DNA of 64,000 nucleotides. Source: Sedimenticola sp. (lineage in GTDB: Bacteria; Pseudomonadota; Gammaproteobacteria; Chromatiales; Chromatiaceae). The stretch is taken from the NCBI GenBank assembly GCA_026984735.1, contig JALSRN010000010.1:1-64000 (forward strand). The letters are read 5' to 3'. How positions within the stretch are numbered: the stretch's first letter is position 1; the number at the start of each line of letters is the position of its first letter. The translations under genes and the position numbers were made by a program. Under the pieces are notes generated by a model. The model made no database searches and was not told where the DNA came from. It saw only the letters and a program-made list of their open reading frames with translations. Shown here piece after piece: positions 1-64,000 of this stretch.

Positions 1-13
1 CTGAAGAGCGCGG

Positions 14-274
14 TCAAACCACCGCGGAACCGTAGCCCTTGCTCCAGGGTACCGGTCCCGATAACGCCAGGACGTCGCCGTCTTCGAGCCGATGGAAGCC
101 TTCGATGTTTCCCCCGCTCATGATGTTGCGGCCGTTGAGAAGCGCCACATGGATTTCCGGCAGAGGAATGGCCAGTCTCTTCACCGCGTCCTCCACCCGG
201 CTCTCCCGGGGCAGCTCCAACTTGCGGGGACCGTAGCGGCGCAGGCTGTTGAAGAGTCGAACTTCGATTTCCAC
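14..274 (-). CDS. MoaD/ThiS-like beta-grasp protein lacking the C-terminal Gly-Gly
   Basis: This is a small ubiquitin-like protein of about 86 residues. The pattern VRLFNSL near the N-terminus, HVALLNGR in the middle and LEDGDVLALSGPV near the end is typical of MoaD sulfur carriers. I chose the GTG at 274 because it gives a MoaD-sized protein; the upstream in-frame TTG at 361 would add an atypical extension overlapping the previous gene by 52 bases. The protein ends in KGYGSAVV rather than the Gly-Gly needed for thiocarboxylation, so it may be a non-catalytic homologue or may be processed. It is the last visible gene of the fdh-aor run, and the fold suggests a role with the AOR cofactor. Function is inferred. 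Confidence 0.7.
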   Translation of the reverse strand: MEIEVRLFNSLRRYGPRKLELPRESRVEDAVKRLAIPLPEIHVALLNGRNIMSGGNIEGFHRLEDGDVLALSGPVPWSKGYGSAVV

Positions 275-309
275 GATACGAACTTTCTCGATCGGACGGA
301 CCCGGCGAT

Positions 310-663
310 TCAACCACCGCCCCGCTGAAAATGGAGATGGAACCGCTGCAGAAACCGGCAACGTTGCGTTTCCGGCAAATCGCCCAAATCGATCTCCACC
401 CGGGTGACCGGCAGTTGCAGGGTTCCCAGGCGGCGCGGCGGCCTCGCCTGGAAATGGATGCGAACATCGCCTTCCGCAAGGTGGATGCGGAATTCATCAC
501 CGGAAGATTCGAACGGAGCTCCCTCGGCAAGCTTCCTGGCGCCGCGCAGGAACTCCTCGACCGTAAGCCCCATCTCCTTGACGAGCTTGCGACTGGCTAT
601 GATACACCTCGATTCTTCCCGGTTTCCGCTCCTTTTCGAACGAAAGGGAACGGGACCGCTCAT
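310..663 (-). CDS. conserved hypothetical protein of the AOR cluster
   Basis: I do not recognise this protein of 117 residues. It starts with ATG overlapping the stop of the upstream MoaD-like gene (ATGA), so translational coupling supports it as real. It has a basic N-terminus, a probable helical stretch around VKEMGLTVEEFLRGARKLAE (30-50), then a beta-rich part. There is no signal peptide or membrane segment. It ends in QRGGG, an odd feature beside two MoaD-like genes, but no beta-grasp pattern is obvious. The position suggests an accessory or maturation role for the tungsten/molybdenum aldehyde oxidoreductase. An internal start at Met31 is possible. Confidence 0.65.
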   Translation of the reverse strand: MSGPVPFRSKRSGNREESRCIIASRKLVKEMGLTVEEFLRGARKLAEGAPFESSGDEFRIHLAEGDVRIHFQARPPRRLGTLQLPVTRVEIDLGDLPETQRCRFLQRFHLHFQRGGG

Positions 664-914
664 CCTCCCGCCACGGCCGGCCAGACGGCCAGCACGTCGC
701 CGGCCGTCAGGGGCCGATGGCGTTGGGAGGGGGGAACGAAATAGCCGTTCACCAGCACCAGGTGGACTTGCGCCATCGGCACCCCCATCCCCTCCAGAAG
801 CTGCACCGGCGTGGTTCCCTCTTCCACCTCCAGTGTAACCGCATGCCCTTGCGCATGAGCGGGCAGATGTTCCATGAGCGAGGCGTACAGCTTCAACGTC
901 ACCGAATGCTTCAT
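660..914 (-). CDS. MoaD-like sulfur carrier (AorD-like)
   Basis: An 84-residue MoaD-family beta-grasp protein. It begins VTLKLYASL, has HLVLVNGYFV in the middle, PLTAGDVLAVWPAV near the end and a terminal Gly-Gly. The terminal Gly-Gly is what MoaD needs to be adenylated by MoeB and thiocarboxylated for dithiolene sulfur insertion into molybdopterin. The ATG at 914 overlaps the stop of the FAD subunit gene (ATGA), so the two are probably coupled. MoaD-like genes are known in AOR operons, for example aorD of the AorABC system, and are thought to serve the W-cofactor of that enzyme. No moaE is visible in the window. Confidence 0.85.
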   Translation of the reverse strand: MKHSVTLKLYASLMEHLPAHAQGHAVTLEVEEGTTPVQLLEGMGVPMAQVHLVLVNGYFVPPSQRHRPLTAGDVLAVWPAVAGG

Positions 915-2146
915 TTGCCCAGAGTGGCGAGCCAAGCTTCCATGAAGCGGGCGGGATCGGCCAGAAGACGCGATTTCCACTCGCCCAGGGAACGACGGCT
1001 TTCGATGAGCCCCCGCAGCGCCCCGATGTGGTCCGTCAAACCAAGGGTGATGGCGCCGATGAGACGGTCGCCCTGAAACTGCAGCTTCACATAGCGATAG
1101 GCGCTTTCGTCCAGCAGCGCGGCCGTGTCGCCGTCCGGGACACCCTGCCATCGGCCATAGGAGGAGGCGATCAGCCCCAGGGTGTCGAGCACGTTCATGT
1201 CCATGGCCCCTCCATAGGCGACCTCCCGGCCGACCATGTTGTGGGCCGCGACCCGGCCGGTTTCCACCGCCACCGGCTGGATGGCGTGAATCCCGTGGCC
1301 ACCGTCCCAATCGACACCTTCGCAGACGTCGCCGGCCGCGAACACTCCTTCGATCGTGCTCCTCTGGTGGGCGTCCACCAGGATCCCCTTTCCAAGTCCG
1401 ATGCCGCTGTCGGCGAGGAAATCGGTGGCCGGGCGGACGCCGGTGGCCACCACCACCAGATCGGCCTGCAGCGAAGGTCCGGGTTCGCATTCCAGGTGCA
1501 AGCCTTCACCGCTCTTCTGCACGGACGAAATGCGGGTGGAGGTCCGCACCTCGATACCCTGTTCGACGCACCACCGTTTGATGAGTCCGCCAGCCGTCTG
1601 ATCCATCATCCTCGGAACCATCCGGTCTTCCGCCTCCACCACGGTGAGGCGGACCTTGCGCGCCACCAACGCCTCCATGATGATGCAGCCGATGAATCCG
1701 GCCCCCATGAGCACCACCCGGGCGCCGGGGCGGGCCAGTTCCATGATTCCGCGCGCGTCGGCGAGGGTCCAGCAGTGGTGGACGCCGGGGAGATCGAGGC
1801 CGGGAACCGGCGGATCCACTGGAACCGAACCGCTGGCAATTAGCAGACGGTCGTAGGAGATCTCGGTTCCACCGTCCAGAGTCACCGACCGGTCGGTCGG
1901 ACGCAGCGCTGTCACCCGCGCCGCCCGGCGGGCGATACCGAGCCGGTCGAAATGATCGGGCGCGTGCCGCAGCCAGGTGCCCTCCTCTGCAATCTGGCCG
2001 GCCAGCAGATAGGGAATGGCCATGCGGGAGTAGGCGGGCTCCGGCTCGCCGCCGACGAGGACGATGTCGGCGTGCTTGTCCAGCGACCGGATCGTCTCCG
2101 CGGCCAGCACTCCCGCGGGGCCGGCTCCGACAATAACGTGCTTCAT
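911..2146 (-). CDS. aorC: FAD-dependent pyridine nucleotide-disulfide oxidoreductase, AorC-like subunit
   Basis: A protein of 411 residues with an N-terminal FAD dinucleotide fold (VIVGAGPAGVLAAETI), a second NAD(P)-binding fold (VVLMGAGFIGCIIMEAL, about residues 144-160) and the FAD motif VFAAGDVCEG (about 270). I place the start at Met 2146, where the GxGxxG fold begins; an upstream extension lacks homologous character. It lies directly after the AOR large subunit with a one-base gap. In the AorABC type of aldehyde oxidoreductase this flavin subunit connects the Fe-S chain to NAD(H), and that is the inferred role. No redox-active CxxxxC disulfide is seen, so it is a NADH oxidoreductase-like member. 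Acting alone, for example on rubredoxin, remains possible. Confidence 0.85.
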   Translation of the reverse strand: MKHVIVGAGPAGVLAAETIRSLDKHADIVLVGGEPEPAYSRMAIPYLLAGQIAEEGTWLRHAPDHFDRLGIARRAARVTALRPTDRSVTLDGGTEISYDRLLIASGSVPVDPPVPGLDLPGVHHCWTLADARGIMELARPGARVVLMGAGFIGCIIMEALVARKVRLTVVEAEDRMVPRMMDQTAGGLIKRWCVEQGIEVRTSTRISSVQKSGEGLHLECEPGPSLQADLVVVATGVRPATDFLADSGIGLGKGILVDAHQRSTIEGVFAAGDVCEGVDWDGGHGIHAIQPVAVETGRVAAHNMVGREVAYGGAMDMNVLDTLGLIASSYGRWQGVPDGDTAALLDESAYRYVKLQFQGDRLIGAITLGLTDHIGALRGLIESRRSLGEWKSRLLADPARFMEAWLATLGK

Positions 2147-2147
2147 C

Positions 2148-3995
2148 TCAAAGCTCCAACCGTTCCAGCGTTTCCGGTGTGGGAACGCCCTCGGGCGTCC
2201 AGCCCCGCAAGCTGTAGTATTCCGGAAGCATCTCGTCAAGCCGGTTCACCATCCCTTTGGCGGGGCCGGTGGGCGCCGGTTCGCTGACCAACCGCTTGGG
2301 GAGCCGGTCCTGGGAGCCGTCGATGCCCGCCGCCAGGTTGAAACGACGCTCGAGATTCCAGATGCGCTCTCCCATCTCCATGAGTTTGTCGAGACTCCAG
2401 TCGCCTTCACAGGCCGCATCGATCTGCGGCTGGATGTCCTCCAGACTCCAGGCGAAAGTGCTGAACAGGCAGAGGCCGGAGGAGTCCACCGCGGCGGTCA
2501 CATCCTGGAAAGCCTTCACCAACGCCGGCTTGCCCTCGGTGGTATGGGGGTCGGTCTTCTCCGGAATGCCCAACACTTCGGAAGAGACGGTATAGCTGCG
2601 AAGATGGCAGGCGCCCCGGTTGCTGGTGGCGTAGGTGAGACCCATTCCCTGAATGCCGCGTGGATCGTAGGCGGGGAACTCCTGTCCTTTCACCGACATG
2701 GAGAGATCGGGATGGCCATATTTCTCGCAGAGCAGCTTGGACCCCAGTCCAAGGTCCTTGCCGAAACCTTCTCCATTGGCCACCGCTTCGACCATGGTGG
2801 TGAGCGCCTCGGCCGAACCGAACCGGAGCGGCAAGCCGCCGGTCTGTTCGTCGGTGATGGCGCCGATTTCATAGAGTTCCATGGCGGCCGCGAGGGTCGC
2901 GCCGAAAGAGATGGGGTCGATGCCGTGCTCGTTGCAGATGAAATTGGCGTAGGTCATCGCATCCAGATCGTCCACGCCGCAATCGGGCCCCATGGACCAG
3001 GCGTTCTCGTATTCCAGTCCGCCGGAAGCCCCCCAATACTCCGGCTTGTTGATCACGGTGTAGTGCTGCTTGTCGATGCGGGCGATCCGCCCGCAGGCGA
3101 TGGTGCAGCCGAAGCAGGCCTGGTTGCGCACCAGGTTGGGCTTGCCTTCGCTTCCGCGGGGTTCGTGCATGGCCTCGCCGGACACCTTGTCGGCCGATTC
3201 GAACTGGACATCCCGGGCGTTCCGCGTGGGCAGCGCGCCCAGTTCGTTGATGATGTTCATCAGCACCTGGGTGCCGTAGGTGGGCAACCCCTGGCCGGTT
3301 ACCGCGTTCTCGGCGAGAATCCGCTTCTTCTCTCCCACCACCTGGAAGAAACGCTCCGGATCGGCCACCTGGGTGCCTTTGGTGCCGTGCACGGCGATGG
3401 CCTTGAGATTCTTCGACCCCATCACCGCGCCCACTCCCGAACGGCCCGCCGCCCGGTGGAGGTCGTTGACCACGCATGCGTAACGAACGAGATTCTCGCC
3501 GGCGCGGCCGATGGAGGAGATGCGCAGTTGCGGCTCCTGATGCCGCTCGTGAAGCGCTTTCTCCGTCTCCCAAGTGCCTTTCCCCCACAGCTCGCCTGCC
3601 GGCAGAAGACGGGCCTCATCGTCGATGACGAGCAGATAGACCGGCTGCTCCGCACGCCCTTCGAAGATGATCATGTCCCAGCCCGCGAACTTGAGTTCGG
3701 CACCGAAATAGCCGCCGGAATTGGAGCAGGCGATGGCTCCGGTGAGCGCGCCTTTGGTGATCACCGAATAGCGCGCACCGGTGGAGGCGGGCGTGCCGGT
3801 GAGCGGCCCGGTGGCGAAGATCAGCTTGTTTTCCGGCGAAAGGGGATCCACCCGCGGGTCCACCTCTTCCACGAAATATTTGGTCGCCAATCCCCTTTGG
3901 CCCAAATAGCGGTCGGCCCATTCCATGTTGAGCGGCTCCGCCGTGCAGGTGCCGGCGGTGAGATCGACGCGAAGAACCTTTTTTTGCCATCCCAT
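2148..3995 (-). CDS. aorB: tungsten-containing aldehyde:ferredoxin oxidoreductase, catalytic subunit
   Basis: A protein of 615 residues, full length for the AOR family, which oxidises aldehydes to acids (or the reverse) at a bis-pterin tungsten centre. Family blocks are FATGPLTGTPAS (60-71), GGYFGAELKFAGWD (94-107), GRSGVGAVMGSKNLKA (184-199) and AYDPRGIQGMGLTYATSNRG (442-461). The single [4Fe-4S] cluster fits Cys294, Cys297 and Cys301 (CFGCTIAC) plus Cys509. There is no signal peptide, so it is cytoplasmic. A strong GAGGAGG ribosome site precedes ATG 3995. It sits between a ferredoxin-type subunit and a FAD subunit, as in AorABC enzymes. The BamB type of benzoyl-CoA reductase is a related alternative, but the FAD and MoaD neighbours fit AOR better. 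Substrate is unknown. Confidence 0.93.
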   Translation of the reverse strand: MGWQKKVLRVDLTAGTCTAEPLNMEWADRYLGQRGLATKYFVEEVDPRVDPLSPENKLIFATGPLTGTPASTGARYSVITKGALTGAIACSNSGGYFGAELKFAGWDMIIFEGRAEQPVYLLVIDDEARLLPAGELWGKGTWETEKALHERHQEPQLRISSIGRAGENLVRYACVVNDLHRAAGRSGVGAVMGSKNLKAIAVHGTKGTQVADPERFFQVVGEKKRILAENAVTGQGLPTYGTQVLMNIINELGALPTRNARDVQFESADKVSGEAMHEPRGSEGKPNLVRNQACFGCTIACGRIARIDKQHYTVINKPEYWGASGGLEYENAWSMGPDCGVDDLDAMTYANFICNEHGIDPISFGATLAAAMELYEIGAITDEQTGGLPLRFGSAEALTTMVEAVANGEGFGKDLGLGSKLLCEKYGHPDLSMSVKGQEFPAYDPRGIQGMGLTYATSNRGACHLRSYTVSSEVLGIPEKTDPHTTEGKPALVKAFQDVTAAVDSSGLCLFSTFAWSLEDIQPQIDAACEGDWSLDKLMEMGERIWNLERRFNLAAGIDGSQDRLPKRLVSEPAPTGPAKGMVNRLDEMLPEYYSLRGWTPEGVPTPETLERLEL

Positions 3996-4016
3996 TTTCT
4001 TTTCCTCCTCTTGTCT

Positions 4017-4493
4017 CTATTGGGCACTGGCCAGATTGTCGGTGCGTTCCGCCCACTGGCGCATCTTCTCGTAGCCGGGCCAATCGCCGTCCACGAAGGT
4101 GATGGCCCCCGTGGGACAGGCTCTGGCGCAGGCGGGGTCGCCGCCGCACAGATCGCATTTCATCACCTTGCCGCGGGCGTGGTCGTAATTGACGGTGCCG
4201 AAAGGACAAGCGATGGTGCACACCTTGCATCCCACGCAGAGGTTCTCCACCACCTCTTTGGCCCCGGTTTCCGCATTGATCTGGATGGCCTCCACCGGGC
4301 AGGCGTTCTTGCACCAGGCGTCCGCGCATTGAGTGCAGGTGTATGGGACGAAACGCCCTTCCTGATGAAAGGCGAAGATCTTGATTCGGGAGTGCGCCGG
4401 ATTGAAATGCCCCTCATACTCCCATGAACAGGCCATCTCGCACTGCAGACAGCCGGTGCATTTTTCCGGATCCAGTGTCAAAGATCGGTACAT
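4017..4493 (-). CDS. aorA: polyferredoxin-like electron transfer subunit of the AOR (AorA-like)
   Basis: A protein of 158 residues with four [4Fe-4S] binding sets: CTGCLQCEMAC (12-22), CTQCADAWCKNACP, CVGCKVCTIACP and CDLCGGDPACARACP. It resembles the DmsB/HycB-like small subunits that carry electrons from AOR. I chose ATG 4493 (MYRSLTL) because GAGGAG lies seven bases upstream; an upstream ATG at 4553 overlapping the preceding stop would add 20 residues without family similarity. The aorB start follows 21 bases downstream. It probably wires the tungsten site to the flavin subunit and perhaps to the HdrD/DsrK-like protein encoded just upstream. Confidence 0.88.
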   Translation of the reverse strand: MYRSLTLDPEKCTGCLQCEMACSWEYEGHFNPAHSRIKIFAFHQEGRFVPYTCTQCADAWCKNACPVEAIQINAETGAKEVVENLCVGCKVCTIACPFGTVNYDHARGKVMKCDLCGGDPACARACPTGAITFVDGDWPGYEKMRQWAERTDNLASAQ

Positions 4494-4549
4494 GTCGTTC
4501 TCCTCGTCTTGTCCATTTACATCCGTTTCCCCGGAAAGGGACGGACGGT

Positions 4550-5917
4550 TCACTCTTCTCGACCGCTTGCAACGGGTTCGCTCTTTCGGACCAAATGCTC
4601 GCCCACCAGCGCCACCAGGCTGACGATCTCGCCATTCAGGCCCATTTCATCCTTTCCTTTGATGAAGTTGAGGCGGCAGCTGCCGCACGCCATCACCACC
4701 ATCTCCGCCTCGGTGCTTTCCACTTCCTGCTTCTTGATTTCGAAGGCCGCACGCCTCAAGGGGACGGTGCGGTTGATCACGAACAGGCCCGCTCCGCCGC
4801 CGCAGCACCAGTTGAGCAGGCCGTGGTTGGGCATCTCCCGCAGGTCGGCGCCCAGTTTTCGCAACACCGCGCGCGGCTCGTCGAGCACGCCGGAGTGCCG
4901 TCCCACCTTGCAGGGATCGTGGTAGGTCGCCACTTTCCCGTTCAAAGCCTCGTCCAGCTCGAGCTCTCCTTGCTGCACGAGCAGCCCGAGAAATTCGGAA
5001 ATGGCATAGACATCGAAGGGAAGGGGCTTGCCGTAGAGATCGGCTCCCTCCCAACGCAGGGCGGGATAAGCGTGACCGCATTCAGGCACGATCACGGCCT
5101 TGGCGCCTATGGCAACGGCCTCTTCGATCACTCGCAGAGTCGCTTTCCGCTGAACCTCTCCACAGCCGGCGAGGTAGCCGAAGTTGGCCCCTTCGTAGGC
5201 GTTGCTTCGAAAAGTCCAATCGACGCCCAAGCGGTTGAACAGCTTCACCGTGGAGGCCAATTGATCGTTGAACAGCAAGAGATCGACCACGGAAGTGAGC
5301 ACCAAGTAGTCGGCCCTCTCCTTGTCCAGAGGCGCCTCGAGCCCTTGCGCGGCGAGTCGCTCCAATGCCTTTCTGAGATGCTCCGCGCCGGCGCCGAAGA
5401 CGGTGCCCCGACTGCCCTGCTCTTGCTCCACCGCCGCCAGGTCGTCCGGGATCAGTCCCGCATTGGCCAGCGCGTGCCTGGTGGTCGTCACCAGGCCGGC
5501 CACATTGATTCCCATGGGACAGATGAGGGTGCATCGGCCGCAGGTGGTGCAAGAATCGAAGACCAGCTCCTGGGCTTCCATCAGGTCGTCGATGGTGATC
5601 TCCCGTGTCACAAGACGATAGAGCCAACGAAACGGGCCGATCTCCCGGCGATAGACCCGCCTGGCCAATTCGAACTTCCGGGCGGGCGTATAGCGTGGAT
5701 CGCCGGTGCCCACGCGGAAATGACAAGCTTCCGCACAGAGCCCGCAGTGCATGCAGGATTCCAGATCGCCCGCCTGTTCCGCTTTGATGTTCTGGTGGAA
5801 GATCTCCTTGGCCAGCGCCACCCGCTTTTCGTCGGGAAGATCCACATGCTCGGCGCGCTCGCCCAGATGAGCGATCTGGCCGAGAAACTGGTGGAAGATC
5901 TCCATGTTCACGGCCAT
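4550..5917 (-). CDS. HdrD/DsrK-like (Fe-S) oxidoreductase with CCG domains
   Basis: A protein of 455 residues. The N-terminal part has two [4Fe-4S] sets, CMHCGLCAEACHF (about 55-67) and CTTCGRCTLICPMG (about 123-136). The C-terminal half has CCG-type domains: CGHAYPALRWEG, then DPCKVGR, NWCCGGGAG and ACGSCRLNF. This layout matches HdrD of heterodisulfide reductase and DsrK of the DsrMKJOP complex, where the CCG cysteines hold a special [4Fe-4S] cluster acting on thiols. It is cytoplasmic, with no signal peptide. Its start overlaps the stop of the membrane cytochrome gene (ATGA), so the two likely form a DsrMK/HdrED-like quinone-linked module. Whether the partner is FDH or AOR is not settled by sequence. 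Confidence 0.85.
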   Translation of the reverse strand: MAVNMEIFHQFLGQIAHLGERAEHVDLPDEKRVALAKEIFHQNIKAEQAGDLESCMHCGLCAEACHFRVGTGDPRYTPARKFELARRVYRREIGPFRWLYRLVTREITIDDLMEAQELVFDSCTTCGRCTLICPMGINVAGLVTTTRHALANAGLIPDDLAAVEQEQGSRGTVFGAGAEHLRKALERLAAQGLEAPLDKERADYLVLTSVVDLLLFNDQLASTVKLFNRLGVDWTFRSNAYEGANFGYLAGCGEVQRKATLRVIEEAVAIGAKAVIVPECGHAYPALRWEGADLYGKPLPFDVYAISEFLGLLVQQGELELDEALNGKVATYHDPCKVGRHSGVLDEPRAVLRKLGADLREMPNHGLLNWCCGGGAGLFVINRTVPLRRAAFEIKKQEVESTEAEMVVMACGSCRLNFIKGKDEMGLNGEIVSLVALVGEHLVRKSEPVASGREE

Positions 5918-6555
5918 CAGATGTTCACTCCCTTGCGGTGATAGACGGCGCCGGTGAATCCGCGGCTGAAGGGAAAAGTGAGCGCGTGCATCAAGCTGCT
6001 GAAGGGGAAATAGATCAGCAGCAACTCCGCCAGGAAGAGATGGAGCAGCCGCAGGCTCTCATGGGAACGCCACAGGGCGAAACAGCCGGTGAGCATCACC
6101 AGAAACACCAGCCAGGAAGCCAAGTGGTCTCCCGTGGAGGAGATAAAGCGGGTCACCGGGTCCATCAGTCGGAACAGCGCCAGAAACAGCAATCCACCCA
6201 GCGCCAGCTCCGCCGCCACCTCGAACGCCCAGTGGGGTAAAGCCGGCCAACTGAACCCGGTCACGCGCTGGGAGAGGAACTCCACATGGGGCGCGGCGAA
6301 AAAGAGCAGCGCCAGCAATCCCACATGGAAGGCGTATCCAGCCCAAAAGCGGACGCGGGAGACCTTTCTGAATTCGGGGTAGGGAAGAAAACGGCGAAAA
6401 ATGGTGGCCAGGGCGCCGCCCGGAGCATTACGCGGCTTGGCGAGACTCTTGGGACGTCCCTTGAAGAGGATGACCAACAGCCTCCAGAGCGCGACCACCA
6501 GGAAAAACCAGGCGGAAAAAAGCCACAAGGGACCGTCGATGAGTTGAGCGATCAT
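5917..6555 (-). CDS. NarI/DsrM-like membrane cytochrome b subunit
   Basis: A protein of 212 residues with about five hydrophobic helices: LWLFSAWFFLVVALWRLLVI at the N-terminus, GYAFHVGLLALLFFAAP, ELALGGLLFLALF, LASWLVFLVMLTGCFAL and FLAELLLIYFPFSSLMHAL. Histidines in AFHVGL, the HWAFE region, SHESLRLLHLFL and SLMHAL are candidate haem b ligands, as in NarI, DsrM and HdrE. It overlaps fdhC upstream and the HdrD/DsrK-like gene downstream by four bases each. The pair probably passes electrons between a cytoplasmic Fe-S protein and menaquinone or ubiquinone. It is distinct from the FDH gamma subunit, which is also present, so the run encodes two separate quinone-linked cytochromes. Confidence 0.83.
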   Translation of the reverse strand: MIAQLIDGPLWLFSAWFFLVVALWRLLVILFKGRPKSLAKPRNAPGGALATIFRRFLPYPEFRKVSRVRFWAGYAFHVGLLALLFFAAPHVEFLSQRVTGFSWPALPHWAFEVAAELALGGLLFLALFRLMDPVTRFISSTGDHLASWLVFLVMLTGCFALWRSHESLRLLHLFLAELLLIYFPFSSLMHALTFPFSRGFTGAVYHRKGVNI

Positions 6556-7658
6556 GTGCCCGCCTCCCGCTCCGGAACGCCGATCTTTCTCGCCTCGCCG
6601 AAGCGGCGTCGAACCTCTTCTTCGGAGAGCACTCTTCCTTTTTTCTCCTCTTCGTCCGCCCATTCTCGGTGATGGTGACGGGCCCAGGAGTACTCGACGT
6701 AGCCCCCTTTCATTCCGTCCATCGCGCCTTTGGTGGCGATCCCCATGTAGATGTGCGCCATGATCGTCGCCAGAAGCAGGACCGCTCCCAGGGTGTGGAT
6801 CAGATGCGCTCCCTCCATCAGCAGCCGCCCCTGCCCGAAGTTGGGGAACAGCAGCACCAAACCGGAAGCGCAGATGAGCAGCCCCACGGCGATCAGCAGC
6901 CAGAAGAGCATCTTCTCGCCCATGTTGAAAAAGCCTGCCGGTGGAGAGTCGCCGCCCAACAGCCCTCCGAGACGGATCAACCAACGGAGATCGCCGCGGG
7001 AATAGAGATTGCGTCTCCAGAAGCGTTGCAGAAAGAGGAGCAGGGAAACGAGAAACAGGGGGCCGAACAGGTTGTGCCCCTCCTTGCTGGCCGACGCCAT
7101 GGCGGAAAAGGACTCTTTGCCCACAAGCGGGATGAGCAGCGGGCGGCCGTAGAGAATGGTCAAGCCGGTGACACCGAGAAAAAGAAAGATGGCGGCCATG
7201 AACCAGTGAAGCGTGCGTTCATAGGCGACGAACCTGAGCAGTCGCTTGCCGGTTTCTCGAGGATCGGGGACGCGGCGGCCGACCGCCAGATAGAGCAACA
7301 GCAACAGGACGGCCACCGTTCCCAGAACGATGGCGGAGATGGGAATGAGCATGCGGTGGCGATAGAGCCTCCACTCCTGGCCCTTGTCGTTGATGAGGAC
7401 GGAGGTGTCCACCCCCTTCACCTGGGTGGTCACCGGGCCGATCGCTCCCTTCTCCGCCAGCGACCGCAGCTCGGGCGCGCGCCGGCGCACGAACCGCCAC
7501 AGGTCGGTGCCGGGGTCGTCCACCTTCGCGGACGGCTTGTCGTGCGATGGGGCGGCCGCAGGCAGATCGGCGACGAGGAGCGCCAGGCCGGCAAGAAGAA
7601 CCCAGCAAATCCATCCGCTCCTCGTGACCCTACGGCATGGGGGCGGCCGAAAGCTCAT
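6552..7658 (-). CDS. fdhC: formate dehydrogenase cytochrome b556 (gamma) subunit
   Basis: A protein of 368 residues. It begins with a signal-like segment (GWICWVLLAGLALLVADLPAAA, about 14-35). A periplasmic region of roughly 80 residues and a first membrane helix (ISAIVLGTVAVLLLLLYLAV) follow. The C-terminal cytochrome b core of the FdnI/FdoI family has histidines in TLHWFMAA, KEGHNLFGP, GAHLIHTLG and TIMAHIYMG. It transfers electrons from the exported FdhAB dimer to quinone. I chose ATG 7658, which overlaps the fdhB stop. The longer periplasmic N-terminus is typical of FDH gamma subunits that pair with a beta subunit lacking its own anchor. The call is firm. Confidence 0.92.
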   Translation of the reverse strand: MSFRPPPCRRVTRSGWICWVLLAGLALLVADLPAAAPSHDKPSAKVDDPGTDLWRFVRRRAPELRSLAEKGAIGPVTTQVKGVDTSVLINDKGQEWRLYRHRMLIPISAIVLGTVAVLLLLLYLAVGRRVPDPRETGKRLLRFVAYERTLHWFMAAIFLFLGVTGLTILYGRPLLIPLVGKESFSAMASASKEGHNLFGPLFLVSLLLFLQRFWRRNLYSRGDLRWLIRLGGLLGGDSPPAGFFNMGEKMLFWLLIAVGLLICASGLVLLFPNFGQGRLLMEGAHLIHTLGAVLLLATIMAHIYMGIATKGAMDGMKGGYVEYSWARHHHREWADEEEKKGRVLSEEEVRRRFGEARKIGVPEREAGT

Positions 7659-8290
7659 CGATGCCCCTTTCTCGTCTCGGTGCCTGTGCCGGAATCTGGA
7701 GCGCGGAAATTGGCCCGTTGAAGCCGGGCTCCCCACTCCAGGGAGGCGGCCGCCCGGTTCACCACCCTTTTCCGATAAATGTCCGAGATGACCCCGGCGT
7801 CGCCGGCGAGCAGGGCCTTGGTGGCGCACATCTCGGCGCACAGAGGAAGCTTCCCTTCCGCCAGTCGGTTGGAGCCGTACTTGCGATACTCCTCGGCACT
7901 GCCGTCCGGTTCCGGCCCGCCGGCGCAGAAGGTGCACTTGTCCATCTTGCCGCGGGTACCGAAGGCGCCATCCTGGGGAAACTGGGGCGCGCCGAAGGGA
8001 CAGGCATAGAAGCAGTAGCCACAGCCGATGCAGATGTCCTTGTCGTGAAGAACCACGCCGTCGTCGGTGGTATAGAAGCAATCCACCGGACAGACCGCGG
8101 CGCAAGGAGCGTCGGAACAGTGCATGCACGCCACCGACAAGGAGCGCTCCCCGTGCACGCCGTCCTTGATGGTGACCACCCGTCGGCGGTTGATTCCCCA
8201 GGGAACCTCGTTTTCGTTCTTGCAGGCGGTGACGCAGCCGTTGCATTCGATGCAACGGGCCGCGTCACAATAGAATTTCATTCTGGCCAT
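7655..8290 (-). CDS. fdhB: formate dehydrogenase iron-sulfur (beta) subunit
   Basis: A protein of 211 residues with four [4Fe-4S] motifs: CIECNGCVTAC (about 14-24), CMHCSDAPCAAVCPVDC, CIGCGYCFYACPFG, and CTFC with the later CAEMCATKALL. This is the FdnH/FdhB type that moves electrons from the FdhA molybdopterin site to the cytochrome b subunit. Unlike E. coli FdnH it has no C-terminal membrane helix, so contact with FdhC must be peripheral. There is no signal peptide, so it is presumably carried out by the Tat system together with FdhA. It starts 13 bases after fdhA and overlaps fdhC by four bases. Confidence 0.94.
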   Translation of the reverse strand: MARMKFYCDAARCIECNGCVTACKNENEVPWGINRRRVVTIKDGVHGERSLSVACMHCSDAPCAAVCPVDCFYTTDDGVVLHDKDICIGCGYCFYACPFGAPQFPQDGAFGTRGKMDKCTFCAGGPEPDGSAEEYRKYGSNRLAEGKLPLCAEMCATKALLAGDAGVISDIYRKRVVNRAAASLEWGARLQRANFRAPDSGTGTETRKGHR

Positions 8291-8303
8291 GGTAGTGCTC
8301 CTG

Positions 8304-11201
8304 TCATGCCTTGCTGATCTTGCAGAGGGTGACCTTGGTCTCCTGCATCTGGGTCACCGAGTCGTAGCCATAGGTCATGGCGGTGTTGGCCGCTTCGCCG
8401 AGAATGTAAGGGTCCGCCCCCTTGGGATACTTTTCCCGCAGATCCCGGCCTTCGAAGTGGCCGCCGAAATGGAAGGGCATGAACACCACGCCGGCCGCAA
8501 CCCGCCGGGTGACCATGGCCTTCACTTTGACCCTGGCTCCTTCGGCCCCTTCCAGCCAGATATCGTCTCCATCCCGGATGCCGTGGTCGTTGGCGTCCCT
8601 GGGGTTGATCTCGGCGAACATGTGCTGCTGCAGCTCGGCCAGCCAGGGGTTGGAGCGGGTCTCGTCCCCTCCCCCTTCATACTCCACCAGTCGCCCCGAA
8701 GTGAGGATGAGCGGATACTCCTTCGAATAGTCCTTCGCCTGGATGGAGGCGTAACGGGTGGGCAGCCGGTAGAAGGACTTGCGGTCCTCGTAGGTGGCGT
8801 ATTTGTCCAGCAGATCCCGCCGGTTGGTGTAGAGGGGCTCGCGATGGATCGGCACGGGGTCGGGGAAGGTCCACACCACCGCCCTCGCCTTGGCGTTGCC
8901 GAAGGGGGCGCAGCCGTGTTTGATGGCCACCCGCTGAATGCCGCCGGAAAGATCCGTCTTCCAGTTCTTGCCCTCGGCGGCCTTTCTTTCCTCCGGGGTA
9001 AGGTCCTTCCACCAGCCCAGCTTCTTCAGCAGTTTGTCGGTGAATTCGGGATACCCGTCCTTGATCTCGCTGCCCACCGGCCAGGAGTCCTCCGCCAGCA
9101 GGCTGACGCCGTTGCGTTCCACGCCGAAGCGGGCACGGAAGCAGAGGCCGCCCTTGGCCACCGGCTTGCTGGTATCGTACAAGTTGGGCGTGCCGGGGTG
9201 CTTCATTTCGGGCGTCCCCCAGCATGGCCAGGGCAAGCCGTAGTACTCTCCGTCGCAGGGCCCCCCTTCCGCCTTCAGGGAGGTGTAGTCGAAGGTGCCC
9301 CAGTGCTTTTGCTGCAGCTTGAGGCGCTCCGGGCTCTGGCCTGTGTAGCCGATGGTCCACATCCCTTTGTTGAATTCCCGGGTGATGTCTTCGATCAGGG
9401 GCTCGTCGTTCTGCACCTGGATGTGCTTGCAGAGCTGGTCGGCGAAACCCAGCTTCTTGGCGAACTTGTACATGATGACGTGGTCGGGCAGCGACTCGAA
9501 CAGAGGCTCGATCACCTTGTCGCGCCACTGCAGCGAGCGGTTGGAAGCCGTCACCGAACCATAGGTTTCGAACTGGGTGGAAGCGGGCAGCAGATAGACG
9601 CCGTCCTTGCGGTCGTGCATCACCGCGGAGACCGTGGGATAGGGATCGACCACCACCAACAGATCCAGCTTCTCCATCGCGGTTTTCATCTCCTTGCCGC
9701 GGGTCTGGCTGTTCGGCGCATGGCCCCAGAAGATCATCGCACGAATGTTGTCCTTCTGGGCAATGGCGGATTTGTTCTCCAACACGCCGTCGATCCAGCG
9801 GGAGACGGGAATTCCCTTGGTGTGCATCGGGGGCACGCCCTTGCCGCCTTTCTTCTCATAGGCGGTATTGTCGAACCGTCCCTTGAGCCATTCGTAATCC
9901 AGGTCCCAAACCCGTGCCCAGTGTTTCCAAGCCCCTTCGGACAGGCCGTAGTAGCCCGGCAACGAATGGGAAAGCACACAGAAATCGGTGGCTCCCTGCA
10001 CATTGTCGTGGCCCCGAAATATGTTGGTTCCGCCGCCGGAAACGCCCATGTTTCCCAACACCAACTGGAAGATGCAGTAGGCCCGCGTGTTGTTGTTGCC
10101 GATGGTGTGCTGAGTGCCGCCCATGCACCAGACGAAGGTGCCGGGGCGGTTGCGAGCCATGATGCGGGCCGCCTCGAACACCTGGTGTTCGGGCACGCCG
10201 GTGACCCGTTCCACCTCCTGAGGCGTCCATTTCGCCACCTCTTTCTTCACGTCCTCCAGGCCGTACACCCGCTGCCGAATGAACTCCTGGTCTTCCCAGC
10301 CGTGTTTGAAGATGTGCCACAGCATTCCCCAGATGATGGGTACGTCGGTGCCCGGCCGGATGCGCAGGAAGAGATCGGCGTGGGCGGCCGTTCTGGTGAA
10401 GCGGGGGTCGATGACGATGAGGGGCGCGTTGTTCTCCTCTTTGGCCTTGAAGATGTGTTGCAGCGCCACCGGATGGGCCTCGGCCGGGTTGGAGCCGATG
10501 AGCAGCATCGCCTTGGAGTTGTGGATGTCGTTGTAGGAGTTGGTCATGGCGCCGTATCCCCAGGTATTGGCCACTCCCGCCACCGTGGTGGAGTGGCAGA
10601 TGCGCGCCTGGTGATCGACGTTGTTGGTGCCCCATAGAGCGGCCATCTTTCGAAACAGATAGGCCTGTTCGTTGTTGTGCTTGGCCGAGCCGAGCCAGTA
10701 GACCGAATCGGGTCCCGATTTGTCTCGGATCTCCAGCAACTTGTCGCCGATCTCGCCGATCGCCTGATCCCAGGAGATCCTCTTCCACTTGCCGTTCACC
10801 AACTTGGTGGGGTACTTGAGACGCCGCTCGCCGATGCCGTGTTCCCGTACCGAAGCGCCTTTGGCGCAATGCGCACCGCGGTTGAAAGGGTGATCGAAAG
10901 CCGGCTCCTGTCCCACCCAGGTGCCGTTCTTGACCTCGGCGATGATGCCGCAACCCACCGAACAGTGCGTGCAGATGGTGCGTATCTTTTTGACCGCGCC
11001 GTTCTGTTGATCCTTTTCTCCCGCCGCTTCCGCCTTTTTCATCAAGCCCGGCAACAGCGCGGAGCCGAGAGCCACGCTCCCGGCGCCCAATCCCGAGGTG
11101 CGGAGAAACTCCCGCCGGCTCAACGCCCTTCCCGACTGGACGAGCGGCGAAGTGGATGGCTTATCGATGGAGGGTTGGTCGGAGATCTTGCGCAATTTCA
11201 T
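8304..11201 (-). CDS. fdhA: periplasmic formate dehydrogenase catalytic (alpha) subunit, cysteine type
   Basis: A protein of 965 residues that oxidises formate to CO2. A twin-arginine signal is clear (SRREFLRTSGLGAGSVALG, Arg29-Arg30). The N-terminal [4Fe-4S] site is Cys77, Cys80, Cys84 and Cys112. The active-site motif is ARICHSTTVAG with Cys202-His203 in place of selenocysteine, and no in-frame TGA occurs here. The molybdopterin oxidoreductase domain and C-terminal dinucleotide-binding domain (TSGRLVEYEGGGDETRS and after) are complete. Because tungstate transport and a tungsten-type AOR are co-encoded, the metal may be W rather than Mo; that is inference. The TorD-like chaperone and small TAT protein upstream support exported FDH. 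Confidence 0.96.
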   Translation of the reverse strand: MKLRKISDQPSIDKPSTSPLVQSGRALSRREFLRTSGLGAGSVALGSALLPGLMKKAEAAGEKDQQNGAVKKIRTICTHCSVGCGIIAEVKNGTWVGQEPAFDHPFNRGAHCAKGASVREHGIGERRLKYPTKLVNGKWKRISWDQAIGEIGDKLLEIRDKSGPDSVYWLGSAKHNNEQAYLFRKMAALWGTNNVDHQARICHSTTVAGVANTWGYGAMTNSYNDIHNSKAMLLIGSNPAEAHPVALQHIFKAKEENNAPLIVIDPRFTRTAAHADLFLRIRPGTDVPIIWGMLWHIFKHGWEDQEFIRQRVYGLEDVKKEVAKWTPQEVERVTGVPEHQVFEAARIMARNRPGTFVWCMGGTQHTIGNNNTRAYCIFQLVLGNMGVSGGGTNIFRGHDNVQGATDFCVLSHSLPGYYGLSEGAWKHWARVWDLDYEWLKGRFDNTAYEKKGGKGVPPMHTKGIPVSRWIDGVLENKSAIAQKDNIRAMIFWGHAPNSQTRGKEMKTAMEKLDLLVVVDPYPTVSAVMHDRKDGVYLLPASTQFETYGSVTASNRSLQWRDKVIEPLFESLPDHVIMYKFAKKLGFADQLCKHIQVQNDEPLIEDITREFNKGMWTIGYTGQSPERLKLQQKHWGTFDYTSLKAEGGPCDGEYYGLPWPCWGTPEMKHPGTPNLYDTSKPVAKGGLCFRARFGVERNGVSLLAEDSWPVGSEIKDGYPEFTDKLLKKLGWWKDLTPEERKAAEGKNWKTDLSGGIQRVAIKHGCAPFGNAKARAVVWTFPDPVPIHREPLYTNRRDLLDKYATYEDRKSFYRLPTRYASIQAKDYSKEYPLILTSGRLVEYEGGGDETRSNPWLAELQQHMFAEINPRDANDHGIRDGDDIWLEGAEGARVKVKAMVTRRVAAGVVFMPFHFGGHFEGRDLREKYPKGADPYILGEAANTAMTYGYDSVTQMQETKVTLCKISKA

Positions 11202-11211
11202 GGTGTCCCCC

Positions 11212-11427
11212 TCAGCTGGCGGCGCTGTCGTAATAGGCGAGAATGTGTTTGGTCAACCGATACCCCTTCTTTTTCTCTGCGCTTTCGGTCGGCCGGCCCT
11301 CTTCGGCTTCCGCGGCGGAAGCGGGCATCGCCGAGGCCATCATCACACCGGCGCCCGTCGCCAAGGTTCCTTGCAGGAAGCGCCTGCGTTGCAGATCCGC
11401 CCGTTTCGTACTCTTTCGGTTGTTCAT
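11212..11427 (-). CDS. formate dehydrogenase region TAT-signal small protein
   Basis: A protein of 71 residues with a near-perfect twin-arginine signal (LQRRRFLQGTLATGAGVMMA, then ASAMPASAA). A short mature part containing GYRLTKHILAYYDSAA follows. This matches the small 'formate dehydrogenase region TAT target' family found next to fdhA in many proteobacteria. Its molecular role is not known; it may be an extra subunit or assembly partner in the periplasm. The start at 11427 is chosen for the compact Tat signal; upstream sequence overlaps the torD gene. It ends 10 bases before fdhA. Confidence 0.85.
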   Translation of the reverse strand: MNNRKSTKRADLQRRRFLQGTLATGAGVMMASAMPASAAEAEEGRPTESAEKKKGYRLTKHILAYYDSAAS

Positions 11428-11452
11428 CTGGGTCACCCTCGACACGATCGAT

Positions 11453-12094
11453 TCATTGCATGTTGAAAGCGGCTTTTTCGAACTGCATGAAGAGGACTCC
11501 AAGCCGCCCCACGGATTGATAGAAGACCGCCGATTCCGCACTCGCCAGGTCTTCGAAAAAATCTTCCATCCAGTTGGCGATGTGACGTTCGAAGAACCGC
11601 GCCTGGACCTCCAGCGGCTGGCCGTCGCGGATCAGCATCGCCATCACTTCGCAGAGGGCCGCGGCGTGATCCTCCGGCTCGTGAACCTCGTCGGATCGAC
11701 AGTATCCGAGCGACCGCAGATCCGACCGAAGGTCGCTCAACGGCCGTTCCATCAGGAAGCCGGTCTGATACCAGGAGGCGTAGGGGAGAAGTTCGCCACG
11801 CCCCAAACCGATGAAGAGCTCGTGGTACTCATCGTCGACCTCGTCCACTTTGGTTCTGCCCGCCGTCAGACAGAGCATGGCGAACGCGGCATCGAGCTCG
11901 TTTTCCCGGGAGGGGGCCTGCGCGCTCTCGGCAAGCCGCCGAAGCGCACCCGCAGCCGGGGGCGCGGCCAACAGTCCCGCCAACAAACCCCAACTGGCTG
12001 CTCTCCAGGCCTCTTCCACCTCCAGTGGAGGAGAGAGATCCCCCGCTCGGAAAGAGACTCGTTCGGCCGCCTGGGCGGAATCCCGGTTCATCAT
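11453..12094 (-). CDS. TorD/DmsD-family molybdoenzyme chaperone
   Basis: A protein of 213 residues, all-helical in character. It carries the TorD-family core DEYHELFIGLGRGELLPYAS (about 107-126), a WYQTGFLMERPLSDLR segment and the C-terminal EPEDHAAALCEVMAML and FFERHIANWMEDFFEDL segments. TorD-family proteins bind the Tat signal and assist cofactor insertion of their partner enzyme; the partner here is almost surely FdhA, two genes downstream. A GGAG ribosome site lies upstream of the tandem ATG at 12094/12091. A sigma54-type promoter motif lies about 30 bases upstream, so fdhA may be expressed independently of the DUF3305-led part. Confidence 0.9.
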   Translation of the reverse strand: MMNRDSAQAAERVSFRAGDLSPPLEVEEAWRAASWGLLAGLLAAPPAAGALRRLAESAQAPSRENELDAAFAMLCLTAGRTKVDEVDDEYHELFIGLGRGELLPYASWYQTGFLMERPLSDLRSDLRSLGYCRSDEVHEPEDHAAALCEVMAMLIRDGQPLEVQARFFERHIANWMEDFFEDLASAESAVFYQSVGRLGVLFMQFEKAAFNMQ

Positions 12095-12124
12095 CGCAAC
12101 GTTCTCCTGATATGCCGTTACACC

Positions 12125-12140
12125 TGCAATCGAAGGGCCA
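12125..12140 (-). promoter_or_regulatory. candidate sigma54 promoter for torD-fdh
   Basis: Read on the minus strand the sequence is TGGCCCTTCGATTGCA. It has the strict GG-N10-GC spacing and matches the -24/-12 consensus TGGCAC-N5-TTGCA at 5 of 6 positions of the -24 box and at all of TTGCA. The expected start of transcription is near 12114, giving a leader of about 20 bases that still holds the AGGAG site of torD. It lies in the 100-base gap after the polyferredoxin gene. Confidence 0.65.
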
Positions 12141-12194
12141 AGTACGGCGGGAAAATAATCCGCCGAAATCCATGATCCGACCGGTTCGGCCGGT

Positions 12195-13757
12195 TCATGA
12201 GTCCGTGCGAATGCCGCTCACCCGTTCCAGCATCGCCTCGTCCTGGAGCACGTCGGCGATTCGACACGACTCGCACAACTTCAGGCGTTCGAGGGCCCGC
12301 TCGTCCTGAAACATCCAGTGCCCCTGCAGGGCGTGCACCATTCGAGTAACCACCGCCCGCGAAGCGAACGGCTCTCCGCAACGGATGCAGTGAAAGGGCT
12401 CTTCGGCGTGAAGCGTTCGTGGTTTGGCGCGTTTTTCGCGATCGAAGAGCAGTCTGGGCGTGATGGCGATGGCGTTCTCCGGGCATGTGCGTGTGCACAT
12501 GCCGCACTGCAGGCAGTTGGCCTCGACGAAACGGATCTCAAGGGTTTCCGATGCTCCCTGCAACGCCCGCCCAGGGCAGGCGCCCACGCACGCCTGGCAG
12601 AAGGTGCAGCGGCGTGGGTCGATGGAAGCGCTTCCAAAGGGTGCCCCGGCTTCCAGCATCGCCATGGGCCTCGGCCTGTCCGCCTCACGATGCAAATGGT
12701 CCAGGGCCATGAAGAAGAGCTGCCGTTTCAGCCCTTGAGGGGCGTGGCCGGCCGGTGCGATCTTCGGCATGGCGGGGCCCTCGACAGGGAGCCTCCCCCA
12801 GTCGACGATCTGCACCGCCTCGGGCGGGTACCCCAGCGCGTCCAGAATGGTTCTGCAGGTGGAAACCTCCCGTTGCAAGGAAGTGGCCACCGACGGGGGA
12901 AGGTCGTCCCGCAGGAGCACCACGCGCCCCGCGCCGTAGGCGAGGGCTCCCAGCCAAAACTCCATTCCCCGGCTCGCCAGCTCCTCCACGGGAAAAAAGA
13001 GGTGGCCTGGGAGAGAAGGGAGCGGAACCTTCTCCTGGTGAATCACCAGGGTCGACTCGCCTCCGCCCTCTCGGCGGTAGGTTTCCAACAGGATCTTCAC
13101 CTGCTTGAGCGCGTCTTCGACGGTGGGCCACTGGTACTGGAGCGCCCCGGAGGGGCAGACGGTGGCGCAGGCGCCGCCCCCTTGGCAGAGATCGTGATCC
13201 ACCTCGACCGACTCGGCCCCGGAAAGGATGGCGTCGGCGGGACAGGCGTCCAGACAACGGGTGCAGGCCTGGCGGCCGTTTCGCCGATGGGCGCAGAGAT
13301 CGGGATCCAATTGGAGGTAGCGGGGCTTTTCGAAGGTGCCCACCAAGGAACGCAGTCGTTTCTCCGCCTCGACGACCGCCTCTTCATCGGCCGGACACCA
13401 CAGATAGCCCGGAGGCGGCACCGGCGCCTCGATGAGAGGCGTGGCGGAAAGATCGAGCACCAAGTCGGCGCGTGACTGCCGGTAGTCTGAAGAATCTCTT
13501 TTTCCTGAATGAATCGTGAAATTGCCGATGTGTCCGGTGATGCGGAGCGGATCCGCCCCCGCCCCGTCCGGCGTCTCCTTCCGGCGGATCACCATCGGCC
13601 GAAGCGGCTTTCGAAAGGAGGCGGTCAACCTCTCGGCTTCGGGGCCTCCGATCACCGCCACCCGCCCCTCGGAGAGATAGCGGTCCACCACCACCGGTCG
13701 TGGCTGGATGCGTTCCATGGCCCGCTGCGCCAGCCGCCGGGCCCCCAACTCCGCCAT
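12195..13757 (-). CDS. multi-cluster 4Fe-4S protein of the formate dehydrogenase accessory set
   Basis: A protein of 520 residues with at least four [4Fe-4S] sets in two pairs: CTRCLDACPADA and CQGGGACATVCPSG in the first half, CTFCQACVGACPGRA and CLQCGMCTRTCPENA in the second. A rubredoxin-like CIRCGEPF and a CESCR near the C-terminus could form another metal site. Such proteins sit beside DUF3305, DUF3306 and torD in many FDH loci and are thought to move electrons or assist assembly in the cytoplasm; no signal or membrane segment is seen. I chose ATG 13757 (MAELGARR); the open frame upstream is arginine-rich and overlaps the DUF3306 gene. Confidence 0.85.
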   Translation of the reverse strand: MAELGARRLAQRAMERIQPRPVVVDRYLSEGRVAVIGGPEAERLTASFRKPLRPMVIRRKETPDGAGADPLRITGHIGNFTIHSGKRDSSDYRQSRADLVLDLSATPLIEAPVPPPGYLWCPADEEAVVEAEKRLRSLVGTFEKPRYLQLDPDLCAHRRNGRQACTRCLDACPADAILSGAESVEVDHDLCQGGGACATVCPSGALQYQWPTVEDALKQVKILLETYRREGGGESTLVIHQEKVPLPSLPGHLFFPVEELASRGMEFWLGALAYGAGRVVLLRDDLPPSVATSLQREVSTCRTILDALGYPPEAVQIVDWGRLPVEGPAMPKIAPAGHAPQGLKRQLFFMALDHLHREADRPRPMAMLEAGAPFGSASIDPRRCTFCQACVGACPGRALQGASETLEIRFVEANCLQCGMCTRTCPENAIAITPRLLFDREKRAKPRTLHAEEPFHCIRCGEPFASRAVVTRMVHALQGHWMFQDERALERLKLCESCRIADVLQDEAMLERVSGIRTDS

Positions 13758-13789
13758 TTTTTCATGCTCCGCGCCGGGTTCGTCGGATC

Positions 13790-14239
13790 TCAACCTTCTT
13801 CCTCCTCTTCCATTCGCTTCGTCTCCCCGGTGTGCTCCGGGGGGCGGGCGTCGGCTTCCGCCATCTTCGGCACGCCGCCGGTCTCGGGCTCTTCCATCCA
13901 ACCGTCGAGGTGTTCTCGAATCTGCTCCACCAACGCCTCTCCAGCCTCTGCAAAATCGTCATCGTAGTCGTCCAGCCCGTCCCGCACGTTGAAGAGAGCG
14001 CTGTGAAACAGCTTGCGAAGGGCGAGGCGCCGCAACGACTCCTCCACCTCTGGCGCGAGAAAAAGGCTGTAGTCGGACTCTTCGTCGAGCGATTCGAGAG
14101 GAGGCGGTCGCTTTTGCGCGGTTGGCGCTGCCGGCGGAGAGCGGTCCGGTACTTGTTCCTCTTTCACGGCCGCCGACGCTTCCAGTTTGCGGCGCGACCA
14201 ACGACGCAAAAAGTCCTGTTCTTCCGGTTCATTTGCCAT
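13790..14239 (-). CDS. DUF3306 family protein
   Basis: A protein of 149 residues. The signature FLRRWSRRKLEA lies at the N-terminus (about 9-20). A variable acidic/proline linker follows, then a conserved core (FLAPEVEESLRRLALRKLFH and FNVRDGLDDYDDDF) and a very acidic tail ending in EEEEEG. DUF3306 proteins occur almost only in formate dehydrogenase accessory clusters; the function is unknown. It overlaps the DUF3305 gene by 11 bases. The ATG at 14239 fits the family start (MANEPEEQDFLRRW). Probably cytoplasmic. Confidence 0.85.
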   Translation of the reverse strand: MANEPEEQDFLRRWSRRKLEASAAVKEEQVPDRSPPAAPTAQKRPPPLESLDEESDYSLFLAPEVEESLRRLALRKLFHSALFNVRDGLDDYDDDFAEAGEALVEQIREHLDGWMEEPETGGVPKMAEADARPPEHTGETKRMEEEEEG

Positions 14240-14735
14240 GGGCACCGTTTCCTCGATCCAGTTTGCGTTTCCGTTTAGGCCGGGGCACGTAATGAGCCAA
14301 CACGTAGGCCTCGCACCAGCGATAGATCTCACCGGGAATCGGAACGGCGTAGACCAGATCGTCCGCCTCCAGATAGGCGTGAGCCTCGTCGAAGCTGAGG
14401 CCGATGAGAAAAGGCGATGGACGCCCCCCTCGCTCCGTCCGGGCCACCACGTAGCATCTGGGAGTCGCCGTCATCAGGTTGTGGTAGTAGCTTTCGCATT
14501 CGTCCCGATGGAGCGACAGGACGAGCCCGTGTTGGAGATAACGGCTCACCCCGCCCTCTTCATGAATCTTGACGAGCTCTCCGGCATCCCTCTCCCTCGC
14601 CGTCGAGGCGATTCCCACCACTTCCCACTGCTCCTCTTCCCACGGATTGGAGGCGGGACGCCTTTCCAGCATCACCGAAACCGGCATCTCCGAAGGGAGC
14701 GTTCTCCCAATCTCTTCCGGCGTGATTTCCGGCAT
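14229..14735 (-). CDS. DUF3305 family protein
   Basis: A protein of 168 residues that opens the fdh-aor run. It has family features such as MPVSVMLERRPASNPWEEEQ (about 17-36), WEVVGI, the YLQHGLVLSLHRDECESYYH segment and a C-terminal PIPGEIYRWCEAYVLAHYVP followed by a basic tail. DUF3305 is found with DUF3306 in FDH loci; its role is unknown. I chose ATG 14735, which has a GGGGAG site about 12 bases upstream and lies 39 bases after the predicted sigma54 transcription start. The longer upstream frame would read through that promoter. Confidence 0.85.
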   Translation of the reverse strand: MPEITPEEIGRTLPSEMPVSVMLERRPASNPWEEEQWEVVGIASTARERDAGELVKIHEEGGVSRYLQHGLVLSLHRDECESYYHNLMTATPRCYVVARTERGGRPSPFLIGLSFDEAHAYLEADDLVYAVPIPGEIYRWCEAYVLAHYVPRPKRKRKLDRGNGAHGK

Positions 14736-14784
14736 GATCTCTTTCTCTCCCCTTTCGCCACTCACCGTGGCGTCCCGAGAACGA

Positions 14785-14800
14785 GGCAATTTGCATACCA
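14785..14800 (-). promoter_or_regulatory. candidate sigma54 promoter for the fdh-aor operon
   Basis: On the minus strand this reads TGGTATGCAAATTGCC, with GG-N10-GC spacing and the motif TGG.A.......TTGC. It matches the -24 box at 4 of 6 positions and TTGC fully. The predicted start of transcription is near 14774, 39 bases before the DUF3305 ATG. Its A/T-rich centre (ATGCAAATTGC) closely resembles that of the divergent moaA promoter (ATGCATATTGC). Confidence 0.65.
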
Positions 14801-14968
14801 GAGCCACCCACCTCGATCCGACGGACGAGAAGCGAGACCGGCGGAGATGCTGAAATCCCTATCATTCCCGTCCCCCAAGGTGGGGCCTGGTTCCGGCGAA
14901 GCGAGAAGTGAAGCGAAAGAGAAAACGGTACAAATTGTCCCTCTTCGAAAGGGCGGACTGAGACAGAT

Positions 14969-15000
14969 GGAGCCAATATGGCGGTGGCTCCTTAAGGAGC
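14969..15000. repeat. overlapping inverted repeats in the fdh/moaA intergenic region
   Basis: GGAGCCA (14969-14975) and TGGCTCC (14985-14991) form a perfect 7-base inverted repeat with a 9-base spacer. The second arm overlaps GCTCCTTAAGGAGC (14987-15000), a perfect 14-base palindrome. Thus three GGAG-type half sites alternate in 32 bases. The site lies about 160-190 bases upstream of the predicted moaA start and about 195-225 bases upstream of the predicted fdh start, a normal place for an activator of sigma54 promoters. It could alternatively bind the HTH/PBP regulator. Confidence 0.55.
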
Positions 15001-15131
15001 GGATATTGCGCCGCACTCCAGGTTTTCCCCGAGAGATCGCCGTCGGGAGCCTTCGAACCGGGCAAGGCCGGGCGGGAACCGTTGGTCGAGCCAGTTTCCG
15101 AAAAGGGAAGGCTTTCCCCTCCCCTCCTCTT

Positions 15132-15147
15132 CGGCATGCATATTGCT
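15132..15147 (+). promoter_or_regulatory. candidate sigma54 promoter for moaA-fdhD
   Basis: The sequence CGGCATGCATATTGCT has GG-N10-GC spacing. It matches TGGCAC-N5-TTGCW at GGCA and at TTGCT, with mismatches at the first T and the C of the -24 box. The predicted transcription start is near 15158, leaving a 23-base leader with an AAGGAG ribosome site before the moaA ATG at 15181. Confidence 0.65.
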
Positions 15148-15180
15148 GCGCTTGCCTGAAAAGATTCCCAAGGAGCCTTC

Positions 15181-16188
15181 ATGAACGGAAACCTCTTCCC
15201 CCCTTCCCTCATCGACCGCTTTGGACGTCGAATCGACTACCTGAGGATGTCGGTGACCGACCGGTGCGATCTGCGATGCGTCTACTGCATGTCGGAAAAG
15301 ATGACCTTCGTCCCCCGCAGCCAGCTACTGACGCTGGAGGAGCTGGAGAGAATCGGCAGCTGCTTCGTGGAGCTGGGAGTGAAGAAGATCCGCATCACCG
15401 GCGGAGAACCTTTGACGCGGAGAAATGTGCTGCAGCTGATTCGCGCTCTCGGCAGCCTGGAGGGCCTGCGGGAGCTGGTTTTGACCACCAACGGCACTCT
15501 TCTGCCCCGCTATGCGGGGGAGTTGAAGGCGGCGGGAGTCAGGCGCATCAACATCAGTCTCGACACCCTCAAGCCGGACCGTTTTCGACGGATCACCCGC
15601 ATCGGGGAACTTCACAGAACGCTGGCCGGCATCGACGCGGCCCTGGAAGCCGGCTTCGAACGGCTGAAGATCAACGCCGTAGTGCTCAAGAACCGCAATC
15701 ACGACGAGGTGGTGGCGCTGACGAGATTCGCCAGCGAACGGGGCATGGACATCAGTTTCATCGAAGAGATGCCTCTCGGCATCGTGGAAGAACACGACCG
15801 GTACGAAGCGTACTATTCCAGCGATCAGATCCTTCGGGATCTCAGGAAACATTTCCAACTGCTGCCCACCACGCTCTCCACCGGAGGACCGGCGCGCTAC
15901 TACCGCATGGCCGACAGCGACATTCGCGTGGGCTTCATCTCGCCACACAGCCACAATTTCTGTGACCACTGCAATCGTGTGCGGCTCACGGCGGAAGGGC
16001 GGCTGCTGTTGTGCCTGGGGCAGGAGCATTCGGTGGACTTGCGGCGCATCCTCAGGGCCCATCCCTCCGAGGAGGGTCCGCTGCAGCAAGCGATTCTGGA
16101 CGCCATGAAGATCAAACCCAGAGGGCACGATTTCGATCTTACGCAAAAGAGCGTGCTGCTCAGACACATGAACACCACGGGGGGATGA
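15181..16188 (+). CDS. moaA: GTP 3',8-cyclase, molybdenum cofactor biosynthesis protein A
   Basis: A 335-residue radical SAM enzyme that makes 3',8-cyclo-GTP, the first step of molybdopterin synthesis. It has the N-terminal CDLRCVYC cluster motif (about 30-37), the RITGGEPLTRR block, the C-terminal cluster CDHC with a third Cys after RLTAEGRLLLC, and the conserved terminal Gly-Gly (MNTTGG) that enters the active site. The ATG at 15181 follows AAGGAG. It leads an operon with fdhD, so this copy seems dedicated to the FDH/AOR island; moaC, moaE and other moa genes are not in the window. Confidence 0.96.
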   Translation: MNGNLFPPSLIDRFGRRIDYLRMSVTDRCDLRCVYCMSEKMTFVPRSQLLTLEELERIGSCFVELGVKKIRITGGEPLTRRNVLQLIRALGSLEGLRELVLTTNGTLLPRYAGELKAAGVRRINISLDTLKPDRFRRITRIGELHRTLAGIDAALEAGFERLKINAVVLKNRNHDEVVALTRFASERGMDISFIEEMPLGIVEEHDRYEAYYSSDQILRDLRKHFQLLPTTLSTGGPARYYRMADSDIRVGFISPHSHNFCDHCNRVRLTAEGRLLLCLGQEHSVDLRRILRAHPSEEGPLQQAILDAMKIKPRGHDFDLTQKSVLLRHMNTTGG

Positions 16189-17034
16189 GTGATGCTCCAT
16201 TACCGACCGCAGCTCACCGAAGCAGCGCTCGAAGCCGCCAGTCCGGTGACCGCCATGGACGAACGGGGACGCATTCGAGAGGGCCTTGTCGCCGCCGAAC
16301 GGCCGCTCACCGTCTACCTCGACAAGCGCGAGCTGGTGACGCTGATGACGCTGGGAACCGCTCCCGAGCTTCTGGTTCTCGGCTGGCTGCGCAACCAGCG
16401 CATGATCGCCGCCTTGGACCAGATCCTCGCCATCCAGGTGGACTGGGAGACCGAATCGGCGGCGGTGACCACGCGCACCGGCGTGGAAGGGCTGGAAGCC
16501 AGGCTCGCCAAGCGCACCGTCACCACCGGCTGCGGGCAGGGAACCCTTTTCGGAAGCCTCCTCGAGGACCTGGAGAGAATCCAGCTGCCTCCTGCCCTTT
16601 TTTCCCAGAACGCGCTCTATCGCCTGCTGGAAGCGCTGAGACACCACAATCGAGTCTACCGAAGGGCCGGGGCGGTTCACGGTTGCGCTCTCTGCCGGGA
16701 AGAGCAAATCCTGGTGTTCATCGAGGATGTGGGGCGGCACAACGCGGTGGACGCCATCGCCGGCCACATGTGGCTGGAAGGGATCGATGGAGGCGACAAA
16801 GTCTTCTACACCACCGGAAGGCTCACGTCGGAGATGGTCATCAAGGTGGCGCAGATGGGCATCCCCGTTCTGGTCTCCCGATCGGGCGTCACCCGCATGG
16901 GATTGGAGCTGGCGCGGAAGGTGGGCGTCATTCTCATCGCCCGGGCCAAGGGCGAACATTTTCTGGTCTACAACGGCGCGGATCGCATGGTTCTGGACGC
17001 CCTGCCGACCCGAGAGGCCGCAGGAGGGCGGTGA
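16189..17034 (+). CDS. fdhD: FdhD sulfurtransferase for formate dehydrogenase activation
   Basis: A protein of 281 residues. FdhD passes sulfur from a cysteine desulfurase to the FDH cofactor. The two functional cysteines are in VHGCALCREE (about 165-174). Other family blocks are AAERPLTVYLDKREL, TTGCGQGTLF, IEDVGRHNAVD and TTGRLTSEMVIK. Translation may begin at GTG 16189 or ATG 16192, directly after the moaA stop. It overlaps the next gene by one base. Its presence fits the cysteine-type FdhA encoded across the divergent promoter region. Confidence 0.95.
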   Translation: MMLHYRPQLTEAALEAASPVTAMDERGRIREGLVAAERPLTVYLDKRELVTLMTLGTAPELLVLGWLRNQRMIAALDQILAIQVDWETESAAVTTRTGVEGLEARLAKRTVTTGCGQGTLFGSLLEDLERIQLPPALFSQNALYRLLEALRHHNRVYRRAGAVHGCALCREEQILVFIEDVGRHNAVDAIAGHMWLEGIDGGDKVFYTTGRLTSEMVIKVAQMGIPVLVSRSGVTRMGLELARKVGVILIARAKGEHFLVYNGADRMVLDALPTREAAGGR

Positions 17035-17981
17035 TGTCCCCGGTGGTGAAGAGCGACGCTGGAGCATGGAAAGGGCCTGAGAAGGGGCTTGGTCCCGGCA
17101 ACTCCGCTTTTCTCAACGTCAGACAGGTGGCGGAGTACCTCCAGCTGAACGAGAAAAAGGTCTATGCGCTGGTTCGCGAAGGAGCCATTCCCGCCACCAA
17201 GGTGACCGGCAAGTGGCTCTTCCCCCGCAAGCTGGTGGACCGGTGGTTGCTCGACTCGGCCCATGGAGGACTGCTCGCCGACCGGCTGATGATTGCCGGC
17301 AGCGACGACCCCTTGCTCTATCGGCTGGTATTGCTCCTCGCCCAGGAGACGGGATCCCGAGCGCTGGTCGCCTATTCGCCCACCGGCACCCGCCTGGGGC
17401 TGAAGCTGCTGCAAAGCGGGCGGGCCGATCTCTGCGGCATCCACTGGGGGCCGGACGAAGAGAGCGAGACCCGCCATCCCGCCCTGCTGAAGCAGCACGA
17501 CGGTCACCGCCGATGGATTCTCGTGCACGCCTTTCGCAGAGAGCAGGGAATCCTGGTACGGAATCCCCCCGCAAGCGGAATGGAGGAGCTGCTGCGCCCG
17601 CACGTCCGATGGGCTCTGCGCCAGCCCGGCGCAGGCGCGCAGCGCTATTTTCTCGAAGTGCTGAGCCGGCACGATCTGGCCGAGGAGGGGTTGAACCGAA
17701 CCCTGACAGCCTATTCCGAGCGCGATGCCGCCGCTGCGGTTGCCATGAATCTGGCCGACGCCGCGCCGGGCGCCCGGCCCGTGGCCAATGAATACGGTCT
17801 CGGTTTCGTTCCCTTCGGATGGGAATCTTTCGATCTCGCCATGCCGCGGGAGATCTGGTTCCGCCACCTTTTCCAGCGCCTGCTCAAATGGCTCCGATCC
17901 GCTGAGAGCAGGGCCTTGGCGGAGAGGCTGGGGGGCTACGATCTCAGCCGTTGCGGCGAACTGACATGGGGCGAGGAGTGA
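17034..17981 (+). CDS. excisionase/MerR-type HTH regulator with periplasmic-binding-like sensor domain
   Basis: A protein of 315 residues. The N-terminal part (about 24-75) is an excisionase-type winged HTH (FLNVRQVAEYLQLNEKKVYA, then GAIPATKVTGKWLFPRKLVD). The rest resembles a type-2 periplasmic-binding domain turned cytoplasmic sensor (LMIAGSDDPLLYRLVLLLAQ, YSPTGTRLGLKLLQSGRADL). Such one-component proteins are often found by molybdate or tungstate transporters and FDH genes, and may sense the oxyanion; the ligand here is inferred. No signal peptide. AGGAGG precedes ATG 17034. Its 3' end overlaps the convergent kinase gene by 46 bases. Confidence 0.82.
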   Translation: MSPVVKSDAGAWKGPEKGLGPGNSAFLNVRQVAEYLQLNEKKVYALVREGAIPATKVTGKWLFPRKLVDRWLLDSAHGGLLADRLMIAGSDDPLLYRLVLLLAQETGSRALVAYSPTGTRLGLKLLQSGRADLCGIHWGPDEESETRHPALLKQHDGHRRWILVHAFRREQGILVRNPPASGMEELLRPHVRWALRQPGAGAQRYFLEVLSRHDLAEEGLNRTLTAYSERDAAAAVAMNLADAAPGARPVANEYGLGFVPFGWESFDLAMPREIWFRHLFQRLLKWLRSAESRALAERLGGYDLSRCGELTWGEE

Positions 17982-20065
17982 TCCTCCGCCCTTTTCATGG
18001 AACGGAGCTGCTCCGCGAATGCCTCCTCGTCGGTAAGGATCTGCGCCTCCCGCAGGAGCCAGATGGAGAATCTCGCCCCCTCGCCGGGCTTCGAGGAGAC
18101 GGTGATGTTTCCTCCATAGTGCCTCACCAGCCCATAGCTCACCGAAAGCCCGAGGCCGGTTCCCTTCCCTTCGCGCCGGGTGGTGAAGAAGGGATCGAAC
18201 AGCTGATCGATCCGTTCCGGCTCTATCCCCACCCCGTTGTCCTCCACATGAACGACGGCCCCCCGTCGTTCCCAGGCTTCCGTGGCGATACGAACGATCC
18301 CTCCTGAGCGGGGCAGTGCGTGGACCGCGTTGGTGATCAAATTGACCAGCACCTGTTGCAGTTCCATCGCATTGAACTCCACCCTGGGCGCTTCTCCCAG
18401 GGCCAATTCGATATCGAAAGGCTTGCTCTTGCGCAGATGACGGACGAGAGGCAGGGTCCGTTCCACCACGCGGTTGACGTCGATCGCTTCGCTCTGGCCC
18501 GAATAGCTCTCTGGACGCGCGTATTGAAGCAGCTCGTCGATGATCTTCTTGATGCGGTAGATCTGCTCGATGATGAGCTCGATCTCTTCCCGAACCGGTT
18601 CCGCCGCTGCACCCAGCTCCTCCACCAGAAGATCGAGATTGCCCAGCATCACCGCGGTGGGGTTGTTGATTTCGTGCGCCACGCCCGCCGTCAGCTCACC
18701 CAGGGCCGCCAACTTCTCCGCCACCACCAATTGACGGCGCGTCTCCCGCAGCAGGCGGATGGTCGCCTCCAGCTCCCGGTTCTTGGCTTCCAGTTCCGCC
18801 GTGCGCTCATGCACCTTTTCCTCCAGACGCTCGGCCCATTCGCTGATCTGCCGGTTGCGCTCCTGCAACAGTTCGAGCATGGCGTCGAACTCCCGCGCCA
18901 ACTCGCCGATCTCGTCGCTGGAGTTCACCCGCGGCATGCGCACGGCCTCTCCCGCCCGCACCGAACGCACCACGCGGCTCATCGCTTCCAGCGGCCGGAA
19001 GATCGACTTCGCCCCGCGGATGGAGAGCGCCGCGGAAAGCGCCATCAACCCAAGGAAAAAGAGCACCAACACCGCCAACGCCTGCCACAGGGCGTACCGG
19101 AAAGGGGCTTCGAGAAATCCCGCATAGAGCATCCCCACCCGGTTTCCGTCCACGTCCAGAATGGGCTCGTACGAAGAGATGTACCAGTCGTTCACTACGA
19201 AGGCCCGATCGATCCACACCTTGCCCTCGTCCAACACTCGAGTGCGGACCTCGTCCGACACCCGGGTGCCGAGCGCTCTTTCTCCGGGAGCCAAAGGCAC
19301 GTTGGTGCTGATCCGGACGTCGTCCAAAAAGACCGTGACCGTGCCGATGCTTCCTTCGGGCAGGCTCCCGGGGCCGTAGACCAAGTCGCGAATGGCGTCC
19401 ACGAACGCGAAGTTGCCGTTGAGCAGGACCCCGCCATCCAGCACGCCGATGATCTTGCCGTGAGCATTGCGCACCGGATAGAGCGCGCGGATCATCATGC
19501 CGCGATCCTCCTTGCGGCGATTCGTCGGGCGCGCGCGAGGCGTGGCGATGAGGGGCAGCTCGACCCGTCTGGCCAATTCGGGCGACTCCAGCGCCAGTTC
19601 CCGGTCGCTGTAGATCTCCACTCCGACGCTCGGCTTCCCTTCCAGAGCGGCGACCAGCTGCGACGAGTGGCGGGCGAAGGCGGCAGGCCCCGTCCTGTCC
19701 ACGCCGAGGATGCGGCCGTTGCCGTCCACCAGGTTGAGATAGCTGAACCCCCGCTTGCGGCGCAATCCGCGCAACTGCTCCTGCAGGATGTCGAGGCGAC
19801 CCTGCTCCAAAGCGGTACGAAAAGCGTACGACTCGCCCAAGCGGGAGAGCTCTCGCAAATAGTCTTGGCGGATGCGGCGGAAGACGTCGTCGGCCACCGA
19901 AAGGTCGGTGGTGACCTTCATGAACAGCTGCTTGTAGGAGAAGTTGTTTCCCCAATAGAGCGCGGCGACCAGCGCCACCGGCATGACCAGGAGGATGGGA
20001 AACAGGGTGAGGACGAGAAGCTTGTACCGAACCGTGTGCCGGATGGCGCGGAACAGCCGTTTCAT
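17936..20065 (-). CDS. membrane sensor histidine kinase with double-CACHE-like periplasmic domain
   Basis: A protein of 709 residues. One N-terminal membrane helix (LLVLTLFPILLVMPVALVAA, about 16-35) precedes a periplasmic domain of some 290 residues with CACHE-like features (FSYLNLVDGNGRILGVDRTG; PVRNAHGKIIGVLDGGVLLN; ISSYEPILDVDGNRVGMLYA). A second helix, a HAMP domain (FRPLEAMSRVV) and a coiled coil (VHERTAELEAKNRELEATIR) follow. Then come the HisKA box GELTAGVAHEINNP and an ATPase domain (NLITNAVHALP, DNGVGIEP, GKGTGLGLSV). This is an NtrB/ZraS-like kinase paired with the sigma54 activator encoded 7 bases upstream. CACHE domains commonly bind small carboxylates; the signal here is unknown. 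Confidence 0.93.
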   Translation of the reverse strand: MKRLFRAIRHTVRYKLLVLTLFPILLVMPVALVAALYWGNNFSYKQLFMKVTTDLSVADDVFRRIRQDYLRELSRLGESYAFRTALEQGRLDILQEQLRGLRRKRGFSYLNLVDGNGRILGVDRTGPAAFARHSSQLVAALEGKPSVGVEIYSDRELALESPELARRVELPLIATPRARPTNRRKEDRGMMIRALYPVRNAHGKIIGVLDGGVLLNGNFAFVDAIRDLVYGPGSLPEGSIGTVTVFLDDVRISTNVPLAPGERALGTRVSDEVRTRVLDEGKVWIDRAFVVNDWYISSYEPILDVDGNRVGMLYAGFLEAPFRYALWQALAVLVLFFLGLMALSAALSIRGAKSIFRPLEAMSRVVRSVRAGEAVRMPRVNSSDEIGELAREFDAMLELLQERNRQISEWAERLEEKVHERTAELEAKNRELEATIRLLRETRRQLVVAEKLAALGELTAGVAHEINNPTAVMLGNLDLLVEELGAAAEPVREEIELIIEQIYRIKKIIDELLQYARPESYSGQSEAIDVNRVVERTLPLVRHLRKSKPFDIELALGEAPRVEFNAMELQQVLVNLITNAVHALPRSGGIVRIATEAWERRGAVVHVEDNGVGIEPERIDQLFDPFFTTRREGKGTGLGLSVSYGLVRHYGGNITVSSKPGEGARFSIWLLREAQILTDEEAFAEQLRSMKRAEDHSSPHVSSPQRLRS

Positions 20066-20072
20066 GGCGGAA

Positions 20073-21479
<1,407 letters not shown>

Positions 21480-21705
21480 TTCTCCTCTGATGGGGGGCTT
21501 TCTTGTAACTCTCGAAAGCGGTTCCACCGCACGCCCACGGAGGGCGGCGTTTCTGGTTCAGTGTGGGTCATTCTGTCGCATTGTCAAGTTGGACGCTTCC
21601 GCCAATTTGTCCCAACCGAACTTTCCTTACCGCTTCGAGCTCTCTCTCTTTCTCGCGATCACCCGGAATAAGGCCGGTTCGCACGGCCGTTTTTCGGCTT
21701 CCGGT

Positions 21706-21728
21706 CCCGACTTCCGAAAAGTGTCGGG
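21706..21728. promoter_or_regulatory. inverted repeat abutting the tupA -24 box
   Basis: CCCGAC (21706-21711) and GTCGGG (21723-21728) form a perfect 6-base inverted repeat with an 11-base spacer. It ends one base before the T of the -24 element. A protein bound here would hinder sigma54-polymerase, so it could be a repressor site, for example for a tungstate-responsive regulator. This is inference from position only. Confidence 0.35.
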
Positions 21729-21729
21729 C

Positions 21730-21746
21730 TGGCACCGCTATTGCAT
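21730..21746 (+). promoter_or_regulatory. sigma54 promoter of tupA operon
   Basis: TGGCACCGCTATTGCAT is a perfect match to the sigma54 consensus TGGCAC-N5-TTGCA/T with GG-N10-GC spacing. The predicted transcription start is near 21756. That places the upstream ATG at 21752 outside the message and moves the tupA start to a downstream TTG. Confidence 0.85.
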
Positions 21747-21781
21747 GAAACATGCCCACTCCAATCCATCAGGCAAGACCG

Positions 21782-22621
21782 TTGTTGAACAGACTGCTCT
21801 TTCTCTTTTTGTCGTTGATCTTCTCCACCTCTCTCTTGGCGGGCCCGCAGAACCATTCCAGGGTGATTCGGCTCGCCACCACCACCAGCACGGAGAATTC
21901 GGGCCTGCTCCACTATCTGCTGCCCCTTTTCGAAAAGGAGAGCGGCTATCGCGTCCATGTGATCGCAGTGGGCACCGGCAAGGCGCTGCGCATGGGGCGG
22001 GACGGCGACGTGGACGTGGTCCTGGTCCATGCGCGAAGCGCTGAACGCAAATTCGTCGCCGAGGGCTTCGGCGAACACCGCTTCTCGGTGATGTACAACG
22101 ATTTCGTGCTCGTCGGCCCCCGGGACGATCCGGCGGGAGTGCGCTCCGCCGCCTCCGCGGACGAAGCCTTCCGACGCCTGGGAGAAGGCAAAGCGCTCTT
22201 CGTCTCCAGAGGAGACGACTCCGGTACCAACAAGAAGGAGCTGGCGCTGTGGAAGAGCGCCGGCGTTCATCCCCGGGGCGGTTGGTATCGCGAGGCGGGG
22301 CAGGGCATGGGCCGGGTGCTGCAGATGGCCAGCGAACTGGGCGCCTACACGCTCACCGACCGTGGCACCTGGCTGGCGATGAAGAAGGGGCTCGACCTGC
22401 GGATTCTCCACCAAGGCGACCCCATGCTGTTCAACCCTTACGGCATCATCGCCGTCAATCCCGAACGGCATCCCAACGTGAACCATCAGGGAGCATTGGC
22501 GCTGATCCGCTGGTTCGTGGGCAAGGAGGGGCAGGAGAAGATCGCCGCTTTTCGCAAAGAGGGAGAGCAGCTTTTCATCCCCAACGCCCAGCCGAGCGAA
22601 CTGGCGCTGCTGAAACCATGA
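21782..22621 (+). CDS. tupA: tungstate ABC transporter substrate-binding protein
   Basis: A protein of about 279 residues. The mature N-terminus carries the TupA tungstate motif TTTSTENSGLLHYLLP, and the fold blocks AVGTGKALRMGRDGDVDVVL and FVSRGDDSGTNKKELALW are typical of the family. A signal peptide (LNRLLFLFLSLIFSTSLLAG) gives periplasmic location. I prefer TTG 21782 or 21785 because the sigma54 promoter predicts transcription from about 21756, after the ATG at 21752; a weak AGGCAAG lies five bases upstream. It overlaps tupB (ATGA). Tup systems bind tungstate far better than molybdate, which is why tungsten enzymes are suspected here. Confidence 0.92.
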   Translation: MLNRLLFLFLSLIFSTSLLAGPQNHSRVIRLATTTSTENSGLLHYLLPLFEKESGYRVHVIAVGTGKALRMGRDGDVDVVLVHARSAERKFVAEGFGEHRFSVMYNDFVLVGPRDDPAGVRSAASADEAFRRLGEGKALFVSRGDDSGTNKKELALWKSAGVHPRGGWYREAGQGMGRVLQMASELGAYTLTDRGTWLAMKKGLDLRILHQGDPMLFNPYGIIAVNPERHPNVNHQGALALIRWFVGKEGQEKIAAFRKEGEQLFIPNAQPSELALLKP

Positions 22622-23319
22622 CCTTGTGGGAAGCGACCGACCACGCCATGCGGCTTCTTCTCGGTGGAGACGAGTCGCTCTGGCGGATCATCGGCATCTC
22701 CTTCAAAGTGTCGGGCATCGCCATCCTCATGGCCACCCCGCCCGCCGTGCTCACCGCCTTCGCCCTTGCCTGGCTCCGCTTTCCTGGGCGACGCTTGTTG
22801 ATTTCGCTGTTCAGCACCTTGTTGTCCGTGCCGGCGGTGGTGGTCGGGCTCACCCTCTATCTGCTGCTCTCCAACCAGGGTCCCTTGGGCGACTGGCGGC
22901 TGCTCTTCACCCAGTCCGCCATGGTGGCGGGTCAGGTGGTTCTCGCCTTTCCCATTCTGGTGGCCATGGGGCACGCTGCCTTGCAGTCGGTGGACCAACG
23001 GGCATGGGAAACGGCGCGCACCCTGGGGGCCTCTTTCTTCAAAGCCTTCCTGCTGGTGCTTCGCGAGAGCCGCTTCGGCCTGCTGGCGGCGCTCTTGGCC
23101 GCCTACGGGCGCATCATCGCCGAAGTGGGCGCCTCGATGATGCTTGGAGGAAACATCCTCGACTACACCCGCAACATCCCCACCGCCATCGCGCTGGAAA
23201 CCAGCAAGGGTGAATTCGCCCAAGGCATCGCCCTGGGCGTGGTGCTGTTGTTGCTCGCCTCCACCCTCAACGGCCTGCTCCACTATGTGCAGGGTAAAGG
23301 AGGAGTTTCCACCCCATGA
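22618..23319 (+). CDS. tupB: tungstate ABC transporter permease
   Basis: A permease of 233 residues with about five membrane helices (for example VSGIAILMATPPAVLTAFAL, LLISLFSTLLSVPAVVVGLT and MVAGQVVLAFPILVAMGHAA). The binding-protein-dependent permease loop is AWETARTLGASFFKAFLLVL, followed by AAYGRIIAEVGASMMLGGNI, which is highly typical of TupB. It forms the membrane channel with TupC as ATPase. Coupled to tupA and tupC by four-base overlaps. Confidence 0.93.
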   Translation: MTLWEATDHAMRLLLGGDESLWRIIGISFKVSGIAILMATPPAVLTAFALAWLRFPGRRLLISLFSTLLSVPAVVVGLTLYLLLSNQGPLGDWRLLFTQSAMVAGQVVLAFPILVAMGHAALQSVDQRAWETARTLGASFFKAFLLVLRESRFGLLAALLAAYGRIIAEVGASMMLGGNILDYTRNIPTAIALETSKGEFAQGIALGVVLLLLASTLNGLLHYVQGKGGVSTP

Positions 23320-24038
23320 ACGAGAAATTCGCGCTGGAGGTCGAAGGCTTGCGCTACGGCCCAGGCGACCGAAACCTGTTCGACTCCATGAACCTGCGCC
23401 TCGAAAGCGGACGCTGCGTTCTGCTCACCGGCGAGAACGGCGCCGGGAAGACGACCCTGCTGCGCATTCTCGCGGGCCTGCAGAAACCTCGAGAGGGACG
23501 TTTCCGGTTGGAGGGGGGGGATTTCGCCGCCTGGAAGAAGATGCGCCGAATCCTCCAGAAACGGGTACTCTATCTGCATCAGCAGCCCTACATGTTCGAC
23601 GGTACCGTGGAGTACAACCTGAGATTCGCCCTTTCCCGAAGCACCGGACGCGGCGCCAAGGAAGAGCTCGTGGAGCGGGCGCTGGAATGGGTGGGGATGA
23701 GCGGGTTCCGACGGAAGTATGCCCGCTCCCTCTCCGGAGGCGAGCGCCAGCGGGTGGCCTTGGCCCGCGCCTGGCTGGCCTCCCCCACGGTCATGCTGCT
23801 GGACGAGCCCACCGCCAATCTCGACGCCGAATCGCGGGAACGCACCTTGCGGCTGCTGCGCCAGCTCCGTCTGCAGGGAATGACGCTGGTGCTCGCCAGC
23901 CACGACCCCCACCATTTCACCGATCTGCCGGACCGCATCCTGCGGCTGCACCAGGGAAGGATCTTCCACGCCGCCCCCCCGCCCACTCAGAAGGAAGGAA
24001 GCGCGGCGGTGATTCCGCTGCGACAGGAGCTGGCATGA
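23316..24038 (+). CDS. tupC: tungstate ABC transporter ATP-binding protein
   Basis: An ABC ATPase of 240 residues with Walker A GENGAGKTT (about 40-48), Q-loop LYLHQQPYMF, signature SLSGGERQR, Walker B VMLLDEPTANLD and the switch His in LASHDPHHF. It has no molybdate-type C-terminal TOBE domain, in line with TupC rather than ModC. Coupled to tupB upstream and mobA downstream by four-base overlaps. Confidence 0.93.
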   Translation: MNEKFALEVEGLRYGPGDRNLFDSMNLRLESGRCVLLTGENGAGKTTLLRILAGLQKPREGRFRLEGGDFAAWKKMRRILQKRVLYLHQQPYMFDGTVEYNLRFALSRSTGRGAKEELVERALEWVGMSGFRRKYARSLSGGERQRVALARAWLASPTVMLLDEPTANLDAESRERTLRLLRQLRLQGMTLVLASHDPHHFTDLPDRILRLHQGRIFHAAPPPTQKEGSAAVIPLRQELA

Positions 24039-24634
24039 ACGGCAAGCGGCAGACCACCGGCGTGATCCTGGCGGGCGGGCTGGCGCGGCGCATGGGCGGC
24101 CGGGACAAGGGGCTGCTGGCGTTCGAGGGCCGGCCTCTCATCCGCCATGTCATCGACGCCCTGCGTCCTCAGGTCGAACGGTTGATCGTCAATGCCAATC
24201 GCAATCTCGAAAGCTACGCCCGTTTCGGCCTGCCCGTCGTCGAAGACGAAGTGGAGGGTTTCCAGGGGCCCTTGGCCGGCATCCTGTCGGCCATGCACCA
24301 GGCGGCCACCCCCTGGTTGTTGGTGGTCCCTTGCGATGCCCCTCATCCTCCGCCGGATTTGCGGGAACGGTTGATGGAAGCCGCGCAAAAACGGAACGCA
24401 CTCATCGCGGTGGCGCACGACGGCGTCCGCCTGCAGCCCGTGCACGCGCTGATCTCCACCGCGCTGGCCGCCGATCTGGAACAGTGGCTCGCCTCGGGCG
24501 GGCGCAAGATCGATCGCTGGTACGCGCGCCACCCCATGGCGGTGGTGGACTTTTCCGATCGTCCTGAAGCCTTCTTGAACCTCAACACGCCGGAAGAGCG
24601 GCAACGTCTGGAGAAGCAGAGGAGCGCGGGATGA
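24035..24634 (+). CDS. mobA: molybdenum cofactor guanylyltransferase
   Basis: A protein of 199 residues. MobA joins GMP to molybdopterin to form the MGD cofactor used by formate dehydrogenase-type enzymes. The nucleotide motif LAGGLARRMGGRDKGLLAF (about 12-30), FQGPLAGILSAM, VPCDAPH and VHALIS are all present. It overlaps tupC and mobB by four bases each, so metal import and cofactor finishing are in one transcript. Bis-MGD supply fits FdhA; AOR itself uses a simple bis-pterin. Confidence 0.94.
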   Translation: MNGKRQTTGVILAGGLARRMGGRDKGLLAFEGRPLIRHVIDALRPQVERLIVNANRNLESYARFGLPVVEDEVEGFQGPLAGILSAMHQAATPWLLVVPCDAPHPPPDLRERLMEAAQKRNALIAVAHDGVRLQPVHALISTALAADLEQWLASGGRKIDRWYARHPMAVVDFSDRPEAFLNLNTPEERQRLEKQRSAG

Positions 24635-25203
24635 TCGACTTTCCCGTTCCACTGCTGGGCTTCTGCGCTTGGAGCGGCGCGGGGAAGACCACGCTTCTGC
24701 GTCGCCTGCTTCCGTTGTTGCGGGCACACGGCCTGCGCGTCGCCGTGGTCAAGCACGCCCACCACAGTTTCGACGTCGATCATCCGGGCAAGGACAGCTA
24801 CGAACTGAGGGAAGCCGGCGCCGACCAGGTTCTGGTGGCCTCCAGGAACCGCGTGGCATGGATCCGCGAGCTCCAACGGCGGCACGAAGCGCCGCCCCTC
24901 GAAGAGGTGCTTCGGTGTCTGGACAACGGCGCCATCGATCTGGTTCTGGTGGAAGGGTACAAGAGCGCCGCGCTGCCCAAGATCGAGGTCCACCGTCCCG
25001 CCCTGGGACGTCCCCTTCTCCATCCCGGCGACCCCCACGTCATCGCCGTCGCCTCGGATCGGCCGGTGGCGACCCCCCTGCCGTGGCTGGACCTGAACCG
25101 GCCTGTCCAGGTCGCCCGTTTCATTCTCCGACATCTCCATCGTTCCGAAGAGAACCGCCATGCAGACCACGACCATTCGTACCGCTCCCAGTTGTGCCGA
25201 TGA
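24631..25203 (+). CDS. mobB: molybdopterin-guanine dinucleotide biosynthesis adapter MobB
   Basis: A P-loop GTPase of 190 residues that assists MobA. The Walker A motif is CAWSGAGKTT (about 12-21), followed by KHAHHSFDVDHPGKDSYELR, a strong MobB block, and LVLVEGYKSAALPKIEVHR. Its 3' end overlaps the moeA start by 44 bases in another frame, so the last 14 or so residues (HADHDHSYRSQLCR) are constrained by moeA and may be dispensable. Confidence 0.93.
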   Translation: MIDFPVPLLGFCAWSGAGKTTLLRRLLPLLRAHGLRVAVVKHAHHSFDVDHPGKDSYELREAGADQVLVASRNRVAWIRELQRRHEAPPLEEVLRCLDNGAIDLVLVEGYKSAALPKIEVHRPALGRPLLHPGDPHVIAVASDRPVATPLPWLDLNRPVQVARFILRHLHRSEENRHADHDHSYRSQLCR

Positions 25204-26443
25204 CCGCGAGCCCGGAATCCTCAAAGTCGAGGAGGCGCGCCGGCGCATTCTCGACGCCGTCACCCCTTTGAAAGGAGAAGAGCGCCTGGCGCTGCGCAGC
25301 GCTCTGGGAAGAGTGCTCGCGCGTGACGTAATCTCCCCCATCGACGTGCCGGGGCACGACAACTCCGCCATGGACGGCTATGCGCTGGCCGGGGCGCAAC
25401 TGCCGGAGTCGGGTTTCCTCGATCTGCGGGTGCGCGCCACCGTGGCCGCGGGCGACCGCTTCGAAGGGAGCTGTAAAAACGGCGAATGCATCCGCATCAT
25501 GACCGGCGCACCCATGCCGGCGGGGACGGACACCGTGGTGATGCAGGAACGGACGATGGAGCTCAGCGACGGTCGGATCCGCATCGGCACCGGACACCGC
25601 CGGGGAGAGAACGTGCGCCGCGCCGGCGAGGACATCGCCGCCGGCGCCGTGGTGCTCGAAGCCGGCAGGTGGCTGGCGCCGGCCGACCTGGGCATCCTCG
25701 CTTCGCTGGGCGTCGCCGAAGTGAGCGTCCGCCGCCGGGTTCGGGTGGCCTTCTTCTCCACCGGCGACGAGCTGCGGGGCGTGGGCGAGCCGCTGGCGGA
25801 GGGAGAAGTCTACGACAGCAACCGCTACAGCTTGTACGGCATGCTGCGCCGGCTCGGCGCCGAAATCCAGGACATGGGGGTGGTGAGAGACGATCCCGTG
25901 GCGCTCCGCACCGCTTTCGCGGAAGCGGGCGAACTGGCCGACGTGGTCATCACCTCCGGGGGGGTCTCCGTGGGGGCGGCGGACTACACCAAGGCGGTTC
26001 TGGAAGAGCTGGGCGAGATGGCGTTCTGGAAGATCGCCATGAAGCCGGGGCGTCCCCTCGCCTTCGGGCGGCTCGGAAACGCCCACTTCTTCGGCTTGCC
26101 GGGCAACCCGGTGGCGGTGATGGTCACCTTCTACCAGTTCGTCCTGCCTGCGCTGCATTGGATGGCCAGCGGCCGGGAGTGGCGCCCCCTCATCGTGGAG
26201 GCCATCGCGGCCGAACCGCTGCGCAAGCGGCGTGGACGTTACGAATTTCTGCGGGGAGTGATCGAGCCCGGCGACGACGGCATCCTGAGCGTGCGCAGCG
26301 TGGGACGCCAGGGATCGGGCATCCTCACGTCCATGAGCCGGGGCAACTGTTTCATTCTGCTGGACGAAGAGCAGGGCGACGTGGCCGCGGGCGACCGCGT
26401 GCGGGTGCAGCCCTTCGCGGCGCTGACCCACTGCCAGGGGTGA
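25160..26443 (+). CDS. moeA: molybdopterin molybdenumtransferase
   Basis: A protein of 427 residues that inserts molybdate or tungstate into adenylylated molybdopterin. The MoeA pattern is complete: DVPGHDNSAMDGYA (about 62-75), RIMTGAPMPAGTD, RRAGEDI, FFSTGDEL, YDSNRYSLYGML, VITSGGVSVG and FFGLPGNPVAVMVTFYQFV. ATG 25160 lies inside mobB; a later start near residue 20 is possible. It ends the tup-mob-moe operon. A dedicated MoeA fits the idea that some MoeA proteins favour tungstate. Confidence 0.95.
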   Translation: MQTTTIRTAPSCADDREPGILKVEEARRRILDAVTPLKGEERLALRSALGRVLARDVISPIDVPGHDNSAMDGYALAGAQLPESGFLDLRVRATVAAGDRFEGSCKNGECIRIMTGAPMPAGTDTVVMQERTMELSDGRIRIGTGHRRGENVRRAGEDIAAGAVVLEAGRWLAPADLGILASLGVAEVSVRRRVRVAFFSTGDELRGVGEPLAEGEVYDSNRYSLYGMLRRLGAEIQDMGVVRDDPVALRTAFAEAGELADVVITSGGVSVGAADYTKAVLEELGEMAFWKIAMKPGRPLAFGRLGNAHFFGLPGNPVAVMVTFYQFVLPALHWMASGREWRPLIVEAIAAEPLRKRRGRYEFLRGVIEPGDDGILSVRSVGRQGSGILTSMSRGNCFILLDEEQGDVAAGDRVRVQPFAALTHCQG

Positions 26444-26453
26444 GCCCCGCGGA

Positions 26454-26483
26454 TTCCGAAAAGCCTTCTCTCATTCGGAAGGC
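26454..26483. terminator. hairpin between convergent moeA and the phosphorylase gene
   Basis: TTCCGAA (26454-26460) pairs with TTCGGAA (26474-26480), and a nested alternative GCCTTC (26463-26468) pairs with GAAGGC (26478-26483). It lies between two convergent genes and overlaps the last codons of the phosphorylase gene. There is no T run, so the terminator role is tentative. Confidence 0.35.
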
Positions 26484-27220
26484 GCGGCCGCGGCTCCCAG
26501 CCGGCCGATGATCCGCCGCACCGATTCGATGGAGCGCTCCAGAGCGGTTCGAATCTCCTCCATGGAGATCTCCTGTCCGCCGATTCCCGCCGCCCAGTTC
26601 ACCACCAGCGTGAGGTGGGCAAAGCAGAGGCCCAGCTCCCGGGCCAACGCCGCTTCGGGCATCCCGGTCATGCCCACCAGATCGCAGCCGTCGCGTCTCA
26701 TGCGCTCGATCTCGGCGGCGGTCTCCAACCGGGGGCCCTGGGTGGCGCCGTAGGTGCCGCCGTCCACCACTTCGATGCCGGCCCGGCGCCCCGCTTCCAG
26801 CAGGCGCCCGCGCATCTCTCCGCAATAGGGCTCGGTGAACTCCGCATGTTTTACCGGCGCCACCCCGCTCTCCACATAGGTGTGTTCGCGGCCCCAGGTG
26901 TAGTCGATGATCTGGTCGGGCACGCAAAGGGTCTCCGGACCCAGGGTGATGCCCCCCACCGAAGCCACGCTGACGATCCGGCGCACCCCCACCGAATGGA
27001 GCGCCCAGATGTTGGCGCGATAGTTGACCAGATGGGGCGGAATCGTGTGGGCCTCACCGTGGCGCGGCAGAAAGACGATCGGCAAGCGGTCGAAGGTGCC
27101 GAAGGTGAGCGGCGCCGAGGGCTCCCCATAGGGGGTCACCACGATCTTCCGCCGCTCCACCGCCAGGGCATCGAGGCGGCTCAAGCCGCTTCCGCCGAGA
27201 ATGGCGATGCGCTCACTCAT
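26471..27220 (-). CDS. S-methyl-5'-thioinosine (MTA/MTI) phosphorylase family protein
   Basis: A purine nucleoside phosphorylase-family protein of 249 residues, with AILGGSGLS at the N-terminus, FLPRHGEAHTIPPHLVNYRA (about 50-69), the VSVASVGGI block, CVPDQIIDYTWGREHTY and MTGMPEAALARELGLCFAHL. In gammaproteobacteria this family cleaves methylthioinosine in methylthioadenosine salvage. It overlaps the upstream phosphoribosyltransferase gene by eight bases, forming a purine-salvage pair. The precise base preference cannot be told from sequence. Confidence 0.85.
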   Translation of the reverse strand: MSERIAILGGSGLSRLDALAVERRKIVVTPYGEPSAPLTFGTFDRLPIVFLPRHGEAHTIPPHLVNYRANIWALHSVGVRRIVSVASVGGITLGPETLCVPDQIIDYTWGREHTYVESGVAPVKHAEFTEPYCGEMRGRLLEAGRRAGIEVVDGGTYGATQGPRLETAAEIERMRRDGCDLVGMTGMPEAALARELGLCFAHLTLVVNWAAGIGGQEISMEEIRTALERSIESVRRIIGRLGAAAAPSE

Positions 27221-27779
27221 CCTTCAGGTCCTCCTCCAGAACGGCGCGGATGGAGGCCAGGTTGCGCCCCCATCCCAGATAGTCCATGCCGCAGCCGAAA
27301 AGATAACGGTCGGGCGCCTCCAGGCCCACGAAATCGGCCTGGAAGCCGCAGCCGCGATCGTGCCGCTTCTCCACCAGCACGGCGCTGAACACCCGCCGGG
27401 CGCCCTGCTCGCGGCAGTAGGAAACGATGGCCTCCAGGGTATGGCCTTCGTCGAGAATGTCGTCGATGACCAGCACCGTGCGTCCTTGCAGCGATTCCTC
27501 CGGCGCCTTCTTCCAGTGGAGATCGGCGCCGAAGGTTCGGTCCCGGTAGCGGGTGGCGTGGATGTAATCCAGGCGCAGGGGGAAATCGAGCCGCGGCAGC
27601 AGCATGCCCGCCGGGATCAGTCCTCCCTTCATCACCACCAGCGCCAGCGGGTCGCTGCCCCGCAGGCTCGGGGTGATTTGCGCCGCCATTCGGTCGAGCG
27701 CGGCCTCGACCTCGGCGGCGGAGAAGATCTCTTCCGCGCGCGCCAGATGGCGCAGGATCCGCTCCGAAGCACGGCTCAT
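27213..27779 (-). CDS. hpt: hypoxanthine-guanine phosphoribosyltransferase
   Basis: A protein of 188 residues converting hypoxanthine or guanine to IMP or GMP with PRPP. The PRPP-binding motif is VLVIDDILDEGHTL (about 101-114), and the early VVMKGGLIPAGMLLPRL block is present. I chose ATG 27779, overlapping the nagZ stop (ATGA); the larger open frame upstream is only the antisense-like shadow of nagZ. It would use the hypoxanthine released by the neighbouring methylthioinosine phosphorylase. Confidence 0.9.
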   Translation of the reverse strand: MSRASERILRHLARAEEIFSAAEVEAALDRMAAQITPSLRGSDPLALVVMKGGLIPAGMLLPRLDFPLRLDYIHATRYRDRTFGADLHWKKAPEESLQGRTVLVIDDILDEGHTLEAIVSYCREQGARRVFSAVLVEKRHDRGCGFQADFVGLEAPDRYLFGCGMDYLGWGRNLASIRAVLEEDLKDE

Positions 27780-28834
27780 GGTTCCAGCTCCAGGCCGGCG
27801 TCCTCCTCCGTTCGCGCCTGCAGCAGGCCGAGAAGCTCCATGGCCCGTGGCCAGCGGGGATCTTCGCGCAGCTGATCGTGTGTCGGAGCGCCCCTTCCGT
27901 GCATGCGCGCCATCCGGACCTGGCGCACCGGGTCCTCGAAATGCTGCAAGGAATCGAGCACGGCCTCGGCGGCCGCGGGACGGTTGCACAACAGGATCAT
28001 GTCGCAACCGGCGTCGAGCGCGGCACGGGCCCGTTCGCCGGGGCTTCCCGCTACCTCCGCGGCCGCCATGGCGAGGTCGTCGCTGAAGACCACCCCTTGG
28101 AAGCCCAGCCGTCCTCGAAGCACCTCCTTGAGCCAGAAAGCAGAGTAACCGGCTGGCTGCGGGTCGCATTGCTCGTAGATGACGTGGGCCGGCATGATCC
28201 CTTCGATGTTGTTCTCCACCAGGTGACGGAACGGCAGCAGATCATGGTTCCAGAGGGTTTCGAAGGGACGACAGTCACGCGGCAGCTCCTGGTGGGAATC
28301 TTCCGCAACGCCGCCGTGACCGGGAAAGTGCTTGCCCACCGAGGCCATGCCGGCGTCGCGGGCGCCCCGACACCAGGCGAAGGCGAGCTTTCCCACCACC
28401 AACGGGTCGGGCGAAAAGGCGCGATCGCCGATGACGCGGCTCCGATCGTCCCGCAGATCGAGCACGGGCGCGAAGCTGAAATCGACGCCCACGGCGCGCA
28501 ACTCGGCCGCCATCAGCCAGCCCAGATGATAGGCGGCGTCCAGCGCCAGACGGGGCTCTTTCCGGTACAGCTCTCCCAAGAGAGCGGCGGGCGGCAGTTC
28601 GCTGAAACCCTCCCGAAAACGCTGCACCCGCCCTCCTTCCTGATCCACGGCGACCAGCAAGGGAGGCCGGCGCAAGGCGTGGATGGCCTGCACCAGCTCA
28701 GCCAGCTGTCGGGGATCCTGATAGTTGCGGGCGAAGAGAATGACGCCGCCGGCCGCGGGATGGAGCAGTTTCTCCCGCTCCTCCGCGGTGAGGACGGAAC
28801 CCTGGAGATCCAGCATCAACGGGCCGTGGGTCAT
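27776..28834 (-). CDS. nagZ: beta-N-acetylhexosaminidase (peptidoglycan recycling)
   Basis: A glycoside hydrolase family 3 enzyme of 352 residues that removes N-acetylglucosamine from muropeptides in the cytoplasm. Motifs are GVILFARN, VAVDQEGGRVQRFR (about 61-74), the catalytic loop GKHFPGHGGVAEDSHQ (about 168-183) with its Asp/His dyad, and FSDDLAMAA with the nucleophile Asp. No signal peptide. First gene of the nagZ-hpt-phosphorylase operon. The 146-base gap upstream probably holds its promoter, but I see no clear -35/-10. Confidence 0.93.
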   Translation of the reverse strand: MTHGPLMLDLQGSVLTAEEREKLLHPAAGGVILFARNYQDPRQLAELVQAIHALRRPPLLVAVDQEGGRVQRFREGFSELPPAALLGELYRKEPRLALDAAYHLGWLMAAELRAVGVDFSFAPVLDLRDDRSRVIGDRAFSPDPLVVGKLAFAWCRGARDAGMASVGKHFPGHGGVAEDSHQELPRDCRPFETLWNHDLLPFRHLVENNIEGIMPAHVIYEQCDPQPAGYSAFWLKEVLRGRLGFQGVVFSDDLAMAAAEVAGSPGERARAALDAGCDMILLCNRPAAAEAVLDSLQHFEDPVRQVRMARMHGRGAPTHDQLREDPRWPRAMELLGLLQARTEEDAGLELEP

Positions 28835-28980
28835 GCGGATAGACCGGGCCGAATATCGCGCCGGATTCCGGGAAAAAACGGATCATGCGGCCGGCGCCAG
28901 GAGCGACTGCGGGTGAATGACGACAAGTCTTTGAACAAGCGCATCGAACGACGAAAAGTTGCAGTGGTCAGGTGCGATAT

Positions 28981-29472
28981 TCAATCATGGATATGCACGG
29001 AAGCACCATTGGAAACAACTTCAAATAATTCCTCTATATCTTTGTTTTTCATTCGTATGCACCCATGGGAGACCGGCCGCCCGATGGACGTTTCCGCAGC
29101 CGTTCCGTGGATGTAGATGAACCGCCGCAGGGTATCGCAATCGCCGCCGCGGTTGAAGCCGGGTTCGGAGCCCGTGAGCCAGAGGATGCGGGTGAGGATC
29201 CAGTCTCGCTCCGGCTCCCGCCGCCCCAGGTCCGGCGTGTAGCGTTCGCCGGTGGGGCGCCGCTCCACGAACACCGTCCCGCGGGGGCATCCGGCGCCGA
29301 TCTTGATGCGCACGCGATGCCTCCCTCTGGGCGTGCAGCCGCTGCCCATCCGTTCCCCGGCTCCGTTGCGGGCGGTGGAGATGGGATAGACCCGCTCTCG
29401 CCGGTCGTCGCGCCACACTTCCAGCTCCTGGCGCCCCAGGAAGACCTCCAGTCTCACTCCTCTTCCTTCCAT
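28981..29472 (-). CDS. L,D-transpeptidase (YkuD) family protein without signal peptide
   Basis: A protein of 163 residues. The YkuD catalytic region is RFIYIHGTAAETSIGRPVSH followed by GCIRM (about 118-142), with the His and the nucleophile Cys in SHGCIRM. The N-terminus (LEVFLGRQELEVW) resembles the ErfK/YbiS start, but I see no signal peptide or membrane helix, which is odd for an enzyme that crosslinks or anchors to peptidoglycan. Several proteobacteria have such short versions. Its start overlaps the CYTH gene by 19 bases. Confidence 0.88.
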   Translation of the reverse strand: MEGRGVRLEVFLGRQELEVWRDDRRERVYPISTARNGAGERMGSGCTPRGRHRVRIKIGAGCPRGTVFVERRPTGERYTPDLGRREPERDWILTRILWLTGSEPGFNRGGDCDTLRRFIYIHGTAAETSIGRPVSHGCIRMKNKDIEELFEVVSNGASVHIHD

Positions 29473-29933
29473 GCACTGTAGGGTACCTTGCTGAGGTTGC
29501 TGTTGTAATAGCGGGCGTCGGTGGAGACCTCTCCGCCCAGCCAGGAAGGCCTCTCGAAAGGCTCGTCGCCGTGCCCGAGCTCCACTTCCGCCACCACCAG
29601 GCCCTGGTTCTCACCGTGGAACTCGTCGATCTCCCAGCGATGCCGCCCATGGCGCACGATGTGGCGGGTCTTGTGGATGATGGGGCGATGGGCCACCAGC
29701 CGCAACAGCTCCTCCGCCTCTTCAAGAGGGATGTCGTATTCATACTCCAGTCGATGTATGCCGTCCCGCGTGCTCTTGATACCGAGCTGCGCCCTCCCCT
29801 CGCAGACGCGCACGCGAACGGAAGACTGGGCGTCCCGGCTCAGATAGCCCTGCTTCATCTCCATGGAACGCTCCACCTCCTGCCGCCAGGCGTCGGAGGC
29901 GAGGAGAAACTTGCGTTCGATCTCGACGGCCAT
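29454..29933 (-). CDS. CYTH domain protein, probable inorganic triphosphatase
   Basis: A protein of 159 residues that begins with the CYTH signature EIERKFL (4-10) and has alternating charged beta strands: SVRVRVCEGRAQLGIKS, RLEYEYDIPLEEAEELL, RWEIDEFHGENQGLVVAEVE and YYNSNLSKVPY. These acidic and basic residues line the tunnel that binds triphosphate and Mg. Bacterial single-domain members are usually triphosphatases; adenylate cyclase class IV is the related alternative. ATG 29933. Only 14 bases separate it from rlmD downstream of its promoter side. Confidence 0.88.
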   Translation of the reverse strand: MAVEIERKFLLASDAWRQEVERSMEMKQGYLSRDAQSSVRVRVCEGRAQLGIKSTRDGIHRLEYEYDIPLEEAEELLRLVAHRPIIHKTRHIVRHGRHRWEIDEFHGENQGLVVAEVELGHGDEPFERPSWLGGEVSTDARYYNSNLSKVPYSAWKEEE

Positions 29934-29947
29934 GCAGCCATCCTAAC

Positions 29948-31273
29948 TCATTTTACGAACAGCGCCATGGACTCCACGTGGGCCGTGTGGGGAAACATGT
30001 CCATCACGCCAGCCGACACCAGACGGTAGCCATGCCGGTGCACCAGCTCTCCTGCGTCCCGCGCCAGGGTGCCAGGATAGCAGGAGACGTAGAGGATGCG
30101 CTCCACTCCCAGACGCGGGAGATGCTCCAGCACCTCGAAGGCGCCGCTGCGCGGCGGATCCAGCAGAACCTTGTGGAACGACTTTTTGAGCCAGGGCTCG
30201 TGCTGCAGCGGTTCGTAAAGGTTGGCCGCATGGAAATCGACGTTCTCCAGCCGGTTGGCCTCGGCGTTGGCACGCGCGCGGGCCACCAGCTCGGGCGCGC
30301 CCTCCACGCCGGTCACCCATCCCGCCCGGGTGGCCAGCGGCAGGGTGAAATTGCCCACGCCGCAGAAAAGATCCAGCACCCGCTCGCCTTCTTCCGGCTC
30401 CAGCAGCTCGACGGCGCGGCGAACCATGCGGCGGTTGATCTCGCTGTTCACCTGGGTGAAATCGGTGGGCTCGAAATGGATCGTCAGATCGAAATCGGGA
30501 AGGCGATAACGAAGATCCGCCCTCTCTTCCAGAGGCGCCACGCTCTCGGGGCCCGCGGGTTGCAGATAGAAGAAAAAACCGTGTTGCCGGCCGAATCGCT
30601 TCAGCCGCTCCCGGTCCTTTTCGGTGAGCGGATCGAGGTTGCGCAGGATCAACACGCACTGTTCGTCGTCCAGGGCCACTTCGATCTGGGCGATGCGGTG
30701 GGGAATGGAGAGATCGCCGATGAGCCGCGACAGATCCATCAGCGCCCCGCCCACCCGCGGATGGAGTACCTCGCACCGCTCCAACTCCGCCACATAGCTG
30801 GAGCCGCGCTCGCGAAATCCCACCAGCACCCGGCCCTTCTTGGGGACCCGTTTCACCCCCAAGCGCGCCTTGCGGCGGTATCCCCACGGGTCGCCGTTCA
30901 CCAGGGGCGGCAGCAGCGTCTCCGGTTCTACCTTTCCCAGGTGGTGGAAGGCGTCGAGCAGCGACCGCTGTTTGTATTCGATCTGGGCGGTGGCATGGAG
31001 ATGCTGCAGCGAACAGCCGCCGCAGAGGCCGAAATGGGCGCAGCGCGGCTCCACCCGGTGCGGACTGGCTTCGAGCACTTCGACGAGCTCCCCCTCGTCG
31101 CGGTTGCGGCGCCGCGCGGTGTAACGGAATCTCACCCGCTCTCCCGGCAGGGCTCCATGGATGAAGGTGGCCTTGCCTTCCACCCGGGCGACGCCCCGGC
31201 CGTCGTGGGAGAGCCCCTCGACCTGGGCCTCCACCGGCTCCTGCGGCAGCCGCCGCCGTCCGCGCCGTCCCAT
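29948..31273 (-). CDS. rlmD: 23S rRNA (uracil-1939-C5)-methyltransferase
   Basis: A protein of 441 residues with an N-terminal TRAM domain (VEGLSHDGRGVARVEGKATF), a [4Fe-4S] set (CAHFGLCGGC, plus a later Cys in ELERCEV) and the SAM motif LDLFCGVGNFTLPLA. The catalytic region has DPPRSGA and YVSCYPGTLARD, in which the Cys is the nucleophile. I chose ATG 31273, which overlaps the cysM stop; the upstream extension is arginine-rich and lies within cysM. The call is firm. Confidence 0.94.
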   Translation of the reverse strand: MGRRGRRRLPQEPVEAQVEGLSHDGRGVARVEGKATFIHGALPGERVRFRYTARRRNRDEGELVEVLEASPHRVEPRCAHFGLCGGCSLQHLHATAQIEYKQRSLLDAFHHLGKVEPETLLPPLVNGDPWGYRRKARLGVKRVPKKGRVLVGFRERGSSYVAELERCEVLHPRVGGALMDLSRLIGDLSIPHRIAQIEVALDDEQCVLILRNLDPLTEKDRERLKRFGRQHGFFFYLQPAGPESVAPLEERADLRYRLPDFDLTIHFEPTDFTQVNSEINRRMVRRAVELLEPEEGERVLDLFCGVGNFTLPLATRAGWVTGVEGAPELVARARANAEANRLENVDFHAANLYEPLQHEPWLKKSFHKVLLDPPRSGAFEVLEHLPRLGVERILYVSCYPGTLARDAGELVHRHGYRLVSAGVMDMFPHTAHVESMALFVK

Positions 31274-32166
31274 CAGTCGGCGGGTCGGGGGTCGAAGACC
31301 CCGCTGGAGAGGTAGCGGTCGCCACGGTCGCAAACGATGGCTACCAGCACGGCGTTCTCCAGCTCGCGGGAGAGCCGCAGCATGGCGGCCACCGCGCCAC
31401 CGGAAGAGATGCCGCAGAAGATCCCCTCCTGCGAGGCCAGGCGGCGGGCCGTCTCCTCCGCCTCTTCCTGAGAGACGTCCATCTCCCGGTCCACCAGAGC
31501 GGCGTCGAATATGGCCGGCAGGTACTCCCTGGGCCAGCGGCGGATCCCCGGAATCTGCGCGCCCTCCTCCGGCTGCACGCCCACCACCTGAACCCTGGGA
31601 TTCCTCTCCTTGAGATAACGCCCCGTGCCCATGATGGTGCCCGTGGTGCCCATGGCGCTGACGAAATGGGTGGCCCGGCCGCCGCTGTCCCGCCAGATCT
31701 CCGGACCGGTGCCGCGGTAGTGGGCCAGAGCGTTGTCCGGGTTGTCGAACTGGTTGAGCAGGTACCCTTCGCCCCGCCGCTCCATCTCCGCCGCCAGATC
31801 CCGCGCCCCCTCCATGCCGTCGTGCTCGGAGACCAGGATCAACTCGGCCCCATAAGCCGCCATGGCCGCCTGTCGCTCCATCGTCATGTTCTCGGGCATC
31901 ACCAGCTTCATGCGGTAACCGCGCATGGCGGCTACCATCGCCAGGGCGATGCCGGTGTTGCCGCTGGTGGCCTCCACCAAACAGTCGCCCGGCCGGATCT
32001 CGCCCCGCCGTTCCGCCTCCAGGATCATGCTGAGGGCGGCGCGGTCCTTCACCGATCCAGCCGGATTATTGCCTTCCAGCTTCACCAACAGTTGGTTGGT
32101 GGTGGGGCCTGGTAGCCGCCGTAGCGCCACCAGGGGCGTGTTTCCCACCGTTTCGTCGATGCTCAT
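31273..32166 (-). CDS. cysM: cysteine synthase B
   Basis: A PLP enzyme of 297 residues making cysteine from O-acetylserine and sulfide or thiosulfate. The PLP lysine is in GNNPAGSVKDRAA (about 32-44); SGNTGIALA and the glycine loop MGTTGTIMGTGRYL follow. ATG 32166 (MSIDETVGNTPL) is chosen because it aligns with the usual family start and has GGAGA six bases upstream; the ATG at 32178 is the alternative. CysM rather than CysK is suggested by GGRATHFVSAMGTTGT and by the rlmD neighbour. Confidence 0.92.
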   Translation of the reverse strand: MSIDETVGNTPLVALRRLPGPTTNQLLVKLEGNNPAGSVKDRAALSMILEAERRGEIRPGDCLVEATSGNTGIALAMVAAMRGYRMKLVMPENMTMERQAAMAAYGAELILVSEHDGMEGARDLAAEMERRGEGYLLNQFDNPDNALAHYRGTGPEIWRDSGGRATHFVSAMGTTGTIMGTGRYLKERNPRVQVVGVQPEEGAQIPGIRRWPREYLPAIFDAALVDREMDVSQEEAEETARRLASQEGIFCGISSGGAVAAMLRLSRELENAVLVAIVCDRGDRYLSSGVFDPRPAD

Positions 32167-32399
32167 GATCTTCTCCATGGCGCCGATTCTAGCAGCCTGC
32201 CCGACTCGACGCTGTTCGGCCGCAAATTCGCTCCAGCGGATTTTCGCTTCGAACGCTCAAATCTGACGGGCTGCTCGTCTCCATCGTAGGGAGGACTCCG
32301 CCGTTTTCCGGATTCCCCGAACGAGGCGAGCCGCAGAGGTCGCCACCGGAAGGTGGGAAAGGAGGTGCCGCAGGACGTTTCCTGCTACCCTTGACGCCG

Positions 32400-35213
32400 A
32401 TGCACAAGATCCGCCTGAAGATATTGCTGCTCACCCTGGTGCCGAGCGCCTGCATCCTCGGGCTGCTCTCCTTCTATCTTCTGAACCTGCGGGCCGGCGA
32501 TCTGGAGGGGCGCTTTCTGGAGCATGGCGAGCTCACGGCGCGCCAGCTTGCCAACGCTGCCTTGAACGGCGTTCTCAGCAGCCGAACCGACATCCTGGAG
32601 TTGTTGGCGGAGGAGACCCGCAGAAACGATCCGGCCATCTCCGCCATTCGCATCACCGGCCCCAACGACCTGACGCTGGTGGAGGTGGGAACGCCCATTC
32701 CCTCCACGCCCGAACTGCGCACCCGATTCAGCAGCCGGATCGCGCCCGCTTACGACATCAAGCAGCTCTATCTCTACCTGCTGCAGCAGCCGCTGCTTGC
32801 CGGCGAGGACGGCCGTCCCGACCTGGGGCGGGTAATCGTCTGGCAAGATCCCTCCAATCTGATTCGGCAACGGTCGGTGGTGGTGCGCAACACCATTCTT
32901 CTGGCGCTGATCGGATTGGCGGTGATCGCCCTCCTGTCGATCTTTTTCAGCCGGCAGATCGCCCGCCCGCTGGAGCAGCTCACGCAGGCGGCCCGGCAGT
33001 TGCGCATCGGTCGGCTCGACGCCCGGGTTCCCACCACGGGCCAGGGTGAAGTGGGCGAACTGCAGGCGGCTTTCAACGAGATGGCGGAGGAGATCGCCAC
33101 GGCCAGCGAAAATCTGCAGGCGCAGGTGGAGCAGGCCACGCGGGACCTGCAGGAGAGCCTGGAGACCCTGGAGATCAAGAACGTAGAGTTGGATTTGGCC
33201 CGGCAGCGCGCCTTGCAGGCAAACCGGGTCAAGTCGGAGTTCCTGGCCAGCATGAGCCACGAGATCCGCACCCCCATGAACGGCGTGCTCGGTTTCACCA
33301 GCCTGTTGCGAAGAACCGGGCTCACCGCCACCCAGCGCGAATATCTGGACACCATCGAGAGCTCGGCCGGCAACCTGCTGGCGATCATCAACGACATTCT
33401 CGATCTCTCCAAGTTGGAGGCGGGTAAGCTGAACCTGGAGCATCGCCCCTTCTCCATCCGCCGGTGCGTGGACGACACCCTCTCTCTCCTCGCTCCCCAG
33501 GCCCACCAAAAGGGACTGGAGCTGGTCGCCTTCGTATATGACGACGTTCCCGACGAGTTTCTTGGGGATCGCACACGGGTCGCGCAGATCCTCACCAACC
33601 TGGTGAACAACGCCATCAAATTCACCGCCAAGGGGGAGGTGGTGGTACGCCTGATGGTGGAACAGGAGGAGGAGCGCTCGGTCCGACTGGCGATGAACGT
33701 CACCGACACAGGCGTGGGCATCCCTTCCGAAGAGCAGTCCCACATCTTCGAAACCTTCGCCCAGGGGCGCATGACGAGAATCGGTTCGCGGGGCGGGACC
33801 GGTCTGGGGTTGAGCATCTGCAAGCGGTTGACGCAGATGATGGGCGGCACCATCAAGGTGCGAAGCGAGGTGGGAAAAGGAAGCACCTTCGTCTGCACTC
33901 TGCAGCTCGAGAAGAGCGCTGACTCCTCCCCGCCACGCGTCGAGCCGGCGTTGCGGGGCATGCGGGTGTTGCTGTTGGAGGATCACCCCGCCTCCCGCCG
34001 GGCGTTGAGCGGCCTCCTGCAGCAGTTGGGGATTCAGGCGACGGTGCCCGATTCTCCAAACTCCACCGGCGATCTCCAAGATTGCGAGATGGTGGTGCTC
34101 TGCGCCGGCGGCGACGCGCTTCGCCACGCCCAAGAGCTTTGCCATCGAATCCGCTCTCTGAGCCGAGAAGGGCGGCCTGTGTTGCTGTTGGCATCCACTT
34201 CTGACCAAGAGCAGCTCACCAACCTGCTGCGCTGCGGCGCCAGCGCCTCTTTGAGCAAGCCGGTTCGCGCCGTCGCCCTGCGCAATCTCCTCGTGGAACT
34301 GCGCGGGGGCGCCCTTCCGCATCCCCAGCCCGACGCGGTCGGCGCCGCGGTGGGCGACTCCCAATGGCTTGCGGGCAAGACGCTGCTGGTCGCCGACGAC
34401 AACGCCATCAACCGCCGTCTGATGCAGCTCCTGCTCGAACAATGGGGAGCCAACGTCGTCTCGGCGGAGGATGGGCGACAGGCGCTGGCATTGGCCGGCA
34501 AGCAGTGGCCCGATCTTGCGCTGTTGGATGTCCACATGCCCCATCTGGACGGCTACGAGACCGCCGCTGCTCTTCGCGCCCGGCCCAACGGCGACAAGCT
34601 GCCCCTCATCGCCATGACCGCGGACGCCATGTGGAAAAACCGCCAGCAACTCCGAAGAAGCGGTTTCGACGCCTACCTGATCAAGCCCATCGAAGAGCAA
34701 GAGCTGTCCCGGCTGCTGCGCAAGCATCTGTTTCCGTCGATCCCCACTGCGAAAGAGACGGAGAGCAGCGAAAAGAGTCGGTCTCTTTCTCCCTTTCCCG
34801 CCGACAAAACGCCGCCCGTGCGTGACCGCGCCCAGGCGCTGCGAATCGCCGGGGGAGCAGAGCGGATCGCCGCCAACCTGTTTGCAGAGTTTCTCGAGAG
34901 CCTGCCGAAAGAGCTGTCGGCCATTCACGCGCTGTTGGACGAGAAGAAGTGGGAAGAGCTGTGGCAGGCAGTACACCGCCTCAAAGGAGCGGCGGCGGTC
35001 TGTGGCATTCCCGCCTTCTCCGCCGCGCTGGTCGCCTTCCAGCAGGCCGTCCAGGAAGAGGACGCGACCGCCGCCCATCGCCGCCTCGCCGCCATGGAGA
35101 CGGAAAAGGAGCGTCTGATCCAGATATCGCGCCAAAATCCGGAACTTTCCCGGCGAGATTTTCATCCGAGCGAGGTCGGGCGAAAAGATTACGGAGAAAA
35201 CCGGATGGCGTGA
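32400..35213 (+). CDS. barA: hybrid sensor histidine kinase of the BarA/GacS family
   Basis: A protein of about 937 residues. Two membrane helices (LLLTLVPSACILGLLSFYLL and ILLALIGLAVIALLSIFF) flank a periplasmic region. A HAMP, a HisKA with SHEIRTPMNGVLGF, an ATPase domain (NNAIKFTAKG, GTGLGLSI), a degenerate receiver (VLLLEDHPASRR, but no acceptor Asp: the expected strand reads EMVVLCAG), an intact receiver (VADDNAINRR, ALLDVHMP) and a C-terminal HPt domain (VHRLKGAAAVCG) follow. BarA/GacS activates a UvrY/GacA regulator controlling CsrB-type RNAs. ATG 32400 is preferred over the TTG nine bases before. Confidence 0.92.
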   Translation: MHKIRLKILLLTLVPSACILGLLSFYLLNLRAGDLEGRFLEHGELTARQLANAALNGVLSSRTDILELLAEETRRNDPAISAIRITGPNDLTLVEVGTPIPSTPELRTRFSSRIAPAYDIKQLYLYLLQQPLLAGEDGRPDLGRVIVWQDPSNLIRQRSVVVRNTILLALIGLAVIALLSIFFSRQIARPLEQLTQAARQLRIGRLDARVPTTGQGEVGELQAAFNEMAEEIATASENLQAQVEQATRDLQESLETLEIKNVELDLARQRALQANRVKSEFLASMSHEIRTPMNGVLGFTSLLRRTGLTATQREYLDTIESSAGNLLAIINDILDLSKLEAGKLNLEHRPFSIRRCVDDTLSLLAPQAHQKGLELVAFVYDDVPDEFLGDRTRVAQILTNLVNNAIKFTAKGEVVVRLMVEQEEERSVRLAMNVTDTGVGIPSEEQSHIFETFAQGRMTRIGSRGGTGLGLSICKRLTQMMGGTIKVRSEVGKGSTFVCTLQLEKSADSSPPRVEPALRGMRVLLLEDHPASRRALSGLLQQLGIQATVPDSPNSTGDLQDCEMVVLCAGGDALRHAQELCHRIRSLSREGRPVLLLASTSDQEQLTNLLRCGASASLSKPVRAVALRNLLVELRGGALPHPQPDAVGAAVGDSQWLAGKTLLVADDNAINRRLMQLLLEQWGANVVSAEDGRQALALAGKQWPDLALLDVHMPHLDGYETAAALRARPNGDKLPLIAMTADAMWKNRQQLRRSGFDAYLIKPIEEQELSRLLRKHLFPSIPTAKETESSEKSRSLSPFPADKTPPVRDRAQALRIAGGAERIAANLFAEFLESLPKELSAIHALLDEKKWEELWQAVHRLKGAAAVCGIPAFSAALVAFQQAVQEEDATAAHRRLAAMETEKERLIQISRQNPELSRRDFHPSEVGRKDYGENRMA

Positions 35214-35320
35214 CCGGGGCAAAAGGGAGATTTCAGCCGATCGCTCGCAGATTATGAAAGAAGCTGGTTCGACACCCTCTCAACGGCGCAGCGGAAGCTC
35301 TCCAGCCGGGGAAGGCCGAT

Positions 35321-36061
35321 TCAGCGGGATGCCGCTGCGGCGGTCATCAAGCGCTTCATCTCCCGCACCGCTTCGGCCAGCCCGGAAAAGATGGCGCGCG
35401 CCACGATGGCGTGGCCGATGTTCAACTCCCGGACGCCCGGAATGGAGGCGATCTCCCCCACGTTGTGGTAGTCGAGGCCGTGTCCGGCGTTGACCTGCAG
35501 TCCCAGCCGAAGCCCCAGCGCCACCGCCTCCTGGATGCGCAGCAGCTCCCGCCGGCGGGCCTCCTCGCCCACCGCATCGGCGTAGTGGCCGGTATGAATC
35601 TCCACCACGGGCGCTCCTGCCGCCACCGCCGCCTCCAGCTGCTCGGGCTCGGCGTCGATGAAGAGAGAGACGCGAACGCCTGCTTCTCCCAGCCGTTCGC
35701 ACACCTCTTGCAGGTGAGCGAGGTTGCCGGCCACGTCCAGCCCTCCCTCGGTGGTGAGTTCTTCCCTTTTCTCCGGAACCAGGCAACACTCCTCGGGCCG
35801 CACTTCGCAAGCGATGGCCACCATCTCTTCAGTGGCCGCCATCTCCAGGTTCATGCGTGTCTGTAGCATCTGGCGCAACAGGCGCACGTCCCGATCCTGG
35901 ATGTGCCGGCGATCCTCCCGCAGGTGCAGGGTGATGGCGTCAGCCCCCGCCTGCTCGCAGAGGAGCGCCGCCAGCAGCGGCTCGGGATAGCGGGTGCCGC
36001 GGGCCTGACGAATGGTGGCAACGTGGTCGATGTTGACGCCCAGCAGGATCGGCTCTTTCAT
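35321..36061 (-). CDS. pdxJ: pyridoxine 5'-phosphate synthase
   Basis: A TIM-barrel enzyme of 246 residues for the last ring-closing step of vitamin B6 synthesis. Motifs are [20 protein letters not shown] (7-26), [39 protein letters not shown] and [12 protein letters not shown]. It overlaps recO upstream (ATGA). The 107 bases to the convergent barA end hold nothing clear. Confidence 0.96.
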
Positions 36062-36786
36062 AGGAGATTGGGGGAAGCTCCGGAATCTGCACGCATTGTG
36101 CGGAACAACTCCCGGCTCTTCAAGGGTTTCCCGCCGAGATGCGGTGCCAGCAGACGACGCATCAAACGGCGCGCTTCCCGACGGAGAGCGGGTGAAACGG
36201 GAAGCCGTCCTTGCGAGAGGGCCAGGAGCACTTCGCCGGAGTAGGTCTCCGGATCGGCGCTTCCGGCCACCGTCACGCCCGATCCCGGATCGCAGCGATA
36301 ACGCTCCTCCACCACCACGGGCGCGCCGTCGATCCGACGCGCCAGCTCGGGAGCGTATCCGAGCGCTTCCAGAAGGCGCAGCTCGAACGGGCGCAGCACC
36401 CCTTCGAGGTCCTCTCCTGAAGCGAGACGAATCAGCGCGTGATGGTAGTGGCGAAACAGGTCCGGCGCCGCCTCTCCTCGCGGCAACAGGCGCACGAGCA
36501 GTTCGTTCAGATAGAAGCCCGCATAAAGGGCATGTCCAGAAAGAGGCAGTGGAACCCCATCCGCCTCCACGACGGCCAACGTGCCCACCTCGCCCCGCCC
36601 CCGCCACGCCAGTTGCAGAGGCACGAAAGGTTGCAACAGCCCGCGCCGTCGGCTCCGCGGCGCCCCGGCGCCCCGGGCGATCACCGGTACGCGACCGTGG
36701 GCCGGCGTGAACAGCTCCAGCAACAGACTGGTGTCGCCGTATCCTCGGCGATGGAGCACCATCGCGGAAACGAGTTGCAGCTTCAT
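36058..36786 (-). CDS. recO: DNA repair protein RecO
   Basis: A protein of 242 residues with the RecO N-terminal OB fold ([20 protein letters not shown], then [16 protein letters not shown]) and a helical C-terminal part ([11 protein letters not shown]-like region, [15 protein letters not shown]). It helps RecFOR load RecA on gaps. The ATG at 36786 follows era by 24 bases. No zinc cysteine cluster is present, as in most gammaproteobacterial forms. Confidence 0.92.
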
Positions 36787-36810
36787 CTCAACGGGGAAGA
36801 GACGACGCCT

Positions 36811-37698
36811 TCATTCCGTATAGCCCAGGCTGACCAGACTCGCCTGATCGCTGGACCAGCTCCGTTTCACTTTGATCCAGAGACGCAGAAAGACCTTTTT
36901 CTGGAAGAAACGCTCCAGCTCCCGGCGCGCCTCGGTGGCGGTCTCCTTCATCGCCCTGCCGCCCCGGCCCAGCAGGATCGCCTTCTGGTTGGGGCGCTCC
37001 ACCCAGACGACGGCGCCGATGCGCAGGAGGTGGGGCCGTTCCTGGAACTCCTCGATCTCCACGGTCACCGCATAGGGCAGCTCTTTGTGGTAGCGGCGGG
37101 TGATCTGTTCGCGGATGAGCTCGGCGGCGAAGAAGCGCTCGGGCCGGTCGGTGAGCTGATCCTCCGGATAGAGGTTCTCCCCCTCGGGGAGGCGCTGGAG
37201 GATCTCCCGTTCCAGCACCTCGCAGTTGTCGCCGGTGCGGGCCGAAATCGGAATCACATCGTGGATGCCGGTCCGTTCGGCCAGATCGGCCAACAGGGGA
37301 AGCAGCTTCTCCCTCGGCTTGACGGTATCGATCTTGTTGACCGCCAACAGCGCGGGAAGGCGGCTCTCCTTCACCCGCTGCAGCACCAAGCTGTCCTCTT
37401 CGTTCCAATGACCGGCATCCACCACGAAAACCAGCAGGTCCACGCCCGTGAGCGTGGTGGTGGCGGTGCGGTTGAGGTAGCGACTCATCGCCTTGTCGCC
37501 ACGTTTGTGAATACCGGGCGTATCGATGTAGACGATCTGCCCTTCGCCCAGCGTGCGAATGCCGAGAATGCTGTGGCGCGTGGTCTGCGGCTTGTGCGAG
37601 GTGATGGCCAGCTTCTGCCCCAACAGCCGGTTGAGCAGGGTGGACTTGCCCACGTTGGGCCGCCCCACCAAAGCCACGTGTCCGGCCCGGTGCTTCAT
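36811..37698 (-). CDS. era: GTPase Era
   Basis: A protein of 295 residues with G1 GRPNVGKST (12-20), the switch region TTRHSILGI, G3 DTPGIHK, G4 NKID and the C-terminal KH domain (LLGRGGRAMKETATEARREL). Era binds the 3' end of 16S rRNA during small-subunit assembly. Starts by overlapping the rnc stop (ATGA). Confidence 0.97.
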   Translation of the reverse strand: MKHRAGHVALVGRPNVGKSTLLNRLLGQKLAITSHKPQTTRHSILGIRTLGEGQIVYIDTPGIHKRGDKAMSRYLNRTATTTLTGVDLLVFVVDAGHWNEEDSLVLQRVKESRLPALLAVNKIDTVKPREKLLPLLADLAERTGIHDVIPISARTGDNCEVLEREILQRLPEGENLYPEDQLTDRPERFFAAELIREQITRRYHKELPYAVTVEIEEFQERPHLLRIGAVVWVERPNQKAILLGRGGRAMKETATEARRELERFFQKKVFLRLWIKVKRSWSSDQASLVSLGYTE

Positions 37699-38375
37699 GT
37701 TTCCTTCTCCCCTTCGAGCCGCCCGAGCATGAGGCGCGCCGCTTCCTGCTCGGCCTTGCGGCGGCTGCCCGCCGTGGCCAAGGTCTCGGCGTTCAGGTCC
37801 GCCACCCGGCAGACCACGGTGAAGCGCTGATCGTGGCTCTCTCCCCGCCTGGCCACCACCTCGTAACTGGGAAGCTTCATGGCGCGCGCTTGCAGCAGCT
37901 CTTGCAGACGGGTCTTGGGATCTTTGAGTTGCTCGGTGGGAGCGCTGGCGGCGATCTCCTCCGCCAACAGCCGGCGAACCAGGGTACGGGCCGCCTCGAT
38001 GCCGCCGTCCAGAAATACGGCGGCGATGATCGCCTCCACCGCATCGGCGAGAATGGAGTCGCGGTTCTGTCCGCCGCTGCGAAGCTCGCCGGGGCCGAGA
38101 ATGAGGCTCTCGCCCAACTGAATGCGGCGCGCCACCTGGGCCAGAGTCTCGCGCTTGACCAGTTGGGCTCGGGCGCGACTCAATTCCCCTTCCCTGGCCT
38201 GGGGATGCCGCCGGTAGAGATTCTCCGCCGCCTCGAAGCCGAGAATAGCATCGCCCAGGAATTCCAACCGCTCGTTGTTACGTGAACCCGCGCTACGGTG
38301 GGTGAGCGCCTGCTCGAGCAGTTCCAGGTTACTGAAACGGTAACCGAGTCGACGCTGTAACCGCTCCAGTCCCAT
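37695..38375 (-). CDS. rnc: ribonuclease III
   Basis: A protein of 226 residues. The RNase III signature ERLEFLGDAILG (about 36-47) with its catalytic acidic residues, the second acidic set (DAVEAIIAAVFLDGG) and a C-terminal double-stranded RNA-binding domain (DPKTRLQELLQARAMKLPSY, ending in GSRRKAEQEAARLML) are complete. It processes rRNA and mRNA. Confidence 0.97.
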   Translation of the reverse strand: MGLERLQRRLGYRFSNLELLEQALTHRSAGSRNNERLEFLGDAILGFEAAENLYRRHPQAREGELSRARAQLVKRETLAQVARRIQLGESLILGPGELRSGGQNRDSILADAVEAIIAAVFLDGGIEAARTLVRRLLAEEIAASAPTEQLKDPKTRLQELLQARAMKLPSYEVVARRGESHDQRFTVVCRVADLNAETLATAGSRRKAEQEAARLMLGRLEGEKET

Positions 38376-38405
38376 TCAAAACGACCGGGAAGCGCCCACC
38401 ACCGG

Positions 38406-38792
38406 TCAGATGCCTCTCCCTCGGGGGATCTTCACATCTTTGTGAAAATGCATCACCACGTCCACGTTGCCGACCATCGGCTCCCGGATCTCGTAATCGA
38501 GCCGCATCACCGTGCCCTCACCGCGACTGCGGTCGATGGTGAATCCTTTCTTAGGGAAATCGTAAACACCGTTGATGTCGATTCGCCGGAAAAAGGCTTT
38601 CTTCAGATCCCTTGCGCTGGCCTCGCGCAGGGAGGGATCCTGAGCCATCGACTCCATCACTTCGACGATGCTGTAGTATTGCAGATATTTGGGGACCATC
38701 TTCATCCCCAGCAGCGCAAAGAAGAGCGCCACCGCGATGATGAAGATCCATCCGGTTATTCCAATGCCACGTTGACGAAACGGCCCCTGCAT
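38406..38792 (-). CDS. DUF4845 family membrane protein
   Basis: A protein of 128 residues with one N-terminal membrane helix (GWIFIIAVALFFALLGMKMV) and a small extracytoplasmic domain (KYLQYYSIVEVMESMAQD, INGVYDFPKKGFTI, MRLDYEIREPMVGNVDVVM). This family sits between lepB and rnc in many gammaproteobacteria. The function is unknown; the place suggests a link to signal peptidase expression. Confidence 0.88.
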   Translation of the reverse strand: MQGPFRQRGIGITGWIFIIAVALFFALLGMKMVPKYLQYYSIVEVMESMAQDPSLREASARDLKKAFFRRIDINGVYDFPKKGFTIDRSRGEGTVMRLDYEIREPMVGNVDVVMHFHKDVKIPRGRGI

Positions 38793-38811
38793 TCCGCTTT
38801 TCTCCTTGTTT

Positions 38812-39672
38812 CTAGTGAATGCCCTGCCCTATGCGGCTCCAGTCGACAATACCGGGCCGCTTCCAGTCGAGGCTCAACCATATCATAAAGGCCTTGCCCA
38901 CCAAATTCTTCTCCGGCACGAATCCCCAGCAGCGGCTGTCGTTACTGTTGTCGCGATTGTCTCCCATCATGAAGTAGTGCCCTTTCGGCACCGTGATTTC
39001 GCCCTCCGCCAGCACCTCGCAGCCAGGGGGGAAATCGGGCACCATCGGATTGACCAAAATATAGTGCTTCACTCCGTCGAGATCCTCGATCAATTCATAG
39101 GAACCCCGCATCCGCGCCCCCGAACCCACGGCCTGGTACCAACCCACCGGCTTTTGCGGCATGGGCCGGCCATTCACGTAGAGCACCTTGTCGTGGTAGG
39201 AGATACGGTCGCCAGGCAGTCCCACCAGCCGTTTGATGTAGTCCACCTTGGGGTTCTTGGGGTAGCGGAACACCACTACGTCGCCCCGGTGAGGCTCGCC
39301 GATCTCCACGAACTTGGTCTTGGTCACCGGCATGCGCAACCCGTAACTGAACTTGTTCACCAAAATGAAATCGCCCACCAGGAGGGTAGGCATCATGGAG
39401 CCGGAGGGGATGCGGAAGGGTTCCACCAGAAAGGCCCGCAACAGCAGCACGAAGAGAAAGATGGGGAAGAAGGAGCGGGCATAGTCCACCACTAGGTTCT
39501 CTTTCCCCTTCTCTTCGGCGGCGGCTTTCCGAAAGAACCGTCGCCACAGCAGATGTCCACCCCAGATCGAGCCGGAGACCAGGGTGGCGAAGGCGAGCGC
39601 CGGCTCGATGCCGAACGCCGAAAGGATCCAGACGAACAGGCCGGCGAGTATCAACAGGAGGGTCAAATGCAT
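38812..39672 (-). CDS. lepB: signal peptidase I
   Basis: A protein of 286 residues with two N-terminal membrane helices (LTLLLILAGLFVWILSAF and FFPIFLFVLLLRAFLVEPF). The catalytic Ser is in FRIPSGSMMPTLLVGDFI (about 88-105) and the Lys in VDYIKRLVGLPGD. The family boxes GEITVPKGHYFMMGDNRDNS and RCWGFVPE complete the enzyme. It cleaves Sec and Tat signal peptides on the periplasmic face. Confidence 0.96.
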   Translation of the reverse strand: MHLTLLLILAGLFVWILSAFGIEPALAFATLVSGSIWGGHLLWRRFFRKAAAEEKGKENLVVDYARSFFPIFLFVLLLRAFLVEPFRIPSGSMMPTLLVGDFILVNKFSYGLRMPVTKTKFVEIGEPHRGDVVVFRYPKNPKVDYIKRLVGLPGDRISYHDKVLYVNGRPMPQKPVGWYQAVGSGARMRGSYELIEDLDGVKHYILVNPMVPDFPPGCEVLAEGEITVPKGHYFMMGDNRDNSNDSRCWGFVPEKNLVGKAFMIWLSLDWKRPGIVDWSRIGQGIH

Positions 39673-39695
39673 GGATCGGGCTCCTTAGAAGTTCT

Positions 39696-41501
39696 TCATT
39701 TTTCCTTGCCCACGCTGAGCACGGCGAGAAAGGCTTCCTGGGGGATCTCCACCTTGCCCACCTGCTTCATGCGCTTCTTGCCGGCCTTCTGCTTCTCCAG
39801 CAGCTTGCGCTTGCGGGTGACGTCTCCGCCGTAGCACTTGGCGGTAACGTTCTTGCGCAGCGCCTTCACGGTGGAACGGGCGATGATCTTGCTGCCGAGC
39901 GCCGCCTGGATGGCCACTTCGAACATCTGCCGCGGGATGAGCTCTTTCATCCGCTCGGTGAGTTCCCGGCCGCGGCTCTCGGCGTGGTCGCGATGGACGA
40001 TGAGCGAGAGCGCGTCCACGCGCTCGCCGTTGATGAGGATGTCCAGCTTCACCAGGGGCGCCGCCTGGAATCGGTTCAGCTCGTATTCGAAGGAAGCATA
40101 GCCGCGGCTCACCGATTTGAGCCGGTCGAAGAAGTCCAACACCACCTCGTTCATGGGCAGGTCGTAGGTGAGCTGCACCTGGCCGCCGACATACTGGAGA
40201 TTCTTCTGCACGCCCCGTTTCTCGATGCAGAGATTGATGACGTTGCCCAGATACTCCTGGGGCACCAGAATGTGGGCGGTGATGATGGGCTCGCGGATCT
40301 CGGCGATACGGCTCGGTTCGGGCAGTTCGGCGGGATTGTCCACCATCACCACCTCGCCGTCGGTCTTCTCCACCTCGTAGATCACCGTGGGCGCCGTGGT
40401 GATGAGATCGAGGCCGTATTCACGTTCCAGCCGCTCTTGAACGATCTCCATGTGGAGCATGCCGAGGAAGCCGCAGCGGAAACCGAAACCCAGCGCCTGC
40501 GAGGTTTCGGGCTCGAAATGGAGCGCGGCGTCGTTGAGCTTGAGCTTTTTGAGCGCCTCGCGGAAGGCCTCGTAGTCGTCCGAGTTCACCGGATAGAGCC
40601 CGGCGAAGACCCGCGGCTGCATCTGCTGGAACCCTGGAAGGGGCTCGGCCGCGGGATTCTTCTCCAGCGTGATGGTGTCGCCCACCGGCACGGCGTCGAT
40701 CTCCTTGATGCCGGCGATGACGAAGCCCACCTCGCCGGTGTCCAGGAGGTCGCGTTCTTCCCGCTTGGGCGTGAAGACCCCCACCTTCTCGGCCTGGTAG
40801 ACCCGTCCGGTGGACATCACCCGGATCTTCTCCTTGCGCCGCAGCCGCCCGTTCATCACCCGAACCAGCGAGATCACCCCCACGTAGGGGTCGAACCAGG
40901 AATCGATGATGAGCGCTTGAAGCGGTGCTTCGGGGTCGCCCTGGGGCGGCGGGATGCGCTCCACCAGGGTCTCCAGCAGCTCGCGAATACCCTCGCCGGT
41001 CTTGGCGCTCACCCGCAGGGCGTCCTCGGCCTCGATGCCGATGATCTCTTCGATCTCGCGGATCACCCGCTCGGGATCGGCGGAGGGCAGATCGATCTTG
41101 TTGAGCACCGGCACCACCTCCAGCCCTTGGTCGATGGCGGTGTAACAGTTGGCCACGCTCTGCGCCTCCACTCCCTGGGCCGCGTCCACCACCAGGAGAG
41201 CGCCCTCGCAGGCGGCCAGGGAACGGGAGACCTCATAGGAAAAATCGACGTGGCCCGGGGTATCGATGAAATTGAGCTCGTAGGTCTTTCCATCCCTGGC
41301 GGTGAAGTTCAGGGTGACGCTCTGCGCTTTGATGGTGATGCCGCGCTCGCGTTCCAGCTCCATGGAGTCGAGCACCTGGTCCTCCATCTCCCTTTCGCTC
41401 AACCCGCCGCAGAGCTGGATGAAGCGGTCTGCGATGGTGGATTTGCCATGATCGATGTGGGCGATGATGGAGAAGTTGCGGATCTGGTCGAGTCTGGACA
41501 T
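39696..41501 (-). CDS. lepA: elongation factor 4
   Basis: A translational GTPase of 601 residues with G1 AHIDHGKST (15-23), G3 DTPGHVDF, G4 NKID and the LepA-specific C-terminal domain ([20 protein letters not shown], then [20 protein letters not shown]). ATG 41501 ([12 protein letters not shown]) is the family start; the open frame runs further upstream without similarity. The 147 bases to degP are non-coding and may carry a promoter, but none is clear. Confidence 0.97.
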
Positions 41502-41648
41502 CGAGTGGGCGTCAAAACCGGCGGCAGGCCGCAATGATACGTCGCCGCCCCGAAAAATTCGAGGTGCTTGAGAGGGCGCGCGACCGAAAAGCCTGAATCC
41601 GCCGGGCTGCCACGGGCGATGTGCGCGTAGCGGGACCCCGTACAAATG

Positions 41649-43076
41649 TCAAGGAAGTTTGAGCGCAATGAACAGGGGGCCTTCTCGCCGGCGCAGCAAC
41701 AGCGGCACCTCCCGTCCGGAGGGCAGTTTCTTCAAGATGCGGCGATAGGAGGCCAGATCCCGAATCGGCTGGCCGTCGAGCATGAGCAGCAGATCCCCCG
41801 CCTCCACGCCGGCCCGCGCCGCAGCCCCCCGTTTCACCTCTTCCACCACCACTCCACCGGTGTCGGAGGACAATTCCAACTCCTCGACTTCCGATTGGGT
41901 GGGCTCGCGCACCACCAGCCCCAGACGATCCCCCTCGGCGGCGGGAGCGGGAGCGGTTTCGCTCTTCTCCGAGCTCTCTTGCTTCTTCGGCAGCTCCTCG
42001 AGCTTCACTCGAAGGTGGCGCCGCTCGCCGTGGCGCTGCACCTCCACATCCACCTCCTTTCCCACCGGGGTGGAACCCACCAGAGGCGGCAGTTCGCCGG
42101 AGGAGTGGATCGGGTGGCCGTCGAAGACGAGAATGACGTCTCCCACCTCGAGGCCGGCGCGCGCCGCCGGCGAATCCGCCATCACCTGGGCCACCAAAGC
42201 GCCGGAAGGGTGGTCCAGCCCGAAGGAGCGGGCCAGACCCTGATCCAGGTCCTGGATGAGCACCCCCAGATAGCCGCGCGAGACCCGCCCCTTCTCGCGC
42301 AACTGGCGCACCACGTTCATCGCCAGATCGATGGGGACGGCGAACGACAACCCCATGAATCCCCCGGAACGGCTGAAGATCTGCGAATTGACCCCCACCA
42401 CTTCGCCGTCAAGGTTGAACAGAGGACCGCCCGAGTTGCCCGGATTGATGGCGACGTCGGTCTGGATATAGGGAACGTAGTTTTCGCTGGGCAGGCTACG
42501 CCCCTTGGCGGAGACGATACCGGCGGTCACCGTATAGTCGAAACCGAAAGGAGAACCGATGGCCAGCACCCAGGCGCCGATCTTGAGTTCGCTGCTGCGG
42601 CCGATCTTCACCGTGGGCAGGTCGTGGGCATCCACCTTCAGAAGAGCGATGTCGGTGGCCTCGTCGGACCCCACCAAGCGGGCCGGATAGCTGTCTCTGT
42701 TGTGCAGATGGACGATGATCTCGTCGGCGTCCTTCACCACGTGGTGGTTGGTGAGAATGTAACCGTCCGAGGAGATGATGAAACCGGAACCCAACGACTC
42801 CATCTCCGCATCGGGCTGCTGCTCCTCCAGGAAACGGCGGAAAAAGTCGCCAAGAGGCCCCTCTTTGGGAATGGGGAGATCCTTCGGCAGGTGGTAGCGC
42901 TCCAAGGGAGTCTTGGCCTTGTACACCGTGCTGATGTTCACCACCGCCGGTGCGGTCTCTTCCACCAGATCGCTGAAATCGGGAAGAGATGCCTTCGCCA
43001 TGACCACGGCGGCGTAGGCGGCGAAGACGAACAGAAGCGACAATCCACGCAAGGTCCGCATTCCGGGATCCCTCAT
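41649..43076 (-). CDS. mucD: DegP/MucD-type periplasmic serine protease
   Basis: A Do-family protease of 475 residues. It has a signal peptide (LRGLSLLFVFAAYAAVVMA), catalytic His in TNHHVV, Asp in EATDIALLKV and Ser in INPGNSGGP, and two PDZ domains (GYLGVLIQDL and following; RLGLVVREP and following). It degrades misfolded envelope proteins. ATG 43076 overlaps the rseC stop; Met 43061 at the signal peptide is an alternative. Placement behind rpoE-rseABC is the mucD arrangement of Pseudomonas-like gammaproteobacteria. Confidence 0.94.
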   Translation of the reverse strand: MRDPGMRTLRGLSLLFVFAAYAAVVMAKASLPDFSDLVEETAPAVVNISTVYKAKTPLERYHLPKDLPIPKEGPLGDFFRRFLEEQQPDAEMESLGSGFIISSDGYILTNHHVVKDADEIIVHLHNRDSYPARLVGSDEATDIALLKVDAHDLPTVKIGRSSELKIGAWVLAIGSPFGFDYTVTAGIVSAKGRSLPSENYVPYIQTDVAINPGNSGGPLFNLDGEVVGVNSQIFSRSGGFMGLSFAVPIDLAMNVVRQLREKGRVSRGYLGVLIQDLDQGLARSFGLDHPSGALVAQVMADSPAARAGLEVGDVILVFDGHPIHSSGELPPLVGSTPVGKEVDVEVQRHGERRHLRVKLEELPKKQESSEKSETAPAPAAEGDRLGLVVREPTQSEVEELELSSDTGGVVVEEVKRGAAARAGVEAGDLLLMLDGQPIRDLASYRRILKKLPSGREVPLLLRRREGPLFIALKLP

Positions 43077-43591
43077 TTTTTCTGGAGATTCAAAGAGTCC
43101 GCCGATCCCGGCCCTCTCGGCACCGCTCCCAGCCCGACGACCGGCCCCGGAAGGATCCGCAGCACCACCGCCTGAAAGCGCGAATCCTGTTTCTGTCCCA
43201 GACGGGCCCGGATCGATCCGAAGACCAACGCCATGCCGGCGGCGCCGGTGAGCACGCTCCACAACTCGGTGGAACCGCCGCCCCATTGGCGGGCCAGCGC
43301 GTCACCCAACAGAGCGCCGCCGATCAGACCGAGCAGGGGCAACAGATAGAGGAGTACCGACGCCCACTGCATGGCTCCTTCGTCCAGCCCGATCACCACC
43401 CGGTCCCCGGGGACCGCGCCGGCTTCGTTGCGCGCCAGGAAACGGCGGCCCCGTTGGGGAAAGAGGCGGGCGACGAGGGCGGTCCCGCAACCGCCGCGCG
43501 CCGAGCAGCTGCCGCAACCCGCCTTGGGTTGCGCCTCCACTTCGGCGAGAGCGCCCTGTAGAGCCACGACGATGCCCTCTTCTTCCAGCAT
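43073..43591 (-). CDS. rseC: RseC/MucC family positive regulator of sigmaE
   Basis: A protein of 172 residues with an N-terminal cysteine cluster typical of RseC (CGSCSARGGCGTALV, about 26-40) and two membrane helices (WASVLLYLLPLLGLIGGALL and ELWSVLTGAAGMALVFGSI). ATG 43591 is chosen because AAGGAG lies five bases upstream; an in-frame GTG two codons before is the alternative. It modulates sigmaE activity by an unclear mechanism. Starts two bases after the rseB stop. Confidence 0.9.
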   Translation of the reverse strand: MLEEEGIVVALQGALAEVEAQPKAGCGSCSARGGCGTALVARLFPQRGRRFLARNEAGAVPGDRVVIGLDEGAMQWASVLLYLLPLLGLIGGALLGDALARQWGGGSTELWSVLTGAAGMALVFGSIRARLGQKQDSRFQAVVLRILPGPVVGLGAVPRGPGSADSLNLQKK

Positions 43592-43593
43592 GT

Positions 43594-44604
43594 TCACTCC
43601 TTCCTGCGCAGCGCCTGGGCCACCAGCCGCAAGGTCTTGTGGGGCACCTCCCCCACCACCGTGAGCTGATGGCCGTCGAGCCGCCGGCCGTAGGCGTTGA
43701 CCGACCCCAGGCTGGTCTCGCCGGTGAAGGCTTGATCGCCTTTCCCCAGAGGCTCCACGTAGGCCGAAACGGTGGCCAGGCCGTCGCTGAAGACGAAATG
43801 TTCCTGCCGCCCCCTTTCGAGACGCTTGTGGCTGACCAACCGGAAACCGGCGGGAAGCTCCTGAAAGGTCCAGCTCGAATCCGGAGAGCCCTCCTGGGAA
43901 GCTCCCTCTTTTTCAGGCGGAGGGGGCGCGGCCATCGCCGTAGCGGCCGGTGGCGGGCCGTTTCCCTTCTCCGCTTCGACGACGGAAGCGGCCTGCCGCA
44001 GTTTCAGCCGGGTGAACATGATGCGGGAGATCAGATTGCCTTCGCCGTCCATGACGGTGAGATCCAACGGCAGCCCGCTTTCGCGGTCGAGAGTGAGACG
44101 GTACCCATATCTCAGTCCGTCCCGCGGCACCAACGCCACCACCACGCCTTCCCGGCCGGCGATCCGGGCCGGCTTGCCCATCATCAGATGGTAGTAACGC
44201 CGCAATGCACGCGCTTCCAGGGGCTTCAAAGGAGAAAGGCGCCCTTTGGAAGGCTGGCGGATGGTATGGGGTTTACCGTCCACCCAGGTGGTGATGGCGA
44301 GCATGCCACCGTCACGCACGATCCGGCGGGGTTCGCCGGTGAGCGAAAAGAGAGACTCCCGCAAACGGCCGCCCACCACTTGGTGGCTCAGCCGCATGGC
44401 TTCGAGAAAACGGCCGCTGAGATAGACGAAGTTTCCCTCGAAGGAGAGAGTGGCCACCGAGCGGTTCATGCGACCGAGCCATGCTTCGGGCGACTCGCTC
44501 CCGTCTTGCCGGATTTCCCCCGCCCGGGATTGCAGAACAAAGACCGCCCACAGAAGCGTGGCGAGCGCCAGCCTACTCACCTTCGGCTCTGGGAATGTCG
44601 CCAT
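43594..44604 (-). CDS. rseB: sigmaE regulator RseB/MucB
   Basis: A protein of 336 residues with an N-terminal signal peptide (LALATLLWAVFVLQSRA), the lipid-sensing domain (VATLSFEGNFVYLSGRFLEA, REGVVVALVPRDGLRYGYRL) and the C-terminal domain (WTFQELPAGFRLVSHKRL, then HFVFSDGLATVSAYVEPLG). RseB binds RseA in the periplasm and shields it from DegS until lipid signals release it. A proline-rich linker joins the domains. It overlaps rseA by 32 bases. Confidence 0.93.
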   Translation of the reverse strand: MATFPEPKVSRLALATLLWAVFVLQSRAGEIRQDGSESPEAWLGRMNRSVATLSFEGNFVYLSGRFLEAMRLSHQVVGGRLRESLFSLTGEPRRIVRDGGMLAITTWVDGKPHTIRQPSKGRLSPLKPLEARALRRYYHLMMGKPARIAGREGVVVALVPRDGLRYGYRLTLDRESGLPLDLTVMDGEGNLISRIMFTRLKLRQAASVVEAEKGNGPPPAATAMAAPPPPEKEGASQEGSPDSSWTFQELPAGFRLVSHKRLERGRQEHFVFSDGLATVSAYVEPLGKGDQAFTGETSLGSVNAYGRRLDGHQLTVVGEVPHKTLRLVAQALRRKE

Positions 44605-45166
44605 AGCTCACCAGCGTGGTGTAGGGAATCATGCGCTGCAGGCCGTTTTGGGTGGCGTAGCGGCTGTGCTGTTCCAGGTAACGATCGAGCCGCTGCTGGT
44701 AAGGAGGCGCCACGGTCTTCCAGTGCATGCGGTCATAGACCACCAGTGCGGGCGCCGGCACCGCGCGGGAGACGGGCTCCGCTACCACTCTGTATTCGCC
44801 CCGACCGTCGGCGCGGCCATCGTGGGGGTTGATCCAGTGAGGAGCCAACATCACCACGCCGGCGGCGACCGAAGCCGCGATGGCCGCCCCGGCCACCGGC
44901 TGCAGCCAACGCTTGCGACGCCCTTCCCGGTTCGGCGCCAAGACGGTGGGCTCATCCTCCAGCCGGCGGCTCACCGCCTCCACCAGATCGACGGAACGGG
45001 GATCGATCGCCTCCCCTCGCAGACAATCGCCGATCATCTGGTAACGGACCAGCGTCCGCAGCGCCTCTTCGTCCTGGCGGATCCGCCGGCTCACCCTCAC
45101 CAGCGAAACCCCGTCTGCTTCATCGTCGATGACGGCGGAAAGCTCCAGCAATTCTTCTTCTCTCAT
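44573..45166 (-). CDS. rseA: anti-sigmaE factor RseA/MucA
   Basis: A protein of 197 residues with an N-terminal sigma-binding helical domain (ELLELSAVIDDEADGVSLVR, ALRTLVRYQMIGDCLRGE), one membrane helix (VAGAAIAASVAAGVVMLAPH, about 90-110) and a periplasmic tail with YRVVAEPV and the MIPYTTLVSYG end. It holds sigmaE at the membrane and is cut by DegS and RseP under envelope stress. Starts 13 bases after rpoE. Confidence 0.92.
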   Translation of the reverse strand: MREEELLELSAVIDDEADGVSLVRVSRRIRQDEEALRTLVRYQMIGDCLRGEAIDPRSVDLVEAVSRRLEDEPTVLAPNREGRRKRWLQPVAGAAIAASVAAGVVMLAPHWINPHDGRADGRGEYRVVAEPVSRAVPAPALVVYDRMHWKTVAPPYQQRLDRYLEQHSRYATQNGLQRMIPYTTLVSYGDIPRAEGE

Positions 45167-45179
45167 GGTCGGCGCCCTG

Positions 45180-45758
45180 TCACTCCAGCAAGGGTTTCAA
45201 TTTCTTGTCGATGGCCTCCCGGGCCCGGAAGATCCGGGAGCGCACCGTTCCGATGGGACACTCCATCGCCTGGGCGATCTCATCATAACTCATGCCCTCC
45301 AGCTCGCGCAGCGTGATGGCGGTGCGCAACTCTTCGGGCAGCTCTTCCACCGCCTCGCGGATGGTGCGGGCGATCTCGTCCTTGAGCAGCAGCCGCTCGG
45401 GAGTGTCCACCTCGCGCAGCCGCTCTCCTGCGTCCATCTGTTCCGCGGTGGCCGCTTCCACGTCCTCCGAGGGCGGCCTTCGCCCCTTCGCCGCCAGATG
45501 ATTCTTAGCGGTGTTGATGGCGATGCGATAGAGCCACGTGTAGAAGGCGCTGTCGCCGCGGAACTTGGGAAGCGCGCGGTATGCCTTGATGAAAGCCTCC
45601 TGGGTGACGTCGAACACTTCGCTACCGTCTTTGACATATCTCGAAATGAGGTTCGCCACCCGCTGCTGGTATTTCAGCACCAGCAGATCGAACGCCTTCT
45701 TGTCGCCCTGTTTGACCCGTTCGACGAGCTCCAGATCGGCTTTGGAATCGCCGCTCAT
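45180..45758 (-). CDS. rpoE: RNA polymerase sigmaE (AlgU) factor
   Basis: An ECF sigma factor of 192 residues. Region 2 (DLLVLKYQQRVANLISRYVK, VTQEAFIKAYRALPKFRGDS, FYTWLYRIAINTAKNHL) and region 4 (LPEELRTAITLRELEGMSYD, EIAQAMECPIGTVRSRIFRA) are complete. It drives the envelope stress response. ATG 45758 has AAGGAG upstream; the frame extends further but across its own promoter. Followed by rseA, rseB, rseC and mucD. Confidence 0.96.
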   Translation of the reverse strand: MSGDSKADLELVERVKQGDKKAFDLLVLKYQQRVANLISRYVKDGSEVFDVTQEAFIKAYRALPKFRGDSAFYTWLYRIAINTAKNHLAAKGRRPPSEDVEAATAEQMDAGERLREVDTPERLLLKDEIARTIREAVEELPEELRTAITLRELEGMSYDEIAQAMECPIGTVRSRIFRAREAIDKKLKPLLE

Positions 45759-45806
45759 GGCCTCTCCTTGCGGGCGGGTGGGACCGGCGCGCGCTTTCCC
45801 TGCCTG

Positions 45807-45833
45807 TGTGACCGCATTCTTGTTGTAAAGTTC
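45807..45833 (-). promoter_or_regulatory. sigmaE-type autoregulatory promoter of rpoE
   Basis: On the minus strand GAACTT (45833-45828) is followed after 16 bases by TCACA (45811-45807). This fits the sigmaE pattern GGAACTT-N16-TCnnA and lies about 50 bases upstream of the rpoE ATG. It implies positive autoregulation, as known for rpoE/algU. It also explains why the longer reading frame across this site is not the true start. Confidence 0.7.
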
Positions 45834-45898
45834 GTTTTCATCGAATACTTTGGCGTTGGCCGGGAGAAGCGCCGGCCAGCTCATGGGAAGCAGCTATT

Positions 45899-47524
45899 AT
45901 GGCAAAAAAAGATCGTTACGATGTGCTCATCATCGGCAGTGGCGCCGCCGGTCTCAGCCTCGCCCTGCGGCTGCCGCGAGGAGTCCGGACGGCCGTGGTC
46001 TCCAAACGGGAACTCAAGGAGGGCAGCACCTATTACGCCCAGGGGGGCATCTCCGCCGTGCTGGACGAGGCCGATTCGCTCGAATCCCACATTCAGGACA
46101 CCCTCCAAGCCGGCGCCGGTCTGTGCGACGAGGAGGTGGTGAAGCTGGTGGTGGAACGAGGGCCGGAAAACATCCGCTGGCTGCTCTCCCAGGGGGTGGA
46201 GTTCACCGCCACGCCACCCACGGGCTCTTCCGGCTACCACCTCACCCGAGAGGGGGGGCACAGCCATCGGCGCGTGGTGCACGCCGCCGACGCCACCGGC
46301 AAAGTGGTGGAGCTGAGCCTGGAAAAACGGGCGCGGGACAACCCCGACATCGATCTGTTCGAGTACCACATCGCCGTGGATCTGATCTGCACGCCACGAG
46401 GCGACGGCCACCGGCCGCGGCGCTGCCTGGGCGCCTATCTGCTCGACCTGAAGGAGAACCGTGTGCGAACGCTGGGCGCCCGCTTCGTGGTGCTCGCCAC
46501 GGGGGGCGCCAACAAGGCCTATCTCTACACCAGCAATCCGGACGTGGCCACCGGAGACGGCATCGCCATGGGCTGGCGCGCCGGCTGCCGGGTGGCCAAC
46601 ATGGAGTTCATCCAGTTCCACCCCACCTGCCTCTACCATCCCAACGCCAAATCCTTCCTCATCTCGGAAGCGGTCCGGGGCGAGGGGGGAAAGCTGTTGC
46701 TGCCCGACGGCACCCGTTTCATGCCCAAGTACGACGAGCGCGCCGAACTGGCTCCTAGGGACATCGTCGCTCGCGCCATCGACGCCGAAATGAAGCGCCT
46801 GGGGCTGGACTGCGTCTATCTCGATATCAGCCACCGGGAACCGGAGTTCATCCAGTCCCACTTCCCCACCATCTACCGGCGCTGTCTGGAACTGGGCATC
46901 GACATCACCCAGGAGCCCATTCCCGTGGTGCCCGCCGCCCACTACACCTGCGGCGGAATCATCACCGATCGCCATGCGCGCACCGATGTGGAGGGGCTCT
47001 ACGCCGTGGGGGAGACCGCCTATACCGGTCTACACGGCGCCAACCGGATGGCGAGCAATTCACTGCTGGAGTGCCTGGTGTTCGGAGAGCTGGCCGCCGA
47101 AGAGATGGCGCTGCAGCTGGAAACCGAGGAGAAAGAGGCTCCAGCGCTCCCGGCATGGGACGAGAGCCGGGTCACCGATTCCGACGAAGAGGTGGTGGTA
47201 TCGCACAACTGGGACGAGCTGCGCCGTTTCATGTGGGACTACATGGGCATCGTGCGCAGCAACAAACGGCTGGCCCGGGCCCGGCGCCGCATCAATCTCC
47301 TGCAGCACGAGATCCGCGAGTACTACAGCAATTTCCGCGTGAGCAACGACCTGCTGGAGCTGCGCAACCTGGCCGACGTGGCCGAGCTGATCATTCTCTC
47401 GGCCATCCGCCGCCGCGAGAGCCGCGGACTGCACTACAACAAGGACTTTCCCTGGCGGGACGAGAGCCAGCGCCGCCCTACCATCCTTATTCCGGAAGCC
47501 TACGTGCCGAAGCGAAGAGGGTGA
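45899..47524 (+). CDS. nadB: L-aspartate oxidase
   Basis: A flavoprotein of 541 residues for the first step of NAD synthesis. It has an N-terminal FAD fold ([19 protein letters not shown]), the [14 protein letters not shown] block, [17 protein letters not shown] with the active-site Arg and His, EFIQFHPT, and the C-terminal [20 protein letters not shown]. Transcribed divergently from rpoE, the usual order in gammaproteobacteria. Its 3' end overlaps tatD by 38 bases on the opposite strand. Confidence 0.97.
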
Positions 47525-48275
47525 AGAAGTTTTCTCCGGTGCGCTCGATCACCGTCTCCAGGGGCACTCCCCGCACTTCGGCGACCTTTTCCGCCACCAG
47601 TCGCACATGGCGCGGTTCGTTGGGCTTTCCCCGATGGGGCACCGGCGCCAGGTAAGGGGAATCGGTCTCCACCAGCAGCCGGTCCAGGGGGACCTTCTTC
47701 ACCACCTCGCGCAGCGCTTCCGCGTTGCGGAAAGTGACGATGCCCGAAAAGGAGATGTAGAAGCCGAGCTCCAGCCCCCGCCGGGCCATCTCCCAGTTTT
47801 CGGTGAAGCAGTGCAGCACTCCTCCCACCTCGCGTGCCTTCTCCTCTTCGAGGATGCGGAGGGTGTCCTCACGCGCCTCCCGGGTGTGGATAATGAGCGG
47901 TTTCCCTGCGGCAAGCGCGGCGCGAACATGAGTGCGGAAGCGCCGCTGTTGCCACTCCAGGTCGCCCTCGCTGCGAAAGTAGTCGAGGCCGGTCTCGCCG
48001 ATGGCGACATTGCGTGGATGGCGCGCCAGCTCCACCAACCGCTCCACCGTGGGCTCCTCCCGCTCCTTGTCGTTGGGATGAACGCCCACCGAGGTGGAGA
48101 CCTGCGGCCAGGGTTCCACCAGTTCCATCATGGCGGGATGACCCTCCAGGTCGATGGCGACGCAAAGCAAGTGTTCCACTCCTTCGCTCAGCGTCCGTTC
48201 CATGAACCGGCCGAAATCGCCTCCATAGGGCGAAAGATCCACCCGATCGAGATGACAATGGGAATCCACGAGCAC
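47487..48275 (-). CDS. tatD: TatD family metal-dependent hydrolase
   Basis: A protein of 262 residues with metal ligands in DSHCHLD (4-10), the Glu of [23 protein letters not shown] and the C-terminal [18 protein letters not shown]. Family members are 3'-5' deoxyribonucleases; with holB and pilZ beside it this is the YcfH type rather than TatD proper. The stop lies within the convergent nadB gene. Confidence 0.92.
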
Positions 48276-48329
48276 GGAAAAGCCTCCAGAAGAGAGTTGG
48301 AAGAGAGGTTTTCGGCGAGGAGGCCGGTT

Positions 48330-48685
48330 CTACATGGTGTCGGTGGGATCGTCCAGTCCCAGCATGCCGGCCAGATGCAGCTCGATCTTCTTGCGCGTCT
48401 CGCCTTCGTCACGAGGGTCGAACTGCACGCCCACACCAGCAGTGCGGTTGCCCATGGCGCCCACTGGAGTGATCCAGATCACCTTGCCGGCAAAGGGAAT
48501 CTTGTCGACTTCGTCCATGAGGCTGAGCAGGATGAAGACGTCGTCGCCCAGCTTGTACTTCTTGATGGTGGGGATGAAGAGCCCGCCGTTCTCCACGAAG
48601 GGCATATAGGCGCGATACAGGGTCTTCTTATCCCTGATCGTGAGGTTCATGATGCCTTGTTGAAAGCCCGGCATGGCCATGGGTC

Positions 48686-48689
<4 letters not shown>
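48330..48689 (-). CDS. pilZ: PilZ domain protein, type IV pilus assembly
   Basis: A protein of 119 residues resembling the founding PilZ (MNLTIRDKKTLYRAYMPFVE, NGGLFIPTIKKYKLGDDVF, GKVIWITPVGAMGNRTAGVG, then QFDPRDEG). This class lacks the RxxxR and DxSxxG c-di-GMP residues, so it probably works by protein contacts in pilus biogenesis rather than by binding the nucleotide. ATG 48689 overlaps the holB stop; MAMPGF at 48680 is the alternative start. The holB-pilZ pairing is standard. Confidence 0.93.
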
Positions 48690-51291
<2,602 letters not shown>

Positions 51292-51299
<8 letters not shown>

Positions 51300-52122
51300 C
51301 GTTCGTGAACACCCGCCGGGCCACCTCCTCCAGCACGGGATGATGGGTGATTTTCACCGCCTTGTCATCTCCGTCGAGGCGGGCCACCGGCACCACGCCC
51401 AGCAGCGAACTGGTGAGAAAGAGCCCTTCCGCCTCGCCCAGCTCCTCGGGCCGGATGCGGCGCACCACCACCGGCCGATTCCGCCGGCGCGCCACCTCCA
51501 GCACCAGCTGGCGGACCACGCCGGCCACGCCGCAGCGATCGATGAGCGGCGTGTGCAGTTCGCCCTCGAACACCAGAAAAAGATTGCTGGCCGTGCCCTC
51601 CACCACGAAGCCTTCGCTGTCGAGCATCAGCCCCTCGCCGGAATCGAATTCGCGTTGGGCGAGCACCTGCTCCAGGCGGTTGAGGTGCTTCAGGCCGGCA
51701 TATCCCGGTTGCTGGCCCAGCCTTTGGCGGCAGGTGACCACCGCAAGCGCAGCGGGCGCGGCGGCCGGTCCATCCCACGGCAGGGATTCGAGAATGCGGG
51801 TGGAGCGGGATGCCGCTGGCGGGCGGTAGCCCCGCTGGGAACGGCCGCGGGTGACGAGAATCTTGAGAACGGCGTTGCGGCCGTCGCCGAGCAGCGCTGC
51901 CGCCTCCCGTTCCAGCAACTCCGGATCCGGCATCTCGATGCCCAGCTGCTCGCAGCCCATGGAGAGGCGGCGAAGATGGCGCCGCCACAGCGCCGGCGTC
52001 CCCTCCACCACGGCGATGGTCTCGAAGAGGCCGTCTCCGAACTGCAGGCCGCGATCGAACACGGAGAGGCGGTCGCGTTCCTCCCCGTCCACCAGGCAGC
52101 GAATGGACCGGTCGCGCGGCAA
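51292..52122 (-). CDS. pabC: aminodeoxychorismate lyase
   Basis: A class IV PLP aminotransferase-fold enzyme of 276 residues releasing p-aminobenzoate for folate. DRGLQFGDGLFETI (about 23-36), YAGLKHLNRLEQVLAQRE with the PLP lysine, and EGFVVEGTASNLFLV are present. One base separates it from the fabF stop. Classic fabF-pabC-mltG order. Confidence 0.94.
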
Positions 52123-52123
52123 A

Positions 52124-53368
<1,245 letters not shown>

Positions 53369-53411
53369 ATCGGGAAACCCTCTGTTTGCTACGAGCTTGG
53401 CATCTCCCGGC

Positions 53412-53439
53412 CTGACGCTGGCCGGCGGATGCGCGTCAG
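53412..53439. terminator. intercistronic hairpin between acpP and fabF
   Basis: CTGACGC (53412-53418) and GCGTCAG (53433-53439) form a perfect 7-base stem enclosing a GC-rich loop. It lies just downstream of the acpP stop on the minus strand and has no T run. It may stabilise the abundant acpP message or attenuate read-through to fabF. Confidence 0.4.
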
Positions 53440-53472
53440 ATCAGGGGGAGATCGATGGCGGTGGTACCTCGA

Positions 53473-53706
53473 TCAGCTATGCGCGTTGATGTAATCGACC
53501 GCCTGTTTCAAGGTGGTGATGTTCTCGGCGTCCTCGTCGGGGATTTCGCACTCGAACTCCTCTTCGAGGGCCATGACCAGTTCCACGGCGTCCAGGGAAT
53601 CCGCGCCCAGGTCATCGATAAAGGAAGCATCGGGCGTGACTTCGTCTTCGCTCACCCCGAGCTGCTCGGCGACAATCTTCTTGACACGTTCTTCAATGCT
53701 GCTCAT
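53473..53706 (-). CDS. acpP: acyl carrier protein
   Basis: A protein of 77 residues, very acidic, with the phosphopantetheine Ser in [20 protein letters not shown] (about 31-50) and [15 protein letters not shown]-like helix 1. Carries the growing acyl chain. ATG 53706; the longer open frame upstream overlaps fabG and is a shadow. Confidence 0.98.
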
Positions 53707-53792
53707 TGCTTTGATTTCCTCCAGGATTTGAGCGCGATCCAGCGCCGCGCGTGGGTATTTTATGCGTAAATCCACCCCGTTCCAACAAGGGG

Positions 53793-54533
53793 TCAGACCA
53801 TGTACATGCCGCCGTTCACGTGCAGCGTGGTGCCGGTGACGTAGGCGGCATCGTCGGAGACCAGAAAGGCGACGGCCGAGGCGATCTCTTCGGGCTGCCC
53901 CAGCCGGCCCAGGGGAATGGCCGCCAGCAACTGCTTGCGCTGGGCTTCGGGCAGCTCCCGGGTCATGTCGGTGTCGATGAAGCCGGGAGCCACGGCGTTC
54001 ACGGTGATGCCGCGGGGGCCGATCTCCTGGGCCAGAGACTTGGTGAAGCCGATCATGCCGGCCTTGGCGGCGGAGTAGTTGGTCTGCCCGGCGTTGCCGC
54101 TCACCCCCACCACCGAGGTGATGTTGACGATGCGTCCCCAGCGCGCCTTCATCATGCCCCGCACGCACGCCTTGCAGACCCGGTAAAGGGAATTGAGGTT
54201 GGTCTCGATGACGGCGTTCCACTCATCCGGTTTCATGCGCATGAGCAGGTTGTCACGGGTGATGCCGGCGTTGTTCACCAGCACGGTGATCACGCCGTAT
54301 CTCTCCTCGACGACCTTGACCACTTCCGCCACCGAGTCATCGTCGGCCACATCCAGTTTCATGCCACCCCCGCGGATGCCGGCCTCGTCGAACCAGGTGG
54401 CGATGGCTTCGGCGCCGCCGTCGGAGGTGGCGGTGCCCACCACAGTGAAACCTTCTTTGCCCAGGCGGGCGGCGATGGCTCGGCCGATGCCGCGGCTGGC
54501 GCCGGTGACGAGAGCGATGCGGGTTTCAGACAT
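53793..54533 (-). CDS. fabG: 3-oxoacyl-[acyl-carrier-protein] reductase
   Basis: A short-chain dehydrogenase of 246 residues with the NADP motif [13 protein letters not shown] (9-21), [14 protein letters not shown], catalytic Ser/Tyr/Lys (NITSVVG, YSAAKAG) and the C-terminal [13 protein letters not shown]. Reduces beta-ketoacyl-ACP. Overlaps fabD by eight bases. Confidence 0.97.
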
Positions 54534-55467
54534 GGGTGACCTCCAGCGCTTTCTCCAGGGATGCCGGATCGAACACCGGCAGGAACTCCAACTTCTTGTC
54601 GATGCGACGGCCCAGGCCGGTGAGCACCTTGCCCGGTCCCGCTTCGACGATCTTTTCCACGCCCCGCCCGGCCATGGCCTGGATGGTCTCCACCCAGCGC
54701 ACCGGGCTGTAGAGCTGCTCGACCAACTTCTCGCGCAGCGACGCCACGCTCTCGGCCTCCGCCACGTCGACGTTGTGCAACACCGGAATGGAGGGCGGAC
54801 GGAGTTGCACATCGCCGAGCGCCTCCGCCAGCCGTTGCGCCGCCGGCTTCATCAAGGCGCAGTGGGAGGGCACGCTCACCGGCAGCGGCAACGCCCGCTT
54901 GGCGCCCCGCTCCTTCGCCAGCTCCATGGCGCGCCCCACCGCCTCCTTCTCGCCGGCGATGACCACCTGGCCCGGCGAGTTGAAGTTCACCGCCTCCACC
55001 ACACCGTCCGCCGCAGCCACGGCGCAGAGATCGCGCACCTGTTCGTCTTCGAGACCCAGGATGGCGGCCATGGCGCCGCTGCCGTCGGGCACCGCTTCCT
55101 GCATGAAACGGCCGCGCGCCGCCACCAGCTTCACGGCGTCGGCGAAGTCGAGGGCTTCCGCCGCCACCAGGGCGCTGTACTCGCCCAGGCTGTGGCCGGC
55201 CATCACCGCCGGCGTGGCGCCCCCCTGCTCCTTCCATACTCGCCATGCCGCCACACCGGCGGTGAGCATGGCCGGTTGGGTGTTCTCGGTACGGTCGAGC
55301 GCCTCCGCGGGGCCTTGGTCGACCAGCTTCCACAGATCGAGGCCGAGGGCGTCGGAAGCTTCTTCATAGAGCCGCCGCACCAGGGGAAAGGCTTCGGCCA
55401 GGGCGGAAGACATCCCCAACGATTGGGAGCCCTGACCGGGAAAGACGATGGCGATGGAGTCGTTCAT
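54526..55467 (-). CDS. fabD: malonyl-CoA-acyl carrier protein transacylase
   Basis: A protein of 313 residues. FPGQGSQSLGM at the N-terminus (9-19), catalytic Ser in MAGHSLGEYSALVAA, NFNSPGQVVIAGE, His in VSVPSHCALM and the end motif LTGLGRRID. Loads malonate onto ACP. Confidence 0.97.
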   Translation of the reverse strand: MNDSIAIVFPGQGSQSLGMSSALAEAFPLVRRLYEEASDALGLDLWKLVDQGPAEALDRTENTQPAMLTAGVAAWRVWKEQGGATPAVMAGHSLGEYSALVAAEALDFADAVKLVAARGRFMQEAVPDGSGAMAAILGLEDEQVRDLCAVAAADGVVEAVNFNSPGQVVIAGEKEAVGRAMELAKERGAKRALPLPVSVPSHCALMKPAAQRLAEALGDVQLRPPSIPVLHNVDVAEAESVASLREKLVEQLYSPVRWVETIQAMAGRGVEKIVEAGPGKVLTGLGRRIDKKLEFLPVFDPASLEKALEVTHV

Positions 55468-55486
55468 GATGGCCGCTATCCGTTGT

Positions 55487-56467
55487 TCAGAAATCGAGCA
55501 GAATCGAGCCCCAGGTGAAGCCTCCGCCGAAGGCTTCCAGAAGCAGGGTTTCGCCGCGCCGGATGCGGCCGTCGCGCACCGCCACGTCCAGGGCCAGCGG
55601 CACCGAGGCGGCCGAAGTGTTGCCGTGTTCGTCCACCGTCACCACCACCTTCTCCATGGGCATGCCCAGCTTGCGGGCGGTGGCCTTGATGATGCGGATG
55701 TTGGCCTGGTGGGGCACCAGCCAATCGATGTCGCTCTTGCGCAGTTCGTTGGCGGCCAGCGTCTCGTCGACGATGCGACCCAGGGTGTTGACCGCCACTT
55801 TGAACACCTCGTTGCCCTTCATCTGCATGAAGCGGGGATCGGCGCCCGACTCCGGATCGACGTCGAAGCCCCGGGAGACACCGCCCGGCACATGGAGCAG
55901 TCCTTCGTAGGCGCCGTCGGCATGAAGGTGGGTGGAGCGGATGCCCGGCTCTTCGGAGGCCTGCAGCACCACGGCGCCGGCACCGTCGCCGAAAAGGATG
56001 CAGGTGCCGCGGTCGCTCCAGTCCACGATTCGGGAGAGCGTCTCGGCCCCCACCACCAGAGCGGTTCGGGCGCTGCCGGTGCGGATGAACTTGTCCGCAA
56101 CGCCCAGGGCGTAGATGAAGCCGGTGCAGACCGCCTGGACGTCGAAAGCGGGACAGCCGTGGTTGCCCAGACGGTGTTGCAGAAGGCAGGCGGTACTGGG
56201 AAAGATCTTGTCGGGCGTGGTGGTGGCGACGACGATGAGATCCAGCTCCCGCGCCTCGATGCCGGCCGCCTCCAGCGCCCGGCGCGCCGCCTTTTCGGCC
56301 AGATCGCAGGTGGTCTCGCCCTCAGCGGCGATGTGGCGTTTGAGAATGCCGGTGCGCTCCCGGATCCACTGGTCGGAAGTGTCCACCATCCGTTCCAGGT
56401 CCTGGTTGGAGAGCACTTTTTCGGGCAGGTGGCCGCCGGTGCCAACGATGCGCGAGTAGAGCGTCAT
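55487..56467 (-). CDS. fabH: 3-oxoacyl-[acyl-carrier-protein] synthase III
   Basis: A protein of 326 residues starting fatty acid synthesis from acetyl-CoA. Cys is in [13 protein letters not shown] (about 108-120), His in [12 protein letters not shown] and Asn in [16 protein letters not shown] 56467 overlaps the plsX stop; the open frame extends across plsX as a shadow only. Confidence 0.97.
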
Positions 56468-57486
56468 GCGGTGTTCCTTGCCCGCAACTGTTGGGCCACG
56501 CGATCCTCGATGCGGCTGGAGACGTCGGCGATCACCGCCTTGGCGGCGATGTCGATGGCGTGGGTGTAGGCCAGCACGTCGGCGCCGCCGTGGCTCTTGA
56601 CCACCACGCCGCGCAACCCCAGCAGGCTGGCCCCGTTGTAACGGCGAGGATCGATTCGCCGGCTCACGCCCTTGAGCACGGGCAGGGCGCAGAGGGCGGC
56701 GATCTTGGTGAAGAGGTTGCGGGTAAAGCCCTCTTTGAGGATCCCCCGGATCATCCGCGCCACACCTTCGCTGGTCTTCAGCGCCACGTTGCCGACGAAG
56801 CCGTCGGTGACCACGATGTCCACCTCCTCGTTGACATAGATGTCGTCCCCTTCCACATAACCGAGATAGTTGAGCGACGAGGCGCGCAGCAGCTGGTCGG
56901 CCAGCTTCACCTGCTCGTTCCCCTTGATCTCTTCCTGGCCGATGTTGAGCAGGCCCACCCGCGGGCGCTCGATGCCGTCGAGCACGGTCACCAGCTCCGA
57001 GCCCATGACGGCGAACTGCAGCAGGTGCTCCGCACTGCAATCGACGTTGGCGCCGAGATCGAGCATCCAGGTGCGCCCGCCCATGCAGGGCAGCGCGGTG
57101 ATGATGGCGGGTCGGTCCACGTGGGGCAACATCTTCAACACGAAACGGGCGGTGGCCATCAAGGCGCCGGTATTGCCGGCGCTGACGCAGGCGTGAGCCT
57201 CCCCCTTTTTCACCAGATCGAGCGCCACCCGCATGGAGGAGTCCTTCTTCTTGCGCAGCGCCACCGACGGCAGTTCGTCCATGCCCACCTCCTGCGAGGC
57301 GGGATGCAGGCGAAGCCCCGCGGGCGGCTTCTCCGGGAGCTGCGGCCGCAACACCTCTTCACGCCCCACGAGGATCAGCTCGTGCTGCGGATGCTCCTTC
57401 AGATATTGCAACGCCGCCGGCACGACCACGGAAGACCCATGGTCTCCTCCCATGGCGTCCAGGGCGATGGTGATCCTGCCGACCAC
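56464..57486 (-). CDS. plsX: phosphate acyltransferase PlsX
   Basis: A protein of 340 residues making acyl-phosphate from acyl-ACP for phospholipid synthesis. [20 protein letters not shown] (8-27), [29 protein letters not shown] and the [16 protein letters not shown] block are typical. Confidence 0.96.
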
Positions 57487-57560
57487 TGGAAGAGACTCCG
57501 ACGATTCAGCCGGCGGCCCGCGAAGACCGGAACCTGGTCACTGGGTGGAGATCCCCGTTC

Positions 57561-57731
57561 TCAGCGCTCGACGACCTTGCGCCCGCGATAGAAACCGTCC
57601 GGCGTGACGTGATGGCGCAGGTGGGTTTCCCCCGAAGTGGGGTCGACAGAGAGCGCCGCCGGCTTGAGGGCGTCGTGGGAGCGGCGCATGCCGCGCTTGG
57701 AAGGGGTCTTTCGGTTCTGTTGTACTGCCAT
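57561..57731 (-). CDS. rpmF: 50S ribosomal protein L32
   Basis: A protein of 56 residues starting [20 protein letters not shown] and ending in [14 protein letters not shown], nearly the E. coli L32 pattern. Classic yceD-rpmF-plsX order. ATG 57731 is the family start. Confidence 0.98.
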
Positions 57732-57750
57732 CGATATCTCCTGCAAATTC

Positions 57751-58284
57751 TCAACTCTGGTTCCCGCCGGATTTCAGGCCGGCGAGAACGGCGAAAGGAT
57801 TGGGCCGCTCCTCGTCCGTTCCTCCTGCTTGCGGATCCTCCGGGACGGCGGCCGGCCCGTCACAGCGATGCGCAGCATGGCGTGGCGAGACCGGAATGCT
57901 CAACAGCAGCTCCTCTTCCACCAGCTCCCTGACCGCCAGCGGTTCCTTCTCCTGGAGCAACAAGGGATCCTGTTCGGCGGGCAACCGCTCCGCCTCAAGG
58001 AGGCCGCTCACCACGGCCAACAGGACATGGGCGTCCACCTCGTGGCTCATCGCCTCGAGGCACCGCTGACACTCCAACCGCAGCTCCGCCTGCACCGAGC
58101 CGTCGATCAGGGGGCGCCCCCGATCGTCACGAACAAAACGGAGGTGGTAGCGGACTTCGCCCCCCGGTTCCCGCAACAATGGAGCCACCCGCGGCAGCTC
58201 GGCGAGCGCAATGCGCCCCTCCAGGACAGCCTCCTGCTCGGCCAGCAGCCAGGGGTCTACACGCTCGGGGGTGGGCCGCGCCAT
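57751..58284 (-). CDS. yceD: YceD/DUF177 family protein, 23S rRNA accumulation
   Basis: A protein of 177 residues. The CQRC motif after [11 protein letters not shown] and the acidic middle (REGPLAVRE-like region, [10 protein letters not shown]) are typical of YceD, which helps 23S rRNA accumulation. ATG 58284 ([12 protein letters not shown]) is preferred over the earlier Met at 58350, whose extra residues lie across the hairpin at 58340-58369. Confidence 0.9.
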
Positions 58285-58339
58285 AAGCCGCGTATGATAG
58301 AAAATTTCCCCTTCCGGGTCAAAGGAAAGGCGCGCAACG

Positions 58340-58369
58340 CTTACGGCCACCCCGAAGGATGGCCGTAAG
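58340..58369. terminator. 10-base-pair hairpin between iscR and yceD
   Basis: CTTACGGCCA (58340-58349) pairs perfectly with TGGCCGTAAG (58360-58369), with a 10-base loop. It lies just downstream of the iscR-like gene and upstream of yceD on the minus strand. No T run follows on either strand, so it is a likely RNA hairpin rather than a certain terminator. Confidence 0.5.
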
Positions 58370-58392
58370 GTGGCGGTTCGCGGCGACCGGAC

Positions 58393-58857
58393 TCAGGCGG
58401 CCCGGCTCTCCAGCGTGGCGGAATCCTTTTTGCCTTGGCAGGTCTGCTCTTTCTCCAGACCCCTCGCCACCAAATCGGCCAGGGTGATGTCGGTGAGAAA
58501 GTCGTAGATCTGACGGCTCAGGTCGTCCCACAGACTGTGGGTGAGGCAGCGCTGCCCGCCACGGCAATCCTCCTTGCCCCGACAGCGGGTGAACTCCACC
58601 CATTCATCCACGGCGCAGATGATGTCGGCGATGGAGATCTCGTCCGCCGGACGGCCGAGAAAATAGCCACCCCCCGGTCCGCGCACGCCGCGGACCAGTT
58701 TGCGTGCCCGCAGGGCCGCGAACAGCTGCTCCAGATAGGAGAGCGAAATCCCCTGGTTTTCGGAAATGTCCGAGAGGGTGACCGGGCCGTCCTGGCCGTT
58801 GAGGGCCAGGTCCAGCATCGCCGTGACCGCATAACGGCCTTTGGTTGAAAGTCTCAT
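58393..58857 (-). CDS. iscR: Rrf2-family Fe-S regulator IscR
   Basis: A protein of 154 residues with a winged HTH ([57 protein letters not shown]) and the Fe-S ligands Cys-x5-Cys-x5-Cys followed by His ([17 protein letters not shown]). IscR senses Fe-S demand. ATG 58857 is chosen because GGAGGAG lies eight bases upstream; an in-frame GTG three codons earlier is the alternative. No isc genes follow, which is unusual: the next gene downstream is yceD. Confidence 0.92.
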
Positions 58858-58899
58858 GCTCTTCACTCCTCCTCGTTTCTTGGGCGAGGAAATCTATTA

Positions 58900-58918
58900 A
58901 CTGAGTAATTTACTCGGT
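58900..58918. promoter_or_regulatory. palindromic operator upstream of iscR
   Basis: ACTGAGTAATTTACTCGGT is a 19-base dyad (ACxGAGTAA / TTACTCxGT) with one mismatched pair, in an AT-rich stretch 43 bases upstream of the iscR ATG. Its place and symmetry fit an autoregulatory Rrf2/IscR binding site overlapping the promoter. Confidence 0.6.
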
Positions 58919-58932
58919 AATTAAGCCTACCA

Positions 58933-59406
58933 TTAACCCTGCATTTCAGTCAACAATTCCGACGAACGGTCGAATCGGTGGCCCTGATGGGCGCAGTAGG
59001 CCAGCCATTTGGAGAGAAAGAGCTGGACTTTCCAGCGGTTTTCGAGGCTGGGATGGTGGTAGCCGGCGTTCAGCGGCAGAGCGCTCTGGCGCAGGTTCAT
59101 CACCTCCACCTGGGCGGCGTCGTGATAGAGGCGCAGCACGGCGTCCGGGTCGGGAACCTGCCCTCGGTGGTGGGAGAAATAGTAGGTCAGATGCACCACC
59201 GTGGTGTAAGGAGTCTGCTCCAGAATCTCCAAAAAAAGATCCATCTGGCCGGGCCGGGACGACTTCAGCAGCCCCCGCCGGCGCGGCAGCTCCGGCGCCA
59301 GGGCCATGAGCTGCCAATAGTTCTCCTCGCACAGATCGAGAAAGCGCCCCACCGTCGGGGTGCTGTCCAGGAGCGGAGCGAGCTGAGATACCCAGGGCAG
59401 ACGCAT
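58933..59406 (-). CDS. DUF1249 (YqiB-like) family protein
   Basis: A protein of 157 residues. Family features are FLDLCEENYWQLMALAPELP (about 22-41), LEQTPYTTVVHLTYYF, AVLRLYHDAAQVEVMNLRQS and a C-terminal WKVQLFLSKWLAYCAHQGHR. Function unknown. Single gene with thioredoxin upstream and iscR downstream. ATG 59406. Confidence 0.88.
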   Translation of the reverse strand: MRLPWVSQLAPLLDSTPTVGRFLDLCEENYWQLMALAPELPRRRGLLKSSRPGQMDLFLEILEQTPYTTVVHLTYYFSHHRGQVPDPDAVLRLYHDAAQVEVMNLRQSALPLNAGYHHPSLENRWKVQLFLSKWLAYCAHQGHRFDRSSELLTEMQG

Positions 59407-59423
59407 CAGCCGACCACGAAACG

Positions 59424-59447
59424 AAAAGCGGGGGCACCAGGCCCCCG
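59424..59447 (-). terminator. rho-independent terminator of the thioredoxin gene
   Basis: CGGGGGC (59429-59435) and GCCCCCG (59441-59447) form a GC stem with a 5-base loop. On the minus strand it is followed by a short TTTT (59427-59424). It lies 29 bases after the thioredoxin stop. Confidence 0.65.
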
Positions 59448-59475
59448 GCTTCCTTTTGGACTCGAAGTGGAAGGA

Positions 59476-59850
59476 TCAGGCCTGTTCACCACCCTGGCTT
59501 TCCGCGATCTGCTTGCGCACCTCGTCCATGTCCAGCGCCTGCGCCTGCTCCACCAGTTGCCGGAAAGGCCCTTCCGGCAGCGCCCCCGCCTCGGCGTAGA
59601 TGATGATCTGGTCCCGGAAGATCATCAAAGTGGGAATGGAGCGGATCTGGAAGTGCATGGCCAGCTCCTGCTCCTCCTCGGTGTTCACCTTGGCGAAAAC
59701 GATGTCTGGAAACTCTTCGGAGACCTTCTCGTAGGTGGGTGCGAAGCTCTTGCACGGCCCACACCAGGGCGCCCAGAAGTCGATGATGACGAAGGGATTG
59801 TTGTTGACGGTCTCTTCAAAATTCTCTTTGGTCAGTTCGATCACAGCCAC
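59476..59850 (-). CDS. thioredoxin family protein
   Basis: A protein of 124 residues: a thioredoxin fold with VIIDFWAPWCGPCKSFAPTY (active site CGPC, about 26-29) and RSIPTLMIF. GTG 59850 is chosen because GGAG lies eight bases upstream; the longer frame begins with a TTG at 59880 without a ribosome site. The C-terminal 25 residues (VEQAQALDMDEVRKQIAESQ) go beyond the E. coli TrxA length. Cytoplasmic disulfide reductase role is likely. A hairpin terminator follows. Confidence 0.9.
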   Translation of the reverse strand: MAVIELTKENFEETVNNNPFVIIDFWAPWCGPCKSFAPTYEKVSEEFPDIVFAKVNTEEEQELAMHFQIRSIPTLMIFRDQIIIYAEAGALPEGPFRQLVEQAQALDMDEVRKQIAESQGGEQA

Positions 59851-59912
59851 GCGAAGGTCTCCGGAGTGCAGGTTGAGCAATGGGTTGAAGCCCAGTATAG
59901 CAAGGGCGGAAC

Positions 59913-59937
59913 AAAAAAACCGGGGCGCCCGCCCCGG
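59913..59937 (-). terminator. rho-independent terminator of adk
   Basis: CCGGGGCG and CGCCCCGG (59920-59927 and 59930-59937) form a strong stem. On the minus strand it is followed by seven T (59919-59913), a textbook terminator 14 bases after the adk stop. Confidence 0.9.
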
Positions 59938-59950
59938 TCCTTTCCGTTCC

Positions 59951-62626
<2,676 letters not shown>

Positions 62627-62731
62627 CGTCTCTCCTCTTGCGATGGAACCGAATCTCAAACGCCCAATTTGGGGACGCTCCTCCTCGATTTCAAGGCGCG
62701 TCTCCGCGCCGATGTGCCATACTTGGCGGAA

Positions 62732-62992
62732 ATGGGCGGGTTCCTGAGAAAGTTGGGGTGGACCGTTCTGCTGGCCGCGCTCCCTGCGGCGCAGACGCAC
62801 GCTCTCTTCTGCCCTCTGCCGGAGAAGAGAAAGGCGCATCACCCCGTAAGGAAGATGGCCGTTCCGCCGGTTCGCCGCGCTCTCCCCCTTCCGCCGCCGC
62901 CGGAAACTCCACCGGTGGACGGCTATCTCGGCCGCAAGGCGCCCCGCGCGACACCGCCTCCCGCGGCTCCCCGCTGGCGGCCCGACAAGTAG
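62732..62992 (+). CDS. small predicted secreted proline-rich protein
   Basis: I do not recognise this 86-residue protein. It begins with a signal-peptide-like segment ([20 protein letters not shown]) and continues as a proline/arginine-rich mature part ([20 protein letters not shown]). It starts 105 bases from the divergent htpG gene. The ribosome site (GGCGGAA) is poor. It could be a real small envelope protein or a chance open frame in GC-rich DNA; the hydrophobic start and Ala-x-Ala-like cleavage site favour the former. Confidence 0.5.
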
Positions 62993-63096
62993 CGCCGCCG
63001 CCTCGACGCAACTCCCCCACAGATTGCGGCGTGTGTCCGCCCTCCTTAGCCGCTAAAATGCGCCCCATTCGATCCAGCCTTCCAGGAGAATCATCC

Positions 63097-64000
63097 GTGT
63101 CCGAACGACGAGTGGACGTTGCCATCATCGGCTCCGGCACCGCCGGCCTCAACGCCATGGGGCGGGTGCGCCGCGCCAAGAAGTCTTTCGTGCTCATCAA
63201 CGGCGGAGAAGCGGGCACCACCTGCGCCCGCGTGGGCTGCATGCCGTCCAAGGCCATCATCCAGGTGGCCGAAGACTTCCACCGCCGCACCCTCTATCCC
63301 CGCATGGGCATCCAAGGGGGCGACGGCCTCTCGGTGGACCTGCCCGAGGTGATGGAATACGTCCGCGAGCTGCGCGACACCTTCGTGGACCGGGTGCTCT
63401 CCAACAGCACCGACCATCTGAGCGAAGAGGAGTTCATCGAGCAGTACGCCCGTTTCGTGGAGCCCGGATTGCTGGAGTTGGAGGACGGCAGCCGCATCCG
63501 CGCCGAACGCATCGTCATCGCCACCGGCTCCACGCCGGTGGTTCCGGAAGAGTGGCGTGTCTTCGGCGACCGCATCGTCACCACCGACCAGTTCTTCGAA
63601 CTGGAAACCCTCCCCGCCTCCATGGCGGTGGTGGGGCTGGGCGTCATCGGCCTGGAGCTGGGGCAGAGCATCGCCCGCCTGGGAGTGGAGACCACCGGCT
63701 TCGACCTGGCCGAGCGCATCGGCGGCGCCACCGATCCCAAAGTGGTGGACGCCGCGCGCGAGGTGATCGGCAAGGAGTTCCCCTTGCATCTGGGCCGCCC
63801 CGTGACCCTCGCCGAGGAGCCCGACGGCCGTTTACGGGTGAGCAACGGCGAAAGCGAAGTGGTGGTGGAAAAGGTGCTGGCGAGCCTGGGCCGCCGGCCC
63901 AATCTCGACCGCCTCAATCTGCGGGCGCTGGGGGTCGAGCTGGACGAGCGCGGCGTCCCCCCCTACGACCCGAACACCATGCAGGTGGCGGATCTGCCGG
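63097..64000 (+). CDS. lpd: dihydrolipoyl dehydrogenase, 3' end beyond window
   Basis: The first 301 residues of an FAD/NAD disulfide oxidoreductase. The N-terminal fold VAIIGSGTAGLNAMGRVRRA, the redox-active pair in TTCARVGCMPSKAI (Cys-x4-Cys) and the NAD fold VVGLGVIGLELGQSIARLG are seen. GTG 63097 follows AGGAGA by six bases. The E3 role in 2-oxoacid dehydrogenases is probable, although related mercuric reductase-like proteins share these motifs and the neighbours that would decide are outside the window. Confidence 0.85.
   Translation, partial: MSERRVDVAIIGSGTAGLNAMGRVRRAKKSFVLINGGEAGTTCARVGCMPSKAIIQVAEDFHRRTLYPRMGIQGGDGLSVDLPEVMEYVRELRDTFVDRVLSNSTDHLSEEEFIEQYARFVEPGLLELEDGSRIRAERIVIATGSTPVVPEEWRVFGDRIVTTDQFFELETLPASMAVVGLGVIGLELGQSIARLGVETTGFDLAERIGGATDPKVVDAAREVIGKEFPLHLGRPVTLAEEPDGRLRVSNGESEVVVEKVLASLGRRPNLDRLNLRALGVELDERGVPPYDPNTMQVADLP

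Follow-up and report, generated by a model that had tools for sequence, protein, structure and literature searches.

The window analysed here, a 64,000-nucleotide stretch of contig JALSRN010000010.1 from Sedimenticola sp., a sediment sulfur bacterium, begins with a run of 16 consecutive minus-strand genes that reads from position 14735 down to position 14. Translation of the minus strand and family matches bear out the earlier description of this run as one encoding both a formate dehydrogenase (FDH) and an aldehyde oxidoreductase (AOR). In the order in which they are read, the genes are:

14229..14735, minus: DUF3305 protein, which opens the run (PF11749, E 5e-36)
13790..14239, minus: DUF3306 protein (PF11748, E 3e-20)
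12195..13757, minus: 520-aa polyferredoxin of the FDH operon (Fer4 families; same place in the FDH operons of relatives)
11453..12094, minus: TorD/NarJ-type chaperone (PF02613, E 2e-29)
11212..11427, minus: FdhX, small Tat protein (TIGR02811, 49.5 bits, cut-off 48.45)
8304..11201, minus: FdhA, FDH catalytic subunit, Cys type, predicted Tat export (motif scan, PDB match)
7655..8290, minus: FdhB, FDH3-type Fe-S subunit (NF038355 FDH3_beta, 342.9 bits, cut-off 240)
6552..7658, minus: FdhC, cytochrome b561-type subunit (TIGR01583, 155.4 bits, cut-off 115.85)
5917..6555, minus: Isp1-like (DsrM/TmcC/NarI-type) membrane protein (profile matches, trees, conserved His)
4550..5917, minus: Isp2-like (DsrK/HdrD-type) protein (family matches, trees, conserved cluster motifs)
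4017..4493, minus: AorA, ferredoxin subunit, 16 Cys (best PDB match 8c0z_C, E 1e-71)
2148..3995, minus: AorB, catalytic subunit (best PDB match 8c0z_A, E 0; PF01314 and PF02730, AFOR_C and AFOR_N)
911..2146, minus: AorC, FAD subunit (best PDB match 8c0z_E, E 4e-130)
660..914, minus: AorD, MoaD-like, GG terminus (PF14451, PF02597)
310..663, minus: unnamed AOR-operon protein, GGG terminus (sequence, homologs)
14..274, minus: AorE-like small protein, final gene of the run (labelled from position and look; no Pfam or NCBIfam match; homologs exist)

The genes are as tightly spaced as had been claimed, the tightest junction being an 11-base overlap and the widest a 100-base gap between the polyferredoxin and TorD-like genes; fdhC, which starts at 7658, overlaps fdhB by 4 bases. 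A terminator and promoter separating fdh from aor had been named by the sequence-only reading as evidence against a joint unit, and a consensus scan of the dsrK–aorA gap (56 bases here, 60 in the sister genome) saw no promoter-like or terminator-like site. Co-transcription of the 16 genes is plausible. The same reading had suggested a search for this order elsewhere, and the identical order recurs in a second, separate assembly, on a 114-kb contig. The contig analysed here starts at base 1 of the window, directly past the final gene; the sister genome's run stops at that gene too and is followed by a convergent hydrogenase operon.

The FDH resembles the FDH3-type membrane enzymes whose operons carry DUF3305, DUF3306, chaperone and FdhX genes, with FDH3_beta above its cut-off, and differs in that an Isp1/Isp2-type pair follows fdhC. 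FdhA matches PDB chain 9vap_A over residues 19–965, near full length (1532 bits), and scores 474.5 bits against the general Fdh-alpha equivalog TIGR01591, below the cut-off of 666.25. The string ARICHSTTVAG of FdhA, found also in 9vap_A, aligns with ARLCHAPTVAG of FdhF in 7qv7, and we take the Cys-His within it to be the active site. A simple motif and hydropathy scan found the twin-arginine string SRREFL in FdhA, in agreement with the proposed Tat export. The enzyme is probably tungsten-dependent. In PMC4464133, genes for DUF3305, DUF3306 and a Tat protein are described as linked to fdh operons that also have a chaperone of the NarJ family.

For the AOR, the predicted ferredoxin, FAD and MoaD partners of the catalytic subunit were identified as AorA, AorC and AorD, and the assignment to the cytoplasm holds in that the same type of scan found neither an SRREFL-type string nor a transmembrane stretch in AorA or AorB. 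The best PDB matches of AorA, AorB and AorC are chains C, A and E of the Aromatoleum aromaticum EbN1 complex (8c0z), and the gene order A-B-C followed by MoaD-like genes is that given for EbN1 in an excerpt of PMC6365974. In contrast to EbN1, aor here lies downstream of an FDH-Isp operon, and the GGG-ending small protein sits between the other two small genes. The final two small proteins of the run (310..663 and 14..274) have no family match. The alignment of AorA to 8c0z_C reaches residue 157 of 158, and the filament-mediating segment is C-terminal in AorA; a passage of PMC10413684 describes the AorA of Aromatoleum as building up a chain that conducts electrons.

The pair between the two enzymes is where it had been placed, as gene order confirms, and shares its domains with DsrMK, TmcBC and HmcEF, but misses every curated cut-off: DsrK (212.9 vs 400 bits), DsrM (24.8 vs 300), TmcC (92.1 vs 240), HmcE (63.1 vs 275), TmcB (145.9 vs 735) and HmcF (152.9 vs 750) all fall below the equivalog level. 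Unlike DsrMK, it has no DsrJOP adjoining. The closer likeness is to Isp1/Isp2 of group 1e/1g [NiFe] hydrogenases, with which it shares the two-gene order, the conserved His and the cluster Cys, although the partner genes here are fdhABC and no hydrogenase structural genes lie alongside. The four His of the Isp1-like protein are kept in 34/34 aligned sequences; the two 4Fe-4S motifs and one CCG-type site of the Isp2-like protein are kept in 33/33, as is its set of eight ferredoxin-type and five CCG-type Cys, and both sequence sets include the orphan pair L153. The His and cluster Cys are thus common to FDH-linked and hydrogenase-linked members. Another such pair, at about 30% identity, lies on contig C63 of the same genome. 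According to part of PMC11018855, isp genes were formerly thought exclusive to two hydrogenase subgroups, to which a third hydrogenase clade was added.

In a search of 210 genomes, 43 of the 56 that have FdhB carry an FDH-type DsrM on its strand and no more than 4 kb away, and 2 of the 58 that have AorB carry one near aorB; these counts use the best 48 DsrM matches of a longer table, at no less than 38% identity, and leave hydrogenase-type DsrM near AOR uncounted. On these numbers the pair belongs to the FDH and not to the AOR, and the suggestion that it bridges the two enzymes is not upheld; it is countered also by 79 of the 80 best AorB loci, which lack the FDH-DsrMK block within the reach of their contigs (56 hold at least 5 kb upstream of aorB, 49 at least 8 kb downstream). 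Five of the 13 FdhB genomes with no nearby DsrM appear to be true absences (G105, G180, G212, G214 and G216); in the other eight contig ends intervene or the case is ambiguous. At locus L042, an FdhC-like gene (38%) was seen upstream of a divergent moaA.

Of the 17 pairs outside FDH operons that were inspected closely, 16 adjoin the hydrogenase genes hynS and hynL. The exception is L153, in genome G016, around which we found no hydrogenase gene but sugar-metabolism and lipid-methyltransferase genes. In trees built without L153, FDH-linked Isp1 form one clade (support 100/99), whereas FDH-linked Isp2 do not: three changes are seen, at least two of them forced by well-supported branches, and a one-clade constraint is rejected (AU p 1.6e-5) in a tree that carries long-branch warnings. 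The outcomes for both proteins are the same with L153 included. Hydrogenase Isp2 and FDH-operon Isp2 interleave, and the Isp2 of the window shares only about 35–37% identity with many FDH-linked Isp2 and more with several that are hydrogenase-linked. From these sequence relationships, Isp2 has moved between FDH and hydrogenase operons. Replacement of Isp2 upon the arrival of aor was considered and rejected, since Isp2 that are 54–57% identical to that of the window occur in seven other FDH operons with no AOR downstream (G196, G207, G208, G209, G210, G215 and G108, the last with aor upstream).

The sequence-only reading ended before the neighbouring cofactor, regulator and tupABC genes, which, with two sigma-54-type sites, are:

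12125..12140, minus: sigma-54-type −24/−12 site, 10/11 consensus positions, 46 nt ahead of torD
15181..16188, plus: MoaA, divergent (PF06463)
16189..17034, plus: FdhD (PF02634)
17034..17981, plus: HTH and PBP-like regulator (PF12728, PF12727)
17936..20065, minus: sensor histidine kinase with sCache domain (domain match)
20073..21527, minus: sigma-54-activating response regulator (PF00158, PF00072)
21730..21745, plus: sigma-54-type site, 11/11 consensus positions, beside the tupA start
21752..22621, plus: TupA-like tungstate-binding protein, start uncertain (NF041772, E 3e-67, below cut-off)
22642..23319, plus: TupB-like permease, start approximate (NF041773, E 5e-53, below cut-off)
23316..24038, plus: TupC-like ATPase (ABC ATPase matches; name from position)
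24035..24634, plus: MobA, start approximate (PF12804)
24631..25203, plus: MobB (PF03205)
25160..26443, plus: MoeA (PF03453, PF00994, PF03454)

The HTH-PBP regulator is present in 49 of the 56 FdhB genomes, with 52 of 54 matches counted after removal of G197 (39% identity) and G219 (33%). Sigma-54-type sites were scored against what we take to be the −24/−12 consensus, excluding loci with short upstream regions, duplicate upstream stretches and AorA matches below 55% identity. They occur in 11 of 22 torD upstream regions, among them that of the window, compared with 4.1% of random windows, three of the 11 lying more than 200 nt upstream. Both operons in which aor precedes fdh have a perfect site ahead of aorA; the remaining aorA genes show no enrichment (3/85). 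Four of 23 tupA loci, a number that includes L017 and L209 from one and the same contig, score at least 10, and it is at precisely these four that the sensor kinase was detected. The site at 21730..21745 is only 6 nt before the first tupA ATG, which would place the actual start of tupA deeper in the reading frame.

In the 210 genomes searched, all labelled as the same genus or the same family, FDH and AOR occur together in 44, against 15.5 expected (odds ratio 36.7), with 12 genomes holding FDH alone of the two and 14 AOR. NapA served as a check on common descent and genome quality; it too is associated with each enzyme (odds ratio 8.9 with AOR, 4.8 with FDH), less strongly than the two are with each other. 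The largest genus, left out in a separate count, comprised 23 genomes, with G181 assigned by handle number only. TupA is found in 67 of the 70 genomes with FDH or AOR and in five that lack both. Of the 72 TupA genomes, 42 have the two enzymes together, against 41.3 expected (p 0.43). FDH and AOR are independent within this set, which is not a clean test: conditioning on TupA lowers the association if TupA is retained only alongside the enzymes, so that a real tie could be hidden. A common need for tungstate uptake can explain the co-occurrence.

AorABC is a widespread operon in its own right. It has become fused to the FDH operon on two occasions, once behind it and once ahead of it. The fdh-aor order is found in two species and the inverse fusion in two further genomes, and a single-clade origin of the fusions is rejected by quick trees for FdhA (24 of 26 collected sequences; p 1e-4) and AorB (30 of 95; p 3e-87). 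Standalone aor operons divergent from tup genes were seen at L018, L021, L022, L097, L209 and L211. The two independent fusions are also compatible with a metabolic tie.

We regard it as probable, on the strength of sequence comparison, that the locus is one tungsten regulon of about 26 kb serving two separate enzymes, with an FDH that has a hydrogenase-type electron outlet. The tungstate transporter is both linked to the enzymes and co-occurring with them, with TupA and TupB below the NCBIfam cut-offs. The first enzyme would be a periplasmic FDH3-type FDH in which FdhC acts as a quinone-reducing cytochrome b, joined by an Isp module made up of Isp1, a putative four-His membrane cytochrome b, and Isp2, an HdrD-like protein predicted on the cytoplasmic side. 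By analogy with the proposal for Isp-type hydrogenases, this module may provide a second outlet, through which formate electrons would cross the membrane and reach an acceptor in the cytoplasm. The second enzyme would be a cytoplasmic, NAD(H)-coupled AorABC of the Aromatoleum kind. The operons may have fused because the two enzymes depend alike on uptake of tungstate, maturation of tungstopterin and one proposed sigma-54-dependent control. Gene content, conservation, trees, co-occurrence, cofactor-binding residues and sigma-54-type sites are direct observations; metal identity, electron routes, transcription and regulation we infer.

The fusion might instead serve a pathway and not metal supply alone. 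AOR would oxidise aldehydes, possibly formaldehyde to formate, with FDH removing the formate; alternatively, reducing power from formate would drive acid reduction via quinone and reverse transport to NADH. The strong co-occurrence, the twofold origin of the fusion in opposite orders and the perfect sigma-54-type site heading the aor-fdh run are all consistent with such coupling, which was nonetheless demoted to a rival once the TupA search showed independence, even if conditioning may mask a tie. The genomes with one enzyme only also speak against it, as does G017 (two contigs), where some 0.56 Mb separates the two enzymes and aor is instead opposite tup genes; we consider it unlikely. An electron link through quinone or NAD(H), as had been suggested, may exist; a direct formate-to-AOR conduit has no specific support. 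Gene order, the cytoplasmic position of Isp2 in the hydrogenase model described in part of PMC11018855 and the AorA chain reported in the cited passage of PMC10413684 would together suit a supercomplex, in which formate electrons pass from FdhABC through Isp1 and Isp2 to the AorA ferredoxin chain for formate-driven acid reduction. The scarcity of FDH-type DsrM near AOR among the best 48 matches, the aor-fdh type of fusion, which places aor at the end far from isp1/isp2, and the retention of AorC make this very improbable. Just as doubtful is a membrane-spanning FDH-Isp-AOR conduit restricted to the two fdh-aor species, in which transfer from Isp2 to the AorA chain would let periplasmic formate oxidation directly power the conversion of carboxylic acids into aldehydes in the cytoplasm, or the opposite process. 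That the genes adjoin by chance or through faulty assembly, as a draft contig starting where the run ends might suggest, is scarcely credible given the same order on the 114-kb contig and the inverse fusion in two more genomes.

Under the tungsten-regulon reading, a metabolic link that is tempting to read from the operon can be accounted for by a common metal supply. With two donors, FDH and hydrogenase, available for comparison, the cytoplasmic acceptor of Isp2 becomes testable. An Isp1/Isp2-type outlet is a standing part of the FDH operon across a family of sulfur bacteria, which goes beyond the earlier view, recounted in a 2024 paper (PMC11018855), of isp genes as confined to two hydrogenase subgroups.

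The sequence-only reading described a 16-gene run encoding a formate dehydrogenase (FDH), a DsrMK-like pair and an AorABC aldehyde oxidoreductase (AOR), and translation together with family matches bore this out. The genes are as follows; those from moaA to MoeA lie outside the coordinates of that reading.

14735–14, minus strand, first part in order: DUF3305, DUF3306, polyferredoxin, TorD-like chaperone, FdhX, FdhA, FdhB, FdhC
Same run, minus strand, second part: NarI-type membrane protein (Isp1, DsrM-like), DsrK/HdrD-type protein (Isp2), AorA, AorB, AorC, MoaD-like protein, unnamed small protein, last small protein
12195–13757, minus strand: the polyferredoxin, 520 aa
310–663, minus strand: small AOR-operon protein
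Past the run: moaA, fdhD, HTH-PBP regulator, sensor kinase, sigma-54 response regulator
Further on: TupA-, TupB- and TupC-like proteins (tungstate transporter), MobA, MobB, MoeA

Neighbouring genes in the run overlap by at most 11 bases or are separated by at most 100, in a genome of 2.44 Mb whose nearest named relatives by AorB are Sedimenticola. FdhA has a twin-arginine string and, by motif scan and alignment, a Cys-His where the active site is expected. The polyferredoxin stays with FDH in the operons of relatives. AorA, AorB and AorC each find their best PDB match in the corresponding chain of 8c0z, the Aromatoleum enzyme, described in a 2026 classification as the only characterised three-subunit member (PMC13328260). 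The small AOR-operon protein has no Pfam or NCBIfam match, yet a GG stands at the stop codon in all 31 sequences collected (the window included, a few fetched twice), and the last two glycines are invariant among the 25 aligned. Foldseek, run with a structural model of the protein (pLDDT 79), ranked 1v8c, a MoaD-related Thermus protein, first at a weak E of 1.9e-3; VIA-align gave Z 8.6 to residues 87–165 of 1v8c, with KA1 and other domains scoring equal or higher. This protein could be a maturation domain for the tungsten cofactor that has become a separate polypeptide.

The DsrMK-like pair had been read as a bridge between FDH and AOR, but it belongs to FDH. An order-level search of 210 genomes, in which all those listed are of the same family, gave FdhB matches in 56 and AorB matches in 58. 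Among the DsrM matches listed, an FDH-type DsrM lies on the same strand within 4 kb of FdhB in 43/56 genomes, and within 6 kb of AorB only in the window genome (G000) and its sister species (G008). Five of the other 13 FdhB genomes look like true absences (G105, G180, G212, G214, G216), the rest being cut by contig ends or ambiguous. G017, G021, G025, G020 and further genomes have complete or near-complete FDH operons that include the pair but show no downstream AOR. The window's gene order does recur in G008, a second species of the genus, on a 114-kb contig (L016 and L096 are this one contig). L016 is the only one of the best 80 AorB loci from named genomes to carry FDH and the pair ahead of aor; no FDH–DsrMK block was seen in the other 79, within the reach of their contigs.

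Identification of the pair as DsrMK was ruled out; the curated cut-offs for DsrK, DsrM, TmcBC and HmcEF are all missed. Of the non-FDH pairs examined closely, 16/17 sit with genes for [NiFe] hydrogenase small and large subunits, the same arrangement as the hynS-isp1-isp2-hynL order named for Thiocapsa (PMC3325256). The exception is L153 3668–5700 (G016), where a DsrM/DsrK-like pair (38% and 46%) lies among methyltransferase, glycosyltransferase and alpha-amylase genes, with no FDH or hydrogenase gene nearby. Four candidate heme histidines are kept in 34/34 Isp1 sequences, and the ferredoxin-type and CCG-type cysteines in 33/33 Isp2 sequences. The 17 FDH-linked Isp1 sequences form one clade (support 100/99). 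FDH-linked Isp2 sequences require three changes, at least two of them forced by well-supported branches, and a single FDH-linked clade is rejected (AU p 1.6e-5) on a tree that carries a long-branch warning. The two histories therefore suggest an FDH-dedicated Isp1 that would work with Isp2 proteins moved between FDH and hydrogenase operons. In G008 a convergent hynS-isp1-isp2-hynL hydrogenase operon (L156 4437–9785) follows immediately after aorE, placing FDH-type and hydrogenase-type pairs less than 10 kb apart.

The trees argue for two separate fusions of AOR to the FDH operon. The inverse order is found in another genus, in G104 and G108, with aor first and then DUF3305 through fdh; isp1-isp2 follow fdh in G108, and the G104 contig stops at about fdhC. 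Tree tests on FdhA (p 1e-4) and on AorB (p 3e-87) reject a single clade holding all four fused genomes. FDH and AOR occur together in 44 of the 210 genomes against 15.5 expected (24 against 6.9 without the largest genus; 11 against 3.4 counted by genus, n=61), with an odds ratio of 36.7, compared with 8.9 and 4.8 for the control NapA with AOR and FDH, respectively. Tungsten can account for this co-occurrence, since TupA, found in 72/210 genomes, accompanies one or both enzymes in 67 of the 70 genomes that have them (and occurs in 5 that have neither), and since among TupA genomes the two enzymes are independent (42 observed, 41.3 expected, p 0.43). Conditioning on TupA lowers the association if the transporter is kept for either enzyme, so this independence is not clean proof. 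The 2026 classification treats the transporter TupABC as a sign of tungsten use (PMC13328260). Standalone aor faces tup genes in L018, L021, L022, L097 (G017), L209 (G106) and L211 (G068). At L104 (G023) and L034 the AOR operon is immediately divergent from moaA-fdhD-HTH-PBP, where several relatives have the FDH operon. In a betaproteobacterial AOR locus, a gene resembling fdhC (38%; L042 1–515) is located upstream of a divergent moaA, which may mark another FDH–AOR neighbourhood beyond the family.

Predicted control seems to point the same way as the tungsten link; the sigma-54-type sites considered here are consensus matches, not mapped starts. In the window, a site with a 10/11 consensus match precedes torD, the TorD-like chaperone gene, by 46 nt. 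Among 22 stretches of 260 nt upstream of torD, the window's own being one of them, 11 contain a site scoring 9 or more, versus 4.1% of random windows from the same loci; in 8 of these 11 the site is within 134 nt. The regions before aorA show no such enrichment (5/87 versus 4.4% of random windows), and perfect sites occur there in just the two aor-fdh fusions, one in each; perfect sites arise at random in 0/6000 350-nt windows of AOR loci and 0.08% of 260-nt windows of FDH loci. A perfect site is also present where the window's tupA begins; it nearly abuts the first ATG, and the gene's true start would accordingly be farther downstream. TupA loci with a site scoring 10 or more (4/23) are the four where the sensor kinase was found. 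A consensus scan of the isp2–aorA gap, where a promoter or terminator might have separated the enzymes, found no promoter-like or terminator-like site, so AOR in the window is probably read from upstream.

One published model for Isp-type hydrogenases lets Isp1 reduce quinone and places Isp2 on the cytoplasmic face, where it passes electrons to an acceptor of low potential; by the same account, the isp genes were earlier regarded as exclusive to two hydrogenase subgroups (PMC11018855). By analogy, electrons from this FDH would leave by two routes, one through FdhC to quinone and the other through Isp1/Isp2 into the cytoplasm. A direct electron path from formate to AOR may exist in the two fused species but is considered unlikely, and nothing found favours it. 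The novelty lies in an FDH that carries a hydrogenase-type Isp module, and in two probable tungsten enzymes that have been fused repeatedly, with a single sigma-54 and tungstate-linked control predicted for both.
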